DNA from: Acuticoccus sp. MNP-M23
GTDB taxonomy: Bacteria; Pseudomonadota; Alphaproteobacteria; Rhizobiales; Amorphaceae
Assembly (NCBI RefSeq): GCF_031195445.1
Contig: NZ_CP133480.1
Span: 3,898,501 to 3,962,500, forward strand
Reading direction: 5' to 3'
DNA length: 64,000 nt
Shown: positions 1 to 64,000 of the stretch, piece after piece
Layout: every line of letters begins with the position of its first letter
Position numbering within the stretch: position 1 is the first letter of the stretch
Program-made: the position numbers and the translations under genes
Notes under the pieces: model-generated
What the model was told of the DNA's origin: nothing
Databases searched by the model: none
What the model saw: the letters and a program-made list of their open reading frames with translations, nothing else

Positions 1-304
1 GGGCGGAGGCCGGGTCCTGAAACACCATCTGCATCGACTGGCGCAGCGCTCTCAGGCGCTTCGGGCTCGCGGTCAGCACGTCTTCGCCGTCATATTGCAC
101 GGACCCGCTGTCGGCCTCGATCAGACGCAAGGTCGCGCGGGCGGCGGTGGATTTCCCGCAGCCCGATTCGCCCACGATGCCAAGCGCCTCGCCGTGGTCC
201 ACCGAGAAGGACACGCCGTCGAGCGCCCGCAAGCTGACCTTGCGCGGCGGAAAGCCTTCCGTCGCGTGAAAGGTTTTCGTGATCGACTTCACCTCGAGGA
301 GCAT
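1..304 (-). CDS. Peptide-type ABC transporter ATPase (DppF-like), partial
   Basis: This is the N-terminal 101 residues of an ABC ATPase; the rest lies beyond the left edge. The Walker A motif GESGCGKST is at about residue 44 and the Q-loop VFQDP is near the cut end. The start ATG at 304 overlaps the TGA of the preceding ATPase gene (ATGA), so the two are translationally coupled. It is the last gene seen of an importer operon that runs SBP, two permeases, two ATPases, the standard Dpp/Opp order. It would power uptake of a peptide or related compound at the inner membrane. The substrate cannot be told from sequence. Confidence 0.9.
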   Translation of the reverse strand, partial: MLLEVKSITKTFHATEGFPPRKVSLRALDGVSFSVDHGEALGIVGESGCGKSTAARATLRLIEADSGSVQYDGEDVLTASPKRLRALRQSMQMVFQDPASA

Positions 305-1350
305 CAGGCGTCATCCCCCACCGGTGCCGCTTTGACCCAGCAGCGCGCGGTGTGTTGCGGGTCGCTCCCCACCGCAATCAGCGGCGGGCGTTCGGCGCAC
401 TTGTCGATCCGCAGCGGACAGCGGCCCTGGTAGCGGCAACCCGCCGGCATCGCCTGCAGCGAGGGGACCTGGCCCGGAATGGGGTTGAGGTCGTCGGAAG
501 CGCGATCCACCCGCGGCATCGCCGACATCAGGGCGACGCTGTAGGGATGTCGCGGCTCGGCGAAGAACGTGGCGACGGGCGCGCTCTCCACCACGTCGCC
601 GCCATACATCACCATCACGCGCTGGGCGTTGCTCGCCACCACGCCAAGATTGTGCGTGATGAGGAGGATGCCGAGGCCAAGTTCGTTCTGGAGGCCGCGC
701 AGAAGGTCCAGCACCTGTGCCTGCACGGTGACGTCGAGGGCGGTGGTGGGTTCGTCGGCGATGAGAGCGCCCGGCGAACAGGCGATTGCCAGCGCAATCA
801 TCACCCGCTGGCGCATGCCGCCCGAAAACTCGTGCGGGTAGGCCGAGAAGCGCTGCCGGGCGGCGGGGATGCGCACCTCTTCCATCAGCGCCAGCGCCCG
901 CGCGCTGGCCTCCTTGCGGCTCATGTTGCGGTGGTAGATCAGCGACTCGGCGATCTGAAAGCCCACCTTCAGCACGGGATTGAGCGAGGACATCGGCTCC
1001 TGGAAAATCATGCCGATGGCTTCGCCGCGGACCTTCTCCATCGCCTTTTCCGGCAAGCCGCTGATCGTGCGGCCGTCAACGTTCACCGTTCCGGCGGAGA
1101 GGCGGCCGATTTTCGCCGGCAACAGGCCCATGATGGTCATTGCCGTGAGGCTCTTGCCACAGCCAGACTCGCCCACCAGCGCAAGCGTCTCGCCGCGCTG
1201 GACAGAGAAGCTCACGTCGCGCACGGCGTCGTACCAGGTGCCGCCGAGGCGCAGCGACGTGGTGAGGCCGTCGACCGCCAGCGCAGGCGGCGACGCAGCG
1301 CCCGGCGCGTCGGCCGGCGGCGTGCGCGCCTCGATCTTGGCGGCGCTCAT
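304..1350 (-). CDS. Peptide-type ABC transporter ATPase (DppD-like)
   Basis: A 348-aa ATPase with Walker A GESGCGKS, signature FSGGMRQRV and Walker [11 protein letters not shown]. The C-terminal region with a Cys-containing [10 protein letters not shown] segment is typical of the oligopeptide/dipeptide ATPase extension (oligo_HPY). It pairs with the downstream partial ATPase to form the nucleotide-binding dimer of a five-component importer. Its ATG overlaps the permease stop by ATGA. An N-terminal stretch of about 25 residues rich in Ala and Pro precedes the core domain. The class assignment is secure; the transported molecule is not known. Confidence 0.93.
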
Positions 1351-2252
1351 ACCGGTGCCCGCGGGTCGGTGGCGTCGCGCAGCCCGTCGCCGATGAGGTT
1401 GAGGCCGACCATCACGATGAGGATGGCGATGGAGGGGAAGATCGAAAGCCCCGGCGAATCGAGAAGGTTGTCGAACCCGTCACGCACCAGCCCGCCCCAG
1501 GTGGCGATGGGCGGCGGCGCGCCGAGGCCGATGAAGGAGAGCGTTGCCTCTGTGCGGATCGCGGTCGCCAGCCACAGCGAGGCGAGCACGGTGATCTCGT
1601 CGGCGATGTTGGGCAGGATATGCCGGAACATGATGCGCCCGTTGCCGTAGCCGAGCGCCCGGCAGGCATCGACGAAGTCGCGCTCCTTGATGGCGATGGT
1701 GGAGCCGCGCGCAATCCGCACGAAGGCGGGGATCGCCGTGATGGTGATGGCGAGGATGAGGTTGGCGATGGAGGGCCCGAGGAGCGCCACGATGATGATG
1801 CCCATGATGATCTGCGGAAAGCTCATCAGCCCGTCGTTGGCGCCGGAGATGATCCGGTCCACCCGCCCGCCGAAGAAGCCGGACACCACGCCGATTGCGA
1901 CGCCGATTGCGACGGCGAGGATCGTCGACACGAAGCCCACGAAGAGCGAGATGCGCGCGCCGTAGATGATGCGGGAGAGGATGTCGCGGCCGAACTGATC
2001 GGTGCCGAGCCAGTAGACGGGGCCGGGGCCTTCCAGCTTGTGCAGGATGTTCTGGGCGTAGGGATCGTGCGGCGCGATGAGAGGCGCGAAGATGGCGCAG
2101 AAGATCATGATGCCGACCATCACGAGGCCGACTGTGAGCGCGCCGGAGCGCATCGCGCGAGCAAGGAGCGTGCGAAAACGGCCCGGACGGCGGGCGGTCG
2201 CCGCTTCGTTCATCTCGGGATCGACGGGCAACGGGGTTGCGGGGGCGCTCAT
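1347..2252 (-). CDS. Peptide-type ABC transporter permease (DppC-like)
   Basis: A 301-aa inner-membrane permease of the DppC/OppC family. The N-terminal membrane segment is followed by the typical YWLGTDQFGRDILSRIIYG segment, and the EAA cytoplasmic loop (EACRALG-like, here DACRALGYGNGRIMFRHILPN) is present. About six membrane segments can be seen. The start ATG at 2252 overlaps the stop of the upstream permease gene, and the end overlaps the ATPase start, so the genes form one transcription unit. Confidence 0.93.
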   Translation of the reverse strand: MSAPATPLPVDPEMNEAATARRPGRFRTLLARAMRSGALTVGLVMVGIMIFCAIFAPLIAPHDPYAQNILHKLEGPGPVYWLGTDQFGRDILSRIIYGARISLFVGFVSTILAVAIGVAIGVVSGFFGGRVDRIISGANDGLMSFPQIIMGIIIVALLGPSIANLILAITITAIPAFVRIARGSTIAIKERDFVDACRALGYGNGRIMFRHILPNIADEITVLASLWLATAIRTEATLSFIGLGAPPPIATWGGLVRDGFDNLLDSPGLSIFPSIAILIVMVGLNLIGDGLRDATDPRAPV

Positions 2253-3193
2253 TTGGTTTTCACCCGCGGGTCGACGAAGCCGTAGGCAAGGTCCGTGGCA
2301 AGGTTCACGACGGCGATGATGAAGGCATAGATCACCATCAGTCCCTGCAGCATCGTGTAGTCGCGCTTGTCCAGCGCGCCGATGATGAGCTTGCCGAGGC
2401 CGGGACGGTTGAAGACGATTTCGGTGAGGACGGAGTTGCCCATCAGGACGCCGAAATAAAGGCCGATCACGGTGATGACCGGGATGAGGACGTTGCGGAA
2501 GCCGTGCCGCCAGATGACGGCGAGGCCGGGCACGCCCTTGGCCCTGGCGGTGCGCATGTAGTCCTCCGAGAGGGCTTTCAGCATCGCCGAGCGGGTCACG
2601 CGGGTGATGTAGGCCATCATGATGAGACCCAGATTGAGCGCCGGCAGCGCCAGCGAGCGCAGCCGCTCCACCGGCTCGTCGAGCGGGTAGCCCCGCGACA
2701 GGACCGGGAACCAGCCGAGATGGATGGAGAAGAAGAGAAGCATCAGGACGGCGGAGATGAACGCCGGAAAGGACAGGCCCGCCAGCGAAATGATCCGCGC
2801 CAGCCAGTCCATCACGCCGTCACGCTTGCGGGCGGCAAGGATGCCGAGCGGCACGCCGCCCAGAACGCCGATGGCGAGCGAGGTGATGGTGAGCTCGATG
2901 GTGTAGGGCAGAACCGCCCACACATCGGCAAGAACCGGCCGGTTGGTGACGAGGGAGCGACCGAGATCGCCGGACAGAACGTCACCCATGAAGGTGACGT
3001 ACTGGCGCCAGATGGGAAGGTCGAGGCCGAGGCGCGTGCGCAGTTCGGCAAGCGCTTCGGCCGTTGCGTTGTCGCCCATGATGACGATGGCCGGATCACC
3101 CGGGACGATGCGCACCAGGATGAACACCAGCGTCAGGACGCCCAGAAGCATCGGCACGGTGTAGAGCGCGCGCTTGAGAAGGTAAAATCCCAT
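2249..3193 (-). CDS. Peptide-type ABC transporter permease (DppB-like)
   Basis: A 314-aa permease of the DppB/OppB family, recognisable from the N-terminal MGFYLLKRALYTVPMLLGV segment, the RIVPGDPA motif and the EDYMRTARAKGVPGLAVIWRH coupling loop. It forms the translocation channel with the DppC-like partner. It begins 54 bases after the solute-binding protein gene, and the gap holds a strong stem-loop (3220-3242). Confidence 0.93.
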   Translation of the reverse strand: MGFYLLKRALYTVPMLLGVLTLVFILVRIVPGDPAIVIMGDNATAEALAELRTRLGLDLPIWRQYVTFMGDVLSGDLGRSLVTNRPVLADVWAVLPYTIELTITSLAIGVLGGVPLGILAARKRDGVMDWLARIISLAGLSFPAFISAVLMLLFFSIHLGWFPVLSRGYPLDEPVERLRSLALPALNLGLIMMAYITRVTRSAMLKALSEDYMRTARAKGVPGLAVIWRHGFRNVLIPVITVIGLYFGVLMGNSVLTEIVFNRPGLGKLIIGALDKRDYTMLQGLMVIYAFIIAVVNLATDLAYGFVDPRVKTK

Positions 3194-3219
3194 CCCGTTC
3201 CCCCGTTGCCGTAGTGGAT

Positions 3220-3242
3220 CGGCCCGCGCGATGCGCGGGCCG
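3220..3242 (-). terminator. Intercistronic stem-loop between binding protein and permease genes
   Basis: A perfect 10-bp inverted repeat, CGGCCCGCGC/GCGCGGGCCG, with a 3-base loop sits directly after the binding-protein stop codon. No T-run follows, so it is more likely an mRNA-stabilising or partial-attenuation hairpin than a full terminator. Such hairpins commonly keep binding-protein mRNA more abundant than permease mRNA. That role is inferred. Confidence 0.6.
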
Positions 3243-3247
3243 GTTGG

Positions 3248-4792
3248 TTATTCGGCGATCGTGGTGTTCTCGGTGATTTCCGGCCCGAGATGCATTGCCG
3301 CCTGCAGGTCGTAACCGTAGTCGACCTTGTCGCTCTTGGCCCACGCGATCAGCTGCTCGTGCAGCGGCACGGCGCAGTTTTCGTCGACGATCTTCTTTTG
3401 GGCGGTCTTCCAGAGTTCGAGCTGCTTCTCGGTGTCCTGCTCCACGCGGGCCGCGTCGATCTCGTCGTCGGCCACGTCGCAGTGGGAGAAGTTTGTTGCC
3501 GCCGTCGGGGTACCGACGGTGGAGCGCGAGTGGAAGAACTGGGTCAGATAGACGTCCGCCACGGGGAAGCGGGCGGCGGAGTAGTAGACCACCTGCGACA
3601 GGTCTTTGCGGATGTTGGCGTGGAAGGTCTGGTGATCCACGACCTCAAGGTCGAGGGTGATGCCGGCCTCGGCGAGCTGGGCTTGCAGCACCTGCGCGAT
3701 GGACAGCATCGAGGGCAGGGAGGTCTGGATCATCTTGAGCGTGATCCCGTCCGGATAGCCGGCCTCTGCCAGCATTTCCTTCGCTTTCGCGGGGTCACCC
3801 TTGGCCACCAGATCCTGCGCCTCGAAGCCGAGGTTGCCGGCGGGGATGATCGATTCAGCCGGCTTTGCGATGGCATCGCCGAGGAAATCGACAAATTGCT
3901 GCCGGTCGATGGCGGTCACGATGGCGTCTCGCACAGCGGGATCGTCGAGCGGCTCCATCGACATGTTGAAGTGGATGTTCTGCAGCTCGGCCGGGCGCAC
4001 CACGTTGACCGTGACGCCGTCCATATCGCTCATCCGGTCGATCCACTGCTGATCCTGGCGACCGTACATCACGTCGAGTTCGCCTGACTGCATCGCGAGG
4101 TCGCGGGCCGAGTCGGACGGGATGAAGCGATACACGATCTGGTCGATCTTCGGCTCACCGCGGAAATAGTCGGGGTTTGCGTCGAACGTGATCGATTCCT
4201 GCGGGCTGTATTCGCCGACCATGAACGGACCGGTGCCCACGGCCTTGAGCGTGAAATCGGGGCCCAGCTCCTCGACCGCCTTTTTGCTCACGATGTTGCC
4301 ACCATGATAGTTGGCGACGAGGCCGAGCAGCGAGGGGACGGGCGAGGACAAGGTGATCTTGACCGTCTTGTCGTCGAGCGCCTCGACCTTCTCGAAGGCC
4401 GCATAGTCGCCGGAGAAGGACGACGTCTCCTTGTCGGCGGCGCGGTTCAGCGAGAACACCACGTCCTCTGCCGTGAGTTCGCCGTAGCCGTGGTGAAACT
4501 CTACCCCGTCACGCAGGTGGAAGGTCCACTCCAGGCCGTCCTCGCTCTTCTCCCAGCTTTCGGCAAGGTCGGGTTCCAGCGCGCCGAGGTCGTCGGAGCC
4601 GGGGGGAAAGCGCACGAGGCCGTTGAAGACCCAGCCGGTCATCGGCTTGTCCTGGGTGGTGGTGGCCTTGTGCGGGTCGATCTGGCCGATATCGGGCGCG
4701 GCCATGCCGACGGACAGGACGGACTGGGCGCTCACCGGCGTGGCGATGGCAAGCGGTAGAGCAACCGTCATTGCGAGGAGGCGGTACTTCAT
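3248..4792 (-). CDS. ABC transporter solute-binding protein, family 5
   Basis: A 514-aa periplasmic binding protein (SBP_bac_5, Dpp/Opp type). The chosen ATG at 4792 has a GGAG Shine-Dalgarno six bases upstream and gives a clean signal peptide MKYRLLAMTVALPLAIATPVSA. The reading frame is open further upstream to 5020, but that extension looks like antisense of the oxidoreductase gene. Family features include an N-terminal DPHKATTTQD segment, a LAESWEKSEDGLEWTFHLRDG block and the C-terminal DENCAVPLHEQLIAWAKS block. It captures the ligand for the permease/ATPase genes downstream. The FAD-dependent oxidoreductase upstream hints at an amine or amino-acid-like ligand, which is only inference. Confidence 0.92.
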   Translation of the reverse strand: MKYRLLAMTVALPLAIATPVSAQSVLSVGMAAPDIGQIDPHKATTTQDKPMTGWVFNGLVRFPPGSDDLGALEPDLAESWEKSEDGLEWTFHLRDGVEFHHGYGELTAEDVVFSLNRAADKETSSFSGDYAAFEKVEALDDKTVKITLSSPVPSLLGLVANYHGGNIVSKKAVEELGPDFTLKAVGTGPFMVGEYSPQESITFDANPDYFRGEPKIDQIVYRFIPSDSARDLAMQSGELDVMYGRQDQQWIDRMSDMDGVTVNVVRPAELQNIHFNMSMEPLDDPAVRDAIVTAIDRQQFVDFLGDAIAKPAESIIPAGNLGFEAQDLVAKGDPAKAKEMLAEAGYPDGITLKMIQTSLPSMLSIAQVLQAQLAEAGITLDLEVVDHQTFHANIRKDLSQVVYYSAARFPVADVYLTQFFHSRSTVGTPTAATNFSHCDVADDEIDAARVEQDTEKQLELWKTAQKKIVDENCAVPLHEQLIAWAKSDKVDYGYDLQAAMHLGPEITENTTIAE

Positions 4793-4871
4793 CAGTGGCT
4801 CCATACGGTGTTCAGGTGGGTCGATCGGGTTTGCAGTCCCGTCGCGCGTCCGCCTGGGGAGAATTCCAGCT

Positions 4872-6152
4872 TCACGCTGCGACTGCATGTTTGGGGCCGA
4901 AGCGCGACAGGCGGAACGGCAGAGGGTCGGCAATCGGGTCGCGGCCGAGCGCAAGCTGGGCCGCCAGCGCGCCCGCGCCGGGGCCGAGGCCGAAGCCGTG
5001 GCCCGACAGACCTGACGCAATCACCAGGCCCGGTACGCTCGCAACCGTGTCGATCACCGGCATCTCGTCGGGCATCACATCGATGAGCGAGGCCCAGCTT
5101 TCCACCGGCTTCGCCTCGGCGAGGTGCGGGTAGAGCGAGCGTGCGGTGCGGAACAGATCGGTGAGAAGCGCCTGATCGGGCGCGGGGTCGAGCGTGCGAA
5201 CCAGCTCGAAGGGGGAGGTGTCGTCCTCACCCCAGCGATGGTGCCCCAGCGGGCCGAAATATTCCCTGCCGAGACGCAGCTTCATCATCTTGCGGCGTTT
5301 CCACATGACAGGCAGAAACGCGCGGAAATGCTCAAACGCCGCGGGGATGAGATCGAACCGGGCGGCGGTCGCCCGCCCCACGGTGTAGCCGCCGTCGAGG
5401 CGGGGGCGGATGGAGGCCCCGGAGGCGCCGAAGGTGCTGGTGGAAATCGGCGCAACCGGTGAGGTCCGCATGGCCGACGAGCGGACGCCAAGCTGCGGAA
5501 AGCGCACGTTGATATTCTTCAGGAAGGTGCGCGACCACGCACCGCCGGCGAGGATCACCGACTGCGCCGCAATCGGGCCGTGCTCGGTGACGACCCCCGT
5601 GACCCGCCCGCCCTCTTGCATCAGCGTGCGAACCGCCGTGCCGGTCGCGATGACGGCGCCTTTCGCCTCCGCATAGCGGGCGAGCGCGGGGACGGCCCGT
5701 GACGGCTCGGCGTAGGCATCGGTCGGCGAACGCACGCCCCCCCTGAAGCGCCGATCGGTGCGCCCCGTCATCTCGTCGACCTCGGCGGATGACAGGATGT
5801 GCGTCTCGATCTGATACTGGCCCGCATGCTCCATCCAGTCGATGTGGCGCTGGAGCTCCTCGTCTGACTGCGCGAAATACGAAACCCCGCCGACACGGAA
5901 GCCGACATCCTCGATCCGTTCGGCGAGACGGCGCCAGATCCGGTCGCTTTCGAGCATCAGCGGGAGCTCTTCGGGCCGGCGTCCCTGCTTGCGGATCCAG
6001 CCCCAGTTTCGCGAAGACTGCTCGCCCGCCACCGTGCCCTTTTCGCAGACGACGCAGGGAATGCCCCGCTCGGCGCATTCGATTGCAGCGCCAATGCCAA
6101 CCACGCCACCGCCAATGATTACGACTTCCGTTTCGCTGGGGATCTTGGTCAT
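4872..6152 (-). CDS. FAD-dependent oxidoreductase, DAO family
   Basis: A 426-aa flavoenzyme of the D-amino-acid-oxidase/glycine-oxidase superfamily. The dinucleotide-binding motif GGGVVGIGAA lies at residues 14-23, followed by CEKGTVAGEQSSRNWGW, a flavin-contact segment. The C-terminal VIASGLSGHGFGLGPGAGAL is the family's second FAD-binding stretch. The ATG at 6152 is preferred over the longer frame because it places the Rossmann motif at the usual distance. It sits 79 bases upstream of the binding-protein gene on the same strand and probably oxidises the amine or amino-acid-like compound that the importer brings in. The substrate is not resolvable. Confidence 0.85.
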   Translation of the reverse strand: MTKIPSETEVVIIGGGVVGIGAAIECAERGIPCVVCEKGTVAGEQSSRNWGWIRKQGRRPEELPLMLESDRIWRRLAERIEDVGFRVGGVSYFAQSDEELQRHIDWMEHAGQYQIETHILSSAEVDEMTGRTDRRFRGGVRSPTDAYAEPSRAVPALARYAEAKGAVIATGTAVRTLMQEGGRVTGVVTEHGPIAAQSVILAGGAWSRTFLKNINVRFPQLGVRSSAMRTSPVAPISTSTFGASGASIRPRLDGGYTVGRATAARFDLIPAAFEHFRAFLPVMWKRRKMMKLRLGREYFGPLGHHRWGEDDTSPFELVRTLDPAPDQALLTDLFRTARSLYPHLAEAKPVESWASLIDVMPDEMPVIDTVASVPGLVIASGLSGHGFGLGPGAGALAAQLALGRDPIADPLPFRLSRFGPKHAVAA

Positions 6153-6191
6153 TCGCGCCGTCTGGTGTGGTTTGCTTGGCCGAAGGGTAGA

Positions 6192-6220
6192 AATGTGACC
6201 AGCTCTAACGCAAGTATAAT
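6192..6220 (+). promoter_or_regulatory. Possible lysR promoter in divergent region
   Basis: The 95-bp gap between the divergent oxidoreductase and lysR genes holds a perfect TATAAT at 6215-6220, 27 bases before the LysR start. The -35 region is poor (AATGTG at 17 bp spacing). LysR regulators normally act on such shared intergenic regions. No convincing T-N11-A dyad stands out. Confidence 0.35.
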
Positions 6221-6247
6221 TTTCGGCGCCTTTCATACGGAAAACTT

Positions 6248-7156
6248 ATGCTTAGCCAGCGAGCACTGGAAGCTTTCAAAACAGTCATGGCCACCGGCTC
6301 CGCATCAGCGGCGGCGCAGGAGCTGTCCGTGTCGCAGCCGGCGGTGAGCCGACTGCTCAAGACGCTGGAGGATAGCCTCGAACTCGTGCTTTTCACCCGT
6401 GCCGGCAACCGCCTCGTCCCCACCGACGCCGCGCGCCTGCTGGCCGACGAAGTGGAGCATGCCTTTGTCGGGCTGACCGATATTGAGGCAAGTGCGCGGC
6501 GCATAAGGCGCGGCGAGCATGGCGCGGTGAAACTCGCCGCCATGCCCGTCATCTCCACGACGATCCTTGTGGCGCTGACGAGCGAGCTGCTGGCGTCCCG
6601 GCCCGGCGTGAGCCTTGAGATCAACTCGATGCGCACATCCTCCATCATTCCGGTTGTCGCCCGGCGGCAGGCCGAACTCGGATTTGTGAGCCCGCGCCGC
6701 GTCACCCCGGAGGTTGCGGTCCTTGCCCACGACCACTTCCCCTATCGGTGCATCCTGCGCGCTGACGATCCGCTCGCCACCCGCGAGAGCCTTTCGCTGA
6801 CCGACCTCGCCGGGCGGGATTTCATCGGCTACACGGCCGCGAGCACCACCACGGGGCGCATTCTGGACAGGCTGATCGCCCAAATGCCGGTGCCACCGCG
6901 GATCAGGGTTCGCGTCCACCTGTCTGTCGTCGCCCATGCGCTGGTGATGCGCGGGGTGGGGATTGCCGTCGTCGACCCGTTCATGGCGCGCAGCCATGCC
7001 GAGCAGGGCGGGATCAGCCTGCCGATCGATATCGGGGACGGGTTCGGTGTCAGTGTGATCGCCCCGCTCGGCGTTCCGATCACGCAGGAAGTCGCCAACA
7101 TGCTCGACGTCTACCGCGCGCTCAGCAAGACCTATGGCGCGCTGGCGCAGCGATAG
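6248..7156 (+). CDS. LysR-family transcriptional regulator
   Basis: A 302-aa LysR regulator. The winged HTH covers about residues 4-62 (MATGSASAAAQELSVSQPAV, then SRLLKTLEDSL), and a LysR_substrate co-inducer domain of usual length follows. It is transcribed divergently from the FAD oxidoreductase and peptide-type importer genes, which makes that operon its likely target. The inducer is probably the transported compound or its oxidation product, by analogy with other LysR-controlled catabolic operons. Confidence 0.9.
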   Translation: MLSQRALEAFKTVMATGSASAAAQELSVSQPAVSRLLKTLEDSLELVLFTRAGNRLVPTDAARLLADEVEHAFVGLTDIEASARRIRRGEHGAVKLAAMPVISTTILVALTSELLASRPGVSLEINSMRTSSIIPVVARRQAELGFVSPRRVTPEVAVLAHDHFPYRCILRADDPLATRESLSLTDLAGRDFIGYTAASTTTGRILDRLIAQMPVPPRIRVRVHLSVVAHALVMRGVGIAVVDPFMARSHAEQGGISLPIDIGDGFGVSVIAPLGVPITQEVANMLDVYRALSKTYGALAQR

Positions 7157-7345
7157 CCGGTCGCGAAACGATGCTCGCGGTCCTGTCGGGACCGCCGTCG
7201 CCTGCGGTCGGTCGGCGTATCGGGGGCAGGGCACTGGGACGCAGCGGGCGACGGCGGATTTGCCTCATCGATCGCCGTCAGGTCTGTTACTCCGCGTGTG
7301 GTGTCGCTGGCGTGCGGAACTCGGTTCGAGCGCCGGCATTTGCGA

Positions 7346-7366
7346 CGGCGAGCCTTCCGCTCGCCG
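7346..7366 (+). promoter_or_regulatory. 5'-leader hairpin of the Cys-rich protein gene
   Basis: A perfect 8-bp stem CGGCGAGC/GCTCGCCG with a 5-base loop ends eight bases before the AGGAG ribosome-binding site of the next gene. It could stabilise the transcript or modulate ribosome access. The rest of the 229-bp gap after lysR shows no clear promoter or ORF. Confidence 0.4.
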
Positions 7367-7385
7367 GCCACCTCAGGAGTATCGA

Positions 7386-7826
7386 ATGAAACGTGTTTTT
7401 GGAATTCACTGGTGCCTCGTCGCGCTGGCGATGACGCTCTTCGTGTCCATGCCGGATACCGCGCGGGCTGATCTGATGTCAGCCTGTCAGGCGAATATCG
7501 CGAAATGGTGCTCAGGCGTTCCCGATGGCCGCGGGCGGATCTCGGCCTGCCTCATGAGCTATTCGTCCAAGCTGGATGCGGCCTGCCGGTCGGAAGTCGA
7601 TGCTGTCGCCAAGAAGAGCCAGAACAACATCCTCCTGCCAAAGAGCGTTCGCAGTCTCATGGGCGCAGGCAGCGCACCCGCAGTGCCGGCAGAGTGCGCA
7701 GCGGATCAGGGCAAATTCTGCTCCGGGGTGGATGCCGGCGGCCGCAATGCGCTGGCCTGCCTCTACGCGTATTCCGGCAGTGTGAGCGCACCGTGCGCGG
7801 ACGGGATCAAGGCAGCCCTGAAATAG
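7386..7826 (+). CDS. Small secreted Cys-rich repeat protein
   Basis: A 146-aa protein with a signal peptide (cleavage likely after DTARA, about residue 28). An AGGAG ribosome-binding site lies seven bases before the ATG. The mature part has two copies of a four-Cys pattern (C-x(7)-C then C-x(11)-C), first around CQANIAKWCSG...ACLMSYSSKLDAAC and again around CAADQGKFCSG...ACLYAYSGSVSAPC. This matches the cysteine-rich GLG1-type repeat found in small periplasmic proteins of proteobacteria. Four disulfides are likely. The function is unknown and it has no evident operon partner. Confidence 0.75.
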   Translation: MKRVFGIHWCLVALAMTLFVSMPDTARADLMSACQANIAKWCSGVPDGRGRISACLMSYSSKLDAACRSEVDAVAKKSQNNILLPKSVRSLMGAGSAPAVPAECAADQGKFCSGVDAGGRNALACLYAYSGSVSAPCADGIKAALK

Positions 7827-8149
7827 GCACTGCCCTAGAGGCCCGCGCCTTGAGGGCAGCGGGTCTCAATAACCAAGGCGCCCTGCGCGCCAGCACCGGT
7901 TTGAAACCGGCGCGCAGGCGTCGATGGCGGCTGGAATGCCGCCCCGAGCCTCGGGGCGGGTTCGATATGATATCTGTTGCCGCAAGGTTGGCGATGGCGA
8001 CCGCTGCGAAAGAACGCCGCGCGTCGGGCAAAAGCGCTGGGGCAGAGGTTTCAGGATCTGGCAGGACTGCAATCCGTGCTGCTACGCTCAGCCTCTTTCG
8101 TGCAAACTGCGCGTCTGGCAAGTTCGTGCGATCGAACGAGGAATTCACC
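7827..8149 (+). other. Intergenic region with two inverted repeats
   Basis: This 323-bp gap separates the Cys-rich protein gene from the LuxR gene. It holds a 10-bp inverted repeat (CCTGCGCGCC at 7882-7891, GGCGCGCAGG at 7909-7918) enclosing the smaller palindrome CCGGTTTGAAACCGG. A second perfect repeat, GCCCCGAG/CTCGGGGC, is at 7941-7957. Neither is followed by a T-run. They may end transcription of the upstream gene. No protein-coding signal with a ribosome-binding site was seen here. Confidence 0.45.
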
Positions 8150-9946
8150 GTGGCGACCGGGCATTTGCTCCGCAGGACAACTCAGCCCATCGTCACGCCG
8201 GACGGAACGGTTCTGACCAGCTGCCACGTTCCGGCGCAGGGGCGCCGGGTGGGTACGGCGCTGATGACGAACACGCAGGCCCAGCACATCGGCAATCTCA
8301 CCCGGACCATCGAAGGTCTCTCGGCACGCGGCTTTGACGTGGTGGCCGTGGATCTGCGTGGGCATGGCGGTTCGGCAGGGCGGCGGGCCCCGCTCGCCCA
8401 TATGGACCCCGGTATCGGCTGGGAACGGCTGACGGAAGATTTTCTTGCCGCCGCCGCCCATGCTTTCAACGGCGTGCCGTGGGATCAACGGCTGGTCATC
8501 GCGGCCAATATCGGGGCACCGCTGTGCCTCGAAGCCCTCAAGGCCCGGCCCGATCTTGCGCGCAGGATTGTCCTTGCCGCACCGCCGCCCAACCAGCCGG
8601 CGCTTCTGCGATTTGCGCGGGCGCTGATGCGCGTGCGTGGCGCAATGTCGGCCTCGACGCAGCCGGACGAGCTGACCATGCACCAGCTCTATACTTTTCT
8701 GGGCGGTCAGATCGCAGGCCGCACACGGCTGATCGACGTGGTGTCGGCCGACCCCGAAGTGACGGCCGAGCTGGAGGCGGATCCACTGTCCTGGCCGACC
8801 CCCACCATCGGCTATTTCACCGAACTTTTCCGCGGCATCGAGAGCGCGTGGCGCTGGCCGCCGGGCGTCAGACTGGCGCCGGGCACGCAGATGCTCATCC
8901 TGTATGGCGGCGACGATCCGATGACGGCACGAGGCGCCTACGTGGACCGGATGTGCAAGGCGCTGGGGAAGATCGGCCCGGATACGCTGGACACGCTTTG
9001 CATCCCCGGCGGGCGCGCAGGCCTTCTGATCGACGAGCGCACGCTGGAAATCTCGCGGCATATTGCCGACTGGTGTGCTGGCGGCGCAGCACCGGTCGAA
9101 ACCCGCGGCGCAGGCGATCTTCAGGCGGTGACCAGCCTCGTTCTGGAAGGGCTGGGCGCCTGCCCCGAACCACTCAGCCCCGATGCGCTGGTGGAGCTGT
9201 GCTACACCGCCATCGGCAACGAGGCGCGCTGGGTGGAGCTTCTTTATCGCCTTGCCCATTCAATGGCCGAAGACGAAGACGGGACAGACGATGTGCTGGC
9301 CGGCCTCATGCCCCATTATGCCCGCGCGTTGCAGATCGACAGGCAGATCATGTCGGCGGCAGCCGTGGGCACGGTGTTGCAGGGGGTGCTCGACAGGCTC
9401 GGGATCGGGCTTGCCATCGTCACGCGCGACCTCGACATCGTGTTTGCCAACGCTGCCTTTGCCGCTCGGCTCGGCGCGCTTTCGGGCGCGGTGCTCGCCC
9501 AGAGCGATAATGCTGCCATGGGGGCAGCCCTTCGCCGTCTGGCCGCGCCCGCCTTTGCCGCCGAGGTGCGTGCGGGCGGTGACCGGGTTGCGCTGGGCGA
9601 GGGGGGCGAGGTTCTCGGCGTGCATTTCAGGCCGCCGCAGTTGCGGCAGGCAGCGCTGATGCGGGGCGGCGCGTCGGGCGTCATTGCCATGCGCGCCGCG
9701 GGAGAGGACACCACGGCGCTTGCCGAGCTTTTGCAGTTTGTCCACGGCCTCACCGAGAAAGAGGCCGAGGTGGTGGCGCACCTTTGCCGCGGGCGAAGCC
9801 CCGATGCCATCGCAACGGTGATGGGCGTGTCCCTGCACACAACCCGAACGCACCTGAAACGCGCGTTCGAGAAAACCGGAACCGCAGGACAAACCGAACT
9901 TGTGGCGCTTGTGATGAACGGGCCGCTGGGGCTGTTCGGCGGGTGA
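8150..9946 (+). CDS. LuxR-type regulator with pseudo-hydrolase and PAS-like domains
   Basis: A 598-aa protein starting at GTG 8150, which has a GAGGA site eight bases upstream. The N-terminal ~300 residues have an alpha/beta-hydrolase layout: VVAVDLRGHGGSAG, then the strand-turn where the nucleophile elbow should be, and a late ILYGGDDPMT strand. The elbow reads AANIGA instead of GxSxG, so the nucleophile Ser is missing and this half probably binds a ligand rather than cutting one. A PAS-like segment (GIGLAIVTRDLDIVFANAAF) lies around residues 415-440. The C-terminal HTH (LTEKEAEVVAHLCRGRSPDA onward) is LuxR type. It overlaps the following transporter gene by GTGA, suggesting that it senses the transported solute. 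No ligand can be named. Confidence 0.82.
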   Translation: MATGHLLRRTTQPIVTPDGTVLTSCHVPAQGRRVGTALMTNTQAQHIGNLTRTIEGLSARGFDVVAVDLRGHGGSAGRRAPLAHMDPGIGWERLTEDFLAAAAHAFNGVPWDQRLVIAANIGAPLCLEALKARPDLARRIVLAAPPPNQPALLRFARALMRVRGAMSASTQPDELTMHQLYTFLGGQIAGRTRLIDVVSADPEVTAELEADPLSWPTPTIGYFTELFRGIESAWRWPPGVRLAPGTQMLILYGGDDPMTARGAYVDRMCKALGKIGPDTLDTLCIPGGRAGLLIDERTLEISRHIADWCAGGAAPVETRGAGDLQAVTSLVLEGLGACPEPLSPDALVELCYTAIGNEARWVELLYRLAHSMAEDEDGTDDVLAGLMPHYARALQIDRQIMSAAAVGTVLQGVLDRLGIGLAIVTRDLDIVFANAAFAARLGALSGAVLAQSDNAAMGAALRRLAAPAFAAEVRAGGDRVALGEGGEVLGVHFRPPQLRQAALMRGGASGVIAMRAAGEDTTALAELLQFVHGLTEKEAEVVAHLCRGRSPDAIATVMGVSLHTTRTHLKRAFEKTGTAGQTELVALVMNGPLGLFGG

Positions 9947-11229
9947 GCGGCGGGCACGCGGACCTTCTGGCGGCAGCCGGTGCGCTGTTGCTGCCGTTGC
10001 TGTTTGCCCTTGCGCAGCGCGGGCACCGGGACCGTGCGGCATTTCTGAGCAACGCGGGTGAAAACGGGTTCGGCGCCACCTTTGCCGGGGCGGTTGGCGG
10101 CAATATCGGCATCGGATCGTTCCTCGCAATCTATCTGTTCGCGGCCGAAGCGCCGGTGATCGGCTTCTCGCTGGCGCTGGCCTACAGCGCCGGGCTGGTG
10201 CTGTGCGCTGTGGCGAGCCCGGCAATAAGGGCGCGGGCGCAAGGGCTCGGCTCCATCGGCCTTGCCGATTTCATTGCGCGGGCGCATGGCGGTGGGGCGC
10301 TGCCGGTCTGGGGGGCGCTGGCTGTGGTGTTCCTGCTCCGCTCGGCGGTGCAACTGGGCGCGCTGGGGTTGATCACGGCCGATCTCTTCGGCGGACGCAC
10401 GGCGCTTGCCATTCTTGCGGTGACGGCCATCCTCGGCACCTACCTTCTTGTCGGAGGCTACCGCGCGGCTGTGGGGACAGACCGCGTGCAGGCGGCAATC
10501 CTGATCGCCGGGATGGCGCTGGCAGCCTGGGGCCTCTGGTCGGCGGACGTCCACCCGCGGGAGATGTTCACCCTCGGGCCCTACCGCCCGGCGCTTCTGG
10601 TGGGGATCTGGCTTCTCCTGCCATGGTCGGCCGTGCTGGGGGTGGACAACTGGCAGCGCATCACCCTGGCCTCGACGGACCGCACCGCACAGCGCGCCTA
10701 CCTTGGCGCCGCCGCCGTGTGTGCGGGCATCCTTCTCACCATCGCCGCCGCAGGGTGGGGATCGGCACCGGGGAGAAGCGTGCACGAAACGCTGGCTCTC
10801 CTCATGCCGGGGCCGCTGGCGTGGGTTGCCACCGCGGTGCTGGTGGTATCGATCATGTCGTCGGTCGACACCTTCGTGATGCCGCTGGTTTCCAGCATCG
10901 GCCACCGCACGCCGCTGCCATGGCTGCGGGTTCTGATTGCGGTGCTGCTGATCGTGTCGGCTGGCCTTGCCATCGCCGTCAGCGATCTGCTGCCCAAGGT
11001 GGTCGCGGCATTCAACAGTCTGGTGGTGTTCCTGCCGGCGGCGGCGGGGGCGCTGTTCATCGCGCAGCCGCCGCGCGGTGCAGCGGCCGCGTCGATGCTC
11101 ACGGGCCTCGTCGCAGCCTTGGCGATGACGCCGGTGGACGTGAACAGCGCCGCGCTTGTGGGATTCGCCGTTGCCGCGCTCGTCTACGGCGTCGTCTGGG
11201 TGTTGAAGGCAACGCGCGGGACCTCCTGA
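9943..11229 (+). CDS. Sodium:solute symporter family protein
   Basis: A 428-aa polytopic membrane protein starting at GTG 9943, inside the stop of the regulator gene. SSS-family signatures include ADFIARAHGGG, the GGYRAAVGTDRVQAAIL helix, the WQRITLASTDRTAQRAYLGA loop and MSSVDTFVMP near a sodium-site helix. Roughly 11-12 membrane segments are visible. It is shorter than most SSS members (450-550 aa), mainly in the loops. It probably imports an organic solute with Na+. Coupling to the LuxR/pseudo-hydrolase gene suggests a sensor-transporter pair. Its last 46 bases overlap the convergent lemA gene. Confidence 0.8.
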   Translation: MSGGHADLLAAAGALLLPLLFALAQRGHRDRAAFLSNAGENGFGATFAGAVGGNIGIGSFLAIYLFAAEAPVIGFSLALAYSAGLVLCAVASPAIRARAQGLGSIGLADFIARAHGGGALPVWGALAVVFLLRSAVQLGALGLITADLFGGRTALAILAVTAILGTYLLVGGYRAAVGTDRVQAAILIAGMALAAWGLWSADVHPREMFTLGPYRPALLVGIWLLLPWSAVLGVDNWQRITLASTDRTAQRAYLGAAAVCAGILLTIAAAGWGSAPGRSVHETLALLMPGPLAWVATAVLVVSIMSSVDTFVMPLVSSIGHRTPLPWLRVLIAVLLIVSAGLAIAVSDLLPKVVAAFNSLVVFLPAAAGALFIAQPPRGAAAASMLTGLVAALAMTPVDVNSAALVGFAVAALVYGVVWVLKATRGTS

Positions 11230-11774
11230 ACCGCAGTGCGCCGGGACTGGGGCAAGTCGAACGGCGAACGCTCTTCAATGTGGTGGACCGGTGCAATCAG
11301 GTTGCCCGGAAACGTCACAACATGCTGGTTCAGCACCTGCACGTTGCCATTGAACAGGCGCCGGGCGGCGGCAATCTGGTCCTCGGTTTCCTCCAGCTGG
11401 CGTTGCAGCACTTCGATGTTTGCCGTGGCGGCAATTTCGGGGTTGTCCTCCACCTGCACCATCAGCCCCTGCATCCGGTCGCCCAGCACGACCTCGGCCT
11501 CGGCAATGCCCTGCGGCGTGCCATCCTTCAGCGCCTTGATGGCAAGCTCGCGCGCTGCAACCAGACGATCGACGATGCCTTCCTCGTGCCGCATTGCGCC
11601 TTCCACCGCGGCGATGAGGTTGGGCACCAGATCGTGCCGCCGCGTCAGCTGCACCACAATGCCGGACCATGCCTCCTCAATCCTGGTTTCGGCCGTGCGC
11701 ATGGCGTTGAACTGGCGCACATAAACGAACCCGGTCAGCGCGAGCAGGACCAGAATGACAATCAGGACGGTCAT
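11184..11774 (-). CDS. lemA: LemA family protein
   Basis: A 196-aa protein with one N-terminal membrane helix (VLIVILVLLALTGFVYV) and a LemA core: AWSGIVVQLTRRHDLVPNL at about residues 36-55 and the typical FNGNVQVLNQHVVTFPGN block. The ATG at 11774 is preceded by GGAG at a good distance, while a TTG at 11780 would add two residues. It lies 39 bases downstream of the DUF3137-like gene. LemA proteins are membrane-anchored helical-bundle proteins of unclear role, often paired with DUF3137 or TPM-domain proteins. Confidence 0.88.
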   Translation of the reverse strand: MTVLIVILVLLALTGFVYVRQFNAMRTAETRIEEAWSGIVVQLTRRHDLVPNLIAAVEGAMRHEEGIVDRLVAARELAIKALKDGTPQGIAEAEVVLGDRMQGLMVQVEDNPEIAATANIEVLQRQLEETEDQIAAARRLFNGNVQVLNQHVVTFPGNLIAPVHHIEERSPFDLPQSRRTAVQEVPRVAFNTQTTP

Positions 11775-11813
11775 CGACAAACTCCAGGAGAGGGGGGAAG
11801 AGGCGCGCGGCCA

Positions 11814-12791
11814 TCACTCGGCATAGTGCTTGAACCCTTCGGCACCAGCGGCGAGATCGGCCACGATCTTTGCAAAGAGCGGCGCCGTGAGGTGGGGATC
11901 GCGAAGGTTTACCAGAGCGTAGCCGCGCAAGAAGACGTGCCGCCCGCGCACCATCACCTGAATCCGGTACCGCCGTTCCAACTCCAGAAGCTTTTCCATG
12001 AAGGCGGGCGTCAGCACCTGCAGGAGCCGGGTGCGCGACTGGGCGGTATCGCCCGTCAGCGTCACCCGGAAGGCTGCATTGAAGGCGATGGACTCGGTGT
12101 CGAAGTCCCGTCTTGAATCGCCCAGGGTCTCAGCCAGCAGGTGCGCTTCAATCAGGGTATTGCGCGCCAGCCGGTAGCCGATGACGAAGTTGATGCCGCG
12201 TCCGGCAAGCCTGGTGTTGCCGAACGGGTCGGTTCGCATGACCCGCGGCGCGGCAAGAAGGATTACGTTGATGATCTCGACACCCATCCAGAAGGGCATC
12301 CCCCCCGGTGCCGCGCCATAGTAGAACCCCGTCGGCACCAAAGGGAGCATCTGCCCGAGCCGGGACCGCAGGATCGGCGCCAGCTCGACCCTTGCCCGGT
12401 TGCTGCGCGGATCATAAAGCGCATCGACGCCGCCGGCGCGGACAATGTCGCCGGCAGGGTCCAGCGCAACCGGGGTCCAGCCGTTCAGCCGCGCCGTTTC
12501 CACCAGAAGCCAGCGGGTCCAGCCTTCTTCATCACCCAACAGGACAAGGGCGAACAGCGCCAGAAAGCTCGCCGCAAAGACACCGACCGCGAAAAGCGCA
12601 GCCGCCGTGCCGGCAAAAAGGTGAAGTCCGATGGCGGCGAAAAGCGCGATCACCGCGACGATGACCAGAATGCCCTGAACGAGACCCGAATCGAAGGGCG
12701 GGCGCCTTACCCTGGGCGGGGCAGAGGGCATCACCGTGACGCTGCCCTCGAACGGGTCCCAATGGTGGCGGTGTGCGGGCATGGCGGTCAT
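11814..12791 (-). CDS. DUF3137-like membrane protein
   Basis: A protein of about 325 aa with two adjacent hydrophobic helices (LVQGILVIVAVIALFAAIGL and a second rich in Ala and Phe) followed by a soluble domain. The FDTESIAFNAAFRV stretch and the LTPAFMEKLLELE stretch match the DUF3137 family pattern. The start is uncertain: ATG 12791, ATG 12782 and an upstream frame extending to 12965 are all open, and none has a strong ribosome-binding site. It is first in a two-gene unit with lemA, a common pairing, and is divergent from the secreted-protein cluster. The function is unknown. Confidence 0.7.
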   Translation of the reverse strand: MTAMPAHRHHWDPFEGSVTVMPSAPPRVRRPPFDSGLVQGILVIVAVIALFAAIGLHLFAGTAAALFAVGVFAASFLALFALVLLGDEEGWTRWLLVETARLNGWTPVALDPAGDIVRAGGVDALYDPRSNRARVELAPILRSRLGQMLPLVPTGFYYGAAPGGMPFWMGVEIINVILLAAPRVMRTDPFGNTRLAGRGINFVIGYRLARNTLIEAHLLAETLGDSRRDFDTESIAFNAAFRVTLTGDTAQSRTRLLQVLTPAFMEKLLELERRYRIQVMVRGRHVFLRGYALVNLRDPHLTAPLFAKIVADLAAGAEGFKHYAE

Positions 12792-12974
12792 CGCGCGGTC
12801 TGCCCCGCCGCTGCCCTGCCACAAACCACCGACATGCCGGGCCTGCATGCCCGCCCCGGCACCGGGCGGGGCGGCGCGGCAAGGAAGAGAGGCGCAAGGG
12901 GACGCACGATGCACATGGGCAAACTCCGGACATGGTTGCGACGGGCATGATCGCGCCGGATCCACGCCTTCAAA

Positions 12975-12990
12975 TCACCCAGATGAGGGA
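12975..12990. promoter_or_regulatory. Candidate operator, copy 1
   Basis: The sequence TCACCCAGATGAGGGA agrees with the perfect palindrome at 13061-13076 in 12 of 16 positions. The two centres are 86 bp apart, between divergent genes, which suits a dimeric regulator controlling both directions. The regulator is not identified. Confidence 0.4.
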
Positions 12991-13060
12991 GGCGCCGAAT
13001 TTGCTCTCACTTCGGTCTGCACCGGTCCCGGTCCCTATCCGGCGGCATGCCGTGCGCGCC

Positions 13061-13076
13061 TCCCTCATTTGAGGGA
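13061..13076. promoter_or_regulatory. Candidate operator, copy 2 (perfect palindrome)
   Basis: TCCCTCATTTGAGGGA is a perfect 7+2+7 palindrome, 53 bp before the transglutaminase-like gene start. It matches the imperfect copy at 12975-12990. Confidence 0.45.
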
Positions 13077-13129
13077 CGACAGGCCGCTCCTGTGCGCCAA
13101 GGGTTCCCGTGCCCTGGTTGGAGACTGCC

Positions 13130-15202
13130 ATGTTCCGCGTATTGCTTGCCGCCTTGTGTCTTTCCTTCGCGCTGTCTTCCGTCCGTGCCGAGGTGACACC
13201 TGATCAGCTCCTCGATGCCGTCGATCTGGTGGAGGAGATGACCGAAGCCTTGCCGGAAGAATGGACGTCGGTGGAAGGACTGGTGCGGGTCACCGGTGGT
13301 GACGCGGGCGCGCTGGCCGGCTGGGTGGGAGAGAACATCGCCTACCGCCCCTATGCCGGCACCATGCGCGGCGCCGAAGGCACGCTTCTGACCGGGGCCG
13401 GCAATGCGCTGGATCAGGCGTTGCTTCTGGCCAGCGCGCTCAAGGCGGCAGGCTACGAGGCTCAGATTGTGGAGAGCGCGGTGGACGAGGCGGGCGTCGA
13501 TGCGCTGCTGGCCCGCGCCGTCGCCCAGCCCCTGTCGCTCGCCATCGCCGACCCCGCCGTAACGGAGCGGCTGAATGCACTCGGCGCCGAGATGGCAACC
13601 GTCCTCGGCGAGCCTGGGGCTGGTCCCGACCCGCTGGACGCGGATCTGTCCGCGCTGAAAGCCGAGGCACAGGCTGGCGCCACGCGCATCAGTGCGGCGC
13701 TGGCCGCTTCCGCCCAGAGCCTTCAGCCGGAGGCGGCATTGCAGGCCCTGCGCGCTGCAATCGGTCCCTATCACCATGTGCGCTGGCGGCTTCAGGCGTC
13801 CGACCCGTGGCAGAATGCCCATCCCGCACTCGGCACCGCGCCCGACCTTCCGGCCGAACCGCTCCGCATCCTCGTGGACGTCGTGCCGGACGATCTCCTC
13901 CACAAGGTCAGCATCGTTGCAAAGATTGCGACCACATCACCGTCGGGCACGCGCGTGGAGGCTGTCGGCGAGGCGTCGATTGTCGTGGCCAACGCGCTCA
14001 ACTGGGCGCCGACCTACCAGGCCTATCCCGCCGGAATTGCCAACGCGCAGGAATTCTTGTCGGGCGATGTGGCGGCGGTGTCGCGCTTCACCCCCATGTT
14101 TGGCGGCGGCGCGATGCGCCGGGCCAAGGCCTTCAACCTTTCCGGCATTGCCGTGGACCCCAGCGTCCTGTCGAGCCCGGCTGCCGGCCTGTTCGAGAGC
14201 CTTGGCGAGGTGACGAACGATGCCAGCGGCACGCTGGCGGCCGAAGGCGGGGCGCGCCAGACCGAGGTGACGCGGCTGACCCGGCACTGGCTGGAAATCA
14301 CGCAGACCGGCCCCGGCACCCCTCCGGTAACCGTGGAACGGGTGCTGTGGGAGGAGGGGGATGGACCGCCTGAGCCCACCGCGCGCTTTTATGACCTCAC
14401 CCAGAACATCCAGCTCTCCTGGTCGCCAGGCCCGATGACGGAAGCAGCGCTGACCATGGCCGGACTTGAGCGGGTGCGGCTTGTGCTGGAGGCGCTGGAG
14501 GAAGACAACCTCGGCGACATCGACTTTGCCGATGCCGCGCGGGACGATCTGGAGCTCCCGTCCCTTCAGCTTGTGCAGCACCGGCCCGATCTTGGCATCG
14601 AGGTGCGGCCGCGTCCCTCGGTTGCGGCGGTGATGGTGCGTCTGGGCGCCGAAGACCGGCGGCTGATTTCGGATCTCATGCTGGACGGCCGCTTCATCCT
14701 GGCCGGCGACGGGATCGACACCGCAGCGACCACCGAACTCGGCGTCTGGGCCAGCCTCACCGAAACGCTGTTGCTCCAGGGGATTGCAGACGCCGCACAG
14801 ATCGAGACCGATGCGATCTCATCAGCCGCCGACCGGCTGTTGAGCGCCCCGGACTGGGCGGTCGAACGGGGCAGCGATACTATCCGCGTGGGCTTTGCGG
14901 GCAGCGATGTGTTCTCGGTCGACCCGGCAACCGGCCTTGCCATCGCGCGTGATGCAAAGGGCATCGGACAAGGCCAGTTGACCGAATACGAGATGCTCCT
15001 CATCAACATTGCGCTCACGACCTACAAGGCCATCGTCGGCACTGCCAAATGCAATTCTGGCCCGCCGGAAAACTACAGCGCCTGCATGCGCTGTGTCAGA
15101 ACGGGCGCGCTTCTGGCGTTTGGTGCCATGGGGGCAGCTTCGGCGACAGTCGCGGTCTCTGTCGTTGTTGTGGGCGACATGGTGCGCGAAGTGGCGTGCT
15201 GA
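13130..15202 (+). CDS. Secreted transglutaminase-like protein
   Basis: A 690-aa protein with a signal peptide (MFRVLLAALCLSFALSSVRA) and a GGAG site before ATG 13130. Residues about 40-115 resemble a transglutaminase-like core: WVGENIAYRPYAGTMRGAEG followed by AGNALDQALLLASALKAAGY. The position where a catalytic Cys normally precedes the helix is Asp (NALDQ), so it may be non-catalytic or belong to a divergent subfamily. The middle ~450 residues match nothing I recognise. Near the C-terminus a Cys cluster (KCNSGPPENYSACMRC) precedes a hydrophobic helix, which suggests membrane anchoring. The stop overlaps the start of the next gene as TGATG. Confidence 0.65.
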   Translation: MFRVLLAALCLSFALSSVRAEVTPDQLLDAVDLVEEMTEALPEEWTSVEGLVRVTGGDAGALAGWVGENIAYRPYAGTMRGAEGTLLTGAGNALDQALLLASALKAAGYEAQIVESAVDEAGVDALLARAVAQPLSLAIADPAVTERLNALGAEMATVLGEPGAGPDPLDADLSALKAEAQAGATRISAALAASAQSLQPEAALQALRAAIGPYHHVRWRLQASDPWQNAHPALGTAPDLPAEPLRILVDVVPDDLLHKVSIVAKIATTSPSGTRVEAVGEASIVVANALNWAPTYQAYPAGIANAQEFLSGDVAAVSRFTPMFGGGAMRRAKAFNLSGIAVDPSVLSSPAAGLFESLGEVTNDASGTLAAEGGARQTEVTRLTRHWLEITQTGPGTPPVTVERVLWEEGDGPPEPTARFYDLTQNIQLSWSPGPMTEAALTMAGLERVRLVLEALEEDNLGDIDFADAARDDLELPSLQLVQHRPDLGIEVRPRPSVAAVMVRLGAEDRRLISDLMLDGRFILAGDGIDTAATTELGVWASLTETLLLQGIADAAQIETDAISSAADRLLSAPDWAVERGSDTIRVGFAGSDVFSVDPATGLAIARDAKGIGQGQLTEYEMLLINIALTTYKAIVGTAKCNSGPPENYSACMRCVRTGALLAFGAMGAASATVAVSVVVVGDMVREVAC

Positions 15203-18200
15203 TGCGAAGCGTCCTGCTCCTTTCGCTTCTCGTCCTTCTGTCGCTGCCGGCTGCTGCCCAGACGCGCACCGATCTGGCCCTGACACCGGACAGGGCGGCA
15301 CTCTACCGGATCGAGGTCAATGCCGCGCACTGGCCCGTGACCTTTGCCGTCGGTATGGCGGACGGAACCGGCTTCAAGAATGTCGACCAGCAATTGCTGG
15401 GCGAGGGCGATGCGCCGGAGTTCGCCCTGGCGGCGGGGGTGGAATACCGCTTTGCGGCGCTTGGCGATGGCGAGATCGCACTATCGGCCGTGTTCCTCGG
15501 CGGCACGCTGGCAGAGCCTGGCGCCGAGGTTGCCCTTGCCCCCGGCGCCCCCGTTCTCCTGATGGCGCCGGACTGGGTGAAAGGCCAGTTCACGCTCTCC
15601 GCCACCGAGCCCCATGGCGTGTTTCAGATGATTGCAGCGCCGGGCGGCACAGCGGATCTGCGGTTGACCTTGCCCGGCGGCGTAGCATTGCCCAAGGCCG
15701 TGCCGGTGGCAGGGCCCTACCGCATCGAGCCCGGCACCGCAGCGTACGGTGCCAGAGCCAGGGGCTCGGCCAGCGGTCTGATGGCGGTGCGGCTGGTGGC
15801 GGACGGATTTGCGCCGCAGGACGCGATGGAGGGCGAGGCCGGCACGCTGGCCGAGGCGGCCGACGGACTTCTCACCGCAGGCGATGTGGACGACTGGCGC
15901 ATGACCGTCCCGCAAGGGGCAGGCGCACTGACCTTGCGGTTGCGCGCCGGGCGGACCCTGCCGGTGCCGGGCCTGACCTTGCACGAGGTGGACGATACGG
16001 GCGCGCCGGGCGCCCGGATTGCGGGCGCCGAGGGACGCCGCGGGAGGGTCGAACTGGAAGATCTGGTGTTGCCGCCGGGATCTTATGTTGTGCGCGTCAC
16101 TGCTGCGAAGGGGATCAGCGCGCAACCCTACCGGCTGGAGAGACGGCGCGGCCGTACCCCGCCACAGGGCCGCGAGGTGGAGCCGAACGACGTTGCAGCG
16201 CTCGCCACAAAGCTCCCCACCGGGCAACTCATCGCGGGCGACCTTGCGGCAGGAGACGTTGACGTGTTCGCGCTCGATATTCCGCGCGCGGACGAACGCT
16301 GGCGCATCGCTGCCACCGGCGACATTGCGCAACTCACCTTGGCCGAAGCCTCCGGTACGGCGCTTGCCTCCGCCCGCGGCGGAACGCGTGGCACCCGGAT
16401 CGACGAGGTGGCCTTGTTGCCCGGCCGCCATCTGGTGACCGTGGCGGGTGCGGGCGCCTACGGCCTCAAGGTGCTGCCGCTCGGCCCGGCGCCGGAAGGC
16501 TGGGAGCATGAACCCAACGGGACCCCCGCCCTCGCGCAGCGCCTGCGCCACGATGAAGAAGTCCGCGGTGTGGTCCGCCGCGCCGAATTTGCCGACTGGT
16601 TCAGCCTCAACGTCCCGCGCGCCCGGACGGTGGCGCTGAATGTCGAACCGCCTGGACGGGGCGGCCTGACCCTCACCCTCATGCGCGGCAGCACCAAGGT
16701 GGAAACCCACAAGATCGCCCCCGACGCACCTTGGAAGCTGGTCAGGCGGCTGGAGCCCGGAGCCTGGTCAATCGGGCTGGAGGCGCGAGGCAACAACGAC
16801 GAGGACGTCTACGCCCTTCATGTGGGCGCGCCCCCCGGCGATGTGGCAATGGCGCTGAACATCGGCCCGCAGACCGTGGCGGCCCACCACAGGGCTGGCC
16901 AGCGGCTAAACGGTGAGCTGACGATCAACGCTCCCGATGGCGGGATCGATGCCGCGCTTCTCGCATCCCCGCCGGCGCCGGACTGGCGGTTCGAGGGGCT
17001 GCCGGACAAGGTGGCGCTTGCCGCGGGCGAGACGGCCACGTTTCCGTTGACGCTGATTGCCCCGCCCATGGTGTCCGGCTGGGACGATCTGGTGCCCGAA
17101 ATCCGGCTCGAACGCGATGAGACCGCGGCCATTGTGCAGACCGTCCTGCGTGCCGATCCGGAGGCGCCTCCCGTCGGATCGCACCTCTTTTTTGCCGTGC
17201 CGGACGCGATGCGCGGCGGGATCGACGTGGCACGCTATGCCCACGGCGGGCGGATTGTCCGCGCGGCGGGGCAGGCGTTTGAGGGGCCCGTGGTGTGGCG
17301 ATCGGCAAAGAACCCCGGTCTTGGCACGGCCCGAACATGGCGCCGTGATCTCGTCAATGACGGCTTCACCGGGCACTACCGCGTTGAAAAGGGCTACGGC
17401 ACGCCGACAATCCGCTTTGAGGTGACGTCACCGCTGGTGGGCGTTGCGATGTCGGCACGAAGCTGGGGCGAAACCGCATTTGCGCAAGGGGTGCGCCGTT
17501 TTGCCATCGAAACATCAAACGATGGGACAGCGTGGCAGCTGGTGCGCGAGGCCCGGGTGGAGACGCTCGAGGGCCTCCAATATTTCCCGTTTGACGGGGA
17601 CGTCAGCGCCGGATGGCTGCGGCTGCGCGACCTCGATTGCCCCGATCCGGACAATTGCGCAACACGGCTTGCCGAGGTGATGGCCATCGCCCGGCCGGGT
17701 TTCGTCCCGCCGGCGCTAAAGGACGCCGATCTTGGCGATCCGGCACTGGGCGGCCACGTGGTTTCGGGCTTTGCCGTGACGGGGACACGGCCGGTCAACC
17801 TCGTCACCGCGGGCGCGCAGGCCTCGTTCAAGGCAGACGCGCTCGCCAAGGCCGGCAGCGATCGCGCCGTCTGGGTGCTGGGCCTTGCCGGAGACCGCGC
17901 CAGCGAAATTGCCCGGATTGCGTGGGAGGGCGAAACCGGAAGGCTGACAGCCGGGCGCGTCGACCTGCGCGCCAGTGCAGGCGATGCCGCCGGGCCGTGG
18001 GTCGAGCTGGGCGCGCTCGAACCCGGCGGCACGCTGACGCTCGACACGCCTGTCTGGGCCCGCTTCATCGAAGTTTCGACACCGCCGGTGGACGGTGAGG
18101 TCCTTGCGCCGGACCGGCTGCGCATCACCCCCACAGCGCGGGGCCTCGCGGTTCTGGGCCTCTGGGACGAGGGGCGCACCGCCGGCCCCTATGAGGCAGC

Positions 18201-20190
18201 CGGCCTTGCACCGGCGCCAGGCGAGATTGCCTCCGTGGGCGGCACCACGCGCGGCGATGCAGTTCCGTTGACGGGCGAGGTTGAAAGCGCCGTGCGCAAG
18301 GGCGTTCGCGAAGACTGGTTTGCGGTGACCGTGCCCGAGGAGCCGGGCCAGGCGTTCTTGCGCGTGCGTCTGTCCCATCCGCGGATGCTGGAGGTGGGCG
18401 TGCGTCTGGTGGATCAGGCTGGCACCGAGGTCGATCTGGCGCCAATCGAGACATTCCGGGACAAGCTGCCCGAACTCTTTCCGCCGCTTGCCGACGGGGC
18501 GCCACCGCCTGACGAGGTGTGGCCCGCCAACTGGCCGCGCCACACCGGCCGGGAGTACGACCTCGCAGCCGAAATTCCGGCCGGTCCCCATGCGTTGCGG
18601 GTGTTTGAAGGGCCGCGGACGCTGACGATGTTTCGGGAGCTGTCGAGCTTCATGGCGCCGAACCTGCCGGCAATTCGGGCCGGCACGCGCGCTGTCGCCG
18701 ATATGATGGCCGATGATGACGGGCTGTCGTTCCCGCGCCTGTCGCTGACGCTGGCCGATGACAGCGGGCTCCTGCGGGGGCGCGAGGCCGTCCTGCGCTC
18801 GCTTTCGGGCGGGGCCGTTTCGCGCGGCAACGAAACGCCCAGTTTCGGTGCGGCCCTGGCCCGCGAAACGGCGCGGATCGCCTTCGAGGAAGGCGGCAAG
18901 GCGATGCTCTTTCTCGGCAGCGGCAATGGCATCGACCGGGACTGGCTGGGCACACCCGATACAGCGCGCGCGCCGGTCGACGCCGGGATCACCCAATGCA
19001 CCGACGAAGCACGCTGCGCCGAGCAGTCCATCGCGGAGATGCGCGTGCGCGATATTGCAGCGGCGACCGGCGGCGGGATGTCATGGATCGACGGCCCGCG
19101 CGATGTGGCACTGCTGTTCGACAAAACCCTCGCGGCAATGACCGGACCGAAGCGCTATCGCCTGTGGACCGAGGTGTTGCGCGGTCCCGAGCCAGAGCCA
19201 GAGCCAGAACAAGAGCCGGAACAGGCACCGGAGGCCGAGCCAAAAGCCCCGTCCGAGCCGGAGCCTGAGCCGGTTGCGGCGCTGCCGGCCGAGCTGCCAC
19301 CCTTGGCGCCGTCGGCGCCGGGCCGGCTGCGCATCGAGCTGGCGGGCGCTGGCGGCGACGCGCTGGATGAAGACTTCGAAAGCGACTTCGGTCCGGCCGC
19401 GCCTGTCGGGCCTGCGGTGGGCGTGATCCTGGATGCTTCGGGCTCGATGCTCCAGCGGCTGGACGGGCGGCGGCGCATCGAGGTCGCGCGCGAGGCGTTG
19501 ACGGGGCTGGCGCTGCATGGCCTTCCGAGCGGCAGCCCGTTTGCCCTTACCGCATTCGGTTTCCGCCCGGAGGCGTGCGAGCTGCGCACGGTCGCCGCCT
19601 TCGGTCCACTGGATCCGGGCCGCGTCGTCGCGGGGGTTGCGGACATCGAGGCCATCAACCGCGCCCGCACGCCCATTGCGGCCTCGTTGCAGGACATGGC
19701 CGAGCGGCTGACCGCCCACGAGGGACCGCAGACCATCGTTCTGGTGACCGACGGTGAGGAAACCTGCGACGGCAACGTGCCGGACACGATCCGGACGCTC
19801 CGGGCACAGGGCTATGACCTGCGCGTCAACATTGTCGGCTTTGCCATCGACGATCCGGTGCTGAAGGCGACCTTCACCCACTGGTCCAAGCTGGGCGGGG
19901 GCGAATACCTGGATGCGGTCGATGCCGCCGGCCTTGCCGCCTCGCTGACCCGTTCGGCCGCGCCGCCGCCGCCTCCGCCCCCGCCGCTGGTGGAGATCCG
20001 TTCCGCCGCAGCCGAAATTCTGGCGCGAATGCTGCCGGGGGAGATGCGCACGCTTCCCGCCGGCGATTTGCGCATTGGCCCTGACGCGGCGCCCGCCACG
20101 CTGGAACCCGGCACGATGCTGGTGGCCGAGGTGGACGAAACCGGCGCGGTGACCGGGCTGCGGATCGAGCCGCTGGAGGACGCCCGGTGA
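15202..20190 (+). CDS. Giant secreted VWA-domain protein
   Basis: A 1662-aa protein with a signal peptide (MRSVLLLSLLVLLSLPAAAQ). From the N-terminus there are several beta-rich segments, including two pre-peptidase-C-like modules beginning with EPND (about residue 327) and EPNG (about 433). A discoidin-like segment covers about 700-840. A domain at about 1150-1320 resembles a VWA fold without its metal site. A Glu-Pro linker (1330-1357) and a VWA domain follow. The VWA metal site is intact: DASGS at 1411, a Thr in RTPIA and TDGEETCDG near 1516. A run of eight prolines precedes the C-terminal beta domain. It is coupled to the transglutaminase-like gene by TGATG. It is probably a large periplasmic or surface adhesion/scaffold protein; the partner is unknown. 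Confidence 0.7.
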   Translation: MRSVLLLSLLVLLSLPAAAQTRTDLALTPDRAALYRIEVNAAHWPVTFAVGMADGTGFKNVDQQLLGEGDAPEFALAAGVEYRFAALGDGEIALSAVFLGGTLAEPGAEVALAPGAPVLLMAPDWVKGQFTLSATEPHGVFQMIAAPGGTADLRLTLPGGVALPKAVPVAGPYRIEPGTAAYGARARGSASGLMAVRLVADGFAPQDAMEGEAGTLAEAADGLLTAGDVDDWRMTVPQGAGALTLRLRAGRTLPVPGLTLHEVDDTGAPGARIAGAEGRRGRVELEDLVLPPGSYVVRVTAAKGISAQPYRLERRRGRTPPQGREVEPNDVAALATKLPTGQLIAGDLAAGDVDVFALDIPRADERWRIAATGDIAQLTLAEASGTALASARGGTRGTRIDEVALLPGRHLVTVAGAGAYGLKVLPLGPAPEGWEHEPNGTPALAQRLRHDEEVRGVVRRAEFADWFSLNVPRARTVALNVEPPGRGGLTLTLMRGSTKVETHKIAPDAPWKLVRRLEPGAWSIGLEARGNNDEDVYALHVGAPPGDVAMALNIGPQTVAAHHRAGQRLNGELTINAPDGGIDAALLASPPAPDWRFEGLPDKVALAAGETATFPLTLIAPPMVSGWDDLVPEIRLERDETAAIVQTVLRADPEAPPVGSHLFFAVPDAMRGGIDVARYAHGGRIVRAAGQAFEGPVVWRSAKNPGLGTARTWRRDLVNDGFTGHYRVEKGYGTPTIRFEVTSPLVGVAMSARSWGETAFAQGVRRFAIETSNDGTAWQLVREARVETLEGLQYFPFDGDVSAGWLRLRDLDCPDPDNCATRLAEVMAIARPGFVPPALKDADLGDPALGGHVVSGFAVTGTRPVNLVTAGAQASFKADALAKAGSDRAVWVLGLAGDRASEIARIAWEGETGRLTAGRVDLRASAGDAAGPWVELGALEPGGTLTLDTPVWARFIEVSTPPVDGEVLAPDRLRITPTARGLAVLGLWDEGRTAGPYEAAGLAPAPGEIASVGGTTRGDAVPLTGEVESAVRKGVREDWFAVTVPEEPGQAFLRVRLSHPRMLEVGVRLVDQAGTEVDLAPIETFRDKLPELFPPLADGAPPPDEVWPANWPRHTGREYDLAAEIPAGPHALRVFEGPRTLTMFRELSSFMAPNLPAIRAGTRAVADMMADDDGLSFPRLSLTLADDSGLLRGREAVLRSLSGGAVSRGNETPSFGAALARETARIAFEEGGKAMLFLGSGNGIDRDWLGTPDTARAPVDAGITQCTDEARCAEQSIAEMRVRDIAAATGGGMSWIDGPRDVALLFDKTLAAMTGPKRYRLWTEVLRGPEPEPEPEQEPEQAPEAEPKAPSEPEPEPVAALPAELPPLAPSAPGRLRIELAGAGGDALDEDFESDFGPAAPVGPAVGVILDASGSMLQRLDGRRRIEVAREALTGLALHGLPSGSPFALTAFGFRPEACELRTVAAFGPLDPGRVVAGVADIEAINRARTPIAASLQDMAERLTAHEGPQTIVLVTDGEETCDGNVPDTIRTLRAQGYDLRVNIVGFAIDDPVLKATFTHWSKLGGGEYLDAVDAAGLAASLTRSAAPPPPPPPPLVEIRSAAAEILARMLPGEMRTLPAGDLRIGPDAAPATLEPGTMLVAEVDETGAVTGLRIEPLEDAR
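19189..19272 (+). repeat. Glu-Pro dipeptide repeat tract
   Basis: A 28-codon stretch made largely of GAG-CCx units encodes alternating Glu and Pro inside the VWA protein. Such tracts form stiff, extended linkers and can vary in length by replication slippage. A separate run of eight proline codons is at 19963-19986. Confidence 0.85.
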
Positions 20191-20294
20191 TGCGCCGCGC
20201 TGCCGGTTTCGCCCTTGCCCTCGCGCATCCGGGGGTGGCGCCCAGCGCCAACGCCGGGTCATATGGATGCAACGCCGCCGGAGACCGTGAGTGA
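20190..20294 (+). CDS. Possible 34-aa coupled small ORF
   Basis: This ORF (MRRAAGFALALAHPGVAPSA onward) fills the 100-bp space between two secreted-protein genes. Its ATG overlaps the VWA gene stop (TGATG) and its TGA overlaps the next ATG (TGATG). The protein has a short hydrophobic N-terminus, a single Cys and no known domain. The double overlap could mean it only keeps ribosomes moving between the two genes, or that it is a small exported product. It has no independent ribosome-binding site. Confidence 0.35.
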   Translation: MRRAAGFALALAHPGVAPSANAGSYGCNAAGDRE

Positions 20295-21475
20295 TGATCC
20301 GCCTTCTCGCCTTGATATTGCTCTTCGCGGCCCCTGCGGCCGCACAGGACCGGTCGGATCTTGGGCGCTGGTATGCCAGCTTTGCCCTGACCGATACGCT
20401 GCCCGAGGCCGATATTGTGGTGCAGGTGCTGCAGGTCGGGAGCAACCCGACGGCGGAGGTCGAGATCAGCTTCTACAAGGCTGGCACCGGCTGCCCGCCG
20501 TCGATGACCCCCGTGCTTTGCAAAGCGTTGCCGGAGGAGTCGCAGCAGATCGAGGCATCGGGCGTGCGCATCGACGACGATGTTTTGCGTGCAGCATTCG
20601 CGCTGCCGGGTGTCGAGGGGCGCTGGCTGTTGCAGATTGCGACGGCCAACGGCGGTGAGGCGAGTATCCGGCACGAGCGCCTCGGCACCGGATACGACGG
20701 GCGCGCGCAGCGCGGCATGCACCTTTGCGAAGAGGTCATGTGCATGGAAAGCATCTTCGATGCGGTGCGCCGAGATCCCCTGGCATCCCTCGGCAATCTG
20801 GCCGATGACGGGTGGACGCAAGATGCCGCCGGAAGCGCCTCGCCGATTGCCGAAGCACCGCCTGCGTCACCCTCCGCCGGAGCCGGTGAAACCTGGGATA
20901 TCGAAACGATCGACGGGCAGCGTCTGGGTCAGATCACGCTGTCCGGCAGCGCCGGGCAGGGCGCGCTCAATGGGGTTGATCCATCGGGTTCCGCTAATGC
21001 CGAACTGTCGCTTCGCCTGCGCAGAGGCAGCGCTGAAGACTGGGCGGTGACGTTTGCCGGCACGTCGAGCGAGGGACGGCTCCTCCTCGATCGCGCCCGG
21101 CAGGAGGGAACGCTGGCGGTGGATGGAAACACACGCCTCGTCCGCCTGTTCCCGGTGGAAGAAGAGATTTTCGACGACCTGCCAGCGTTCGGCATCTACG
21201 CAACGGACTACAGGCTGCGCGGTGTGCCGGCCGACCGCACGCTGTGGGTCCGTGCGGAACCTTCGGCCAGCGCAGCAAGGGTGGCGCAGCTCGCCCCCAC
21301 GGCGCGCGGCCTCTTCGTTTTCGCCTGCAATCCGGAGCCGGACAACATCGCCTTCGACGGAGCATCGCTTTCCGAACAGGAACGGATACTCGACGAGCGA
21401 TGGTGCGAAATCGGCCAGGGCGGTGATGCCATCGGGTGGGTGCGCGGCAAGTTCCTGTCGCCCATCCAGCGCTGA
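20294..21475 (+). CDS. Secreted SH3-domain protein
   Basis: A 393-aa protein with a signal peptide (MIRLLALILLFAAPAAAQ). A GTG three bases before the ATG is an alternative start. The N-terminal half carries paired Cys residues (GCPPSMTPVLC; HLCEEVMC) and no domain I know. A Pro/Ala/Ser linker is at about 185-200. The C-terminal segment LRGVPADRTLWVRAEPSASA, ending in GWVRGKF, has the pattern of a bacterial SH3 domain, with an extra Cys-bounded insertion. It is third in the secreted cluster. Bacterial SH3 domains often bind peptidoglycan or peptides, so a cell-envelope role is likely but inferred. Confidence 0.65.
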   Translation: MIRLLALILLFAAPAAAQDRSDLGRWYASFALTDTLPEADIVVQVLQVGSNPTAEVEISFYKAGTGCPPSMTPVLCKALPEESQQIEASGVRIDDDVLRAAFALPGVEGRWLLQIATANGGEASIRHERLGTGYDGRAQRGMHLCEEVMCMESIFDAVRRDPLASLGNLADDGWTQDAAGSASPIAEAPPASPSAGAGETWDIETIDGQRLGQITLSGSAGQGALNGVDPSGSANAELSLRLRRGSAEDWAVTFAGTSSEGRLLLDRARQEGTLAVDGNTRLVRLFPVEEEIFDDLPAFGIYATDYRLRGVPADRTLWVRAEPSASAARVAQLAPTARGLFVFACNPEPDNIAFDGASLSEQERILDERWCEIGQGGDAIGWVRGKFLSPIQR

Positions 21476-21489
21476 ACAGGGGACCCGCC

Positions 21490-22095
21490 ATGCGTTCAAT
21501 TATTATCCTTCTCGTGATGCTCTCCTTTCCCGCGGCAGCCGAGGTCCTGCGATATGACCACAACGGATCGCTGATGGATGTGGAGACGACGGGCAACCGC
21601 GTGGTCATCACCTACGCGCGCCCCAAACGTGCCATAGCGGCCCAGGGCGTTGCCCCCGGCCAGATCCTGTTCGACGGCCGCGTGACAGATGGTTATCTGG
21701 AAGGGCAGTCCCGCATTTTCAGCGCGCGCTGCGGGGCGGTGGATTATTTCGTCTATGGCGACTACGCACCCGGCCGCGCCTTTCGTCTCCAAGGGCCATC
21801 GCCGCGTTTGCGCCTGAGCGACTGCACCATTGCCAACCATGTGTTCGACGGCCCCAATTCGGACCTCGTGTTCACGCCGATCGCCACAAGGCCGGCGCGC
21901 TCCGGGAGAGGCTGTCTCACCGGCGTAAACACGACACTCAACATGCGTGTCGGCCCGAGCGGCGACTATGCCGTCATATCCGAAATCCCCGCCGCCAGCT
22001 GCGCGGTGGACAGGCGCACCTGCCAGAATGGCTGGTGCCTTGTGGCTCACCGTGACGATCTTGGCTGGGTCGCCCGACGTTTTCTGGCGGAGTAG
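21490..22095 (+). CDS. Small secreted SH3-domain protein
   Basis: A 201-aa protein with a signal peptide (MRSIIILLVMLSFPAAA) and an AGGGGAC site before ATG 21490. The N-terminal ~115 residues form a beta-rich domain with two Cys. The C-terminal ~60 residues (TTLNMRVGPSGDYAVISEIP, ending in LGWVARRFL) are a bacterial SH3 domain with four Cys. It lies 14 bases after the preceding SH3 protein gene and is probably the last gene of the cluster. Confidence 0.7.
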   Translation: MRSIIILLVMLSFPAAAEVLRYDHNGSLMDVETTGNRVVITYARPKRAIAAQGVAPGQILFDGRVTDGYLEGQSRIFSARCGAVDYFVYGDYAPGRAFRLQGPSPRLRLSDCTIANHVFDGPNSDLVFTPIATRPARSGRGCLTGVNTTLNMRVGPSGDYAVISEIPAASCAVDRRTCQNGWCLVAHRDDLGWVARRFLAE

Positions 22096-22291
22096 GTCTG
22101 AGGCCACCGCCTTTTCAGGCGGGCTCTACACTACCGGAAACCGGGGTGTTGCGCTTTGCCGCGTTCGCGCCGCACCCTGAGGCTGTCATTGTGGTCAAAA
22201 GCCCTCGTCCGCCTTTGGCCGAAGGGTGCGCCTTATCGCAGCGTGCCCGCCGTGGCAGACGACGCCGGGCGGCAACCGGGGAGGGAGGCCC

Positions 22292-22855
22292 ATGCGCAAG
22301 ACCGTCAAGATCCTGCACTCCATTGCAGCCTGCGGGCTGATTGGCGGGATCATGTCCTACATGGTTCTTCTGGTGGTGGCCGCGCCCGCGACGGCGGACG
22401 GGTTCGTGCAGTTGCGCAGCCTGATTGCCGCCGTCAGCAACTATGTGCTGCTGCCTTCGCTGGCGGTCGGCCTCGTCAGCGGCCTGTTGTCGATGATCGT
22501 CCACCGGCCATTCCTCGAAAAAGGCTGGGTCTGGCTCAAGGCGGCCCTTGGCATCCTGATGTTCAAGGGCGTTCTCACCATCATCGGCGCCAAGGCGGAC
22601 TATGCGGCCGACCTCGCGGCAAAAATTGCGGCCGGGACCGCATCGCCCGAGCGGCTGGAGCGGATGCTGACCCTGGAGTGGTACACGCTCATTGTGGTCC
22701 TTGCCGTTGCGGTGGCCAACATCGTCCTCGGCGTCTGGCGGCCGGGCCTCAAGCGGCGGGTGCGGCGCCGCGTTCCGGACGCCGCCACGGCCGAGAAGGC
22801 CGGCGGCCGGTCGGCAGAAATGACGATGCCGGCGGCCGCGGCGCCGAAGCGCTAG
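22292..22855 (+). CDS. DUF2269-like integral membrane protein
   Basis: A 187-aa protein with four hydrophobic segments. It begins KILHSIAACGLIGGIMSYMV, a pattern seen in the DUF2269 family of small membrane proteins (conserved His in helix 1, then a Gly-Gly pair). A GGGAGG site precedes ATG 22292. It ends in a basic and Ala-rich tail. It is separated by 196 bp from the secreted cluster and is convergent with the amidohydrolase gene. The function is unknown. Confidence 0.6.
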   Translation: MRKTVKILHSIAACGLIGGIMSYMVLLVVAAPATADGFVQLRSLIAAVSNYVLLPSLAVGLVSGLLSMIVHRPFLEKGWVWLKAALGILMFKGVLTIIGAKADYAADLAAKIAAGTASPERLERMLTLEWYTLIVVLAVAVANIVLGVWRPGLKRRVRRRVPDAATAEKAGGRSAEMTMPAAAAPKR

Positions 22856-22873
22856 CCGCCGGCGGCCGGGCCG

Positions 22874-24364
22874 TCAGTGAATGTGAACGTGCCGCTCGGC
22901 GTGGTACGGCTTGTGCGACAGGCCCGGACAGAACGAACGCACCACCGGCGCGAGCTTTTCAAACAGCGCGCGCTTTTCGGCGTTGGCGGCGTTGAGCCGG
23001 TCCCGCGCGCTTTCGGCTCTTTTTGCAAGCGCATTCATGTCGGTGCCGACGAGGGCGCCGTTCGACACCACGACCTTGCCGTCGACCATCACCGAATGCA
23101 CCGAGCGTCCGTCCTCGGCCTGCACGATCTGGTTCACCGGATCGTTCAGCGGGATGAGGTTGATCGACGCCAGATCGAGGAAGACGATGTCGGCCTTGTA
23201 GCCCTCTTCAATGCGGCCGACGTCCTTCAGACCCAGCGCACGGGCGCTGCCCTCGGTCGCGGCGGTGAAGACGTCTGCGGTGGACAGCCACTCGTCAAAA
23301 TAGTCGGGGCCGCGGGCGTGGCTCATGTACACGGCGGTGCGCATGGCTTCGTACATGTTCTGGTTGTCGGAGCAGCTCGAGCCGTCGGTGCCGATGGCAA
23401 GGTTCACGCCGTGCTGCAGCATTTTCGCGGCATGGGCGATGCCGTTGCCGAGCAGAGCGTTGCTGCCGGGGTTGTGGGACACCGAACCGCCATGGCCGGC
23501 AAGGCGCTTCATGTCCTCGTCATCCAGCCACACACCGTGGGCGACCACAAAATCGGGGCCGACGAGGCCGAGGTCGTCCATGTGGGCAAGCTGCGTCTTG
23601 CCGTAGATCCCGCGGCTGGCAATCGCCTGCATCTTCGATTCTGCAACGTGGCTGTGGAGGCCGATGCCGTGCGCGTGCGCAATGTCGCGGCACCCGGTCA
23701 TGAACGCATCGGTGCAGTGGTGGGGAATGGTGGGGGCGACGCCGGGGCGGATGGTATCGCCGTACGACCATTGCTCCACCGCCGCGCGGATGGCTGACAG
23801 TGTGGCCTCGCCGGGCGCAAGGCGCAGCTTTTCCGCCTCGCGCTTGAGGGCGTCGGGCAGCGCGTCCATCAGGCCGGGGATCGCGTCGAAGAATGCAATA
23901 TCGGCCACCATCGGGGCGATGACGGCGCGCATTCCGGCGTCCTTGTAGGCGTTGGCGCAGGCGCCGATGCCGGCGTCCGACGGCAGCGGGAATTCGTAGG
24001 TGAGATCGTAGCAGGCGGTGCAGCCCTTCAGCAGCATCTCGGCAGCACCGATGAAGGTGGAGAGGTACTTGTCCTCGTCCTGCCGCGAACCGCTGATCCA
24101 GGGGCCTGCGGTAAGGAGGAGCTCCAGCGTCCAGCGGTCGCCCATGCCCTTGGCAAGCCCGCCATGGCCGTGGGTGTGCCCGTTGATGAGGCCGGGGTGC
24201 ATGAGTTTGCCCGCAGCGTCGAACACCGCGGCGTCCGCCGGGGCGGCAAGGCCGGGGGCGCCAACTTCCTTGATTGTGCCATCCACCACCAGAATGTCGG
24301 TGAGATCGGCGGTGCGGGCGGCAATGTCGATCAGGCGGCCACCGCGGATGATGGTGGCGCTCAT
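22874..24364 (-). CDS. Amidohydrolase, TRZ/ATZ-like deaminase family
   Basis: A 496-aa metal-dependent hydrolase. HxH metal ligands lie in INGHTHGHGG (about residue 62), a further His pair in HSHVAES, and the catalytic Asp region is GTDGSSCSDN. These are the features of the ATZ/TRZ/cytosine-deaminase-like branch of the superfamily. The C-terminus is unusually His-rich (HKPYHAERHVHIH). Its ATG overlaps the permease stop (ATGA), so it is the last gene of the NMT1/THI5-type importer operon and probably hydrolyses or deaminates the imported heterocycle. The substrate is unresolved; pyrimidine-like compounds fit the importer class. Confidence 0.82.
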   Translation of the reverse strand: MSATIIRGGRLIDIAARTADLTDILVVDGTIKEVGAPGLAAPADAAVFDAAGKLMHPGLINGHTHGHGGLAKGMGDRWTLELLLTAGPWISGSRQDEDKYLSTFIGAAEMLLKGCTACYDLTYEFPLPSDAGIGACANAYKDAGMRAVIAPMVADIAFFDAIPGLMDALPDALKREAEKLRLAPGEATLSAIRAAVEQWSYGDTIRPGVAPTIPHHCTDAFMTGCRDIAHAHGIGLHSHVAESKMQAIASRGIYGKTQLAHMDDLGLVGPDFVVAHGVWLDDEDMKRLAGHGGSVSHNPGSNALLGNGIAHAAKMLQHGVNLAIGTDGSSCSDNQNMYEAMRTAVYMSHARGPDYFDEWLSTADVFTAATEGSARALGLKDVGRIEEGYKADIVFLDLASINLIPLNDPVNQIVQAEDGRSVHSVMVDGKVVVSNGALVGTDMNALAKRAESARDRLNAANAEKRALFEKLAPVVRSFCPGLSHKPYHAERHVHIH

Positions 24365-25227
24365 GCCGCCACCGGCGCAGCGTTGGAGGGCGACCACGGG
24401 AAGAAGACGCGTTCGGCGACGACGACAAGCTGGAACAAGATGATCCCCATGAGAGACAGGATGATGAGGGCGGCGTAGGCGAGACCGGTCTCGAAAAACG
24501 CCGTGGACGAGATGATGAAGTAGCCGAGGCCGGCATCCGCGTTGACGAATTCGGCGACCACGGCGCCGACCACGGACAGTGTGACCGCAACCTTGAGACC
24601 TGAAAAGATCATCGGCACCGCGTAGGGCAGGCGGATGCGGGTGAGAAGCTGAAAGCGCGAGCCGCGATAGGAGCGGCCAAGCTCGACGAGTTCGGCCGGA
24701 ACCGAGACGAGCCCGGTTGCAATGGCGATGACCAGCGGAAAGAACGCCACCAGAAACGTGACCACAATGCGCGGCAGCTCGTTGGTGCCCAGCAGGATCA
24801 CAAGGATCGGTGCCAGCGCCACCTTCGGGATCGACTGGGTGAGGACAAGGATCGGGTAGACCGTGTTCGCCACGGTTTTGGATGAGGTGATGACGACGGC
24901 GAGCGGCAGGCTGACCACCACCGAGGCGATGAAGCCGAGCACAACGGTTTTCAGCGTGGCGAGGGTGTGCATCCCCAGGGTACCGGCGTGCTTGTAGCTG
25001 TCGGCGGCAATGCGCGCCGGCGAGGGCAGGAGATAGACCGGGATCTCGAACGCCGCCACCGCCAGCTGCCACACCGCGACCAGCGAGACAATCACCAGCG
25101 TGGGAACGGCAGCCTCCTGCACCAGCGCGCGCGAGCGCGAAGGCGCGGAGCGTCTGGCCTCAGGCTGCTGTGCGGCGTCTGGTGAAGATGAGGTCGCGGA
25201 TGTGCTGGACGCAGGATTGGAACTCAT
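24361..25227 (-). CDS. ABC transporter permease, NitT/TauT/SsuC type
   Basis: A 288-aa permease with about six membrane helices and the coupling loop ELGRSYRGSRFQLLTRIRLP. The start at 25227 has GAGG six bases upstream; ATG 25239 is an alternative. The gene overlaps the ATPase gene by some 68 bases. A hydrophilic Ser/Ala/Pro-rich stretch of about 35 residues precedes the first helix. It works with the adjacent ATPase and NMT1-like binding protein. Confidence 0.9.
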   Translation of the reverse strand: MSSNPASSTSATSSSPDAAQQPEARRSAPSRSRALVQEAAVPTLVIVSLVAVWQLAVAAFEIPVYLLPSPARIAADSYKHAGTLGMHTLATLKTVVLGFIASVVVSLPLAVVITSSKTVANTVYPILVLTQSIPKVALAPILVILLGTNELPRIVVTFLVAFFPLVIAIATGLVSVPAELVELGRSYRGSRFQLLTRIRLPYAVPMIFSGLKVAVTLSVVGAVVAEFVNADAGLGYFIISSTAFFETGLAYAALIILSLMGIILFQLVVVAERVFFPWSPSNAAPVAA

Positions 25228-25972
25228 GACTTGCCTCATGTCCGATGCGCTCGGCGCGGTCGAGCGGAACAGTAACGATTTCTTCGATCCGTCCGGGCCG
25301 GGGCGACATCACCACCACGCGGTCCGAAAGGAGGACCGATTCGGCGATGGAGTGGGTGACGAACAGGACCGTCTTGGGCCGCCGTTCGCAAAGGTCGAGG
25401 AGTTCTCGGCTCATCTCCTCGCGGGTGAGTGCGTCCAGCGCGCCGAACGGCTCGTCCATCAACAGGACGTCGGGGTCATGCATCAGGGCGCGGCAAATGG
25501 CGGCGCGCTGCTGCATTCCGCCCGAAAGTTCGCTGGGATAGCGCGAGGCGAAGCCTTCGAGGCCGACCATCTGCAAAAGCCCGTGCGCCTTCTGGCGCGC
25601 TTCGTCGGTCACCGGGCGGCGCAGCATTTTCAGCGGGAAGAGCAGGTTGTCGAGGATCGAGGCCCAGGGGAGAAGCGTCGGGCTCTGGAACACCAGCGCG
25701 GTGTCGGTGCGGGGCTCCTTCACCGGCGTGCCGTGGATGGAAACCGAACCGACCGAGGGCGCAAGAAGCCCCGCCACCAGCCGCAACAAGGTGGACTTGC
25801 CGCAGCCCGACGGGCCGACGAGGGACACGAACTCGTGCTCGCCAACGGTGAGGTCCACGCCCTTGAGGGCATGGATCCGCTCGCCGTCGCGGCTTTCGAA
25901 CACGCGGTCGAGGCTGTTGATGACGATGGCCGGCGGGGTTGCCCCCGCCGCCGCGTGGACCTCGTTACTCAC
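25160..25972 (-). CDS. ABC transporter ATPase, NitT/TauT/SsuB type
   Basis: A 270-aa ATPase with Walker A GPSGCGKST, Q-loop FQSPTLLPW, signature LSGGMQQRAAI and Walker B LLMDEPFGALDA. The LPW after the Q-loop and the short C-terminus are typical of nitrate/sulfonate/taurine-type importers. Its start overlaps the end of the binding-protein gene by eight bases. Confidence 0.93.
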   Translation of the reverse strand: MSNEVHAAAGATPPAIVINSLDRVFESRDGERIHALKGVDLTVGEHEFVSLVGPSGCGKSTLLRLVAGLLAPSVGSVSIHGTPVKEPRTDTALVFQSPTLLPWASILDNLLFPLKMLRRPVTDEARQKAHGLLQMVGLEGFASRYPSELSGGMQQRAAICRALMHDPDVLLMDEPFGALDALTREEMSRELLDLCERRPKTVLFVTHSIAESVLLSDRVVVMSPRPGRIEEIVTVPLDRAERIGHEASHEFQSCVQHIRDLIFTRRRTAA

Positions 25973-26987
25973 CGGGGACGAGGGAGGTGTCCAGAGCCTC
26001 CGCGGGATCGAAGTCGGTTTCGATCGCCTGGGCTTCCTTCACAGCCGCCCACGTGAAGGCGAGCCGCTCGGGGCTGAAATTGCCAAGCCCGGTCTCGTCG
26101 CTGTGCGCGTTGAAGATGAAGCCGTTCACCGCAGCAAGGCTGCCCATGCAGTCGTCCATGGCAACTTCGGGGACGCGTTCGGTGTGCAGGGTGCAGGCTT
26201 CCTCCGGGTTCTCGCGCGCCCACTCGAAGGCCTCGTAGGTGGCGGCGAGGAAGCGCTCCACCAGCTCCGGCTTTTCTTCGATCATCTCGTCGGTCGTGAC
26301 GAGGGAAGCGGCGTAGATCGCAAAGCCCACCTTCTCGAACGGGAGGACGCGGATCTTCTCGCCGGCTGCTTCGGCAGCCTTGTTCTGGTAGTAATAATGG
26401 ATCGAGTAGAACGGGGCCGCGTCAAGCTTACCCTGGATCAGCAGGGGCGCCATGGTGGCGCCATCGGTGTTGACCCAAACGATCTTGGACGGATCGGTGC
26501 CTGCCTTCTCGGCGACCTTGGGGAAATAGAGCTTGTGGCTGTTGCCCGGCGTGATGCCGATGCGCTTGCCCTCGAGATCCTGAAAATCCTCGATGCCGGA
26601 CGATTCCAGCACGAACAGCGAGTGCGGCGAGTGGGTGTAGATCATCCCGATGGTCTTGATCGGCATCCCGAGCTTGGCGCGCGCCGCAAGGACGGCACCA
26701 AAGTCGGCAACGCCAAAATCGAAGGCGCCATTGGCAAGCTTGGTCACCGTATCGCCGGACCCGTAGCCACGGGTGATGGTGATGTCGATGCCGTGCTTTT
26801 CGAAGATCCCCTTGGACCAGGCGCCGTAGTAGGCCGCGTGCTCGCCGGAGGGAATCCAGTCTGTCTGCAGGTGCACTTCGTCAAGGGCGAGGGCGCCCGG
26901 TGCGAAGCTGGCAGCGAGCGCGGCCCCTGCGGCAACGCTGCGCAGCGAAGTCAGTGCAAGCCGCCGGTGGCTTTTGGCAATGTGCAT
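25965..26987 (-). CDS. ABC transporter binding protein, NMT1/THI5-like
   Basis: A 340-aa protein with a signal peptide rich in Ala and an AGAGG site before ATG 26987. The mature start, LDEVHLQTDWIPSGEHAAYY, and the GIDITITRGYGSGDTV segment are characteristic of the NMT1/THI5-like family, which binds pyrimidines, riboflavin-type compounds and related heterocycles. It is the first gene of an operon that continues with ATPase, permease and amidohydrolase. The ligand is not known. Hydroxymethylpyrimidine or other pyrimidine derivatives are reasonable candidates given the amidohydrolase. Confidence 0.88.
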   Translation of the reverse strand: MHIAKSHRRLALTSLRSVAAGAALAASFAPGALALDEVHLQTDWIPSGEHAAYYGAWSKGIFEKHGIDITITRGYGSGDTVTKLANGAFDFGVADFGAVLAARAKLGMPIKTIGMIYTHSPHSLFVLESSGIEDFQDLEGKRIGITPGNSHKLYFPKVAEKAGTDPSKIVWVNTDGATMAPLLIQGKLDAAPFYSIHYYYQNKAAEAAGEKIRVLPFEKVGFAIYAASLVTTDEMIEEKPELVERFLAATYEAFEWARENPEEACTLHTERVPEVAMDDCMGSLAAVNGFIFNAHSDETGLGNFSPERLAFTWAAVKEAQAIETDFDPAEALDTSLVPGE

Positions 26988-27066
26988 GGTTGGCCTCTGC
27001 ATTCTCTGGAACATGCCGGAGATGCTGCAATTCCCGTGCCGTGACGGAAATTGGCTGTGGCTTGCG

Positions 27067-27082
27067 AGGCAATCAATTGCCT
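27067..27082. promoter_or_regulatory. Candidate operator of the NMT1-type importer operon
   Basis: AGGCAATCAATTGCCT is a perfect 7+2+7 palindrome, 80 bp upstream of the binding-protein start. It is the strongest dyad in the 193-bp gap and the likeliest site for a dimeric regulator, which is not encoded nearby. Confidence 0.4.
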
Positions 27083-27101
27083 TCATGCAGCGTTGACACC
27101 A

Positions 27102-27141
27102 TCCGGCGGCACAATGTTGCCGAAACCATATTGCCGCCGGA
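27102..27141 (-). terminator. Stem-loop after the CurA-type reductase gene
   Basis: A 10-bp perfect stem TCCGGCGGCA/TGCCGCCGGA encloses 20 bases, 39 bases beyond the reductase stop. It lacks a following T-run on the minus strand. It may end reductase transcription before the importer operon. Confidence 0.45.
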
Positions 27142-27180
27142 AAACGCCAGTGACGCCGCATTGGTGCAGACGGGACGTGA

Positions 27181-28212
27181 TCAGGCGTCGAGCCGGATCA
27201 CCCGCTTGCCGAAGGCTTCGCCCCGCAAAAGCCCGATGAACGCGGACGGTGCCTTCTCCAGCCCGTCGATCATCTCCTCGCGGTAGCGGATCTTGCCCTC
27301 TTTCACCCAGGCGCCCATCTGGCTGGCGAATTCCGGGTAAAGATGGCCGAAATCGTTGAAGACGATAAAGCCGCGCACGGTCATCCGCTTGCGCAGGATC
27401 ATGCCCATGAGAAGGGACAGCCGGTCCGGCCCATCGGGGAGGCGGGTGGCGTTGTACTGCGAAATCAGCCCGCAGACCGGAATGCGCGCGCTCGTGTTCA
27501 ACAGCGGCATCACTGCGTCGAACACCGCGCCGCCGACGTTTTCGTAGTAAATGTCGATCCCGTCGGGAACGGCGGCGGCCAGCGCATCGGCAAAACCGTC
27601 GGCCTTGTAGTCGATACAGTCGTCAAACCCGAGGACGCCGGTGACGTGGGCGCACTTTTCCGCACCACCCGCAATGCCGACGACACGAAGGCCGAGGAGC
27701 TTGCCGACCTGCCCCACGGTTGCGCCCACCGGCCCGCTGGCGCCGGCCACCACCAGCGTCTCGCCTTCCTTTGGCACGCCGATCTGCGTCAGGCCAGCCC
27801 ACGCGGTCAGGCCGGGCATTCCCAGCACACCAAGCGCCCAGGACGGGTTTTCAGGCGTCCGGCCCATGTTTATGACGCCGGTGCCGTCGGAGAGCGCATA
27901 GTCCTGCCACCCGCCGAAGGCGACCACCCAGTCACCTTCGGAAAACCCGACGACGTTGGATGTCACCACCTCCGCCACCGTACCGCCGACCATCACCTCG
28001 CCAATTGCAACGGGGGCGGCGTAGGACGGCGCATCGCTCATCCGGCCCCGCATGTACGGGTCGAGTGAGAGATATTTGTTGCGCAGCAGCATCTGGCCGG
28101 CGCCGGCGGCGGGCACGGCTTCGGTTTCGAGACGCAGCGTGCTGTCGTCCGGCTCGCCCTTCGGGCGCTGCGCGAGAACGAATTTCCGGTTCTGGGTGTC
28201 GGACTGCGTCAT
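27181..28212 (-). CDS. NADP-dependent oxidoreductase, CurA/leukotriene B4 dehydrogenase-like
   Basis: A 343-aa zinc-independent medium-chain dehydrogenase/reductase. It has the family's LDPYMRGRMSD segment near the N-terminus, the GMPGLTAWAGL helix, a nucleotide-binding VAGASGPVGATVGQ motif and the YYENVGG segment. It probably reduces an alkenal or enone with NADPH. The ATG at 28212 has an AAAGGA site. It stands alone on its strand and is divergent from the aldo/keto reductase gene. Confidence 0.9.
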   Translation of the reverse strand: MTQSDTQNRKFVLAQRPKGEPDDSTLRLETEAVPAAGAGQMLLRNKYLSLDPYMRGRMSDAPSYAAPVAIGEVMVGGTVAEVVTSNVVGFSEGDWVVAFGGWQDYALSDGTGVINMGRTPENPSWALGVLGMPGLTAWAGLTQIGVPKEGETLVVAGASGPVGATVGQVGKLLGLRVVGIAGGAEKCAHVTGVLGFDDCIDYKADGFADALAAAVPDGIDIYYENVGGAVFDAVMPLLNTSARIPVCGLISQYNATRLPDGPDRLSLLMGMILRKRMTVRGFIVFNDFGHLYPEFASQMGAWVKEGKIRYREEMIDGLEKAPSAFIGLLRGEAFGKRVIRLDA

Positions 28213-28450
28213 CAGGTGTTCCTTTGTGTCTTCGACCACCGCGGGGAGCTGGCAGGGGACGCCTATCACCGCGAGGCGTATGCCGGAAAGGCCAGCCTGG
28301 TGCCGTGATGAGATAGCGCCAAAACGCTGGCGAATGGCTTTTGATCGCGCCCGGCCGGACGCGCGGACGTGTCACAGCAACTGCGCCACCGACGGGCTGT
28401 TAACTCGGTGTGTCCGCTGTGCCCGAAACGTCCACGACCCGGAGACCCTC

Positions 28451-29362
28451 ATGTCGATCACCCGCAGAACGCTGATTGCACAAGCCGCTGCCGCCTCGGC
28501 AATGGCGGCCCTGCCGCGTCAGGTCCTGGCGCAAGGGGCGGGCGCAACGCGGGTCATTCCTTCAACCGGCGCCGCTGTGCCGGTGATCGGGCTTGGAACG
28601 TGGATCACCTTCAATGTCGGCCGCGATCCCGTGCTTCTGGAGCGCTCGACCGATGTGATGCGCGCATTCTTTGCCGAGGGCGGCGGCGTGATCGATTCCT
28701 CGCCGATGTACGGTTCGGCGCAGGCCACCGTCGGCCACGGACTGGCGGCGCTCGGTCAGCCCGAGACGCTGTTTGCCGCCGACAAGGTGTGGACATCGTC
28801 CGGCGGGGCGGGCAGCGGGCAGATTGCCAGTTCGCGGGAGGCGTGGCGTACCTCCTTCGATCTCCTGCAGGTGCACAACCTCGTTGCCTGGGAGGCGCAC
28901 CTTGAAACGCTGTTTGCCAAAAAGGCCGCAGGCGAGATTGATTATGTGGGTGTGACCACGTCCCACGGGCGGCGCCATGGCGAGATGGAACGCATCATGG
29001 CGCGCCATCCGCTGGACTTCGTGCAGCTCACCTACAACGCGCTGGACCGGACGCCGGAGGCACGTCTGCTGCCGCTGGCGCAGGAAAAAGGCATCGGCGT
29101 CATCGTCAACCGCCCGTTCCGGCGGGGCGCTCTGGTCGGCCGCGTGCGCGGGGCACCGCTTCCGGCGTTTGCCGGCGCGCTCGGGGCAGAGAGCTGGGCG
29201 CAGCTTCTCCTCAAGTTCATCGTGTCGCATCCGGCGGTGACGGTCACCATTCCGGCCACCACCAGTGCGCAGCACATGCGGGAAAACAAGGCTGCTGCGC
29301 GAGGGGTCCTGCCTGACGCGGCACAGCGGGCGAAGATTGCCGCCACTGTCGCCGCCCTTTAG
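28451..29362 (+). CDS. Tat-exported aldo/keto reductase family protein
   Basis: A 303-aa protein with a twin-arginine-type leader (SITRRTLIAQAAAASAMAAL; cleavage after VLAQ) and a GGAG site seven bases upstream of the ATG. The four usual catalytic residues are present: Asp and Tyr in VIDSSPMYGSA, Lys in AADKVWT and His in LLQVHNL. Export of an AKR is unusual, though a Tat-linked subgroup is known in proteobacteria. It overlaps the next gene by one base (TAGTG). Confidence 0.87.
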   Translation: MSITRRTLIAQAAAASAMAALPRQVLAQGAGATRVIPSTGAAVPVIGLGTWITFNVGRDPVLLERSTDVMRAFFAEGGGVIDSSPMYGSAQATVGHGLAALGQPETLFAADKVWTSSGGAGSGQIASSREAWRTSFDLLQVHNLVAWEAHLETLFAKKAAGEIDYVGVTTSHGRRHGEMERIMARHPLDFVQLTYNALDRTPEARLLPLAQEKGIGVIVNRPFRRGALVGRVRGAPLPAFAGALGAESWAQLLLKFIVSHPAVTVTIPATTSAQHMRENKAAARGVLPDAAQRAKIAATVAAL

Positions 29363-30042
29363 TGGAGACGTGGCTCACCTATTCGCCGCAGGATTTCCTC
29401 CTGTTTTCCGCCGAAACCTACTGGCGGCTGTTTGCGCTGGCCAACCAGTCGGTCTGGCCGCTTGCAGCGGTCGCCCCGTTGTTGCTTCTCGGCTTGTGCC
29501 TCGCGCTGCTGAGTGGCGCCGGCCGTAGCGGCGTTGCTGCAATTCTGGCGCTCGGCGCTGGATGGGTCGTCGTCGCTGAAATCTTCCTCGCCCGATATTA
29601 CGCGCCCATCAACATGATTGCCGCCTATGCGCGTCCGGTGTTCTGGGTGGAGGCGGTGCTTCTCGTCATGTTCGGGCTGCGGCTGTCCTTCGTTGCGGAC
29701 GGATTGCGAAGGGTTGCAGGCACAATTTTTGTGCTCCTTGCTGCGGCCTATCCGGCACTCGGCGTTGTCGCCGGGCGTCCACTCAACGCGGCGGAGGTGG
29801 TGGGGATCGCACCGGACCCGACCGCGGTTGCAACGCTCGGGCTTCTCCTTCTCGCGCGGCCTTCCTGGCGGGTCGGGCTCCTCGCCATCGTTCCCGCCGG
29901 GTGGCTTCTGGTGAGCGCGGCAACGCTTCTCACCATGGGTTCGGCGACCGGGTGGCTCGCGCTTGGCGCAGCGATTGTCGCAACCACGGTCATGTCCGCC
30001 AGCGCCGTCTGGCCAAACGGCTCGAAGGAAACACCGCGATGA
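29362..30042 (+). CDS. DUF6064-like integral membrane protein
   Basis: A 226-aa, strongly hydrophobic protein with six or seven predicted membrane helices, starting at GTG 29362 in the stop of the aldo/keto reductase gene. The N-terminal TYSPQDFLLFSAETYWRLFA stretch resembles the DUF6064 family. It is coupled on both sides (TAGTG and ATGA). The function is unknown. Confidence 0.7.
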   Translation: METWLTYSPQDFLLFSAETYWRLFALANQSVWPLAAVAPLLLLGLCLALLSGAGRSGVAAILALGAGWVVVAEIFLARYYAPINMIAAYARPVFWVEAVLLVMFGLRLSFVADGLRRVAGTIFVLLAAAYPALGVVAGRPLNAAEVVGIAPDPTAVATLGLLLLARPSWRVGLLAIVPAGWLLVSAATLLTMGSATGWLALGAAIVATTVMSASAVWPNGSKETPR

Positions 30043-31064
30043 CACCGGCCACGCTACACCGCCGCGCCGTGCTGGCGGGACTTGCCGGTTGCGCCACCAT
30101 TGCGGCGACCGGGAGCGCCACCGCCACGGCGGACGATCCCCTTACCGCCATTGCGGCTGAGGCAGACGCGCTGGAGCAGCTTCGCGCCATTGTGGTTGTC
30201 AAGGACGGGGAGGAGCGCCTTGCCCGCGCCTTCCGCGGTCCGGACCTCGACAGGCCCGTCAACGTCAAGTCGGTGTCGAAGTCGATTGTGGCGCTGATGA
30301 CCGGGATCGCCATCGACCGCGGGCTCATCGGCAGCGTCGACGCAACGCTCGGAGAGCTGATCCCCGGCCTCATTCCGGGCGATGCGGACCCGCGGGTGCA
30401 AACCATCACCGTGGAAGACCTGTTGACGATGCGGGCGGGGCTCGAACGCACGTCCGGCCCCAATTATGGCGCGTGGGTCGCCAGCCCCAACTGGGTGCGT
30501 TACGCGCTGTCGCGGCCGTTCGTGTCGGAGCCGGGCGGGCGCTTTCAATACTCCACCGGCAGCTACCATGTTCTGGGCGTCGTCCTTGCGACCGTTGCGA
30601 ACCGCAGCCTTCTCACCCTCGCTCGCGAGTGGCTCGGCACGCCGCTCGGCATCGAAATCGCGCCGTGGACCCGCGATCCGCAAGGCCACTACATGGGCGG
30701 CAACAACATGGCGCTGTCCCCGCGGGACCTCGCCCGGATTGGCGAGATGGTGCGCCTCGGCGGCAAATCCGGTGACACGCAGGTGGTTCCGGCGGCGTGG
30801 ATCGAAGCATCGCTGGAGCCGCGCACCCGGTCGCCATTTTCAGGCGACCAGTATGGCTATGGCTGGTTCATTGCCGCGTTCGGCGGCGTCCCGGCAGCCT
30901 ATGCGCGCGGCTATGGCGGCCAGATGATCTATGTGCTGAAAGACGCCGGCCTCACGGTCGCCGTCACCTCCGACCCCACGCTGCCGGCCCGGACCGACGG
31001 TCACGCCGGAGACCTTCACGACCTTGTCGGCAGCACGATCGTCCCCGTCGCAGCCGAAATATAG
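30039..31064 (+). CDS. Exported serine hydrolase, beta-lactamase/class C-like
   Basis: A 341-aa protein with a Tat- or Sec-type leader (HRRAVLAGLAGCATIAAT). The catalytic SxxK motif is SVSK (KSVSKSIVALMTGIAI). The second motif reads YSTG where class C enzymes have YxN, and the GYGWF and YGGQMIYV segments match the later beta-lactamase-fold strands. It is probably an esterase or peptidase of the beta-lactamase superfamily rather than a resistance enzyme. It is third in a coupled unit with the reductase and membrane-protein genes. Confidence 0.85.
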   Translation: MTPATLHRRAVLAGLAGCATIAATGSATATADDPLTAIAAEADALEQLRAIVVVKDGEERLARAFRGPDLDRPVNVKSVSKSIVALMTGIAIDRGLIGSVDATLGELIPGLIPGDADPRVQTITVEDLLTMRAGLERTSGPNYGAWVASPNWVRYALSRPFVSEPGGRFQYSTGSYHVLGVVLATVANRSLLTLAREWLGTPLGIEIAPWTRDPQGHYMGGNNMALSPRDLARIGEMVRLGGKSGDTQVVPAAWIEASLEPRTRSPFSGDQYGYGWFIAAFGGVPAAYARGYGGQMIYVLKDAGLTVAVTSDPTLPARTDGHAGDLHDLVGSTIVPVAAEI

Positions 31065-31113
31065 CGCGCAGATCTCTCGCCGGCACATTCGGCGCAATCC
31101 GCTTTGCCATCTC

Positions 31114-31144
31114 TTGACCTTCCCACGATGGGAAGGACCATGTG
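31114..31144 (+). promoter_or_regulatory. CueR-type copA promoter/operator
   Basis: The -35 box TTGACC (31114-31119) is followed by a perfect dyad CCTTCCCA-CGA-TGGGAAGG (31118-31136) and a -10-like CATGTG (31139-31144) at a 19-bp spacing. The overlong spacer spanned by a CCTTCCC/GGGAAGG dyad is the hallmark of MerR-family copper promoters. copA begins 29 bases downstream. CueR, encoded two genes on, is the expected activator. Confidence 0.85.
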
Positions 31145-31172
31145 CGGTGGAGATTGATCGCAAGGTGATCCC

Positions 31173-33716
31173 ATGAACGTATCCGCAACCGCAGCGCATC
31201 CGGGCCAGACCGCGGCTGAACAGGCCATTACGATCGGCGTCGAGGGCATGTCCTGCGCATCGTGCGCCGGGCGGGTGGAGCGCGCGCTGTCATCGCTGCC
31301 CGGTGTGGCGCGCGCCGATGCCAATTTTGCAACCGAGCAGGCGACGCTGCACTTTGGCGGGGCGGCCGACCTTGGCGGCGTTCGCGAAGCATTGGAGACG
31401 GCCGGCTACGCTGCCACGCTGGCCACCACCGAGCTTGCCATCGAGGGCATGAACTGCGCGTCCTGTGTCGGGCGGGTGGAGCGTGCGTTGGCGGCCGCCC
31501 CGGGCGTTGATGACGCTGCGGTGAACCTTGCCACCCAACGGGCCACCGTGCGCTATCTTGCCGGCGCCAGCACGGCGGAGGATCTGGTCCATGCGGTGAA
31601 GGCCGGCGGATACGCGGCAAGCGTCGTGAACGGAGCCGGGACGGACGATCCGGCCGCCGCAAGGCGCAGTGGCGAGATTTCAGCGCTGCGGCGGGACGTC
31701 CTCATCGCCGCGGCGCTCACACTGCCGGTTTTCATCCTCGAGATGGGGGGCCACCTTTTTCCTCCCATGCGCACGGCAATCGAGGCATCCATCGGGCGCG
31801 AGGCAAGCTGGTTCGTCCAGTTCGCATTCACCACGCTCGTCCTGTTCGGCCCGGGCCTGCGCTTTTTCAGGACCGGCATTCCGGCGCTTCTGCGCGGTGG
31901 GCCGGACATGAATTCGCTGGTGTCCCTCGGTGCCGGGGCGGCGTGGGCCTATTCGGCGGTCGCGACGTTTGCCCCGCAGGTTCTGCCGGCCGGCACGCTC
32001 AATGTCTATTATGAAGCGGCCGCCGTCATCGTGACGCTCATTCTGGTCGGCCGCTTCATGGAGGCACGGGCGAGGGGGCGCACCGGTGATGCCATCAGGC
32101 GGCTTGTGGGCTTGAAGGCCAAGACCGCGCGGGTCCTCCGCGATGGCGCGGCGGTGGATGTGCCGCTGGAAGAGGTTGTGGCAGGCGACAGCGTGGCTGT
32201 CCGCCCCGGCGAACGCATTCCCGTCGACGGCACGGTTGTCGATGGGTCGAGCTACGTCGACCAGTCGATGATTACCGGGGAGCCTGTTCCGGTGGCCAGG
32301 GGCGCGGGCGACGAGGTTGTCGGCGGGACCATCAACAAGACTGGCGCCTTCACCTTCCGCGCGACCCGCGTGGGCGCGGACATGGCGCTGTCCCAGATCA
32401 TCCGCATGGTGGAAACCGCGCAGGGCGCCAAGCTCCCGATCCAGGGTCTGGTGGACCGCGTGACCTATGTGTTCGTGCCTGCGGTGCTGGCGGTTGCGGC
32501 GCTGACATTCGGGGTCTGGCTCGTCTTCGGACCCGAGCCTGCGCTGAGCTTTGCGCTGGTCAACGCGGTTGCCGTCCTCATCATCGCCTGCCCGTGCGCT
32601 ATGGGGCTTGCAACGCCGACGTCCATCATGGTCGGCACCGGGCGCGGGGCGGAAATGGGCGTCCTCATGCGCAAGGGCGAGGCGCTCCAGACCTTGCGCG
32701 ACGTCCGGATCGTCGCCCTCGACAAGACCGGCACCCTCACCAGGGGCCGCCCGGAACTCACCGATCTCGTCACCGCGGATGGTTTCGCCGAAGACGACGT
32801 GCTGGCGCTTGTTGCCGCTGTCGAGATGAAGTCGGAGCACCCCATCGGCGCGGCCATAGTGGAGGCGGCGCGGCTTCGGAACCTCCCGGTCGGTGAGGCT
32901 GCCGGCTTTGACGCGGTTCCGGGCTTTGGCGTGTCGGCCACCGTGGCGGGCCGCCGGGTCGACGTGGGGGCCGATCGTGCGATGGTCCGCCTCGGGCTTG
33001 ACCTGTCGCCCTTTGCAGCCGAGGCGGACCGGCTCGGGCGCGCAGGCAAGTCGCCCCTTTATGCCGCGGTGGATGGCGAGCTTGCCGCCATCATCGCCGT
33101 GGCTGACCCGGTGAAGGAGACCTCGGGGCAAGCGATTGCCGCACTCAAGGCGATGGGCTTGTCGGTGGCGATGATCACCGGCGACAACCGGCAGACGGCA
33201 GACGCCATTGCCGCCGATCTCGGCATCGACGAGGTGGTGGCGGAGGTGCTGCCGGACGGGAAGGTGAGTGCGGTCAAGGCGCTGCGGGCGCGGGGCCGGG
33301 TGGCGTTTGTGGGCGACGGGATCAACGATGCGCCGGCGCTCGCCGAGGCTGACGTGGGCATCGCCATCGGGTCCGGCACAGACGTTGCCATCGAGGCGGC
33401 GGACATTGTGCTGATGGCGGGCGATCTCAGGGGCGTCAGCAGCGCCATTGCGCTTTCCCGCGCGACGATGCGCAACATTTCGCAGAACCTTTTCTGGGCT
33501 TTTGCCTACAACGCGCTTCTGATCCCGCTGGCGGCGGGGGTATTCTACCCGGCGTTCGGCGTTCTCCTCTCGCCGGTTCTGGCGGCAGGCGCCATGGCGC
33601 TGTCCAGCGTCTTCGTGGTGGTCAACGCGCTGCGGTTGCGGCGTTTCCAGCCGCCGGGCGGCGGTGCTGCGGCCCGTCCGACCGGCGTTCCGGCCGCGCA
33701 ACCGGCGAAAGGGTGA
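31173..33716 (+). CDS. copA: Cu(+)-exporting P1B-type ATPase
   Basis: An 847-aa copper efflux ATPase. Two heavy-metal-associated domains have CxxC sites at C28/C31 and C95/C98. The membrane metal site CPC is at C473-P-C475 ([13 protein letters not shown]). The phosphorylation site is D517 in DKTGTLTRG, the HP motif is in [10 protein letters not shown] and the hinge is [11 protein letters not shown]. All key residues are present and the length is normal. It pumps Cu(I) out of the cytoplasm. It is followed five bases later by cueR in one operon behind a MerR-type operator. Confidence 0.96.
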
Positions 33717-33721
33717 GGACC

Positions 33722-34159
33722 ATGAATATCGGACAGGCTTCCAGAGAATCCGGCGTCAGTTCGAAGATGATCCGCTACTATGAAGAGGTCGGCCTTACCC
33801 GGAAGGTGGAGCGTTCCGCCGCGGGCTATCGCAGCTACGAGGCGTCCGACGTTCACACCTTGCACTTTATCCGGCAGGCGCGGGATTTCGGCTTTTCCAT
33901 CGAGAAGATCGCGTCGCTGCTGGCGCTGTGGCGGGACCGGGACCGGGCGAGCGCGGACGTGAAGTCCATGGCGCTGGCACACGTTGCGCAGCTGGAAGCC
34001 AGAATCAGCGAATTGCAGGCCATGGCCGACCAGCTCAAGCATCTGGCCGAAAATTGCAGCGGCGACGAACGGCCCGGCTGCCCCATCATCGAGAGGCTCG
34101 CCGCCTCGGACCCGGCAGGAGACGGCATGCCCGTGGTGCCGGGAGGCCAGCTGCGATAA
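33722..34159 (+). CDS. cueR: MerR-family copper-responsive regulator
   Basis: A 145-aa MerR regulator starting at ATG 33722 (GGGTGAGG site; GTG 33713 is possible). The HTH begins MNIGQASRESGVSSKMIRYY. The metal-binding loop has Cys at positions 112 and 120 (CSGDERPGC), the same numbering as E. coli CueR, which fits Cu(I)/Ag(I)/Au(I) sensing. It should activate the promoter at 31114-31144 and so autoregulate the copA-cueR operon. Confidence 0.94.
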   Translation: MNIGQASRESGVSSKMIRYYEEVGLTRKVERSAAGYRSYEASDVHTLHFIRQARDFGFSIEKIASLLALWRDRDRASADVKSMALAHVAQLEARISELQAMADQLKHLAENCSGDERPGCPIIERLAASDPAGDGMPVVPGGQLR

Positions 34160-34214
34160 GGCGCCGGGGCGCAACGCCTCGGGGGCGGTCGCGTCCCGGC
34201 AGGGCAGCTCTACA

Positions 34215-35111
34215 TCAGCCCTTCGGTTTGATGTATTTGCGCCAGTCGTGGTCCTCCACAAAGCCGAGCACGTCGCGGATCTTCTTGTTGGAGAAGAATG
34301 TTTCGTGCTCGCCCATCTCCGCCTTCTTCGGCACGTCGGCGTAATATTCGGCAATCAGCTTGTCGGTCGTGACGTCGACCGAATGGGTGTCGTTGGAGGC
34401 GTTGAAGACCTGATAGCCAAGGCCGTCGGTCTTCAGGCAGCGGTCGACGATCTGGCCGAGATCGCGCGCGTCGATGTAGGCAAACAGGTTGACGCGCCGT
34501 ACGCTGGGGTTCTCGAAGAACTCGGGCCAGAGCGTCTCGTACTCGTGCGGCTCCATCACGTTGTTGATCCGCAGCGCGTAGATGTCCGCGCCGCTCCGCC
34601 GCTGGAAGGACTTTCCCGTCACCTCGTTGGCGACCTTGGACATCGCGTAGGAATCCTCGGGGACGGTGGGGTGCTCCTCGTCGACCGGAATATATTCGGG
34701 CTTGCGCTCACCGTTGGCAAAGCAGACGCCGTAGGTGGTTTCCGACGACGCGAAGATGATCTTCTTGATGCCGCATTTCACCGCCGCTTCGATCACGTTG
34801 TACGTGCTCATCGTGTTGATGCGGAAGGTCTCGTTGTCGGGCTTGATCTGGATGCGCGGGATCGCCGCGAAGTGGACCACCGCGTCGAAGTGGGCCGGGC
34901 CGGTGGCCTCACGGGCATCTTCGATGCTCATGTAGGAGTTCATGGCGCCGTAGGCTTCACCGGCGTCGGAAACGTCGGCGATGAGGTTGTTGACGCCCGG
35001 CAGATCCAGCGGCGTCAGGTCGACGTTGAGAACCTCGTGGCCCTGGTCGACGAGATAGGCAACCACGTGCTTGCCAGCCTTGCCGCTGCCGCCTGTGAAC
35101 AATACGCGCAT
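34215..35111 (-). CDS. NAD-dependent epimerase/dehydratase (extended SDR)
   Basis: A 298-aa extended short-chain dehydrogenase with the N-terminal FTGGSGKAGKHV Rossmann motif, a Ser in the FASSETTYG segment and the catalytic YxxxK in SYAMSKVANE. It probably acts on a nucleotide sugar, sugar or sugar acid. No operon partner is evident. It is convergent with copA-cueR, and 127 bp separate its start from the possible small ORF upstream. Confidence 0.87.
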   Translation of the reverse strand: MRVLFTGGSGKAGKHVVAYLVDQGHEVLNVDLTPLDLPGVNNLIADVSDAGEAYGAMNSYMSIEDAREATGPAHFDAVVHFAAIPRIQIKPDNETFRINTMSTYNVIEAAVKCGIKKIIFASSETTYGVCFANGERKPEYIPVDEEHPTVPEDSYAMSKVANEVTGKSFQRRSGADIYALRINNVMEPHEYETLWPEFFENPSVRRVNLFAYIDARDLGQIVDRCLKTDGLGYQVFNASNDTHSVDVTTDKLIAEYYADVPKKAEMGEHETFFSNKKIRDVLGFVEDHDWRKYIKPKG

Positions 35112-35444
35112 AAATTCTCCCTGGTGTCGTTTGCCGGAATGCCGGCTTTCGTTCTTGTCTGGTTATCGGCCTGCGTCCGGGCGGACGCCAGCGGCCCCGT
35201 GAAGGCCCGTCAGTCTGCCAGCTGCCGGGGGGCGGCTGTCAATCAAACGGGGGATTGCGCTGCCGCACAACCCGGCGGCCAGAGGTTGCAAGCCGCCAAA
35301 GGTAAAGCACAGGCAGAATTCCGGCGCTGACGCTGGCCCACGGGTTTACCCAGCTTTCTGCCGACATTGCTTCTCCCGGAGAGGCCGGGCGGCAATTGGC
35401 GGAATTCTTTGCAGCCTTGTCCCGGCCTGCTGCACGACCACGCC
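35112..35444 (-). other. Gap between bchG and the epimerase gene
   Basis: This 333-bp stretch contains one short ORF with a good ribosome-binding site (35239-35367, annotated separately). Nothing else coding is visible. The promoter of the epimerase gene should lie in 35112-35238, but no clear -35/-10 boxes stand out. Confidence 0.4.
35239..35367 (-). CDS. Possible 42-aa single-helix membrane protein
   Basis: This short ORF starts at ATG 35367 behind a GGGAGA site at good spacing, 78 bases after the bchG stop on the same strand. The protein begins MSAESWVNPWASVSAGILPV, continues as one hydrophobic helix (to about residue 28) and ends with a basic tail (RRVVRQR). It contains no His, so it does not look like a pigment-binding antenna peptide. 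Its third-position GC is lower than that of the neighbours, which weakens the case. It could be a small membrane partner of BchG or a chance ORF. Confidence 0.38.
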   Translation of the reverse strand: MSAESWVNPWASVSAGILPVLYLWRLATSGRRVVRQRNPPFD

Positions 35445-36356
35445 CTAGCTGCCGGGAAGACCGCGCAGCGCAAAGGCACAGGCCATCATGCCGAAGACGA
35501 AGAGCGGGACGCCGAAACCGCTGTACCAGATTGCCTTTTCGATCGGGGCACGCAGAAACCGGCGCATCAGTGCCAGCTGTCCGATCACGAACACCACCAC
35601 AATGGCCGCGGGAATGATCGCGTTCCAGCTGAGGAGGAGCGCGATGACAACGAGCTGGGGGGCGATCATGATGATGCAGGCCACCAGCGCCGCACGGTCT
35701 GCGCCGAGGGACACCGGAAGCGAGCGGATGCCCATTTCCGAATCGCCCTTGATGGCCTTGAAGTCGTTCAGCGTCATGATGCCGTGGGCGCCGATGCTGT
35801 AGAGCCCCGCAATCGCCAGCACCTCAATGCGCGGCAGGTTGCCGCCGAGCATGGCCGCAGCGCCGGTGACCCACGCGATCCCCTCGTAGGAAAACCCGCA
35901 GGCCGCGTTGCCCCACCAGCCGTTGCGCTTCAGCCGGAAGGGCGGCGCGCTGTAGGCCCAGGCCAGCACCAGCGCCACCACGGTGGCCACCAGCACCCAT
36001 GTGCCAAGCAGGGCCGCCACCATCAGCGACAGCACCGACCAGATGCCCGCAATATACAGGCCCCACAGCCCCGGAACCCGCCCCGACGGGATGGGCCGCT
36101 GGGGTTCGTTGATGGCGTCGACCTCGCGGTCATACCAGTCGTTGATGGCCTGGCTCATGGCACAGACCAGCGGCCCGGCCAGAAGAACGCCGAGGAGCGC
36201 AATGGTCCAGTTGGCCGCGATGGGGATGCCGGACGATACCACCCCGCACGCAAACGCCCACATGGGCGGAAACCACGTGATCGGCTTCAACAGTTCGAGC
36301 ACCGCCGATGGCGCGGGGTAGGACTGCGTTGGCGGGTTTGGTTTCGTCATCGTCAT
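35445..36356 (-). CDS. bchG: Bacteriochlorophyll synthase
   Basis: A 303-aa UbiA-superfamily prenyltransferase with about eight membrane helices. It matches purple-bacterial BchG as I know it over nearly its whole length: LLKPITWFPPMWAFACGVVS, the first Asp-rich motif NDWYDREVDAINEPQRPIPS, AWAYSAPPFRLK, and the second motif in IMTLNDFKAIKGD. BchG esterifies bacteriochlorophyllide with geranylgeranyl or phytyl diphosphate. ATG 36356 is preferred for its AGGG site; ATG 36350 is possible. No other photosynthesis gene is recognisable in the window, which is odd because bchG usually lies in a bch/puf cluster. Confidence 0.82.
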   Translation of the reverse strand: MTMTKPNPPTQSYPAPSAVLELLKPITWFPPMWAFACGVVSSGIPIAANWTIALLGVLLAGPLVCAMSQAINDWYDREVDAINEPQRPIPSGRVPGLWGLYIAGIWSVLSLMVAALLGTWVLVATVVALVLAWAYSAPPFRLKRNGWWGNAACGFSYEGIAWVTGAAAMLGGNLPRIEVLAIAGLYSIGAHGIMTLNDFKAIKGDSEMGIRSLPVSLGADRAALVACIIMIAPQLVVIALLLSWNAIIPAAIVVVFVIGQLALMRRFLRAPIEKAIWYSGFGVPLFVFGMMACAFALRGLPGS

Positions 36357-36681
36357 TTGCCCTGGCCAACCCTTGTCCTGCGGATGTCCCGGCACCGTCT
36401 GCCGCGATGCTGCATCCATCCCGCTTCACCCCAGGCCCTGCACCCGGAGGATCTCCGGCGCTTGCCCAAGCGTCAATGATTGGCGGAGACTTGTGGCACA
36501 AAGCAAGTGAGTGGCGACCCGCCGGTCGGTGAGAGACGAACGGGCGCGGGTGCCGACCGGGCTGCCGCCGCTCCGGTTTGCACGCTGGCAACGACCGTCA
36601 CGGCGCTTGCATGCAGGCAGACGGGCGGCGCCATCGCGTTGCCGCTCCAGTCCCAACCCGTTTCGACCACCGGAGGCTCAC
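36357..36681. other. Divergent bchG / RraA-family gene control region with palindromes
   Basis: This 325-bp gap has two adjacent palindromes, CCGGAGGATCTCCGG (36444-36458) and CGCTTGCCCAAGCG (36459-36472), and a third, TTGTGGCACAA (36491-36501). No clear TGT-N12-ACA site of the PpsR/CrtJ type was found. The dyads are candidate regulator sites for one or both genes. Confidence 0.4.
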
Positions 36682-37446
36682 ATGCCAATACCCGCAAACG
36701 ATGTTCTGACAGGTGAGCCGCTGGCCGCCCTCGGTCCCGGCACGCTGGAGGCGCTGCGCAAAGTGGGCGTTGCCGGCATCGCGTCGGAGCTGTTCAAGCG
36801 CGGGCTTCGGGACACAGTGATGCAAGGAGTTGCGCCGCTTCAGGGCAATGTGCGGCCCTTTGCGGGGCCGGCCTACACCGTGCGCACAATTCCCATGCGT
36901 CCCGACATCGGCACGGCGGATTTCATGATGCGTCTGCCGCGCAACCTCCAACGCATTGCCGTCACCGAAGTGGCGGCGGGGGAGGTGTTGTGCGTGGATG
37001 CGCGCGGCGAGCGGCGCGCCGGGTTCATGGGCGACATTCTTGCGCTCAGCCTTGCGGTGCGCGGCGTGGGCGCTGTGGTGACCGACGGGGGCCTGCGTGA
37101 TGTTGCCGGCATTGGGGACACCGGCCTGCCCGCCTATTGCGCCGGCGCGTCGCCCGCCGGCAGTCAGGCGCACCTTCATGTGGTGGCGGTCAACGAGTCG
37201 ATTGCCTGTGGCGGGCTGCCCGTGTTTCCGGGCGACGTGCTGGTGGGCGACGCCGACGGGGTGGTTGTCGTTCCGAGAGCGCTGGCCGACGATGTTGCAG
37301 GGACCGGCGCAAGTCAGGCCGACCTCGAAGCTTTTTGCCGCGAACGCATCCGCAAGGGTGCGCCGCTGATCGGCACCTATCCCCCCAATGACGCAACGCT
37401 TGAGGCATTTCACGCCCAGCGCCGCGGGGGCACCCCTTCGACCTGA
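36682..37446 (+). CDS. RraA-family protein, possible aldolase
   Basis: A 254-aa RraA/HMG-aldolase-fold protein starting at ATG 36682 behind a strong GGAGG site. The family's metal/active-site segment is GVGAVVTDGGLRD, with GDILALSLAV just before it. It is longer than ribonuclease regulator RraA (about 160 aa), as are the divergent oxo-acid aldolase members. It is convergent with the apiose importer operon. A role in cleaving a sugar-acid intermediate is possible but not shown. Confidence 0.8.
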   Translation: MPIPANDVLTGEPLAALGPGTLEALRKVGVAGIASELFKRGLRDTVMQGVAPLQGNVRPFAGPAYTVRTIPMRPDIGTADFMMRLPRNLQRIAVTEVAAGEVLCVDARGERRAGFMGDILALSLAVRGVGAVVTDGGLRDVAGIGDTGLPAYCAGASPAGSQAHLHVVAVNESIACGGLPVFPGDVLVGDADGVVVVPRALADDVAGTGASQADLEAFCRERIRKGAPLIGTYPPNDATLEAFHAQRRGGTPST

Positions 37447-37528
37447 AGCGATGGGGTCGACCCATCCTGTCGTTTCCGGACCTCCAAGCCGCGTCGCCGC
37501 TGATCCCGCCGGGATGGCTGCAACGCGG

Positions 37529-38512
37529 TCAGCCGGTGAGCGGTCGGATGGCGCGGCGGCGAGACCGGCGTAGCCTGAGGTCCCGTTGCCCGTCGATCAG
37601 CACGGCGGCAAAGATGATCGCCGCCAGCACGATGGGCTGCAGGTAAAGGTTCACGGCGGTGAAGACGAGCCCCGTCCGCACCGTCTGGATCAGCACCGCG
37701 CCGATGGCAGCGCCGAAGGCCGTGCCCACCCCGCCAAAGAGGCTGACGCCGCCCAGCACCGCGGCTGCAATCACGTCGAACTCACGCCCTTCGCCGAATG
37801 CAACGTCGAGCCGGCCGATCTGTGCAATCAGGATGAAGCCCGCCGTCGCCGCGCAGGCCGACGAGATGAGGTAGACCCTCGCCCGCACCCAGTCGGCCCG
37901 GATGCCGGCCTTGCGGGCAACCTCCGGGTCCGCGCCCACCGCATAGATCTGCCGCCCGAACGAAGTGCGTGACAGGACGATCCATGCCGCCAGCGCCACC
38001 AGCACGAAGACAATCACCGGAAGCGGCACGCCGAACACGGAGGAGAGGCCGAAGTCGAGCATCGACCGGTCGAAGTCGAACTGGCGCGACGACGTGATCC
38101 AGGTGCCGGCGCCGCGGAAGAAGAAGAGCGTGGCGAGCGTGACGATGAAGGGGGCGATGTTCAGCCGCACGATGAAAAGCGCGTTGATGGCGCCCATGGC
38201 GAGGCCCGCCAGCACTGCGGTCAGGAGCCCGCCGGCAACGCCGATGGGCAACTCCCGCATGGCGATGCCCGCCAGAAGCGGCCCCAGATACATCACCGAT
38301 CCAACGGAAAGGTCGATCCCCCGCGTGAGAAGGACGAAGCTCATCCCGACCGCGGCAATGCCGATGAAGGAGGATTGTTTGATGATGTTGGCAACGTTCT
38401 CCGGCGTCAGAAATGCGTCTGACTGGAAGCCGAAGAAGACCAGAACGACCGCGAAGATCGGGATTGTGGCGTTGCGCAGGAGAAGGCGGGTTGCGCGCTC
38501 TTTGAGGGTCAT
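37529..38512 (-). CDS. Sugar ABC transporter permease (RbsC-like), apiose operon
   Basis: A 327-aa permease of the ribose/xylose type with the diagnostic LLTRGIDLSVGSVMYLG segment and GGVSLFGGVGTAFGA near the C-terminus, and 8-10 membrane helices. Its ATG overlaps the ATPase stop (ATGA). It is the last gene of the long apnL-to-permease operon and forms a heterodimeric channel with the other permease (40002-41237). Confidence 0.92.
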   Translation of the reverse strand: MTLKERATRLLLRNATIPIFAVVLVFFGFQSDAFLTPENVANIIKQSSFIGIAAVGMSFVLLTRGIDLSVGSVMYLGPLLAGIAMRELPIGVAGGLLTAVLAGLAMGAINALFIVRLNIAPFIVTLATLFFFRGAGTWITSSRQFDFDRSMLDFGLSSVFGVPLPVIVFVLVALAAWIVLSRTSFGRQIYAVGADPEVARKAGIRADWVRARVYLISSACAATAGFILIAQIGRLDVAFGEGREFDVIAAAVLGGVSLFGGVGTAFGAAIGAVLIQTVRTGLVFTAVNLYLQPIVLAAIIFAAVLIDGQRDLRLRRSRRRAIRPLTG

Positions 38513-40005
38513 GCCGTCTCCCTGAAGGCCATGGACAGGATTGCGGACTGCTCGAACGGCGGCGCATCGAAGCCGCCGACAATCTCCCCGCGGCTCATGA
38601 CGAGAATGCGGTCGCAGACCCCCATCAGCTCGTCGATTTCGGACGAGATGAAAAGCACCGCGCCGCCGGCTGCGGCGAGCTGGTCGGCCAGTGTGTAGAT
38701 CTCGTACTTGGCACCGACGTCGACGCCTCTGGTCGGCTCGTCGAGGATGAAGACGCGGGGGCCGCTCATCAGCCACTTGCCGATGACGACCTTCTGCTGG
38801 TTGCCGCCGGAGAGCGATTTCGCCGGCTGGCGGTCAATCTTGCCGGCCTTCAACTGGACGCGGCCTGCCGTTTCGAGCGCCTCTTCGGCCAGCGCCTCGG
38901 CGTCGATCAGCGCTGCCGGGGCGCGGCCGAACCGGCTGATGGAGACGAGGGCAAGATTGTCCTCGATGGGGCTTTCCATCATCAGCCCCTCGGCCCGGCG
39001 GTCTTCGGTGACGAAGGCAAGGCCCGCCTCGATCCGCGCCCTGGGGCTGCCTGTGAGCGGTGTGCCGGCAAGGACGATCTCGCCCTGTTCGGCGGGATCG
39101 AGGCCGAACAGGACGCGGGCAAGCTCCGTCCGCCCTGACCCCATCAGCCCGAAGAGGCCGAGAATTTCGCCGCGCCGAAGGTCGAACGAAACATTTTCCA
39201 GTACGCCAGGCTGGCCAAGGCCGCTCACCTTCAGCGCAATGTCCGCTTCGGGCCTTGCCGTCCGTTCGGGGAAGAGGCCGGACAGGGCGCGCCCGATCAT
39301 CGCGTGGATCATCCGTGGAATGTCGAAGTCGGCCACCTTGCCGCTTTCGATCAGCCGCCCATCGCGCAGGACCGCGACCGTATCGCACAGCCGCGCAACA
39401 TCGCCCAGAACGTGGCTGATGTAGATGATCGTCTTGCCCTGATCGCGCAGTCGTTCGATCACCTCGAACAGCCGCGTGGTCTCGCGCGGGGTGAGCGACG
39501 TGGTCGGCTCGTCGAAAATGATCAGCGCAGCATCGCGGTGGAGCGCCTTGGCAATTTCCACCAGCTGCCGCTCGCCGGGCGAAAGATCGCCCACCGCGGC
39601 ATCCGGCGAGACATGGAGGTCGAGGGCTGCCAGAAGTTCGGCGGCCCGTTCGCGGATGGCGCGCCGGTCGATCAGGCCGAGCTTTTTCGGAAAACCGTCC
39701 ACGAAGAGGTTTTCGGCAACCGACAGGTTGAGGAAGAGGTTCAGCTCCTGGTGGATGAAGGCGACACCGCGTGCGGCCGCCGCAGCCGCCCCGGCAGGCG
39801 CATAGGGTTCGCCGCGCCAGAACATCTGGCCGGAGGAGGGGGCGAGCACGCCGCCCACCATGTTCATCAAGGTGGATTTGCCGGCGCCGTTTTCGCCGAT
39901 CAGGCCGAGCACGGCGCCCTGCGCCACATCCAGCGTCACGTCTTCCACCGCCGGCACGCCGTAATAGGCCTTGGAGAGCGCCTCAAGGCGCAGGAGCGCG
40001 CTCAT
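38509..40005 (-). CDS. Sugar ABC transporter ATPase (RbsA-like), apiose operon
   Basis: A 498-aa tandem ATPase. The first domain has Walker A GENGAGKST, signature LSPGERQLVEIAKA and Walker B IIFDEPTTSLTP. The second half has GLMGSGRTEL, signature LSGGNQQKVVIGKWLM and FILDEPTRGVDVG. The reduced second Walker A is normal for RbsA/XylG-type proteins. Its start overlaps the permease stop and its end overlaps the second permease start. Confidence 0.94.
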   Translation of the reverse strand: MSALLRLEALSKAYYGVPAVEDVTLDVAQGAVLGLIGENGAGKSTLMNMVGGVLAPSSGQMFWRGEPYAPAGAAAAAARGVAFIHQELNLFLNLSVAENLFVDGFPKKLGLIDRRAIRERAAELLAALDLHVSPDAAVGDLSPGERQLVEIAKALHRDAALIIFDEPTTSLTPRETTRLFEVIERLRDQGKTIIYISHVLGDVARLCDTVAVLRDGRLIESGKVADFDIPRMIHAMIGRALSGLFPERTARPEADIALKVSGLGQPGVLENVSFDLRRGEILGLFGLMGSGRTELARVLFGLDPAEQGEIVLAGTPLTGSPRARIEAGLAFVTEDRRAEGLMMESPIEDNLALVSISRFGRAPAALIDAEALAEEALETAGRVQLKAGKIDRQPAKSLSGGNQQKVVIGKWLMSGPRVFILDEPTRGVDVGAKYEIYTLADQLAAAGGAVLFISSEIDELMGVCDRILVMSRGEIVGGFDAPPFEQSAILSMAFRETA

Positions 40006-41237
40006 GCCGCTCTCTCGCGCATCAGCCGCGTTCGCAGAACATCGAGCAGGGCGGCGGCGAGGATGACGGCGCCCTTCACCATGTCGATATGGAAGGACGA
40101 CAGGTTCATGAGGTTGAGCGTGTTGGACAGGACGACGAAGAACAGGACGCCGAACACCGTCCAAAGCACCTTGCCCTTGCCGCCGAAAAGGCTGGTGCCG
40201 CCGATGACCACCGCGCCGATCACGTCCAGCAGGAAGGCGCCGTCGCCAAGGGTAGGCCGGCCCGCCTCCAGCCGCGCGGAGTAGAGGATCGACCCCGCCG
40301 CCGCGCACACCGCCGATATGACGAAGACCGCAACGACGATCCGTTTCACCGGAACGCCGGAAATCTCGGCAGCCCGCCGGTTGGCGCCGATGGCATAGAC
40401 GTAACGTCCGAACACGGTGCGCGACAGGAGGATGTGCGCGGCAATGGCAATGGCGATGGCAATCACCGCCGGGTAGGTGATGAACGAGAAAATCTGACGG
40501 CGCGGAATGCGCGGTTCGTCCTGCGCCCCCAGATAGACCGAAACGATGTCGCCCTTCCCAAGCTCGATGAAGCTTTCCGGCAGCGGCCGGATGTTTTCCG
40601 ACTGGGTGAGCCAGATGGCGAAGGCGCCGATGCCGATGAGGCCGACCAGCGTCACCATGAAGGGCGGCATGTTGAGGTAGGCGATCGAAATGCCGTTGGC
40701 AGCGCCGATCAGCGCGCCGGTGAGGAGCATCGCTCCAATGCCGAGTGCAAGGCCAAGGGGCACGCCCGCCAGCGGCCCGCCTTCCTCGGTGAGGATGGTG
40801 CCCCAGAGCGGCGCGTTCTCCAGCACCGCGCCGGAGCCGCCGACCGCAAGCAGCGCGCCGCCGACGACGCTCGCAAGGCCGATGACTGCGCCCTGGCTGA
40901 GGTCGATGCCGGCGATGGTGAGAACGAAGGTCTGCCCCACGGCAACCACCAGAAGCGGCCACATGTTGGACAGGATGTTGGACACGTTCGCCGGGTTCGA
41001 CAGCGTCGGCAGGAACGGCACGAGGACCAGAACGTAGGCGAGCGTGAGGTAAAGGACGAAATAGTCCGACAGGAACAGGTCCCCCAGCCGGCGCCCCAGG
41101 CGCGTGACGCTGCCGGGGCGCGCCACACTTCTGGTGTCCGCTGCATCCAGGGGGCGGTCGGCGTCTTGTGCGGCGGGACGCCCCCCCGGCCCGCTGGCCG
41201 GGAGGACGCTGCCTTCTGTGCGATGCGGCTCGCTCAC
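40002..41237 (-). CDS. Sugar ABC transporter permease, apiose operon
   Basis: A 411-aa permease starting at GTG 41237, whose GTGA overlaps the binding-protein stop. The core has LTIAGIDLSQGAVIGLASVV and GGTSLFGGKGKVLWTVFG, both typical of the ribose-type family. About 65 hydrophilic N-terminal residues precede the first helix. It is longer than RbsC because of this extension and a periplasmic loop around EEGGPLAG. It pairs with the permease at 37529-38512. Confidence 0.9.
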   Translation of the reverse strand: MSEPHRTEGSVLPASGPGGRPAAQDADRPLDAADTRSVARPGSVTRLGRRLGDLFLSDYFVLYLTLAYVLVLVPFLPTLSNPANVSNILSNMWPLLVVAVGQTFVLTIAGIDLSQGAVIGLASVVGGALLAVGGSGAVLENAPLWGTILTEEGGPLAGVPLGLALGIGAMLLTGALIGAANGISIAYLNMPPFMVTLVGLIGIGAFAIWLTQSENIRPLPESFIELGKGDIVSVYLGAQDEPRIPRRQIFSFITYPAVIAIAIAIAAHILLSRTVFGRYVYAIGANRRAAEISGVPVKRIVVAVFVISAVCAAAGSILYSARLEAGRPTLGDGAFLLDVIGAVVIGGTSLFGGKGKVLWTVFGVLFFVVLSNTLNLMNLSSFHIDMVKGAVILAAALLDVLRTRLMRERAA

Positions 41238-42226
41238 TTGTCGAGGAAGCCGTCTGCCAGGAGCACGCAGCCCCACATGTCCTTCTCGCGCTCGCCGATA
41301 TTGGCGGAGGTGAGCGCAAAGCCCGGGTCCGCAATCACCTCGTTAGGTGCATATTCGCCGTCTTCGATGGCTTTGAGGATGGCGTTCAGCGCCTGGTCGG
41401 CCTCGAAGTAAAGATCCTGCACGCCGGTTGCGTCGACGTAGGTGTCCTTGATGAGCTGGCAGGCGGTGGCGTCCCCGTCGAGGCCGCCCATGACCACATG
41501 CCCGTCTTCACCGGCCTTCTTCCACATGCCGCGCGGCTCGAAAACCGACCGGATGGTGGGAAAGAGGAAGTCCGACGAGGTGAAGACGAGGTCGATATCG
41601 GGGTTGGCGGTCACCGCAGCTTCGAGATTGGCAAGGGCGGTCGCCGCATCCCATTCGGTCGCCACTTCGATGGGCGCGGCGAACTTGTCGCCGTGCTTCT
41701 CAATGGCAGTGTAAAAGCCCTCCTTGCGGCCGACGGCGTTGGGGTCGCCAAGGTCACCCACCAAAATGAGCGGCTGAAGCGGTGCGTCGCCCGCGTTTTC
41801 CAGCGCCTTCTCGGCCAGAAAGTCGACGGCCTGGCTGGCGATGCTGGCGTTGTCCGCCACCACGACAATGCCGCGCGAAAGGTCTGACGGCGGGCGGTTG
41901 AACACCGCGATCGGCACGTCGTTTTCCTGCGCTTCCTTCACGATGGTGACGGCACTCTCGCCGTCCTGCGGAATGATGATGATCCCGTCAACGCCCTGGG
42001 CGATGCAGTCGCGCACCTGTTCCAGCTGGCGGTTTGCGTCCTCGTTGGCGTTCCGCTCGATGACGGTGTGGCCCTTCTCCTCCAGCGTGGCGGTGATGGC
42101 CTGATGGCCTGCCACCCAGAACTCGGTCTCAAGGTCCTGGAAGGCGAAGCAGATATTGGCGGCCGATGCCGGCGTTGCGATGGCTGCAACGGCTGCAAGG
42201 GTGCCTGCCGCAATAAGAATCTTCAT
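41234..42226 (-). CDS. Sugar-binding protein, family Peripla_BP_4, apiose operon
   Basis: A 330-aa periplasmic binding protein with the signal peptide MKILIAAGTLAAVAAIATPASA. The mature protein starts ANICFAFQDLETEFWVAG, and the DNASIASQAVDFL segment is typical of pentose/hexose-binding members. It follows apnO by 80 bases that contain a stem-loop, and precedes its own permease and ATPase genes. Context makes D-apiose, or an apiose-containing sugar, the likely ligand. Confidence 0.88.
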   Translation of the reverse strand: MKILIAAGTLAAVAAIATPASAANICFAFQDLETEFWVAGHQAITATLEEKGHTVIERNANEDANRQLEQVRDCIAQGVDGIIIIPQDGESAVTIVKEAQENDVPIAVFNRPPSDLSRGIVVVADNASIASQAVDFLAEKALENAGDAPLQPLILVGDLGDPNAVGRKEGFYTAIEKHGDKFAAPIEVATEWDAATALANLEAAVTANPDIDLVFTSSDFLFPTIRSVFEPRGMWKKAGEDGHVVMGGLDGDATACQLIKDTYVDATGVQDLYFEADQALNAILKAIEDGEYAPNEVIADPGFALTSANIGEREKDMWGCVLLADGFLDK

Positions 42227-42277
42227 GGGGTTTCCTCAGGATTATTGATTGGTGTTGCGGCCTCGTGGGCCGGAGTG

Positions 42278-42300
42278 CCGGCCGGCTGGTTGCCGGCCGG
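42278..42300 (-). terminator. Intercistronic stem-loop upstream of the binding-protein gene
   Basis: CCGGCCGG at 42278-42285 and at 42293-42300 form an 8-bp stem around a 7-base loop between apnO and the binding-protein gene. It has no T-run. It may mark an mRNA processing point that separates the catabolic part of the operon from the transport part. Confidence 0.45.
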
Positions 42301-42306
42301 AAGGGA

Positions 42307-43155
42307 TCAGGCCGCCTCGTCGGGCTGGCAGATGTCCTTGACGGACTGGAGCACGGCTTCGGGTGCGAACACGCGGTCCAGCCAGCCATCGCGGAAGATC
42401 TGCGGCTCGGCCTCCCGGATGGCGTGGAGGGCACCGTCGGAGAACTTGCCCTCGGGGAAGATGCCGAATGCGATGGCAAGCTCGATGTTGAGGTGCCCGA
42501 GGATGAAGTCGTGTGCGGCCTGTTCCGGCACGCCGCGCTTGACCGCCTCGTCGGTCGCCTTGCGCAGCGCCAGCGCGAAGGTGGCGCCAACGGTCTCGGA
42601 CAGGGCAGGCTCCAGAATGGCCATCTGCTCCACCGTCACCCGGTGCGAGCGCATCACCGGCTTGTAGATCTCCCGCGCCACTTCCTCGCACATGGCGTAA
42701 TGCTCGTCCGGCCCCTGCATCAGCGCGCAGACAATGTGCTGCTTGGCGCCGACGCCGCCGAAAAAGTCGAGCCGCGTGTCGCCTTCCTCATCGTTGAAGA
42801 TGGGCGGATGGCAGGGGTGGGTGACGAAATAGGTGACGTCGTTGCGCTCCGGCAGCTCTCCGGCGTGGGGGGCGGCGGCGTCGAGCATGATGATCGCGGC
42901 GCCAGGCTTCACGTCGGCAATGATTTCGTGGGCGATCTTGCCGATCAGCCGGTCCGGGGTTGCCATCAGCACCACATCCGCGTCGCGGATGGCGTTGTTC
43001 TTGTCCGTGCATTGGAGGCCGGTGGCGGCGACCAGCCTGTCCCGCCCGGCTTCGGACGGTTCCACCGGCGACACCGTGAACTTGGTATCCATCAGGTTCG
43101 TGGCGAGCCTGACGCCCATTTTTCCGCCGGCGCCGAGCAGAGCGATTCTGGTCAT
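42307..43155 (-). CDS. apnO: D-apionate oxidoisomerase
   Basis: A 282-aa NAD-binding protein with the Rossmann motif LLGAGGKMGVRLA at the N-terminus and a 6-phosphogluconate-dehydrogenase-like helical C-terminal half. In the published D-apiose pathways this family, ApnO, oxidises and rearranges D-apionate to 3-oxo-isoapionate with NAD+. The call rests on the family resemblance together with apsD, apnL, oiaK and a RuBisCO-like gene in the same operon. It starts 34 bases after the kinase stop. Confidence 0.78.
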   Translation of the reverse strand: MTRIALLGAGGKMGVRLATNLMDTKFTVSPVEPSEAGRDRLVAATGLQCTDKNNAIRDADVVLMATPDRLIGKIAHEIIADVKPGAAIIMLDAAAPHAGELPERNDVTYFVTHPCHPPIFNDEEGDTRLDFFGGVGAKQHIVCALMQGPDEHYAMCEEVAREIYKPVMRSHRVTVEQMAILEPALSETVGATFALALRKATDEAVKRGVPEQAAHDFILGHLNIELAIAFGIFPEGKFSDGALHAIREAEPQIFRDGWLDRVFAPEAVLQSVKDICQPDEAA

Positions 43156-43189
43156 GTGCGTCCTCTTTCGTGTTCAGGCCGGTGGCCCG

Positions 43190-44554
43190 TCATTGTGCGC
43201 AAGGGCTGCCCGCCCGCATGCGCGAGAAGAAATCCGGCGGCCCCATCTGGCCGCCCTTGAGTGCGATCTGGACGCCGTCGGTGGCCGGGTCGTCGCCGTG
43301 CGCTTTCAGGAGCGCTGCGCCCGGTACCAGCGGTGCCTCGGCGGTGACGGCATAGATGCCGAGCCCCCGTGCCGCCGCGCTGGAGGTGTCGCCGCCTGCA
43401 ATTGCTGCGCGTGTGAGGCCGGCGTCTCGCACGATGCGGTTGAGGATCTCGCCGAGCCCTTCGCCAATGCGCGTATTGGCAGTGGCAAGGCCGGTGCCGG
43501 ACTGCGCAACAGCTTCGCGGAACGCGGAGATGGACCGGTCGTCAGGCCCCCGCGCGGTGCACACCAGCGGGTTGCGCCCTTGCCCGAGAAGAGCAAGCGC
43601 GTTCTCTGCGGCGGCGTCTTTTGCGCGCCCCCATGCCGCTTCGTCCACCGCGGCGGCAGGGTCGAGGGGGACGATGGCGAACCCGTCCGCCTCGGCGTGG
43701 GCGATCTGTCCTGCGGTAATCGGCGAGCACGAGCCGGAGACGATGGCGAGGCGGTGCACCGGGGCAACCGTCTGCGGCGGCGCCGGGGGCGGCGCGACAC
43801 CCGCTGCGCGCCAGGCCGCAACGAGCGCGTACTCCACCCCTTGCGAGCCGAGGGCAAACAGCGGCGCGTCCATCGCTTGCGCCCAGATCAGCGCACCGGC
43901 TGCGGCAAGCGTCTCGTCGTCGACCACATCGAACGCGACGATGGTGTTGCCCCCGGCACGCGCCGCTTTCAGCGCATCGGCGCCGCGGCCGGCCTTGAGC
44001 GCGACCAGATCGACGAGGCCCACGCGGCGCTCTGTCTGCCGGCCGAGGTGGCGGCACACGTCAGCCTCGTCCATCGGCGTGACCGGGTGGACGGCCATGG
44101 TGGGGTGCCTGTCCAGCCGGTGAACGGTGTCGCCGGCGGCAGCAAAGAGGGTGCCGAAAGCCTGCCAGCGGCCGATCTCGGGTGCGCCAACCACCAGCGG
44201 CGCCCAGCCATCAGCCGCAATTCCGAGATCAGCCGCCTTGCCGATGGAGCCGACATCGGGCGCGGAATCGAACGTGGAGCAGACCTTGTAGTGTGTGACC
44301 GGCGCCCCGGTCGCGCGCAGCGCGGCATAAACGGGCGGCAGGTTGGCCTCCATCCACGCCGGGTCACGGGTGCGGGCATCCCCCGCAATCCCGATGGCGC
44401 GCAGGGTGCCGAACCGTGCCAGCCGCGCAGCGTCCGGCGGATCGAAAAACAGAACCGAGGGGAAGCCGGCGAAGGTCAGCACCTCCATGACCGCCGATGC
44501 GCCGGTAAAGTCGTCGCCGTACCAGGCAATGAGAGGGCCGGCGGGAAGGTTCAC
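43190..44554 (-). CDS. oiaK: 3-oxo-isoapionate kinase (four-carbon acid sugar kinase family)
   Basis: A 454-aa kinase of the DUF1537 family starting at GTG 44554, which overlaps the RuBisCO-like stop (GTGA). The N-terminal AWYGDDFTGASAVMEVLTFA segment and the C-terminal IAGGDTSSAAARGLGIYAV segment are the hallmarks of the two DUF1537 domains. Family members phosphorylate four-carbon acids. OiaK, the member in apiose clusters, makes 3-oxo-isoapionate 4-phosphate. Placement between the RuBisCO-like gene and apnO supports OiaK over erythronate- or threonate-type kinases. Confidence 0.78.
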   Translation of the reverse strand: MNLPAGPLIAWYGDDFTGASAVMEVLTFAGFPSVLFFDPPDAARLARFGTLRAIGIAGDARTRDPAWMEANLPPVYAALRATGAPVTHYKVCSTFDSAPDVGSIGKAADLGIAADGWAPLVVGAPEIGRWQAFGTLFAAAGDTVHRLDRHPTMAVHPVTPMDEADVCRHLGRQTERRVGLVDLVALKAGRGADALKAARAGGNTIVAFDVVDDETLAAAGALIWAQAMDAPLFALGSQGVEYALVAAWRAAGVAPPPAPPQTVAPVHRLAIVSGSCSPITAGQIAHAEADGFAIVPLDPAAAVDEAAWGRAKDAAAENALALLGQGRNPLVCTARGPDDRSISAFREAVAQSGTGLATANTRIGEGLGEILNRIVRDAGLTRAAIAGGDTSSAAARGLGIYAVTAEAPLVPGAALLKAHGDDPATDGVQIALKGGQMGPPDFFSRMRAGSPCAQ

Positions 44555-45798
44555 CGGGCGCCCCCGAGCGCAGCGGCAAGGGCCGGATGCGCCTTCGCGT
44601 GGTCTTCCAGCGGCACGCCTTCCATCGCGGCCTCCCACGCTTCGCGCAGGCTGGAAACGCCGGCCGCAACGCCCTGAGGATGCCCCATGATCCCGCCGCC
44701 AGCGGCATATATGAGGTCCGGCGAGCCGAGTGCCTTGTACGTGGCGGGGGGCTGGCGGGCCGACTGGCCGGACGAGAACACCGGCATGGCGATGCAGGGC
44801 TTGTCGTCCCACAGCGGTGTCAGGCACGCGCGGGCGGAGGCGATGACACTGTCGTCCGCCTCGCAGAACTTGTTGGCGATGCCGTTGACGTGCATGTGGT
44901 CGCAGCCGATGAGGCGCCAGAACACCTGCCACGCGGTGTAGGAGATGCCGAGCATCGGGTGCCGGTCGTAAATCCCCCAGCCGTTGCGGTGGGCGTGGAT
45001 CGGCAATGCGGTGTGGCGGCGGAGCGCTGCCATGCCCACAAGGCCCACCGAGTTGAGGCTGGCCATCACGCAAGTGCCGCCAAGCGCCACCACAAGGTCG
45101 TGCCGGCGGCGCATCTCGTCCATCTCGCCGGTGATGTTGAAGGCGAACATCACCTTGCGGCCGGTCCGGTCGGCGTGGTCGTTGACCACCCGCATCACGG
45201 CGTGTGCGCGTTCCTCGAACGGGCAGCTCGGCCCGTCCGCCTGCAGCTCGTCATCCTTCACGAAGTCGATACCGGCGTCGCACAGGACGCGGGTGAGGTC
45301 GGCCGTTTCTGCGGGGTTGAAGCCGATGGAGGGTTTGATGATCGTGCCGATCAGCGGCCGCCCTTCGACGCCGCTGAGCCTCCTCGTGCCCTCAACGCCG
45401 AAGGCTGGCCCCATATAGGCGTCGCCGAAGGCACGGGGGAGGCGCAGCGCCGTCAGCTTCAGGCCGGAAAATTGCTTCAGCTCGAAAAGGTTGCCCGCCA
45501 CTGTCGCCATCAGGTTGGGAAGCGACGGTCCGGTGTTGTGCAGCGGCCAGGAGAGGGTGACGCGGGCGCGCCGGTGCGGCTGGTCGGGCCTCGCCGCGCC
45601 TGGCAGCGATGGCCCGTCCACCGGCCCGAGATCCTCCAGCGCCACGACCTGCGCGGCGGACCGGGCCTTCAGCTCCGGCGTTTCGCCAGGGACGGGGACG
45701 AAGGTGCCGGACGACTGCTCGCCCGCCATGGCCGCGGCAGCTTCGTCCGGCCCAATGGCGGTCTCGATCAGGTAATCGGCCTCGATCCGGTCACTCAC
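44551..45798 (-). CDS. RuBisCO-like protein, 3-oxo-isoapionate-4-phosphate processing (OiaX or OiaT type)
   Basis: A 415-aa RuBisCO large-subunit-like protein starting at GTG 45798. It retains K155 (GTIIKPS), the metal-binding K181/D183/E184 set in KDDE, His residues 268 and 270 in PIHAHR, a loop-6-position Lys at 310 (GIANKF) and the phosphate-binding GGGIMGHP. In known apiose clusters, RuBisCO-like proteins either decarboxylate 3-oxo-isoapionate 4-phosphate (OiaX) or split it to 3-phosphoglycerate and glycolate (OiaT). I cannot separate the two by eye. It is not a CO2-fixing RuBisCO: it is too short and no small subunit is present. It overlaps both neighbours by four bases. Confidence 0.85.
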   Translation of the reverse strand: MSDRIEADYLIETAIGPDEAAAAMAGEQSSGTFVPVPGETPELKARSAAQVVALEDLGPVDGPSLPGAARPDQPHRRARVTLSWPLHNTGPSLPNLMATVAGNLFELKQFSGLKLTALRLPRAFGDAYMGPAFGVEGTRRLSGVEGRPLIGTIIKPSIGFNPAETADLTRVLCDAGIDFVKDDELQADGPSCPFEERAHAVMRVVNDHADRTGRKVMFAFNITGEMDEMRRRHDLVVALGGTCVMASLNSVGLVGMAALRRHTALPIHAHRNGWGIYDRHPMLGISYTAWQVFWRLIGCDHMHVNGIANKFCEADDSVIASARACLTPLWDDKPCIAMPVFSSGQSARQPPATYKALGSPDLIYAAGGGIMGHPQGVAAGVSSLREAWEAAMEGVPLEDHAKAHPALAAALGGAR

Positions 45799-46844
45799 AG
45801 TGCGCCTCCCGCCACAAATTCGTTGATGTTGACGGCGCTGCCGGTTTCCGCAGAGCGATATGCGGCGAGCGCCATGGCAAGGGTGGTGAGGTTGTGCGCA
45901 CCGGAGGGTTGCGGCGCTGCCCGTCCGGCAAGAACGTCCACCACATGGGCCTCGAAGGCGGCAACCGAGGCCTGCACCGCATGCCACGGCGCCGCGCCCC
46001 ACGCCGGCACGTCCGGCTCGACATCGCGCTCCTGCACGGTGCCGTTCCTGTGAAGGCGGAGGCGGTAGTCGCCCGTGACTTCCAGCGTACCCTCGGTGCC
46101 TTCCAGCCACACGAGGGTCTGCGGAAACGGGTCCGGCGCAATCTTCGACGCGAAGGAGCATTCGATGGATGCAACCACGCCGCTTTCGTGGCGGACGGTC
46201 GCGATGAATGCGTCCTCGCCTGCAATGCCGGGCTTGATGGACTGGGTGCGGCAGTGAATGTCCACCACATCGCCCAGCAGAAAGCGGTCAACGTCGAACA
46301 GATGAAGGCCCACATCCATGATTGCGAACCGTTCCGTCTTGGCGAGGTAGGGCTGGTTGGCATAGACGTCGTAGCCATGCCGGAAGGCGAGGCGGGCAAA
46401 GGTGGGCGCGCCGATGTCACCGGCTTCAAGGCGTTCCTTCAACGCCATGAACGGCCGCTGCCAGCGGAAATTTTCGTGGATGATCAGCGGTTTGCCGGCA
46501 GCTTCGGCGGCGTCCACCATGGCCTTGCCGTCGGCGTGGGTTTCGGCAAACGGCTTCTGGCAGACGGTTGCCGCACCATGGCCGAGGCAAAGCTCCACCA
46601 AAGGGCGATGGGTTTCGACCGTGGTTGCAACGTCGGCAAAATCGGGTGTTTCGGCGGCGAGCATCTCGGCAGCGTCGGTGTAGAAGCGGGCAATGCCGAA
46701 GTCGGCGGCAAACGCTTCGGCCTTGGCGCGTTCCCGGTCGCACACGGCGACAATTGCAGCGCCGTTGGCGTCCGCCCAGCCATGCATGTGGTTGCGCGCG
46801 AAGAAGCCGCAGCCGATCAGGACACCGCGGTAGGGATCGCTCAA
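45795..46844 (-). CDS. apsD: D-apiose dehydrogenase, Gfo/Idh/MocA family
   Basis: A 349-aa NAD(P)-dependent oxidoreductase. The frame begins at TTG 46844, overlapping the lactonase stop as TTGA. The N-terminal Rossmann motif is GVLIGCGFFARNHMHGW. The catalytic Lys lies in VCQKPFAET (the family's EKP position) and the substrate-side helix is MDVGLHLFDVDRFLLG. In apiose pathways ApsD oxidises D-apiose to D-apionolactone. Its place directly after the lactonase supports this; other sugar dehydrogenases of the family cannot be excluded by sequence alone. Confidence 0.78.
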   Translation of the reverse strand: MSDPYRGVLIGCGFFARNHMHGWADANGAAIVAVCDRERAKAEAFAADFGIARFYTDAAEMLAAETPDFADVATTVETHRPLVELCLGHGAATVCQKPFAETHADGKAMVDAAEAAGKPLIIHENFRWQRPFMALKERLEAGDIGAPTFARLAFRHGYDVYANQPYLAKTERFAIMDVGLHLFDVDRFLLGDVVDIHCRTQSIKPGIAGEDAFIATVRHESGVVASIECSFASKIAPDPFPQTLVWLEGTEGTLEVTGDYRLRLHRNGTVQERDVEPDVPAWGAAPWHAVQASVAAFEAHVVDVLAGRAAPQPSGAHNLTTLAMALAAYRSAETGSAVNINEFVAGGAL

Positions 46845-48712
46845 AGTTCGTCTCCATTGCCAAACAGGAACGCCACGTCGAGCGGCGCAAGGGTCAGCGG
46901 TGCGGCCATGCGGGGGGCGGTGCCGAGCCAGTCCGGGTCGGCGGCAGCCTCCGCGCTTTCCACCGACAGGAGCACCGCGCGGCCATGGGTCAGCTGCGCA
47001 GGCGCTTCGCCGAGGTTGGCGACAATGCCCGTGAGGCCGGGCCGGTCCGCCATCAGCCCTGCAAGACCGCCGGGCGCATCCGCCGTCACCTCGACCGCAG
47101 CGCCTGACAGGAGGGCCAGCGCCCGCACCGCATGGAACAGCGGCAGGGCGCGGGAGCCATCGTCCGATACCAGGCCGAGCGGCCCGCTTGCCATGGCGGG
47201 CGCAAGGCTGACGATGCCTGCGCGCGCGGCGTGGACCGCCACGCCGACGGCAAAGGCTGCGGCAAAGAGGGCGCCGTGCCGCGGGTCGTCCATGGCCATC
47301 GGTGTCCGGCTGCGCTCCGGGTTGTGCGCCACTGCGGCGCCGTAGGGGTTGGAGCGCATGCCGATGGTGGTGAGGCCAAGGCGGATCGGGCGGTCGCCGG
47401 CATGGGCGCGCGCACTGTCGAAAACCGCCGGCAATGCTTCCAGCGTTTCCAGGACCGAGGTGTCGTCTGCGGCGTGGACGATGGCGGTGGTGCCAAAGGA
47501 GACCGAGTCCGTGTCGCCAACCGGCGGGCACCGGTTGAATTCGGTGAAATTGGTGAGCATTCCGGCGGCAATTTCGGTGTTTGCGAATGCGCGGCGTGCT
47601 GCTGCCACCGCATCAGCCGGCGCAGCGCCGTCCGGCCATGGCCCCGCTGGCTGGTGGCTGGCGAGGTAGGCTTCTGGCAACGCCAGAACCCGCTCCACGT
47701 TCATGCCCGCTGCCGCGTCGGCAACCTTCGCAAGGCTTTTGCCGGGCTCCGTGCCGTCCGGGATCACGATGTCGAGGGCAAGCGGCAGGCCGAGCGGTTC
47801 TGCTGCCTCCAGTGCTGACGCCGCCGTTTCCGGGGAGAGGCGGACCTGCGCACCCACGAAGGGGATGCGCGTCAGGGCTGCGGCCTGTTGGGGCGACAGG
47901 GATGCGATGCTCTCATCAAGTGCGACCTCCATGTCCGGCGCCCGTGCAGCCTCCGGGGTGCTGGTGGCGGCCGCGGTGCCGGCGGACGGCGCGACGGCAA
48001 AGGCCATCGCGATGCGCTGGGTGATCCGCTCGCCGGCCGCCACAGTGTAGGGGCGCGGCAGGCCGAGCGGGCGGCAATAGGTCTTGAAGGATGCGTCGGT
48101 CCAGTTGCGCTGGTCTTCCATCTCGAAGACGTCGCCATCGAAACTGATCGAGACGGTAACGCCGTTCACCTCGTGGGAGAGGGCGGCAATGTCGAACACG
48201 GGCTGGGCTGGCGAGATGGCGGCGGGAAATTGCAGACGATCGGTCTGGCCGTCCGGCCGGGTGCGCTCAACCGGCGTTCCGGCGACCCCCTTCAGCGGGT
48301 GAAGCACAACAAAGCCGGCCCGGTTAACCGCTGCGTCGCGCGTTGCGACAAGTTCCAGCGTCGCCGTGAGCGTCAGCGGTTCGGCGGATCCTGCGAGCGT
48401 GAAGGTGCCGTTGAAGAGCCCGTCCGCCACCTCGAATTTTCGGCGGTAGCTGAAGGATTGGCCTTCCTGCGTGGCGGTCTCGCCGAGTGTTCTGGTGGGG
48501 TGGGTGACCCAGTCGGCATCGCGTACCGGCATGTCGATACCGCGGATGATTTCGTGGCTGGCAATCATGATCCGGCGGACCACGCCGCTTTCGACAAGGA
48601 GCCGCAGCGGCCCGGCCGTCAGCGCAACCGGCGGCGCGGTGCGTTGCGCGGTGCCATAGCGCGCGATCGCGTTCCGGACCTCTTCTGTTTGACCAGATTG
48701 GGCCAACTCCAT
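46841..48712 (-). CDS. apnL: D-apionate lactonase
   Basis: A 623-aa cytoplasmic protein without signal peptide. The start at ATG 48712 has a GGAG site; GTG 48745 is possible. It has an N-terminal beta-rich region (REIIRGIDMPV-like segment: SHEIIRGIDMPVRDADW) and a C-terminal barrel-like half containing TNFTEFNRCPP and a TTIGMRSNPYG segment. It has no common domain but resembles the large protein called ApnL in apiose clusters, which opens D-apionolactone to D-apionate. The assignment leans on the full pathway context. It is the first gene of the operon, about 75 bases after the predicted transcription start. Confidence 0.72.
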   Translation of the reverse strand: MELAQSGQTEEVRNAIARYGTAQRTAPPVALTAGPLRLLVESGVVRRIMIASHEIIRGIDMPVRDADWVTHPTRTLGETATQEGQSFSYRRKFEVADGLFNGTFTLAGSAEPLTLTATLELVATRDAAVNRAGFVVLHPLKGVAGTPVERTRPDGQTDRLQFPAAISPAQPVFDIAALSHEVNGVTVSISFDGDVFEMEDQRNWTDASFKTYCRPLGLPRPYTVAAGERITQRIAMAFAVAPSAGTAAATSTPEAARAPDMEVALDESIASLSPQQAAALTRIPFVGAQVRLSPETAASALEAAEPLGLPLALDIVIPDGTEPGKSLAKVADAAAGMNVERVLALPEAYLASHQPAGPWPDGAAPADAVAAARRAFANTEIAAGMLTNFTEFNRCPPVGDTDSVSFGTTAIVHAADDTSVLETLEALPAVFDSARAHAGDRPIRLGLTTIGMRSNPYGAAVAHNPERSRTPMAMDDPRHGALFAAAFAVGVAVHAARAGIVSLAPAMASGPLGLVSDDGSRALPLFHAVRALALLSGAAVEVTADAPGGLAGLMADRPGLTGIVANLGEAPAQLTHGRAVLLSVESAEAAADPDWLGTAPRMAAPLTLAPLDVAFLFGNGDEL

Positions 48713-48791
48713 CCGCGCTTCTCCCTGGGGGCAGCGTATTGCCACCGAGCATGTGGCGCAGATCGACGGCTGCGCTCATTTTTATATACTC

Positions 48792-48819
48792 ATCATACCA
48801 GTTGGGGCGCGGTGCGCAA
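48792..48819 (-). promoter_or_regulatory. Promoter and operator of the apn/oia operon
   Basis: On the minus strand, TTGCGC (48819-48814), a 16-bp spacer and TATGAT (48797-48792) form a sigma70-like promoter. CTGGTATGAT covers the -10 box and an AGTATA follows nine bases further on. The same CTGGTATRAT lies at the divergent promoter at 49639-49648. This arrangement suits repression by the adjacent NanR-like GntR protein, whose E. coli relative binds GGTATA repeats. Confidence 0.6.
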
Positions 48820-48871
48820 TCGTCCGCAGCAACTTTTGTTGCCAGGCGCGAAGGCTTCGGCGTTGCGGGTA

Positions 48872-49585
48872 TCAGGCGAGGTTCGCGCGGCGGTAAAGCT
48901 CGTTGGCGCGGTAGAGGTGGTCACCCATGGCCTGCGCGGCGGCATCGGGATCGCGCTGTTCGATGGCTTCGGCGATCTGCCGGTGTTCGGTCAGCGTGAG
49001 CTGCTCCAGCCCCGGCACGGCCACAAGATCGACGTGGAAATTATTGAGCCACGAGAACACGGCTTCGGACACCACAGGCCAGATGGGGTTGCCGCTGATC
49101 GCGGCGATCTCGCGGTGAAACCGGCCGTCGAGCGCGCGGAACTTCGCCGTGTCGTCGACGGCGGCAGCCTGGTCGTCCAGAACGCCCCATAGCCGCCGAA
49201 CGTCACTGTCGGCGCGCCGCTTTGCTGCCATTCTGGCGACTTCGCGCTCCAGCGTGGCGCGCGCATCCTTCAGGTGTTCGAGGTTGGTGGGCGAGTGGAT
49301 GAGGAGGTGGCGCATCGTTTCGCCAAGCTGGTCGAACATGTGGCCGAACGAGGGTTCGGCGACCCGCGCCCGCCCGCCGTGACGGATCTCTATCAGCCCC
49401 ATCCGCGCCAGCGACTGCAACGCCTCGCGCACTGCCGGCCTTCCCACGCCAAGGGTCTCCATCAGCGCCCGTTCCGACGGCATCAGGTCACCCGGCTGCA
49501 ATGTCCCGTCCTTGATGGTTTCGAGCACCCGGTCGAACACTTCGTCCGACAGCTTCCGTCGGGAGATTGGGGCGGAGTCCATCAT
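48872..49585 (-). CDS. GntR-family regulator (NanR-like), apiose regulon
   Basis: A 237-aa FadR-type GntR protein. The winged HTH (PGDLMPSERALMETLGVGRP then AVREALQSLARMG) and the FCD effector domain (LDGRFHREIAAISGNPIWPV) resemble E. coli NanR in order and wording. It lies between the apnL operon and the divergent second sugar importer, both of which carry a shared GGTATR element. It is the natural candidate for repressing both until an apiose metabolite is present. ATG 49582 is an equal start. Confidence 0.85.
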   Translation of the reverse strand: MMDSAPISRRKLSDEVFDRVLETIKDGTLQPGDLMPSERALMETLGVGRPAVREALQSLARMGLIEIRHGGRARVAEPSFGHMFDQLGETMRHLLIHSPTNLEHLKDARATLEREVARMAAKRRADSDVRRLWGVLDDQAAAVDDTAKFRALDGRFHREIAAISGNPIWPVVSEAVFSWLNNFHVDLVAVPGLEQLTLTEHRQIAEAIEQRDPDAAAQAMGDHLYRANELYRRANLA

Positions 49586-49620
49586 GATGTCTGATCGCCG
49601 GCTACAGACGGTCGATAAAA

Positions 49621-49648
49621 TTGACCGCTTATGGTGTACTGGTATAAT
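49621..49648 (+). promoter_or_regulatory. Promoter and operator of the second sugar importer operon
   Basis: TTGACC (49621-49626), a 16-bp spacer and a perfect TATAAT (49643-49648) form a strong sigma70 promoter 88 bases before the binding-protein gene. Two GGTRTA repeats eight bases apart (GGTGTA 49633-49638, GGTATA 49641-49646) overlap the spacer and -10 box. This is the layout of a NanR-type repressor site, and the CTGGTATAAT core matches the apn promoter. Confidence 0.65.
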
Positions 49649-49735
49649 CTGTTGTCAGGGTCGCGTCGACGCATGGCGCGCGGCCCCGGATGCGGACGAT
49701 ACCGTACCCTAAAAAATAACATCGGGAGGTAAACT

Positions 49736-50773
49736 ATGAAGTTCTCCGTCACGGCACTCGCCGTCTGTCTGACCGCGACCGGTCTTGGTGCGGCAATCGC
49801 CCCTGCCGCCGCGCAGGACAAGCCCACAATTGCGCTGTCCAACTCCTTTTACGGCAACGACTGGCGCCGGCAGATGGTGGATTCCTTCACCGAAGCTGCC
49901 GAAAGCGCCAAGGCCGAAGGGCTGATCGGAGACTTCATCGTCCTCAACGGGGACGGTTCGGTGCCGCAGCAGCAAAGCCAGCTTGCCGACCTCATCTTGC
50001 GCGGTGTCGACGCCATCGCCATCAACGCCGCGTCCGAAACCGCGCTCAACAACATTGTCGGCAAGGCGTGCTCGGCGGGCATTGCCATCATCGCTTTCGA
50101 TTCCATCCTGTCGGAAGATTGCGCTCACACGCTGGGTTTCGACTTCACCCAGTACAAGACCGACCAGGCGGAGGCGACGCTGGATCTGATCGGCCGCAAG
50201 GGCAACGTCATCGTCGTGCGCGGGGTGAAGGGCTCGGCGCCGGATGCGCAGATGTACGCCGCCCAGATGAAGGTGCTGGAGGCCAATCCGGACGTGAAGG
50301 TGGCTGCCGAGGTCTACGGCCAGGCCACGGCGCCGGTCGCCCAGTCCGCCATCGCCAACGTCCTGCCCAGCCTGCCGAAGATCGACGCCGTGCTCGGCCA
50401 GGGCGGCAGCGACGACTACGGCATTGCCCAGGCCTTCGAGCAGTACGGCGGGGACTATGCCGACGCCATGCCGGTGATCGAGGGCGGCGGCAGTGCCGAT
50501 TTCATCCGATGGTGGGCCGGCCGGATGGAGAAGGGCGATTACGCCACCACCTCCATGAACACCACGCCGGGCATTGGCGGGGCCGCATTCTGGGTGGCGC
50601 TGGCGCTGGCCGAGGGTGATGACGTGCCGCAGGAGATGGTGATGCCCGTTGCCGTGGTCGAGCCCGACAATCTGGGCGAATACAAGGATATGCCCCAGGG
50701 CCGCATCGTCAGCCCCAGCTACTCGCGGGCATGGGTGGCAGAGCACCTCCTGTCCGGCCCTGCGGCAAACTGA
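49736..50773 (+). CDS. Sugar-binding protein of the second importer
   Basis: A 345-aa periplasmic binding protein with a signal peptide ending APAAAQ and a GGGAGGT site before the ATG. The mature protein opens KPTIALSNSFYGNDWRRQMV, a pattern of the ribose/rhizopine-type family, and has ADLILRGVDAIAINAASETA. It is the first gene of a three-gene importer with the fused ATPase-permease and a second permease. It is divergent from, and probably co-regulated with, the apiose operon. The ligand may be apiose, an apioside or apionate. Confidence 0.88.
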   Translation: MKFSVTALAVCLTATGLGAAIAPAAAQDKPTIALSNSFYGNDWRRQMVDSFTEAAESAKAEGLIGDFIVLNGDGSVPQQQSQLADLILRGVDAIAINAASETALNNIVGKACSAGIAIIAFDSILSEDCAHTLGFDFTQYKTDQAEATLDLIGRKGNVIVVRGVKGSAPDAQMYAAQMKVLEANPDVKVAAEVYGQATAPVAQSAIANVLPSLPKIDAVLGQGGSDDYGIAQAFEQYGGDYADAMPVIEGGGSADFIRWWAGRMEKGDYATTSMNTTPGIGGAAFWVALALAEGDDVPQEMVMPVAVVEPDNLGEYKDMPQGRIVSPSYSRAWVAEHLLSGPAAN

Positions 50774-50789
50774 TCGCTGCTGACCTGCA

Positions 50790-53234
50790 ATGAACGAACG
50801 TCCTGTCCTGCCGCGGGAGACGGTTTCTCCCGCGGCCGTGCCGCCGCGTGTCGCCGTCAGCGGTGTGCGCGTGACCTACGGCCCCACCGTCGCCGTCGAC
50901 GATCTGTCCATCACCGTTGGCGCGGGGGAGGTGATCGGGCTGGTGGGCGCCAACGGGGCCGGCAAATCCACGCTGATGCGCGTTCTGGCGGGAGCGGCCA
51001 CGCCGGACGCCGGCACGGTCGCAATCGACGGCACGCCGGTGAACTTTGCCGCGTTCGGTCCGGGTGCGGCCCATGGCATGGGCGTGCGGATCGTGTGGCA
51101 GGAGCTTTCGCTCTGCGCCAACCTCACCGTTGCGGAAAACATGTTCGTGGAACGGCCGCTTGCCGGCCGTTCGCCGCTGTTCTGGCGGGCGCCCTATGCG
51201 CGGATTGCAAGAGAAAGCCTCGACGCGGTGTTTCCGGACGCTGGCATTGCGGTGGGCCGCGCGGTGGAGGATCTCCCCATCGGGCAGCGCCAGATGGTGG
51301 AGATTGCAAGAGCTGCCACGGCTCCCGGCCTGCGCCTTCTCATTCTCGATGAGCCGACATCGTCGCTGGATGCGGTGCGCAGCGGGCAGTTGCGGGCCTT
51401 CGTGCAGGCAAGGGCGAGGGAGGGGCTGTCGGTCATCTTCATCAGCCACAAGCTCGGCGAAGTGCTCGACGTGGCGACCCGCGTCTTCGTCATGCGCAAT
51501 GGCCGCGCCGTTCTGGATGCGCCGGCTGAGAGTGTGAACGCATCGCAGCTGGTGGATGCCATGGGCGGCGGCGCCGAGGCGCGAAACGCGCGAACCAGCG
51601 CGGCAACCACGGGAAAGGTGCTGGCGCGCCTCGACCGCCCGCTGACGGCCCGGCTCGGGCACGCGCTGGCGCTTCACGCCGGCGAGATCGTCGGCGTCGC
51701 GGGTCTTGAGGGCGATGGTCAGAAGACGCTGCTGGAGGCGCTGTTTGCCGGGAGCGGCAACGGTGCCACGCGGGCCGGTAAGGCGGCCTATGTGTCCGGC
51801 GACCGGGCGCGCGAGGGTGTCTTTGCGTTGTGGCCGGTGTCGCAGAACATTGCCATCGGGCGCATTGCCCGGCGCTCTGGCTGGTCGCTCGTGTCGGCGG
51901 CGCGGGAACGCGCGGCAGTGGAGCCGGAGGCAAGGCGGCTCGACCTCGATCCCGCGCGGTTCGCCTCCAACATTCTGGAGCTTTCCGGCGGCAACCAGCA
52001 GAAGGCGCTGGCCGCCAGAGCGCTCGGCACCGACGCCGAGATCCTCATTCTGGAAGATCCCACCCGCGGCGTCGATATCGGCACCAAGCGCCTCTTCTAC
52101 AAGGTGGCGCGGGAGGCGGCCGAAAGCGGCAAGCTGGTGGTGTGGCATTCCACCGAGGATGCCGAATTTGCCGAGTGCGACCGCGTTCTGGTGATGGCAT
52201 CCGGCAGTGTGGCCGCAATATTGTCGGGCGATGACCTCAGTGAGGAGCGGGTGCTTGCCACCGCTTTTGCGGCGCGTGAGGGGGGCACTTGCGCAGCCGA
52301 CGGTCCGGGTCTCGCGCTGCGGGCAGCGCGCGCAGTCCTGCGCAACGCAGCAATCGTCGGGCTCGTGGCAGTCTGCGGCGCGCTTGCCTCGCTGAACCCC
52401 ATGGTGGCGTCCACCTTCGGCATCGAGCTTCTGATGGGGCCGGCGGTGGCGCTCACACTCATTGCGCTGGCGCAGATGTTTGTGGTGGGCGGCAGCGAGA
52501 TCGACCTTGGCGTCGGCGCCTTCGCGGGGCTCGTCAACGTGTTGTCGGCGACGCTTCTGGTGAGTGCGCCGCTGCTGGGCGGCGCGGCCATTCTGGCCGG
52601 TCTTGCGGGGTATGCGCTGATGGCGGCCATTGTCCGGCTGCGCGCCGTGCCGGCCATTGTGGTCACGCTGGGGGCCTCGTTCATCTGGTACGGGGTCGGC
52701 TATTCGGTGCAGCCTGCACCGGGGGGCGCGGCGCCCGACTGGTTGCGCGCCACCACCCAGTGGTCGATCCCCGGCATCCCGACGCCGCTGGTGCTGGTGG
52801 TCGCCGCCACGGTGGTTGCGCTCATCCTGCATCGCTCGCGCATGGGAACGGTTCTGCGCGGGTTCGGTGCAAGCCCGATGGCGCTGGAGCGGTCCGGCTG
52901 GTCGCCGCTCACATGGTCCATCGTCCGCTACGTTGTGGCCGGGGCCTTCGCGGGCGCGGGCGGCCTTGCGATCACCGCCATGAACGGGGCGAGCGATATC
53001 AACGCCGGGTCCGGCTACACGCTCCTTGCCGTCGCGGCCGTGGTGCTGGGCGGTTGCCGGCTTCTGGGCGGCGTCATTTCGCCGGTGGGGGTTGCGGCGG
53101 GGGCTGTCACGCTCTCGCTCATTGGCGCGCTGCTGGGTGCGCTGGGGGTGTCGACCGATTTCAATGCGGCGGTGCAGGGGCTGTTGATGATCCTGGTTCT
53201 GGGTCTGCGCGCGCTGGTGGAGCGGTCGCGGTGA
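50790..53234 (+). CDS. Fused sugar ABC transporter ATPase-permease
   Basis: An 814-aa fusion of an RbsA-like tandem ATPase (residues about 20-500) and an RbsC-like permease (about 515-814). The first ATPase domain has Walker A GANGAGKST, Walker B LILDEPTSSLD and a signature altered to LPIGQRQMV. The second has GLEGDGQKTL, the signature LSGGNQQKALAARALG, and a Walker B reading LILEDPTRGVD, with Asp-Glu reversed. The permease half keeps VGGSEIDLGVGAFAGL. The two polypeptides are normally separate. No frameshift is needed, since the frame is continuous through the joint. It overlaps the next permease by GTGA. Confidence 0.9.
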   Translation: MNERPVLPRETVSPAAVPPRVAVSGVRVTYGPTVAVDDLSITVGAGEVIGLVGANGAGKSTLMRVLAGAATPDAGTVAIDGTPVNFAAFGPGAAHGMGVRIVWQELSLCANLTVAENMFVERPLAGRSPLFWRAPYARIARESLDAVFPDAGIAVGRAVEDLPIGQRQMVEIARAATAPGLRLLILDEPTSSLDAVRSGQLRAFVQARAREGLSVIFISHKLGEVLDVATRVFVMRNGRAVLDAPAESVNASQLVDAMGGGAEARNARTSAATTGKVLARLDRPLTARLGHALALHAGEIVGVAGLEGDGQKTLLEALFAGSGNGATRAGKAAYVSGDRAREGVFALWPVSQNIAIGRIARRSGWSLVSAARERAAVEPEARRLDLDPARFASNILELSGGNQQKALAARALGTDAEILILEDPTRGVDIGTKRLFYKVAREAAESGKLVVWHSTEDAEFAECDRVLVMASGSVAAILSGDDLSEERVLATAFAAREGGTCAADGPGLALRAARAVLRNAAIVGLVAVCGALASLNPMVASTFGIELLMGPAVALTLIALAQMFVVGGSEIDLGVGAFAGLVNVLSATLLVSAPLLGGAAILAGLAGYALMAAIVRLRAVPAIVVTLGASFIWYGVGYSVQPAPGGAAPDWLRATTQWSIPGIPTPLVLVVAATVVALILHRSRMGTVLRGFGASPMALERSGWSPLTWSIVRYVVAGAFAGAGGLAITAMNGASDINAGSGYTLLAVAAVVLGGCRLLGGVISPVGVAAGAVTLSLIGALLGALGVSTDFNAAVQGLLMILVLGLRALVERSR

Positions 53235-54247
53235 GGGCGCTTGCAGAATTCACCCGGCGGCACCGCTGGGTGTGGGCAGCGCTCGGCGTTGCGCTCCTGT
53301 GGGTCGCGCTCAACGTCGCCATGGAGCGCTTCAGCCTTGCTTCCATCAGCGGCGTTGCGCGCTCGGCGTCTTTTCTTGCCATTGTGGCGCTCGGCCAGAT
53401 GTTCGTGGTCGCAACCGGGCGCGGCAACATCGACCTTTCGGTCGCAAGCGTCGTGACGCTGAGCGCGTTCATTACCGTCACGCTGGCCGATGGGTCCAAC
53501 GCCACGCTGCCGCTGGCGCTTGGCGCGGCGCTGGCCATGGGGGCTGCGGTGGGGCTCGTCAACGCGCTGCTCGTGGTGCGGCTCGGCATTGCGGCCATGA
53601 TCGCGACCCTTGCGATGGGCTACGTCCTTGCCACCGCAACGCTGATGGTGAACCGCAGCGTCCGCGGCTTCGAAACCGCACCGGCGCTGGACTGGCTGGC
53701 GTCGGGCCGGGTGGGTGATGTGCCGGTCATTGCGGTGCTGGCATGCGCTGCAACCGCGCTGGCGGCCTTCGTCGTCAACCGCACCGCGTTCGGCCAGACC
53801 CTGTCGGCCACCGGGCAGAATTTGCGCGCAGCGCAGCTTGCGGGCGTGCGCACGGGGCGGACCACAACGGCGGCTTTCGTCATCAGCGGGGTGTGTGCCG
53901 CACTTGCCGGCGCGCTCCTTTCGGCAAATGTCGGCGGTGCGTTCCTCGACATGGGGACGCCCTACCTGCTCCAGTCGGTCGGTGCGGTGGTGCTGGGCGG
54001 TTCGCTCATCTTCGGCGGCTTTTCCACGGCGCTCGGGACGCTTCTGGGCGCGGTCCTTCTTGTCCTCATCGTGACCACCATGCAGATCTGGGGTCTTCCC
54101 GCCGGCGCCCAGGACGTGGTGCAGGGCGTCGTCATCGTTGCGGTGCTGGCGCTTGCGGGCGGCAGCGCGGTCCGCCGCCGGAGACCCGCGCCGCAGGCAG
54201 AGCGCGCTTTACACAGCCCGCCCGCGCCGGGCAAGGTCGAGGACTGA
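53231..54247 (+). CDS. Sugar ABC transporter permease of the second importer
   Basis: A 338-aa RbsC-like permease starting at GTG 53231 inside the stop of the fusion gene. It has VATGRGNIDLSVASVVTLSA and GGSLIFGGFSTALGTLLGA, and about nine helices. It would pair with the permease half of the fusion protein. It ends with a hydrophilic Pro/Arg-rich tail of about 30 residues. Confidence 0.9.
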   Translation: MRALAEFTRRHRWVWAALGVALLWVALNVAMERFSLASISGVARSASFLAIVALGQMFVVATGRGNIDLSVASVVTLSAFITVTLADGSNATLPLALGAALAMGAAVGLVNALLVVRLGIAAMIATLAMGYVLATATLMVNRSVRGFETAPALDWLASGRVGDVPVIAVLACAATALAAFVVNRTAFGQTLSATGQNLRAAQLAGVRTGRTTTAAFVISGVCAALAGALLSANVGGAFLDMGTPYLLQSVGAVVLGGSLIFGGFSTALGTLLGAVLLVLIVTTMQIWGLPAGAQDVVQGVVIVAVLALAGGSAVRRRRPAPQAERALHSPPAPGKVED

Positions 54248-54321
54248 CAACAGCGGGCGAACGAAACGCGCGTTCCGGCGCACCCCCTGCGCACCCCGAA
54301 AGACGCACGGTGGAGAACCCG

Positions 54322-55839
54322 GTGAGCGAACCCCTGCCGCGGCGTCCCGTCCGTGCCGCCTTCACCTGGCTCCTCGCGATTGTCGCCCTGGCCGCAATCA
54401 TCCTGTCCGTGGTGAAGCTGGAGGAGGGCCGGGCCGGCGTTCAAATTTCCGAACTGGCGATCGGCACCACGCCCGCCACCTTGTACCGCAAGGGCACCAC
54501 CGACGGCCCGCTCGTCATCGTCGCGCACGGTTTTGCCGGGTCGCGCCAGCTGATGCAGGCCTATTCGCTGACCCTTGCGCAATCGGGCTACACGGTTCTG
54601 GCGTTCGATTTCGAGGGACACGGGCGCAACCCTGTCCCCATGTCCGGCAACGTGGATTCCATCGAAGGCACCACCGCGCTGCTGGTGGCTGAAACCCGCC
54701 GCGTGATTGCCGCCGGGCGCCAGATGACGGACCCGCTGCGGGGCGTGGCGCTCCTTGGCCATTCTATGGCGACGGACGTCATCATCCGCGCCGCACTGGA
54801 GGAGGCGGCCGTCGGCACGCCGGTGCGAGGCGTGGTGGCCATCTCCATGTTTTCGGTCGCCATCACCGCCACGCAGCCGCCTGCGCTCCTTGCCATCAGT
54901 GGGGCATGGGAGGGGGCCTTGCGCGCCGCTGCGCTGGATGCGCTCCATCAGGTCGATCCCGACGCCGGGGAGGGGGAGACCGCAGACGCCGGCGGGGTCG
55001 TGCGCCGGGCGGTCGCCGCGCCTTCGGTGGAGCACGTCGGCGTCCTTTACAGCGCCACGGCGCTGCGCGAGACAAGGGCGTGGCTGGACCGGGTGTTCGA
55101 TTTCCAAGGCACCGGCCCCATCCTGCAGCCGGGCGGATGGATCCTGCTTCTGCTCGCAGGCGTGGTGGCGCTGCTGAAGCCGCTGACGCGCCTTTTGCCA
55201 AGCCGCAGGGCAGCACTTGCCGGCATTTCAGCCGGCCGGTTCTGGCTGGCGGTGCTGGTGCCCGCCATTGCCGTGCCTCTGGTCTGCACCGCGCTTTATG
55301 TCCGGTTCCTGCCGGTGCTCGTTGCGGATTATCTGATGGTTCATCTGGCCGCCTACGGCGTGTTGCAGCTTCTGCTTTTGCGGGTATGGCGGCTGGGCAG
55401 GCCTGGCTTTTCGTGGGCGGGGATGCTGCTGCTGGTGGTCTGGGGCATTGCCGTCTTCGGCCTGGCGATGGACCGCTATGTGGCAAGCTACGTGCCCAAT
55501 ATCGGGCGGCTTGCCGTCATGGCAGCGCTCGCGGTCGGCACCGTCCCGTTCATGGTGGCCGATAGTATTCTGACCGAATCGGGCGAGGGACGCGGGTGGC
55601 AGCGGATTGTGGCGCGGGTCGGTCTGTTGGCGTCGATCGCGGCCGCGGCCATGCTGGACCCGGAGCGGCTGATGTTCCTGTTCATCATCTTGCCGGTGCT
55701 TTTGCTGTTCTTTCTCGTTCAGGGGCTGATGGGGCGCTGGGTGGGGCAGAGAAGCGGCCCGGTGACGGCCGGCATCGGCCTTGGCGTCTGCCTGGCCTGG
55801 GCACTCGCCGTCAGCTTTCCGCAATTTCAGGCCGGCTGA
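54322..55839 (+). CDS. Membrane-anchored alpha/beta hydrolase with polytopic C-terminus
   Basis: A 505-aa protein. GTG 54322 has GGAG upstream; GTG 54310 is an alternative. One N-terminal helix is followed by an alpha/beta-hydrolase domain with VIVAHGFAGSRQLM and DFEGHGRNP segments and the nucleophile elbow GHSMAT (last Gly replaced by Thr). From about residue 270 there are seven or so membrane helices. It probably hydrolyses an ester or amide at the inner membrane. It follows the second sugar importer by 74 bases on the same strand and may be co-transcribed; an apioside-processing role would be speculation. Confidence 0.7.
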   Translation: MSEPLPRRPVRAAFTWLLAIVALAAIILSVVKLEEGRAGVQISELAIGTTPATLYRKGTTDGPLVIVAHGFAGSRQLMQAYSLTLAQSGYTVLAFDFEGHGRNPVPMSGNVDSIEGTTALLVAETRRVIAAGRQMTDPLRGVALLGHSMATDVIIRAALEEAAVGTPVRGVVAISMFSVAITATQPPALLAISGAWEGALRAAALDALHQVDPDAGEGETADAGGVVRRAVAAPSVEHVGVLYSATALRETRAWLDRVFDFQGTGPILQPGGWILLLLAGVVALLKPLTRLLPSRRAALAGISAGRFWLAVLVPAIAVPLVCTALYVRFLPVLVADYLMVHLAAYGVLQLLLLRVWRLGRPGFSWAGMLLLVVWGIAVFGLAMDRYVASYVPNIGRLAVMAALAVGTVPFMVADSILTESGEGRGWQRIVARVGLLASIAAAAMLDPERLMFLFIILPVLLLFFLVQGLMGRWVGQRSGPVTAGIGLGVCLAWALAVSFPQFQAG

Positions 55840-55995
55840 CACAAGCGTGGAGGCACCGCGGCCTGGGGTCCGGTCGCCCCCCTGGACCCAGAGCGAGCCG
55901 ATACGGGATCGACCGAAGTCATTTATTGGTGGGGCAGCAGCGTTCCAGCGCGCCGGACCGTAACGTTCTGCAGGAGCGCGTTGTATCGGGACCGG

Positions 55996-56928
55996 CTAGG
56001 CGCGGCGGTTGAAATCGGCCAGCGCGCTGCGGGTCATCTTTTCCAGATAGGCCAGCGTCAGCACCACGGATTTGCTGACCGAGGTCAGAAACAAGTCGGT
56101 CAGGATGATTTCCTCGCGGCCGCGCCGCTTCAGCAGCCCGTCGTCGGCCGCATCGCGAATCATGTTCGACACATGGGGGCGCGACACATGGGTCTGCTTG
56201 GCGCAGGCGGTGAGTTGAAAGACAAACCCGTCGCGCTGTTCCTGTGGGGTGGCCGCCGCATGAGCGAGAAACAGATGCATCGCGATGTACTCGCCGCCAT
56301 CGCGGCTGGAAAATGCCTTGAGCGACGGTTCGCTCGCCAGCGGCCGGATCCCTTCGCCCACCAGACTGCCGATCTTCATGCAAAGAAGCAGCGGGAAATC
56401 GGGGTCGTCCAGCGCGGCGCGGCCGTCGGTCCCGGTCTGGCTGATGATGGACAGGGCTTCCAGAGCGCGGGACAACCGCTCTGTGGCAAGCGCCATCATC
56501 CGGTCGGTGGGCACATAGGGCACGTAGATGCCGGGCCGGTCGACCCCGGAGCGTTCCAGAAAGCCCACATGCCGCATAAAGATGAAAAGGGCCCGGGCTC
56601 GGCCGCGGCTCATGTCGCCGTGTTCGTGAAGGCGGTCGCAGAACCGGTTGACCGTGAGGCCGATCCCATCCCCGAACTCGCGTTCGGTATGGAGCGCGAG
56701 CGCACCCCAGAAGGCAGCCCGCCGCCCCCTGTCGCCAACCACAAAACGCAGGAGACCCTGCGCGGCCTGATGGCTGGTGATCATCGTGAAGAGTTTGACC
56801 GTCGCCTCGGTCAGCTGCGGATGATTGGCAAGGGCTTCCAGCGCTTCTGGCGGAATGTGGCGTGCGGTGCGGCTTCCGGTTTCAGGCGGATGGGGGCGCG
56901 GTTCGCCTTCATTGTGGGAGAGGTTCAT
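55996..56928 (-). CDS. Winged-helix protein, possible regulator
   Basis: A 310-aa protein starting at ATG 56928. Most of it is helical and unlike any family I can name. The last ~70 residues hold a winged-helix motif (THVSRPHVSNMIRDAADDGL then KRRGREEIILT) of MarR/Crp type. An earlier segment (TVNRFCDRLHEHGDMSRGRA) could form a second HTH. It is convergent with the membrane hydrolase gene and 296 bp downstream of the polyketide operon. It is probably a transcription regulator, target unknown. Confidence 0.55.
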   Translation of the reverse strand: MNLSHNEGEPRPHPPETGSRTARHIPPEALEALANHPQLTEATVKLFTMITSHQAAQGLLRFVVGDRGRRAAFWGALALHTEREFGDGIGLTVNRFCDRLHEHGDMSRGRARALFIFMRHVGFLERSGVDRPGIYVPYVPTDRMMALATERLSRALEALSIISQTGTDGRAALDDPDFPLLLCMKIGSLVGEGIRPLASEPSLKAFSSRDGGEYIAMHLFLAHAAATPQEQRDGFVFQLTACAKQTHVSRPHVSNMIRDAADDGLLKRRGREEIILTDLFLTSVSKSVVLTLAYLEKMTRSALADFNRRA

Positions 56929-57224
56929 TGCCGCGTCCGAGATGCTTTGCCACCGGTTACATCCCGGCACGCCGGCCTTGCGCGACCTGTTGTCCGCCTC
57001 CCGCGGCATGGTCCGCCAAGCAGGGTATCCTTTTCCATCGTCCGCCTGTTCGCCCAATGCTGACGATTGAGGATGGCTTGCAAGCGAGGCGATAACAAGG
57101 CCGCTGTCCTGGCCGCGCACCTTGCCGAAAGCCGGGCGCATGCCGAATACCGGGTTGCTTGGCGATTGGCAGGCCAGGGCTCAAGGTCTCCGCCGGCGCG
57201 TGGTCTGGGGCTGGCGCGGCCACT

Positions 57225-58433
57225 TCATGCGGCGCGTATGGCCTGGCGGTCGGGCGTCTGCGCGGCAACTTCCAGGGCGCGTGTCTTGCCGCTGAAGCGA
57301 GCGCCTGTCGACAGAAGAACGGGAAACCGGGTTGCAAGGGCGGCCAGCGGCACGGCCGCCGCCGGATGGGTGAAGACGCCTGCAAAGGCCGCCGCGGCCC
57401 GAATGCGCAGGCTGAACTGCCGTCGCCATCCCCGGCGATAGCGCGCCCCGGCCTGTTGCCGCGCTAGAAGACTGGTGACATCGACGCCGCCCAGTTCGCG
57501 CGCCAGCAGCCAGCCGGACTGGATCGCCATGGCAATTCCCTCGGCCACAATCGGATGCGCTTCACCGGCAAGGTTGCCGGCGCGGAAAATGTCGCCGGCG
57601 TAAACCTCCCGCAAGCCCGGACGGATCGGTCCGGCGGCAAGCCATGCCCCGTGTGTCTGTGCGGTTCCGAGCGCGTCCCTCAGCCCGTCCATGGACACGA
57701 TGAGGTGTTGCAGCACGGCTTCCGCCGCGGTGCCGCCATGGCGCTCCCGCACGGTGCCAAGCGTCCGCCGGTTGATGCAGCAGGAGAGGGAGAGCCGCCC
57801 GCCGTCCGCCCACACCAGCCCGCCATAACCGCCGGGAAAGGTGAGCATCGTCATCACGTCGGCTGGCAGATTGCCGCCGTTGAAGTGCGCCTTGAAGCCC
57901 AGAAAATCCGATTGCGCATGGGTTTTGGGCAAATGCGTCGGCAAGGCGCCGGGCTCCCACGTTCCGTGGGCCGCAATCACGACCGGCGCGTGCAGCGTGC
58001 GCGTTCCGCCCTCCAGCGTGATGGTGACGCGGTGGCCGCTGCCGTCGCTGGCAAGTTCGGTCGCCTTGGCCGGTTGCAGGACGTCGACGCCCTGGCGGCG
58101 GGCGGCGTTCAGGAGAAGCGTGTCGAGCGCATCGCGGCCGAGGGCACGGCCGAAGCCGTTGGCACTTTCGGGCATTGTGGCGAGGGCGACCTGCGGCCCG
58201 GCATACCACGCAACGCGGCGCACCTCCGGTCCCGCGCTTGCGCGGAAGGCATCGGCAACGCCAATCGCGTGCAGCACCGGCATGGCGGTGGCCGAGAGGT
58301 ATTCGCCGCACACCTTGCGGCGCGGGAAGGCGGTGCGCTCCACCAGTGCAACGCGTCGACCCTGCCGGGCAAGGCCGATGGCAGCGCTGGCGCCCGCCGG
58401 TCCCGCACCGATCACGATGGCATCATGGCTCAT
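57225..58433 (-). CDS. FAD-dependent oxidoreductase, geranylgeranyl-reductase-like
   Basis: A 402-aa flavoprotein with the FAD motif VIGAGPAGASAAIGLARQG, the RRKVCGEYLS segment of the geranylgeranyl-reductase/halogenase branch and a later GDIFRAGNLAGEAHPIVAEG flavin-contact stretch. It is the last gene of a three-gene operon with a type III polyketide synthase and a methyltransferase, and starts by ATGA overlap. It probably oxidises or hydroxylates the polyketide product. Its similarity to BchP-type reductases is general and does not by itself link it to bchG. Confidence 0.85.
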   Translation of the reverse strand: MSHDAIVIGAGPAGASAAIGLARQGRRVALVERTAFPRRKVCGEYLSATAMPVLHAIGVADAFRASAGPEVRRVAWYAGPQVALATMPESANGFGRALGRDALDTLLLNAARRQGVDVLQPAKATELASDGSGHRVTITLEGGTRTLHAPVVIAAHGTWEPGALPTHLPKTHAQSDFLGFKAHFNGGNLPADVMTMLTFPGGYGGLVWADGGRLSLSCCINRRTLGTVRERHGGTAAEAVLQHLIVSMDGLRDALGTAQTHGAWLAAGPIRPGLREVYAGDIFRAGNLAGEAHPIVAEGIAMAIQSGWLLARELGGVDVTSLLARQQAGARYRRGWRRQFSLRIRAAAAFAGVFTHPAAAVPLAALATRFPVLLSTGARFSGKTRALEVAAQTPDRQAIRAA

Positions 58434-59146
58434 GGTTCGCGCCTTGCTTCGCCGGATGCTGCAAAAACGTGGCTGAAGGGGCCGCACGCACGATCCTCCA
58501 GCACGGGGCCGAAGGTTGCGGGCCACAGCGCGCCGAGTTCGCCGGTGCGAAAGCCTGCGCGGACGCTGGCCGGCGCATCGTGGCGGGTCACGTCGTTGGC
58601 GCCGATGACGGCAAGCGTCCGCGAAGCGGCAAGGGCGAACGGCCGGCGCAGCGGTTCGGCAGCCACGACCAGCGCCGCATGACGGCCGAGCCCGGCGAGA
58701 AGCCTCGCCAGCATCTCGTCTTCGAAGTGGTGCAGGACGAGATTGGCGAGCGCAATGTCGAAGTGGGGCGGATTACCGGCCAGATAGTCGAACGCATCGG
58801 CTGAAACCACGTCCACCTCCCAGCCGAGCGCGGAGAATGCGGCGCGGGTTTGGTCCGTGACGAGACCTGCCTGCTGGTCCAGCAGGGTCAATGCAACGCC
58901 GGGCCAGCGGCGGGCGAGGCGGCCGGCCAGCGCAAGGGACATGCGCCCGTCGCCACAGCCGATTTCCAGAATCCGGCGGGGCGGTTCCGGCGCATGGCGC
59001 GAAAGAAGCCGGGCCAGTATCCGCGGCGCGAACATCAGCGTGTTGATGCGCGAAAGATCGCGGCGCGAGGCGCGGGCGCGGCTGTCCTGTGGCGCAAGAT
59101 GGTCGAGCACTTCGGCTTCGACGTGGCGGGCGGCGAGCGAGGGCAC
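58430..59146 (-). CDS. SAM-dependent methyltransferase
   Basis: A 238-aa methyltransferase with the SAM-binding motif ILEIGCGDGRMSLALAG, an acidic loop after LTLLDQQAG, and ALANLVLHHFEDEM. GTG 59146, two bases after the polyketide synthase stop, is the best start. It overlaps the FAD oxidoreductase gene. It likely O- or C-methylates the type III polyketide. Confidence 0.85.
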   Translation of the reverse strand: MPSLAARHVEAEVLDHLAPQDSRARASRRDLSRINTLMFAPRILARLLSRHAPEPPRRILEIGCGDGRMSLALAGRLARRWPGVALTLLDQQAGLVTDQTRAAFSALGWEVDVVSADAFDYLAGNPPHFDIALANLVLHHFEDEMLARLLAGLGRHAALVVAAEPLRRPFALAASRTLAVIGANDVTRHDAPASVRAGFRTGELGALWPATFGPVLEDRACGPFSHVFAASGEARREP

Positions 59147-59148
59147 TC

Positions 59149-60216
59149 TCAGGCCATCGCAAAGGTGAAGGTTTCGGCCGTGAGGCCGGGGCCGAACGCC
59201 ATGGCACAGCCCGTTTCGCCGCCACGGGCATCCGCCAGCATCGCCTTCAGAACGAACATCACGGTCGCCGATGACATGTTGCCCTGCTGGCGCAGCACGT
59301 TGCGGGACGGTGCAAGACTGTCTGGTGGCAGCGCAAGAACCTGCTCCACGGCATTCAGCACGGAGCGGCCGCCGGGGTGGACGGCCCACAGATCGGTCTC
59401 ACGGACGGTGCGACCTCCGAGGATTGCGTCACTGTCGCCTTCCAGCGTCCGCCGGATTGCGGCGGGAATCCGGCCCGAGAGGACCATGTCGAACCCGTCA
59501 TTGCGGACCTTCCATGTCATCAGGTCGCGCGCGCCGGGGAGAAGCGCAGCATGAAAGCCTTCAAGCCGGATCCCGGAGGGGCGTCCTGAGACGATGGCGG
59601 CACTGCATCCGTCGCCCCAGAGGCAGAAGCTGAGAAGCTGCTCGATGTCCGCCGTTTCCTTGAAGTGCAGCGAACAGAGTTCGAGGTTGACCACCAGCAC
59701 CGTGGCCGACGGTTCGGAACGGACGATGTGGTGGGCGAGCTTCAACGCGCTGATGGCGGCGTAGCAGCCTATGAAGCCCACCAGCGTGCGCTCCACGGTA
59801 TCGGCAATGTTGGTGCGGGCGATGATCTCGAGGTCGAGGCCCGGTGCTGCAAGCCCGGTGCAGGAGGCGACGATGAGGTGGGTCACTGCGGCAAGGTCCG
59901 CGCCCGTTGCCTCGATCGCCGCTATGGCGAGATCCGGCGCGTTCGCTTCGTAAAGGTCCATCCGCGTCGCGGTGCCGGGAAAGTTGCCGCGCGCGAAAAG
60001 GCCGCCCGCGTCGAGCGCCGTGCCCTCGGGGTCTGCGGCCGGGGCAAGGCAGGAGTACCGGCGTTCGATGTCGGCTTTTTCGGCAAGCTTGCGGAAGATC
60101 GCCTGTTCGCGCGGTTTCTGGCGCAACTGGGAGGCGGCAAACTGGCGATAGAACGCATTGACTTCGTGCGGCGGGACCGCGGTGCCGATTGCGTTGATGT
60201 GGGCCGGCTCACGCAA
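59149..60216 (-). CDS. Type III polyketide synthase
   Basis: A 355-aa chalcone-synthase-fold enzyme. The catalytic triad is present: C151 in VGFIGCYAAI, H280 in WAVHPGGRSV and N313 in QQGNMSSAT. No ATG or GTG lies near the natural N-terminus (INAIGTAVPPHEV), so TTG 60216 is proposed; a longer N-terminus from an upstream GTG cannot be ruled out. The methyltransferase and FAD oxidoreductase downstream form the operon type that makes alkylpyrones or alkylresorcinol-like lipids in proteobacteria. The starter is probably a fatty acyl-CoA; this is inference. Confidence 0.9.
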   Translation of the reverse strand: MREPAHINAIGTAVPPHEVNAFYRQFAASQLRQKPREQAIFRKLAEKADIERRYSCLAPAADPEGTALDAGGLFARGNFPGTATRMDLYEANAPDLAIAAIEATGADLAAVTHLIVASCTGLAAPGLDLEIIARTNIADTVERTLVGFIGCYAAISALKLAHHIVRSEPSATVLVVNLELCSLHFKETADIEQLLSFCLWGDGCSAAIVSGRPSGIRLEGFHAALLPGARDLMTWKVRNDGFDMVLSGRIPAAIRRTLEGDSDAILGGRTVRETDLWAVHPGGRSVLNAVEQVLALPPDSLAPSRNVLRQQGNMSSATVMFVLKAMLADARGGETGCAMAFGPGLTAETFTFAMA

Positions 60217-60449
60217 AATCTGGTCTCGCTTCCCGGACGGGCGAAATGCCGACGTCGCTGCACACCCTAACCGCTCGCGCTCCCGATTGGATCCGTGACC
60301 GCCGCGACCAATCGCAACGCCGCGTGACCGCCGGGAGCAAGAAACATGTTGCAGTGGCAGGCGTGCTCTGGTGAGTTTTTGCCGGGCGCGGCCATCCGTC
60401 GCCCGGTTCTTTCGCTGCGCCGTGCGCGGCCAACTCTGGGCAGGATACA
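60217..60449. promoter_or_regulatory. Divergent control region with repeats
   Basis: The gap between the polyketide synthase and Gfo/Idh genes has an inverted repeat CGATTGG (60284-60290) / CCAATCG (60308-60314). An 11-bp direct repeat, CGTGACCGCCG, lies at 60294-60304 and 60323-60333. They are candidate regulator sites. No clear promoter boxes were found. Confidence 0.35.
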
Positions 60450-61574
60450 ATGGCGCCAATTCGTCTGGGCATGGTCGGCGGCGGTGCAGGCGCCTTCATT
60501 GGCGCGGTGCACCGGATCGCAGCGCGGCTTGACGGAGACTACGAGCTTGTGGCGGGCGCCCTGGCCTCCACGCCGGACCGGGCGAAGGCAAGCGGCGAAA
60601 TTCTCGGGCTGGACCCGGCGCGCTGCTACGGCAGCTTCGAGGAAATGGCGGAGGCGGAAGCGGCGCGCGCCGACGGGATCGAGGCCGTGAGCATCGTCAC
60701 GCCCAACCACATGCACGCAGCGCCTGCGATCGCCTTTCTGAAGCGCGGCATCCACGTCCTGTGCGACAAGCCGCTCGCCGCCACCATGGAGGACGCCGAA
60801 GCGCTGGCCGCCGCGGCACGGGAGAGCCGCGCGCAGTTCATTCTCACGCACAATTATACCGGCTACCCCATGGTACGGCAGGCGCGGGCGATGGTGACCG
60901 CCGGAGACCTTGGCGACATCCGGGTCGTCCACGTCAGCTATCTGCAGGACTGGCTCACCACGTCGGTGGAAAGCACGGGCGTGAAGCAGGCCGAGTGGCG
61001 CACCGATCCCGCACGCTCCGGCGCCGGCGGTGCGGTGGGCGACATCGGCACCCACGCGCACAATCTCGCGTGCTTCGTCACCGGGCTTTCGGTGGAGCGG
61101 CTGGCGGCGGACCTTCAGAGTTTCGGCCCCGGACGGGCGCTGGACAACAGCGCCAACGTTCTGCTGCGCTTTGCGGGCGGGGCGCGGGGCACGCTCACCT
61201 GCAGCCAGGTGGCCGCCGGTAAGGAGAATGCGCTGACCCTTTCGGTCCACGGCAGCCGGGGCGGCCTCGAATGGGCGCAGGAGGAGCCGAACGTGTTGTG
61301 GTTCACCCCCTACGGCCAGCCGGTGCAGCGGCTGACGCGGATGGGCGCCGGCGCCAACGAGGCGGCAAATGCCGTCTCGCGCATCCCTTCCGGCCACCCC
61401 GAGGGCTACCTGGAAGGGTTTGCCAACATCTATGCCGCGGCGGCCGCCGCCATTCGCAAGGGCGAGCCGGACCCGGACCTGCCTGGGATCGAGGCCGGCC
61501 TTTCGGGCATGCGGTTCATTGCGGCGTGCGTTGCCTCATCGCAGCAGGATGCGGCGTGGGTGGGGCCGGTTTAG
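60450..61574 (+). CDS. Gfo/Idh/MocA family oxidoreductase
   Basis: A 374-aa NAD(P)-dependent sugar or inositol dehydrogenase-like protein. The Rossmann motif is GMVGGGAGAFIGAVHRIAA, the catalytic-site Lys is in CDKPLAAT and the C-terminal domain has GDIGTHAHNLACFV with the His of the family. An AGGATA site precedes the ATG. It has no operon partner and is not the apiose dehydrogenase. The substrate is unknown. Confidence 0.88.
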   Translation: MAPIRLGMVGGGAGAFIGAVHRIAARLDGDYELVAGALASTPDRAKASGEILGLDPARCYGSFEEMAEAEAARADGIEAVSIVTPNHMHAAPAIAFLKRGIHVLCDKPLAATMEDAEALAAAARESRAQFILTHNYTGYPMVRQARAMVTAGDLGDIRVVHVSYLQDWLTTSVESTGVKQAEWRTDPARSGAGGAVGDIGTHAHNLACFVTGLSVERLAADLQSFGPGRALDNSANVLLRFAGGARGTLTCSQVAAGKENALTLSVHGSRGGLEWAQEEPNVLWFTPYGQPVQRLTRMGAGANEAANAVSRIPSGHPEGYLEGFANIYAAAAAAIRKGEPDPDLPGIEAGLSGMRFIAACVASSQQDAAWVGPV

Positions 61575-61629
61575 GCGTTCGCCCCGCAGTTGAAAGAGCG
61601 ACAAAGCATCTGTCCAAGCGGGAGCCTGG

Positions 61630-62367
61630 CTACAGCGTCAGGCCGCCATTGGCGTGGATGGCCTGGCCGGTGACGTAGCCGGCCCTCTCGCCCAGCAGGA
61701 ACGCGATCAGCGCCGCCACCTCGGCCGGGCGGCCGACGCGGCCCATGGGAATTTCGGCCTCCACCTTTGCCCACTGGGCCGGGGTGAGCGAGGAGGGCGT
61801 GCCGGGGTCCTTGGCGATGAACCCCGGCACCACCGCATTCACCGTGATGCCGCTCGGCGCAAGGTTGGCGGCAAAGACCCGTACCTGCGCTTCCAGCGCC
61901 GCCTTGGCCGGTGCCGTGGCGCAATAGCTGTAAGCCTTGGCCACATGCGCCCCAAACGCGCTGACGCAGACAATCCGCCCTCGGTTTGCCGGCATCCGGG
62001 GGGCGCACGAGGCAACAAGGCGATGGAAGGCCGCGGGCATCGCCTGCAATGCGGTTTCCACTGGCTCGACCGGGGTGTTCTGCACCTTGCCGAACTTTGC
62101 GTAGCCTGCCGCAAAGACGACGCCGGTGAGGGCGCCGGGACGGGCGTTGACCCATCCTTCGATGGGGCCGAACGTGTCTGCGGCCCCGGTGTCGCCAAGC
62201 GTTGTCTCCACCGTTGCGCCCGCTTCGCGGCAGGCGCTCGCCACTGCGGCAAGCCGTTCGGCGTTGCGGCCGGTGTGGAGGAGAAGTTCAGTGCCGGGGC
62301 CGGCGATGGCCTTGGCAACGGCAGCGCCGATGCCGGAGCCGGCGCCGATGATCAGGGTGCAGCTCAT
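61630..62367 (-). CDS. SDR family oxidoreductase lacking the catalytic Tyr
   Basis: A 245-aa short-chain dehydrogenase with the N-terminal IIGAGSGIGAAVAKAI motif and the C-terminal GRVGRPAEVAALIAFLLGER block. The usual YxxxK reads T-A-P-A-K in YCATAPAKAALE, so the Tyr position is Thr, with a Tyr three residues earlier. It may use another residue or act on an unusual substrate. The ATG overlaps the GntR gene stop (ATGA). Confidence 0.82.
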   Translation of the reverse strand: MSCTLIIGAGSGIGAAVAKAIAGPGTELLLHTGRNAERLAAVASACREAGATVETTLGDTGAADTFGPIEGWVNARPGALTGVVFAAGYAKFGKVQNTPVEPVETALQAMPAAFHRLVASCAPRMPANRGRIVCVSAFGAHVAKAYSYCATAPAKAALEAQVRVFAANLAPSGITVNAVVPGFIAKDPGTPSSLTPAQWAKVEAEIPMGRVGRPAEVAALIAFLLGERAGYVTGQAIHANGGLTL

Positions 62368-63062
62368 CCATTCTCCAGCGTGTAGATGTGGCCGTAGGCG
62401 GCCTTGATGGCAGCGAGAATATCGTCGTTGCGGTGCAGGATGTGCTGGCGCATCAGGGCAGCCGCACCGTCCGCATCACGCCGCGTCAGGCATTCGAGGA
62501 TGGCGCGGTGCTCGGCCTGCGTCCGGTCGCGGCGGCCTTCCATGGCAATCCAGCGCACCAGGTGGATCCGGTCGTTGAGGTTGGCGAGAATGGCGCGCAG
62601 GACGGCATTGCCCGACAGGCGCGCAATGGCATCGTGAAAGCCGATGTCCAGCTCCACCAGCCGGTCCACCGAAGCATCGGGCGATTCGGCGGCGCTTTCG
62701 GCAAGGTAGGCGTCGATCGCTTCAAAATCAGCGTCGCCGCCGCGTTCGCAGGCCAGCCGCACGAGCGAGAGCTCGACCTCCAGCCGCGCCTCGAAGAGCT
62801 GACCCACCTCGACCGCCTGAAGATCCGGCGCGGAAAAACCGCGGCCCTTGTCCACGATCAGCCCCTCGGCTGACAATCGGTTCAGCGCTTCGCGAAGCGG
62901 GGTGCGGCTGACGCCAAGCTCGGCGGCAAGGCTCACCTCGTTGATGCGTTGTTTGGGCGGAATGGAAAAGCGCAGGAGGCGCTCGCGGATCATGGCGTAG
63001 GCCCTGTGCGAGGAAGACACCGGGGCAGCGGGTGCGTCGCGTGCGACGGGGGCATGAGCCAT
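62364..63062 (-). CDS. GntR-family regulator with FCD domain
   Basis: A 232-aa regulator. ATG 63062 is preferred because a GAGGAA site sits eight bases upstream; ATG 63077 would overlap the upstream stop. The HTH is INEVSLAAELGVSRTPLREA and the FCD domain includes ELDIGFHDAIARLSGNAVL and QAEHRAILECLTRRD. It is encoded between the MmgE/PrpD and SDR genes and probably regulates this operon. Confidence 0.9.
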   Translation of the reverse strand: MAHAPVARDAPAAPVSSSHRAYAMIRERLLRFSIPPKQRINEVSLAAELGVSRTPLREALNRLSAEGLIVDKGRGFSAPDLQAVEVGQLFEARLEVELSLVRLACERGGDADFEAIDAYLAESAAESPDASVDRLVELDIGFHDAIARLSGNAVLRAILANLNDRIHLVRWIAMEGRRDRTQAEHRAILECLTRRDADGAAALMRQHILHRNDDILAAIKAAYGHIYTLENG

Positions 63063-63073
63063 GGCGCGTTTCC

Positions 63074-64000
63074 TCATGATGGGCTGCGTGATGCCTGGTC
63101 GCCCGGTGCGGCATCCGGCGGCGGTGCCAGAAGTGAGGCCAGCATCCGGGTGTCCGGCGCGCGGCGCAAGCCTTTGACGGCCTTGGCCAAAGCGCGAGCG
63201 CGCTCGGCCGTCGCAACCTCGCCTGTCACCTTGGCGAACTTTGCCTCGATCTCGTCGCGGCCCAAGGGGTTCTCGGGGTAGCCGCGGGCAACATCGTTGC
63301 GCGCGGTGAGGATGGTGCCGTCTGTCAGCGTCAGCGTGACTTCGCCGACATAAAAGTCGGGGAACCTGTCGTCGAACTCGCCGGTGTCGCGGATGACGCG
63401 GGCCGAGGCGGCAAGGCGGGCCACCTCCGGGTCGCTCTCGCGCCGGTCGGTGAACAGGTCGAGGTATGAGAGGCCGCCGCGCGCGGCATGAACCGGCAAA
63501 ATGTACTGGGCCGAGTGGCCTTTGAGCGGGTTGTTGTCGACGCAGTGCGCGCCGGCTTCGGCAAAGCGCAGCGCGATGGAGCTGATGTTCCGGCTCGACA
63601 GCTTGTATTCGGCAAGGAGCTTCGTCTGCGCATCCAGCGCCGGGTGAAGGAAAGAGACGCAAGGGTAGGGCTTGATTGCAAGTTCCGTCACCCCGTCCCA
63701 GGCGGTGCCGAGCCCGTCCACCAACGGGGCGGGATCGGGCGTGTCGCTGAAGGCGGCGAGCGCTGTATGACCCCCGTCGAAGATGCGGTCGGGCGCGCCG
63801 AACCCATGGCGGGCAAGCCGGGCGGACATCACGCCGTTGCGCGCGGCAAGCCCCATCTGGAACGGCCGTGCATCTTCCCGCGGGTCGTCCTGCCAGGCCA
63901 GGAGACCGCCGGTTTGCAGCGCGGCCAGCCCAAGCGCGCACCGGGTCTGTTTCGCGTCGAGGCCGGACAGAAAGGCTGCCGCGGCAGCAGCGCCGAAGCT
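63074..64000 (-). CDS. MmgE/PrpD family protein, partial
   Basis: About 308 C-terminal residues of an MmgE/PrpD protein; the N-terminus is beyond the right edge. Family features include ARPFQMGLAARNGVMSARLA, IKPYPCVSFLHPALDA and the late DPEVARLAASARVI segment. Members are cis-aconitate decarboxylase or 2-methylcitrate dehydratase-like enzymes. The GntR gene starts at or just after its stop. Confidence 0.9.
   Translation of the reverse strand, partial: SFGAAAAAAFLSGLDAKQTRCALGLAALQTGGLLAWQDDPREDARPFQMGLAARNGVMSARLARHGFGAPDRIFDGGHTALAAFSDTPDPAPLVDGLGTAWDGVTELAIKPYPCVSFLHPALDAQTKLLAEYKLSSRNISSIALRFAEAGAHCVDNNPLKGHSAQYILPVHAARGGLSYLDLFTDRRESDPEVARLAASARVIRDTGEFDDRFPDFYVGEVTLTLTDGTILTARNDVARGYPENPLGRDEIEAKFAKVTGEVATAERARALAKAVKGLRRAPDTRMLASLLAPPPDAAPGDQASRSPS

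Follow-up and report, generated by a model that had tools for sequence, protein, structure and literature searches.

A putative D-apiose regulon with a probable OiaT-type RuBisCO-like protein and two importers in Acuticoccus sp. MNP-M23

Described apiose pathways and the layout of the locus

Oxidative pathways for D-apiose, a branched plant cell-wall sugar, consisting of ApsD, ApnL, ApnO, OiaK and either OiaX or OiaT, were reportedly described by Carter et al. in 2018, a study cited in PMC6302742. OiaX is a RuBisCO-like protein (RLP) classed by NCBIfam as 3-oxo-isoapionate-4-phosphate decarboxylase (NF042437), while OiaT yields 3-phosphoglycerate and glycolate. The activity of the Xanthobacter OiaT, a 3-oxo-isoapionate-4-phosphate transcarboxylase/hydrolase, is named in an excerpt of PMC6302742. 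Excerpts of two further papers cite an RLP oxygenase in the breakdown of another branched sugar, D-hamamelose (PMC10176493, citing Kim et al. 2018, and, for Ochrobactrum, PMC8914248). The solved protein closest in sequence to the RLP discussed below is PDB 3nwr (426 bits), of which the molecule name, 'A rubisco-like protein', gives no function.

The window analyzed here is a stretch of 64,000 nucleotides from Acuticoccus sp. MNP-M23 (contig NZ_CP133480.1, positions 3,898,501 to 3,962,500). Between its positions 37529 and 54247, gene calling, Pfam and NCBIfam place a nine-gene operon on the minus strand, encoding a lactonase, a dehydrogenase, an RLP, a DUF1537 kinase, an oxidoisomerase and a four-gene ABC importer. 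Beside it lie a regulator of the NanR type and, in divergent orientation, a three-gene importer. At the eight junctions between the lactonase gene and the final permease gene, neighbors overlap by 4 bp five times and are otherwise separated by 34, 80 and 107 bp, a spacing that fits a single operon. All genes named in a preceding sequence-only reading lie within this interval, and its lactonase length of 623 aa and its four-gene importer (binding protein SBP1, two permeases and an ATPase) are borne out by the gene coordinates and Pfam. The second importer is indeed divergent, with the refinement that its ATPase is fused to a permease. In very GC-rich related loci, gene calls were used only where similarity confirmed them.

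As in the pathways ascribed to Carter et al., a single regulon combines these enzyme families with an ABC importer for sugars and a regulator of the NanR type. Unlike in those pathways, importer 1 branches apart from the 5ibq-like importer, a second importer is present, and the ApnL, OiaK and RLP relatives are below their NCBIfam cut-offs. The gene set supports the earlier proposal of a regulon for oxidative D-apiose breakdown that includes all five enzymes from the dehydrogenase to the RLP, and apiose is very probably what the cluster degrades, through a pathway of known kind. The full reading, to which we give a probability of about 0.7, is that the locus forms an inducible regulon serving D-apiose and its oxidized forms, with an OiaT-type RLP, importer 1 for the sugar, importer 2 for the lactone or acid, and a NanR-type repressor. 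D-Apiose would be taken up by importer 1 and converted by ApsD to D-apionolactone, which ApnL would open to D-apionate. ApnO would oxidize D-apionate and shift its hydroxymethyl group, giving 3-oxo-isoapionate, and after phosphorylation by OiaK, the RLP, with the RuBisCO catalytic set kept, would act as an OiaT-type transcarboxylase/hydrolase to release 3-phosphoglycerate and glycolate. Importer 2, with its binding protein SBP2 and fused ATPase-permease, would enter at the level of the lactone or acid and bypass ApsD, and the repressor would act on one box in each of two control regions. Gene content, operon layout, the place of the RLP outside the OiaX clade, its retained residues, the co-occurrence patterns and the shared box come from the computation, whereas substrates, reactions, importer ligands and repression are inferred.

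Enzymes of the proposed steps before the RuBisCO-like protein

The putative D-apionolactonase (46841 to 48712, minus strand) is, by sequence, a divergent ApnL relative, scoring 387 bits against a cut-off of 750 (NF049900). An alignment of ten rows, three of them ApnLs above the cut-off, has 62 invariant columns, and the invariant residues include E197, E199, D200, R202 and W204. The predicted model (pLDDT 90) has a glycoside-hydrolase-like fold, while the protein is without a Pfam match, and no glycosidase family is matched by Pfam in the regulon proteins. The presumed D-apiose dehydrogenase (45795 to 46844, minus strand, TTG start) belongs to the Gfo/Idh/MocA proteins in Pfam and matches PDB 5uhw, which we take to be the K84 ApsD, with 340 bits. 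For the candidate D-apionate oxidoisomerase ApnO (42307 to 43155, minus strand), NCBIfam yields no ApnO match to score against. The protein does match PGDH_C (PF16896, 5e-61), is 54-57% identical to PGDH_C proteins of OiaX-type loci, and finds PDB 5t57 (299 bits) together with weak ketol-acid reductoisomerase matches. The DUF1537 kinase (43190 to 44554, minus strand), a probable 3-oxo-isoapionate kinase, scores 503 bits where the OiaK cut-off is 700 (NF042436), a cut-off that must be narrow because a kinase from an OiaX locus itself scores 473. The statement that the set matches the known enzymes was too strong, since none of ApnL, OiaK and the RLP reaches its NCBIfam equivalog cut-off, so that the pathway may instead act on a relative of apiose.

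The RuBisCO-like protein

The RLP (44551 to 45798, minus strand) is the sole match to Pfam RuBisCO_large in the genome. It is 43-47% identical to four OiaX proteins and scores about 459 bits against NF042437, below the cut-off of 700. Scores on this profile are 449-465 bits in 16 genomes of the Ancylobacter group, vs. 780-790 for three OiaX above the cut-off, and in a search centered on Ancylobacter, the matches listed above 400 bits are two OiaX over the cut-off and others at 412-465. In a tree, 14 OiaX-type RLPs (seven named as such by PGAP, three over the cut-off and four assigned by similarity) form one branch with 100% support that leaves the window RLP outside; the tree is a quick one, was flagged for long branches joining the outgroups to OiaX, and has no separate support for the window-type group.

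The two types also differ in residues, given here in RuBisCO numbering. Window-type RLPs have N at position 123 (117 of 118), H at 325 (116 of 118), H at 327 (117 of 118) and S at 379 (117 of 118), whereas all 14 OiaX-type sequences have G, Q, Q and G or C, respectively. The window RLP retains N123, H325, H327 and S379, and so do all seven RuBisCOs compared. More broadly, the RuBisCO residues for carboxylation and for hydration and cleavage all have equivalents in the window RLP: E60, N123, K175, K201, D203, E204, H294, R295, H327, K334 and S379, with the contrast at E60 partly biased, as GEQSSGTF was one of the two search patterns. The protein looks like a type that retains the cutting chemistry of RuBisCO. 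In this way, two kinds of RLP are separated that databases merge or leave unnamed, by residues that would predict decarboxylation or RuBisCO-like cleavage. Most window-type RLPs are called 'ribulose-bisphosphate carboxylase large subunit family protein' by PGAP. They make up a widespread catabolic family, with members in Acidobacteriota MAGs and on haloarchaeal plasmids, and a scan of genome contigs yielded at least 565 relatives.

The gene neighborhood was compared in a set of 100 loci. TIM-like and RpiB-like isomerases adjoin 4 of 12 OiaX-type RLPs and none of 88 window-type RLPs (p = 0.00013), but their absence alone proves little because 8 of the 12 OiaX-type loci are without them too. The Acuticoccus genome has a single match to the TIM-like protein, 36% identical, and a glcD-like gene with 525 bits, below the cut-off of 568. 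The glycolysis genes Pyk and Eno, taken as a marker of a 3-phosphoglycerate route, do not differ between the types (4 of 88 window-type vs. 0 of 12 OiaX-type loci, p = 1); single loci with them look suggestive.

The choice between OiaX and OiaT had been left open in the sequence-only reading. Score, tree, residues and context all speak against OiaX, which is rejected, and the RLP is best assigned to OiaT, with residues and context as expected for the Xanthobacter enzyme, which is compared by description only. A version that keeps the apiose route and takes the RLP for a divergent OiaX decarboxylase, yielding L-erythrulose-1-phosphate, is decidedly improbable. OiaX is the best NCBIfam match of the RLP, both types adjoin a DUF1537 kinase, and equivalents of K175, K201, D203, E204, R295 and K334, including the carbamate lysine and the metal ligands, are common to both; moreover, an excerpt of PMC11747546, in which the RLP type is not distinguished, annotates the last step of a cluster with the identical enzyme list, in an apiose-growing strain, as a decarboxylase of EC 4.1.1.121. 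Against this stand the position of the protein below the cut-off and outside the OiaX clade, the N123, H327 and S379 that are missing in all 14 OiaX-type sequences, and the lack of the TIM-RpiB pair beside any of the 88 window-type RLPs. The retained RuBisCO residues would also suit an oxygenase, as cited for the D-hamamelose pathway, giving 3-phosphoglycerate and glycolate from a different branched sugar. For such a route ApnO would be superfluous, because hamamelonate has its branch at C2 and no hydroxymethyl group has to migrate. Loci that fit better have an SDR in place of ApnO, the front end assumed for hamamelose: an SDR adjoins the RLP in 10 of 30 window-type loci without ApnO vs. 2 of 58 with it, so that the window-type clade serves more than one pathway. 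The window has ApnO, relatives of ApsD and ApnL, and no SDR gene inside the regulon, which makes breakdown of a sugar such as D-hamamelose very unlikely here.

Regulator and control regions

The regulator (48872 to 49585, minus strand) belongs to the NanR subfamily of GntR/FCD proteins (284.7 bits, cut-off 260; NF003011). Since 159 bp separate it from the operon, control is divided between two regions, 48713-48871 and 49586-49735, which refines the earlier claim that the importer and the operon share an operator. In substance that claim stands, as the sequence ACTGGTATRAT is present in both regions: upstream of the ApnL operon as the putative promoter/operator box ACTGGTATGATGAG (48789 to 48802, minus strand), and between the regulator and SBP2 as ACTGGTATAATCTG (49638 to 49651, plus strand). 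Across the 5.16 Mb assembly it is matched exactly at these two places and nowhere else, with no match for a control pattern, but as it was defined after inspection of these two sites and about 0.65 matches are expected by composition, its rarity is supportive only. As a 14-mer with at most two mismatches, the box has two matches in the window vs. a mean of 0.40 in shuffled sequence, where 4 of 100 shuffles reach two. Among ten SBP2 loci drawn, it precedes SBP2 in seven and is absent directly before SBP2 in three. The operator of E. coli NanR is a tandem GGTATA. This tandem occurs in perfect form once in the window (49633-49646) and is not general among relatives, and it was replaced by ACTGGTATRAT as candidate.

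The two importers

Importer 1 consists, on the minus strand, of SBP1 (41234 to 42226; Peripla_BP_4), permease 1 (40002 to 41126; BPD_transp_2), an ATPase (38509 to 40005; ABC_tran in two stretches) and permease 2 (37529 to 38512; BPD_transp_2), the last with orthologs of 60-87% identity in five related loci. It is probably a D-apiose importer, since loci with SBP1, or with SBP3 of the known apiose-type importer, nearly always carry the dehydrogenase (ApsD in 25 of 26, vs. 7 of 74 other loci). SBP1 and SBP3 occur together in none of the 26 loci, which is not significant (p = 0.34). Importer 2 consists, on the plus strand, of SBP2 (49736 to 50773; Peripla_BP_4; PDB 4pe6, 217 bits), the 814-aa ATPase-permease (50790 to 53234; ABC_tran in two stretches and BPD_transp_2), with orthologs of 53-75% identity in seven related loci, and a second permease (53231 to 54247; BPD_transp_2). 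It is probably a carrier of D-apionolactone or D-apionate, because SBP2 tracks the main RLP in the Ancylobacter group (16 of 16 genomes with that RLP, 0 of 14 others) and 13 of these 16 genomes are without the dehydrogenase. The idea that two importers serve two related compounds is thus supported; of the compounds suggested, apiose is retained for importer 1 and apionate, with its lactone, for importer 2, while an apioside finds no support.

Two rival accounts concern the shared box and the second importer. The shared box may be a promoter, an operator or both, and that it is merely a strong extended -10 promoter element, with no operator, seems somewhat doubtful. Its TGGTATAAT is identical to the extended -10 consensus, the copy at SBP2 overlaps a sigma-70-like promoter in which TTGACC lies 16 nt upstream (TTGACC-16-TATAAT, 11 of 12 positions), and a weak TTG is discernible in a profile of 110 sites. 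Conservation in that profile, however, continues beyond the -10 (A at +10 in 98, T at +12 in 71 and A at +18 in 76 of 110) and is also seen ahead of it (C at -1 in 91 of 110). It is improbable that both importers carry D-apiose at differing affinity, with the second one redundant. SBP2 does occur with ApsD in five of six loci of the 100-locus set, but no ApsD-like protein at 1e-40 and at least 44% identity is present in the 13 Ancylobacter-group genomes or in Arhodomonas (one of the 13 has a 32% match), ApsD at 46-47% identity being confined to three of the 16, and of the 12 pocket positions of the ribose-like, apiose-type SBP3, SBP1 keeps seven and SBP2 two. Why one regulon should have two importers thereby becomes a simple question of binding.

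With separate ligands for the two importers, apiose catabolism may be modular, with a matched importer for each entry point, a tentative view that we hold at slightly less than even odds. The sugar would be served by an SBP1- or SBP3-type ABC importer together with ApsD, and the aldonolactone by an SBP2-type importer with fused ATPase-permease together with a lactonase. For the acid, Ancylobacter would use a TRAP-like system that lies next to ApnO-OiaK-OiaT. SBP2 would then belong to a dedicated importer of a sugar lactone or acid, and bacteria without the dehydrogenase could live on apiose oxidized by others. The link between SBP2 and the lactonase is not significant in the 100-locus set (4 of 6 vs. 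33 of 94, p = 0.19). In a genome of the same genus, the operon is present but SBP2 and, at that locus, ApnL are missing. An alpha/beta hydrolase at 54310-55839 was considered as a regulon member and rejected, having no match of 150 bits or more in any tabulated related locus. Two genomes of the Ancylobacter group have SBP2, the ATPase-permease, the permease and ApnL in collinear order; an ApsD-bearing genome of that group has the SBP3 importer and ApsD as a block lying between the permease and ApnL.

Gene content and family assignment

The window belongs to a 5.16-Mb assembly. At window positions 37529–54247, a codon-usage gene caller finds an operon of nine minus-strand genes, a regulator gene apart from it and an importer of three divergent genes. 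Pfam and NCBIfam place the enzymes among the Gfo/Idh dehydrogenases, RuBisCO-like proteins (RLPs), DUF1537 kinases and PGDH_C oxidoisomerases, and the transport proteins are two periplasmic binding proteins, three permeases, one ATPase and one fused ATPase-permease; the lactonase is recognised by NCBIfam alone. These calls and families bear out the gene set described in the sequence-only reading. The pathway is already known, and the refinements are testable.

Three enzymes have named apiose enzymes as their top NCBIfam matches, namely ApnL (D-apionolactonase), OiaK (DUF1537 kinase) and OiaX (3-oxo-isoapionate-4-phosphate decarboxylase), all under the cut-off (387 of 750, 503 of 700 and 459 of 700 bits, respectively). 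The OiaK cut-off is narrow: with 473 bits, a kinase from a genuine OiaX locus falls short as well, and that of Paraburkholderia sprentiae passes with 822 bits. The ApnL of the window is truly divergent, since all four tested proteins of other clusters pass its profile (770–1063 bits), and this protein (46841–48712) gave no match to Pfam and no sequence match in the PDB. Its predicted structure, built from 16 sequences (mean pLDDT 90), has GH36, GH97 and GH101 glycoside hydrolases as best Foldseek matches (E to 2e-12, TM-scores around 0.25), with one part matching aldose 1-epimerase. The model suggests a glycoside-hydrolase-like supersandwich and barrel, a likeness that does not show glycosidase function.

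The RuBisCO-like protein

Residues, gene context, profile scores and distribution in the Ancylobacter group make OiaT, the transcarboxylase/hydrolase yielding 3-phosphoglycerate and glycolate, the best provisional name for the window RLP. With profile NF042437, three OiaX proteins over the cut-off reach 780–790 bits and the proteins grouping with the window RLP (window-type) about 364–473 in the same searches. Among the plasmid matches listed (60 of 366 records per search), PGAP-named OiaX proteins are 42–47% identical to the window RLP and an unnamed group 50–72%. A quick tree of 141 sequences places the OiaX-type RLPs on a single branch with 100% support, under a program warning that long branches join OiaX with the outgroups. 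The window RLP sits with proteins of its own genus and one from a Geminicoccaceae MAG; the window-type group is itself unsupported and may be paraphyletic with respect to OiaX.

In RuBisCO, N123, H327 and S379 serve the carboxylation, hydration and cleavage steps. We aligned 118 window-type RLPs, 14 OiaX-type RLPs (seven PGAP-named, three over the cut-off and four placed by similarity) and seven large subunits of RuBisCO that look like form I, using RuBisCO numbering for the residues. Window-type RLPs keep N123 (117/118), H325 (116/118), H327 (117/118) and S379 (117/118), whereas all 14 OiaX-type RLPs have G at 123, Q at 325 and 327, and G or C at 379. Position 60 is E in 118/118 and D in 14/14, respectively, a contrast partly biased by the fetching of 80 loci with two patterns, one of which contains E60; the 13 plasmid loci found by tblastn have E, N, H and S throughout. 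Because of their roles in RuBisCO, the kept residues fit a carboxyl-moving enzyme that cleaves by hydration, and their loss a plain decarboxylase.

The gene context was compared in a set of 100 loci (106 before dereplication), each extending at least 8.8 kb to either side. TIM-like and RpiB-like genes, which would process erythrulose-1-phosphate, adjoin 4/12 OiaX-type versus 0/88 window-type RLPs (p = 0.00013). The sole match to the TIM-like protein in the window genome is 36% identical and probably an ordinary triose-phosphate isomerase. This genome also carries a glcD-like gene and, near it, a second, weaker match, and could therefore use glycolate. OiaX over the cut-off occurs in two of 121 genomes centred on Ancylobacter lacus, both outside the first 30 listed; of these 30, 16 carry the main window-type RLP (449–465 bits) and one more has a 422-bit relative alone.

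Three same-genus RLPs (L193, L194, L196) branch next to the window RLP; no apiose gene that was searched for lies within about 10 kb of them. All three carry E204A, H294D and A or S in place of K334, as no other window-type RLP does, and may represent a non-catalytic or repurposed paralogue. The RLP of a MAG labelled Akkermansia muciniphila (L118) is a near-copy of a Limnohabitans one in the tree; this is probably a misbinned contig.

The two importers and their regulation

SBP1, the binding protein of the operon importer, is probably part of a replacement apiose importer, as judged from its co-occurrence with the D-apiose dehydrogenase ApsD and from its pocket. ApsD is present in 25/26 loci with SBP1 or the known apiose-type protein SBP3, versus 7/74 with neither (100-locus set). 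SBP1 (7 loci) and SBP3 (19 loci) never share a locus; taken by itself, this does not reach significance (p = 0.34). SBP1 keeps seven of the 12 pocket positions of SBP3, which are taken from E. coli RbsB, and SBP2, the binding protein of the divergent importer, keeps two.

SBP2 (62–65% identity) occurs in exactly the 16 of 30 Ancylobacter-group genomes with the main RLP and in 0/14 others; these genomes are related and not independent, and are the first listed of 121, an order assumed to follow kinship. Three of the 16 have ApsD (46–47% identity); among the rest, G473 has a 32% match alone. A cluster of Arhodomonas combines SBP2, ApnL, the oxidoisomerase ApnO, OiaK and an RLP, and at 1e-40 Arhodomonas gave no match to ApsD. 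The SBP2 importer leads directly into ApnL in G455 and G453, with a divergent SMP-30 lactonase; in G467, where ApsD is present, a block of the SBP3 importer and ApsD separates the two. This pattern indicates that the cargo of SBP2 needs no ApsD and is probably apionolactone or apionate. Against such a cargo, SBP2 accompanies ApsD in 5/6 loci of the 100-locus set, where its link to lactonases is not significant; a non-homologous dehydrogenase could also replace ApsD in the genomes lacking it. Among the papers listed from the literature searched, no description of a dedicated apionolactone importer was found. In Rhizobium jaguaris (L038, 16053–18525), the fused ATPase-permease of an SBP2 importer is split across two frames, beside a divergent SMP-30 lactonase gene.

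The window regulator scores over the NanR-subfamily cut-off of NCBIfam. The genome has two copies of ACTGGTATRAT, one per control region, which we interpret as a promoter with an overlapping putative operator. A pure promoter element is possible: the SBP2-side copy overlaps a TTGACC-16-TATAAT promoter. Across the fetched loci, 110 distinct TGGTATNAT sites, chance matches included, show conservation past the -10 on both sides. The related CTGGTATRATSA matches 83 of 220 fetched loci, duplicates included. Of the ten SBP2 loci drawn, seven have the box upstream of SBP2 (window, L055, L057, L188, L200, L232, L234); L036, L037 and L066 lack it there.

Breadth of the window-type clade

The presence of ApnO, ApsD and ApnL argues for apiose as the substrate in the window. 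According to PMC11747546, a strain whose cluster has the same enzyme list grows on D-apiose; the final enzyme is annotated there as the decarboxylase. The window-type clade is not restricted to apiose. ApnO was not found within 9 kb at 30 of 88 window-type loci, and an SDR gene occurs at 10/30 of these versus 2/58 with ApnO (p = 0.00026). An RLP oxygenase is reported to act in a D-hamamelose pathway (Kim et al., 2018, as cited in PMC10176493 and PMC8914248). Plasmids of Bradyrhizobium elkanii (L046) and Sinorhizobium fredii (L181) carry genes for an RLP, a DUF1537 kinase, aldo/keto reductases, an SDR and a homoserine-lactonase-like protein, with ApsD and ApnL not found nearby; this is perhaps another branched-sugar route. 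On a haloarchaeal Halalkalicoccus plasmid (L047, 12001–17025), a window-type RLP, a DUF1537 kinase, a PGDH_C protein and a GntP permease adjoin, a candidate apionate pathway in archaea.

On a Rhizobium plasmid (L040), an RLP named OiaX lies beside an importer whose SBP3 copy scores 611 bits to PDB 5ibq, a structure holding apiose. For the related Rhizobium etli RLP, which adjoins a 'ribose' importer, apiose catabolism is therefore worth considering; a carboxylase role was proposed for it in PMC8914248 (2022).

Elsewhere in the window

Genes for a chalcone/stilbene-synthase-type polyketide synthase, a methyltransferase and an FAD oxidoreductase lie consecutively on the minus strand (57225–60216), which is a small type III polyketide cluster. 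At 31173–34159, a heavy-metal P-type ATPase with two HMA stretches is followed by a MerR-family regulator.
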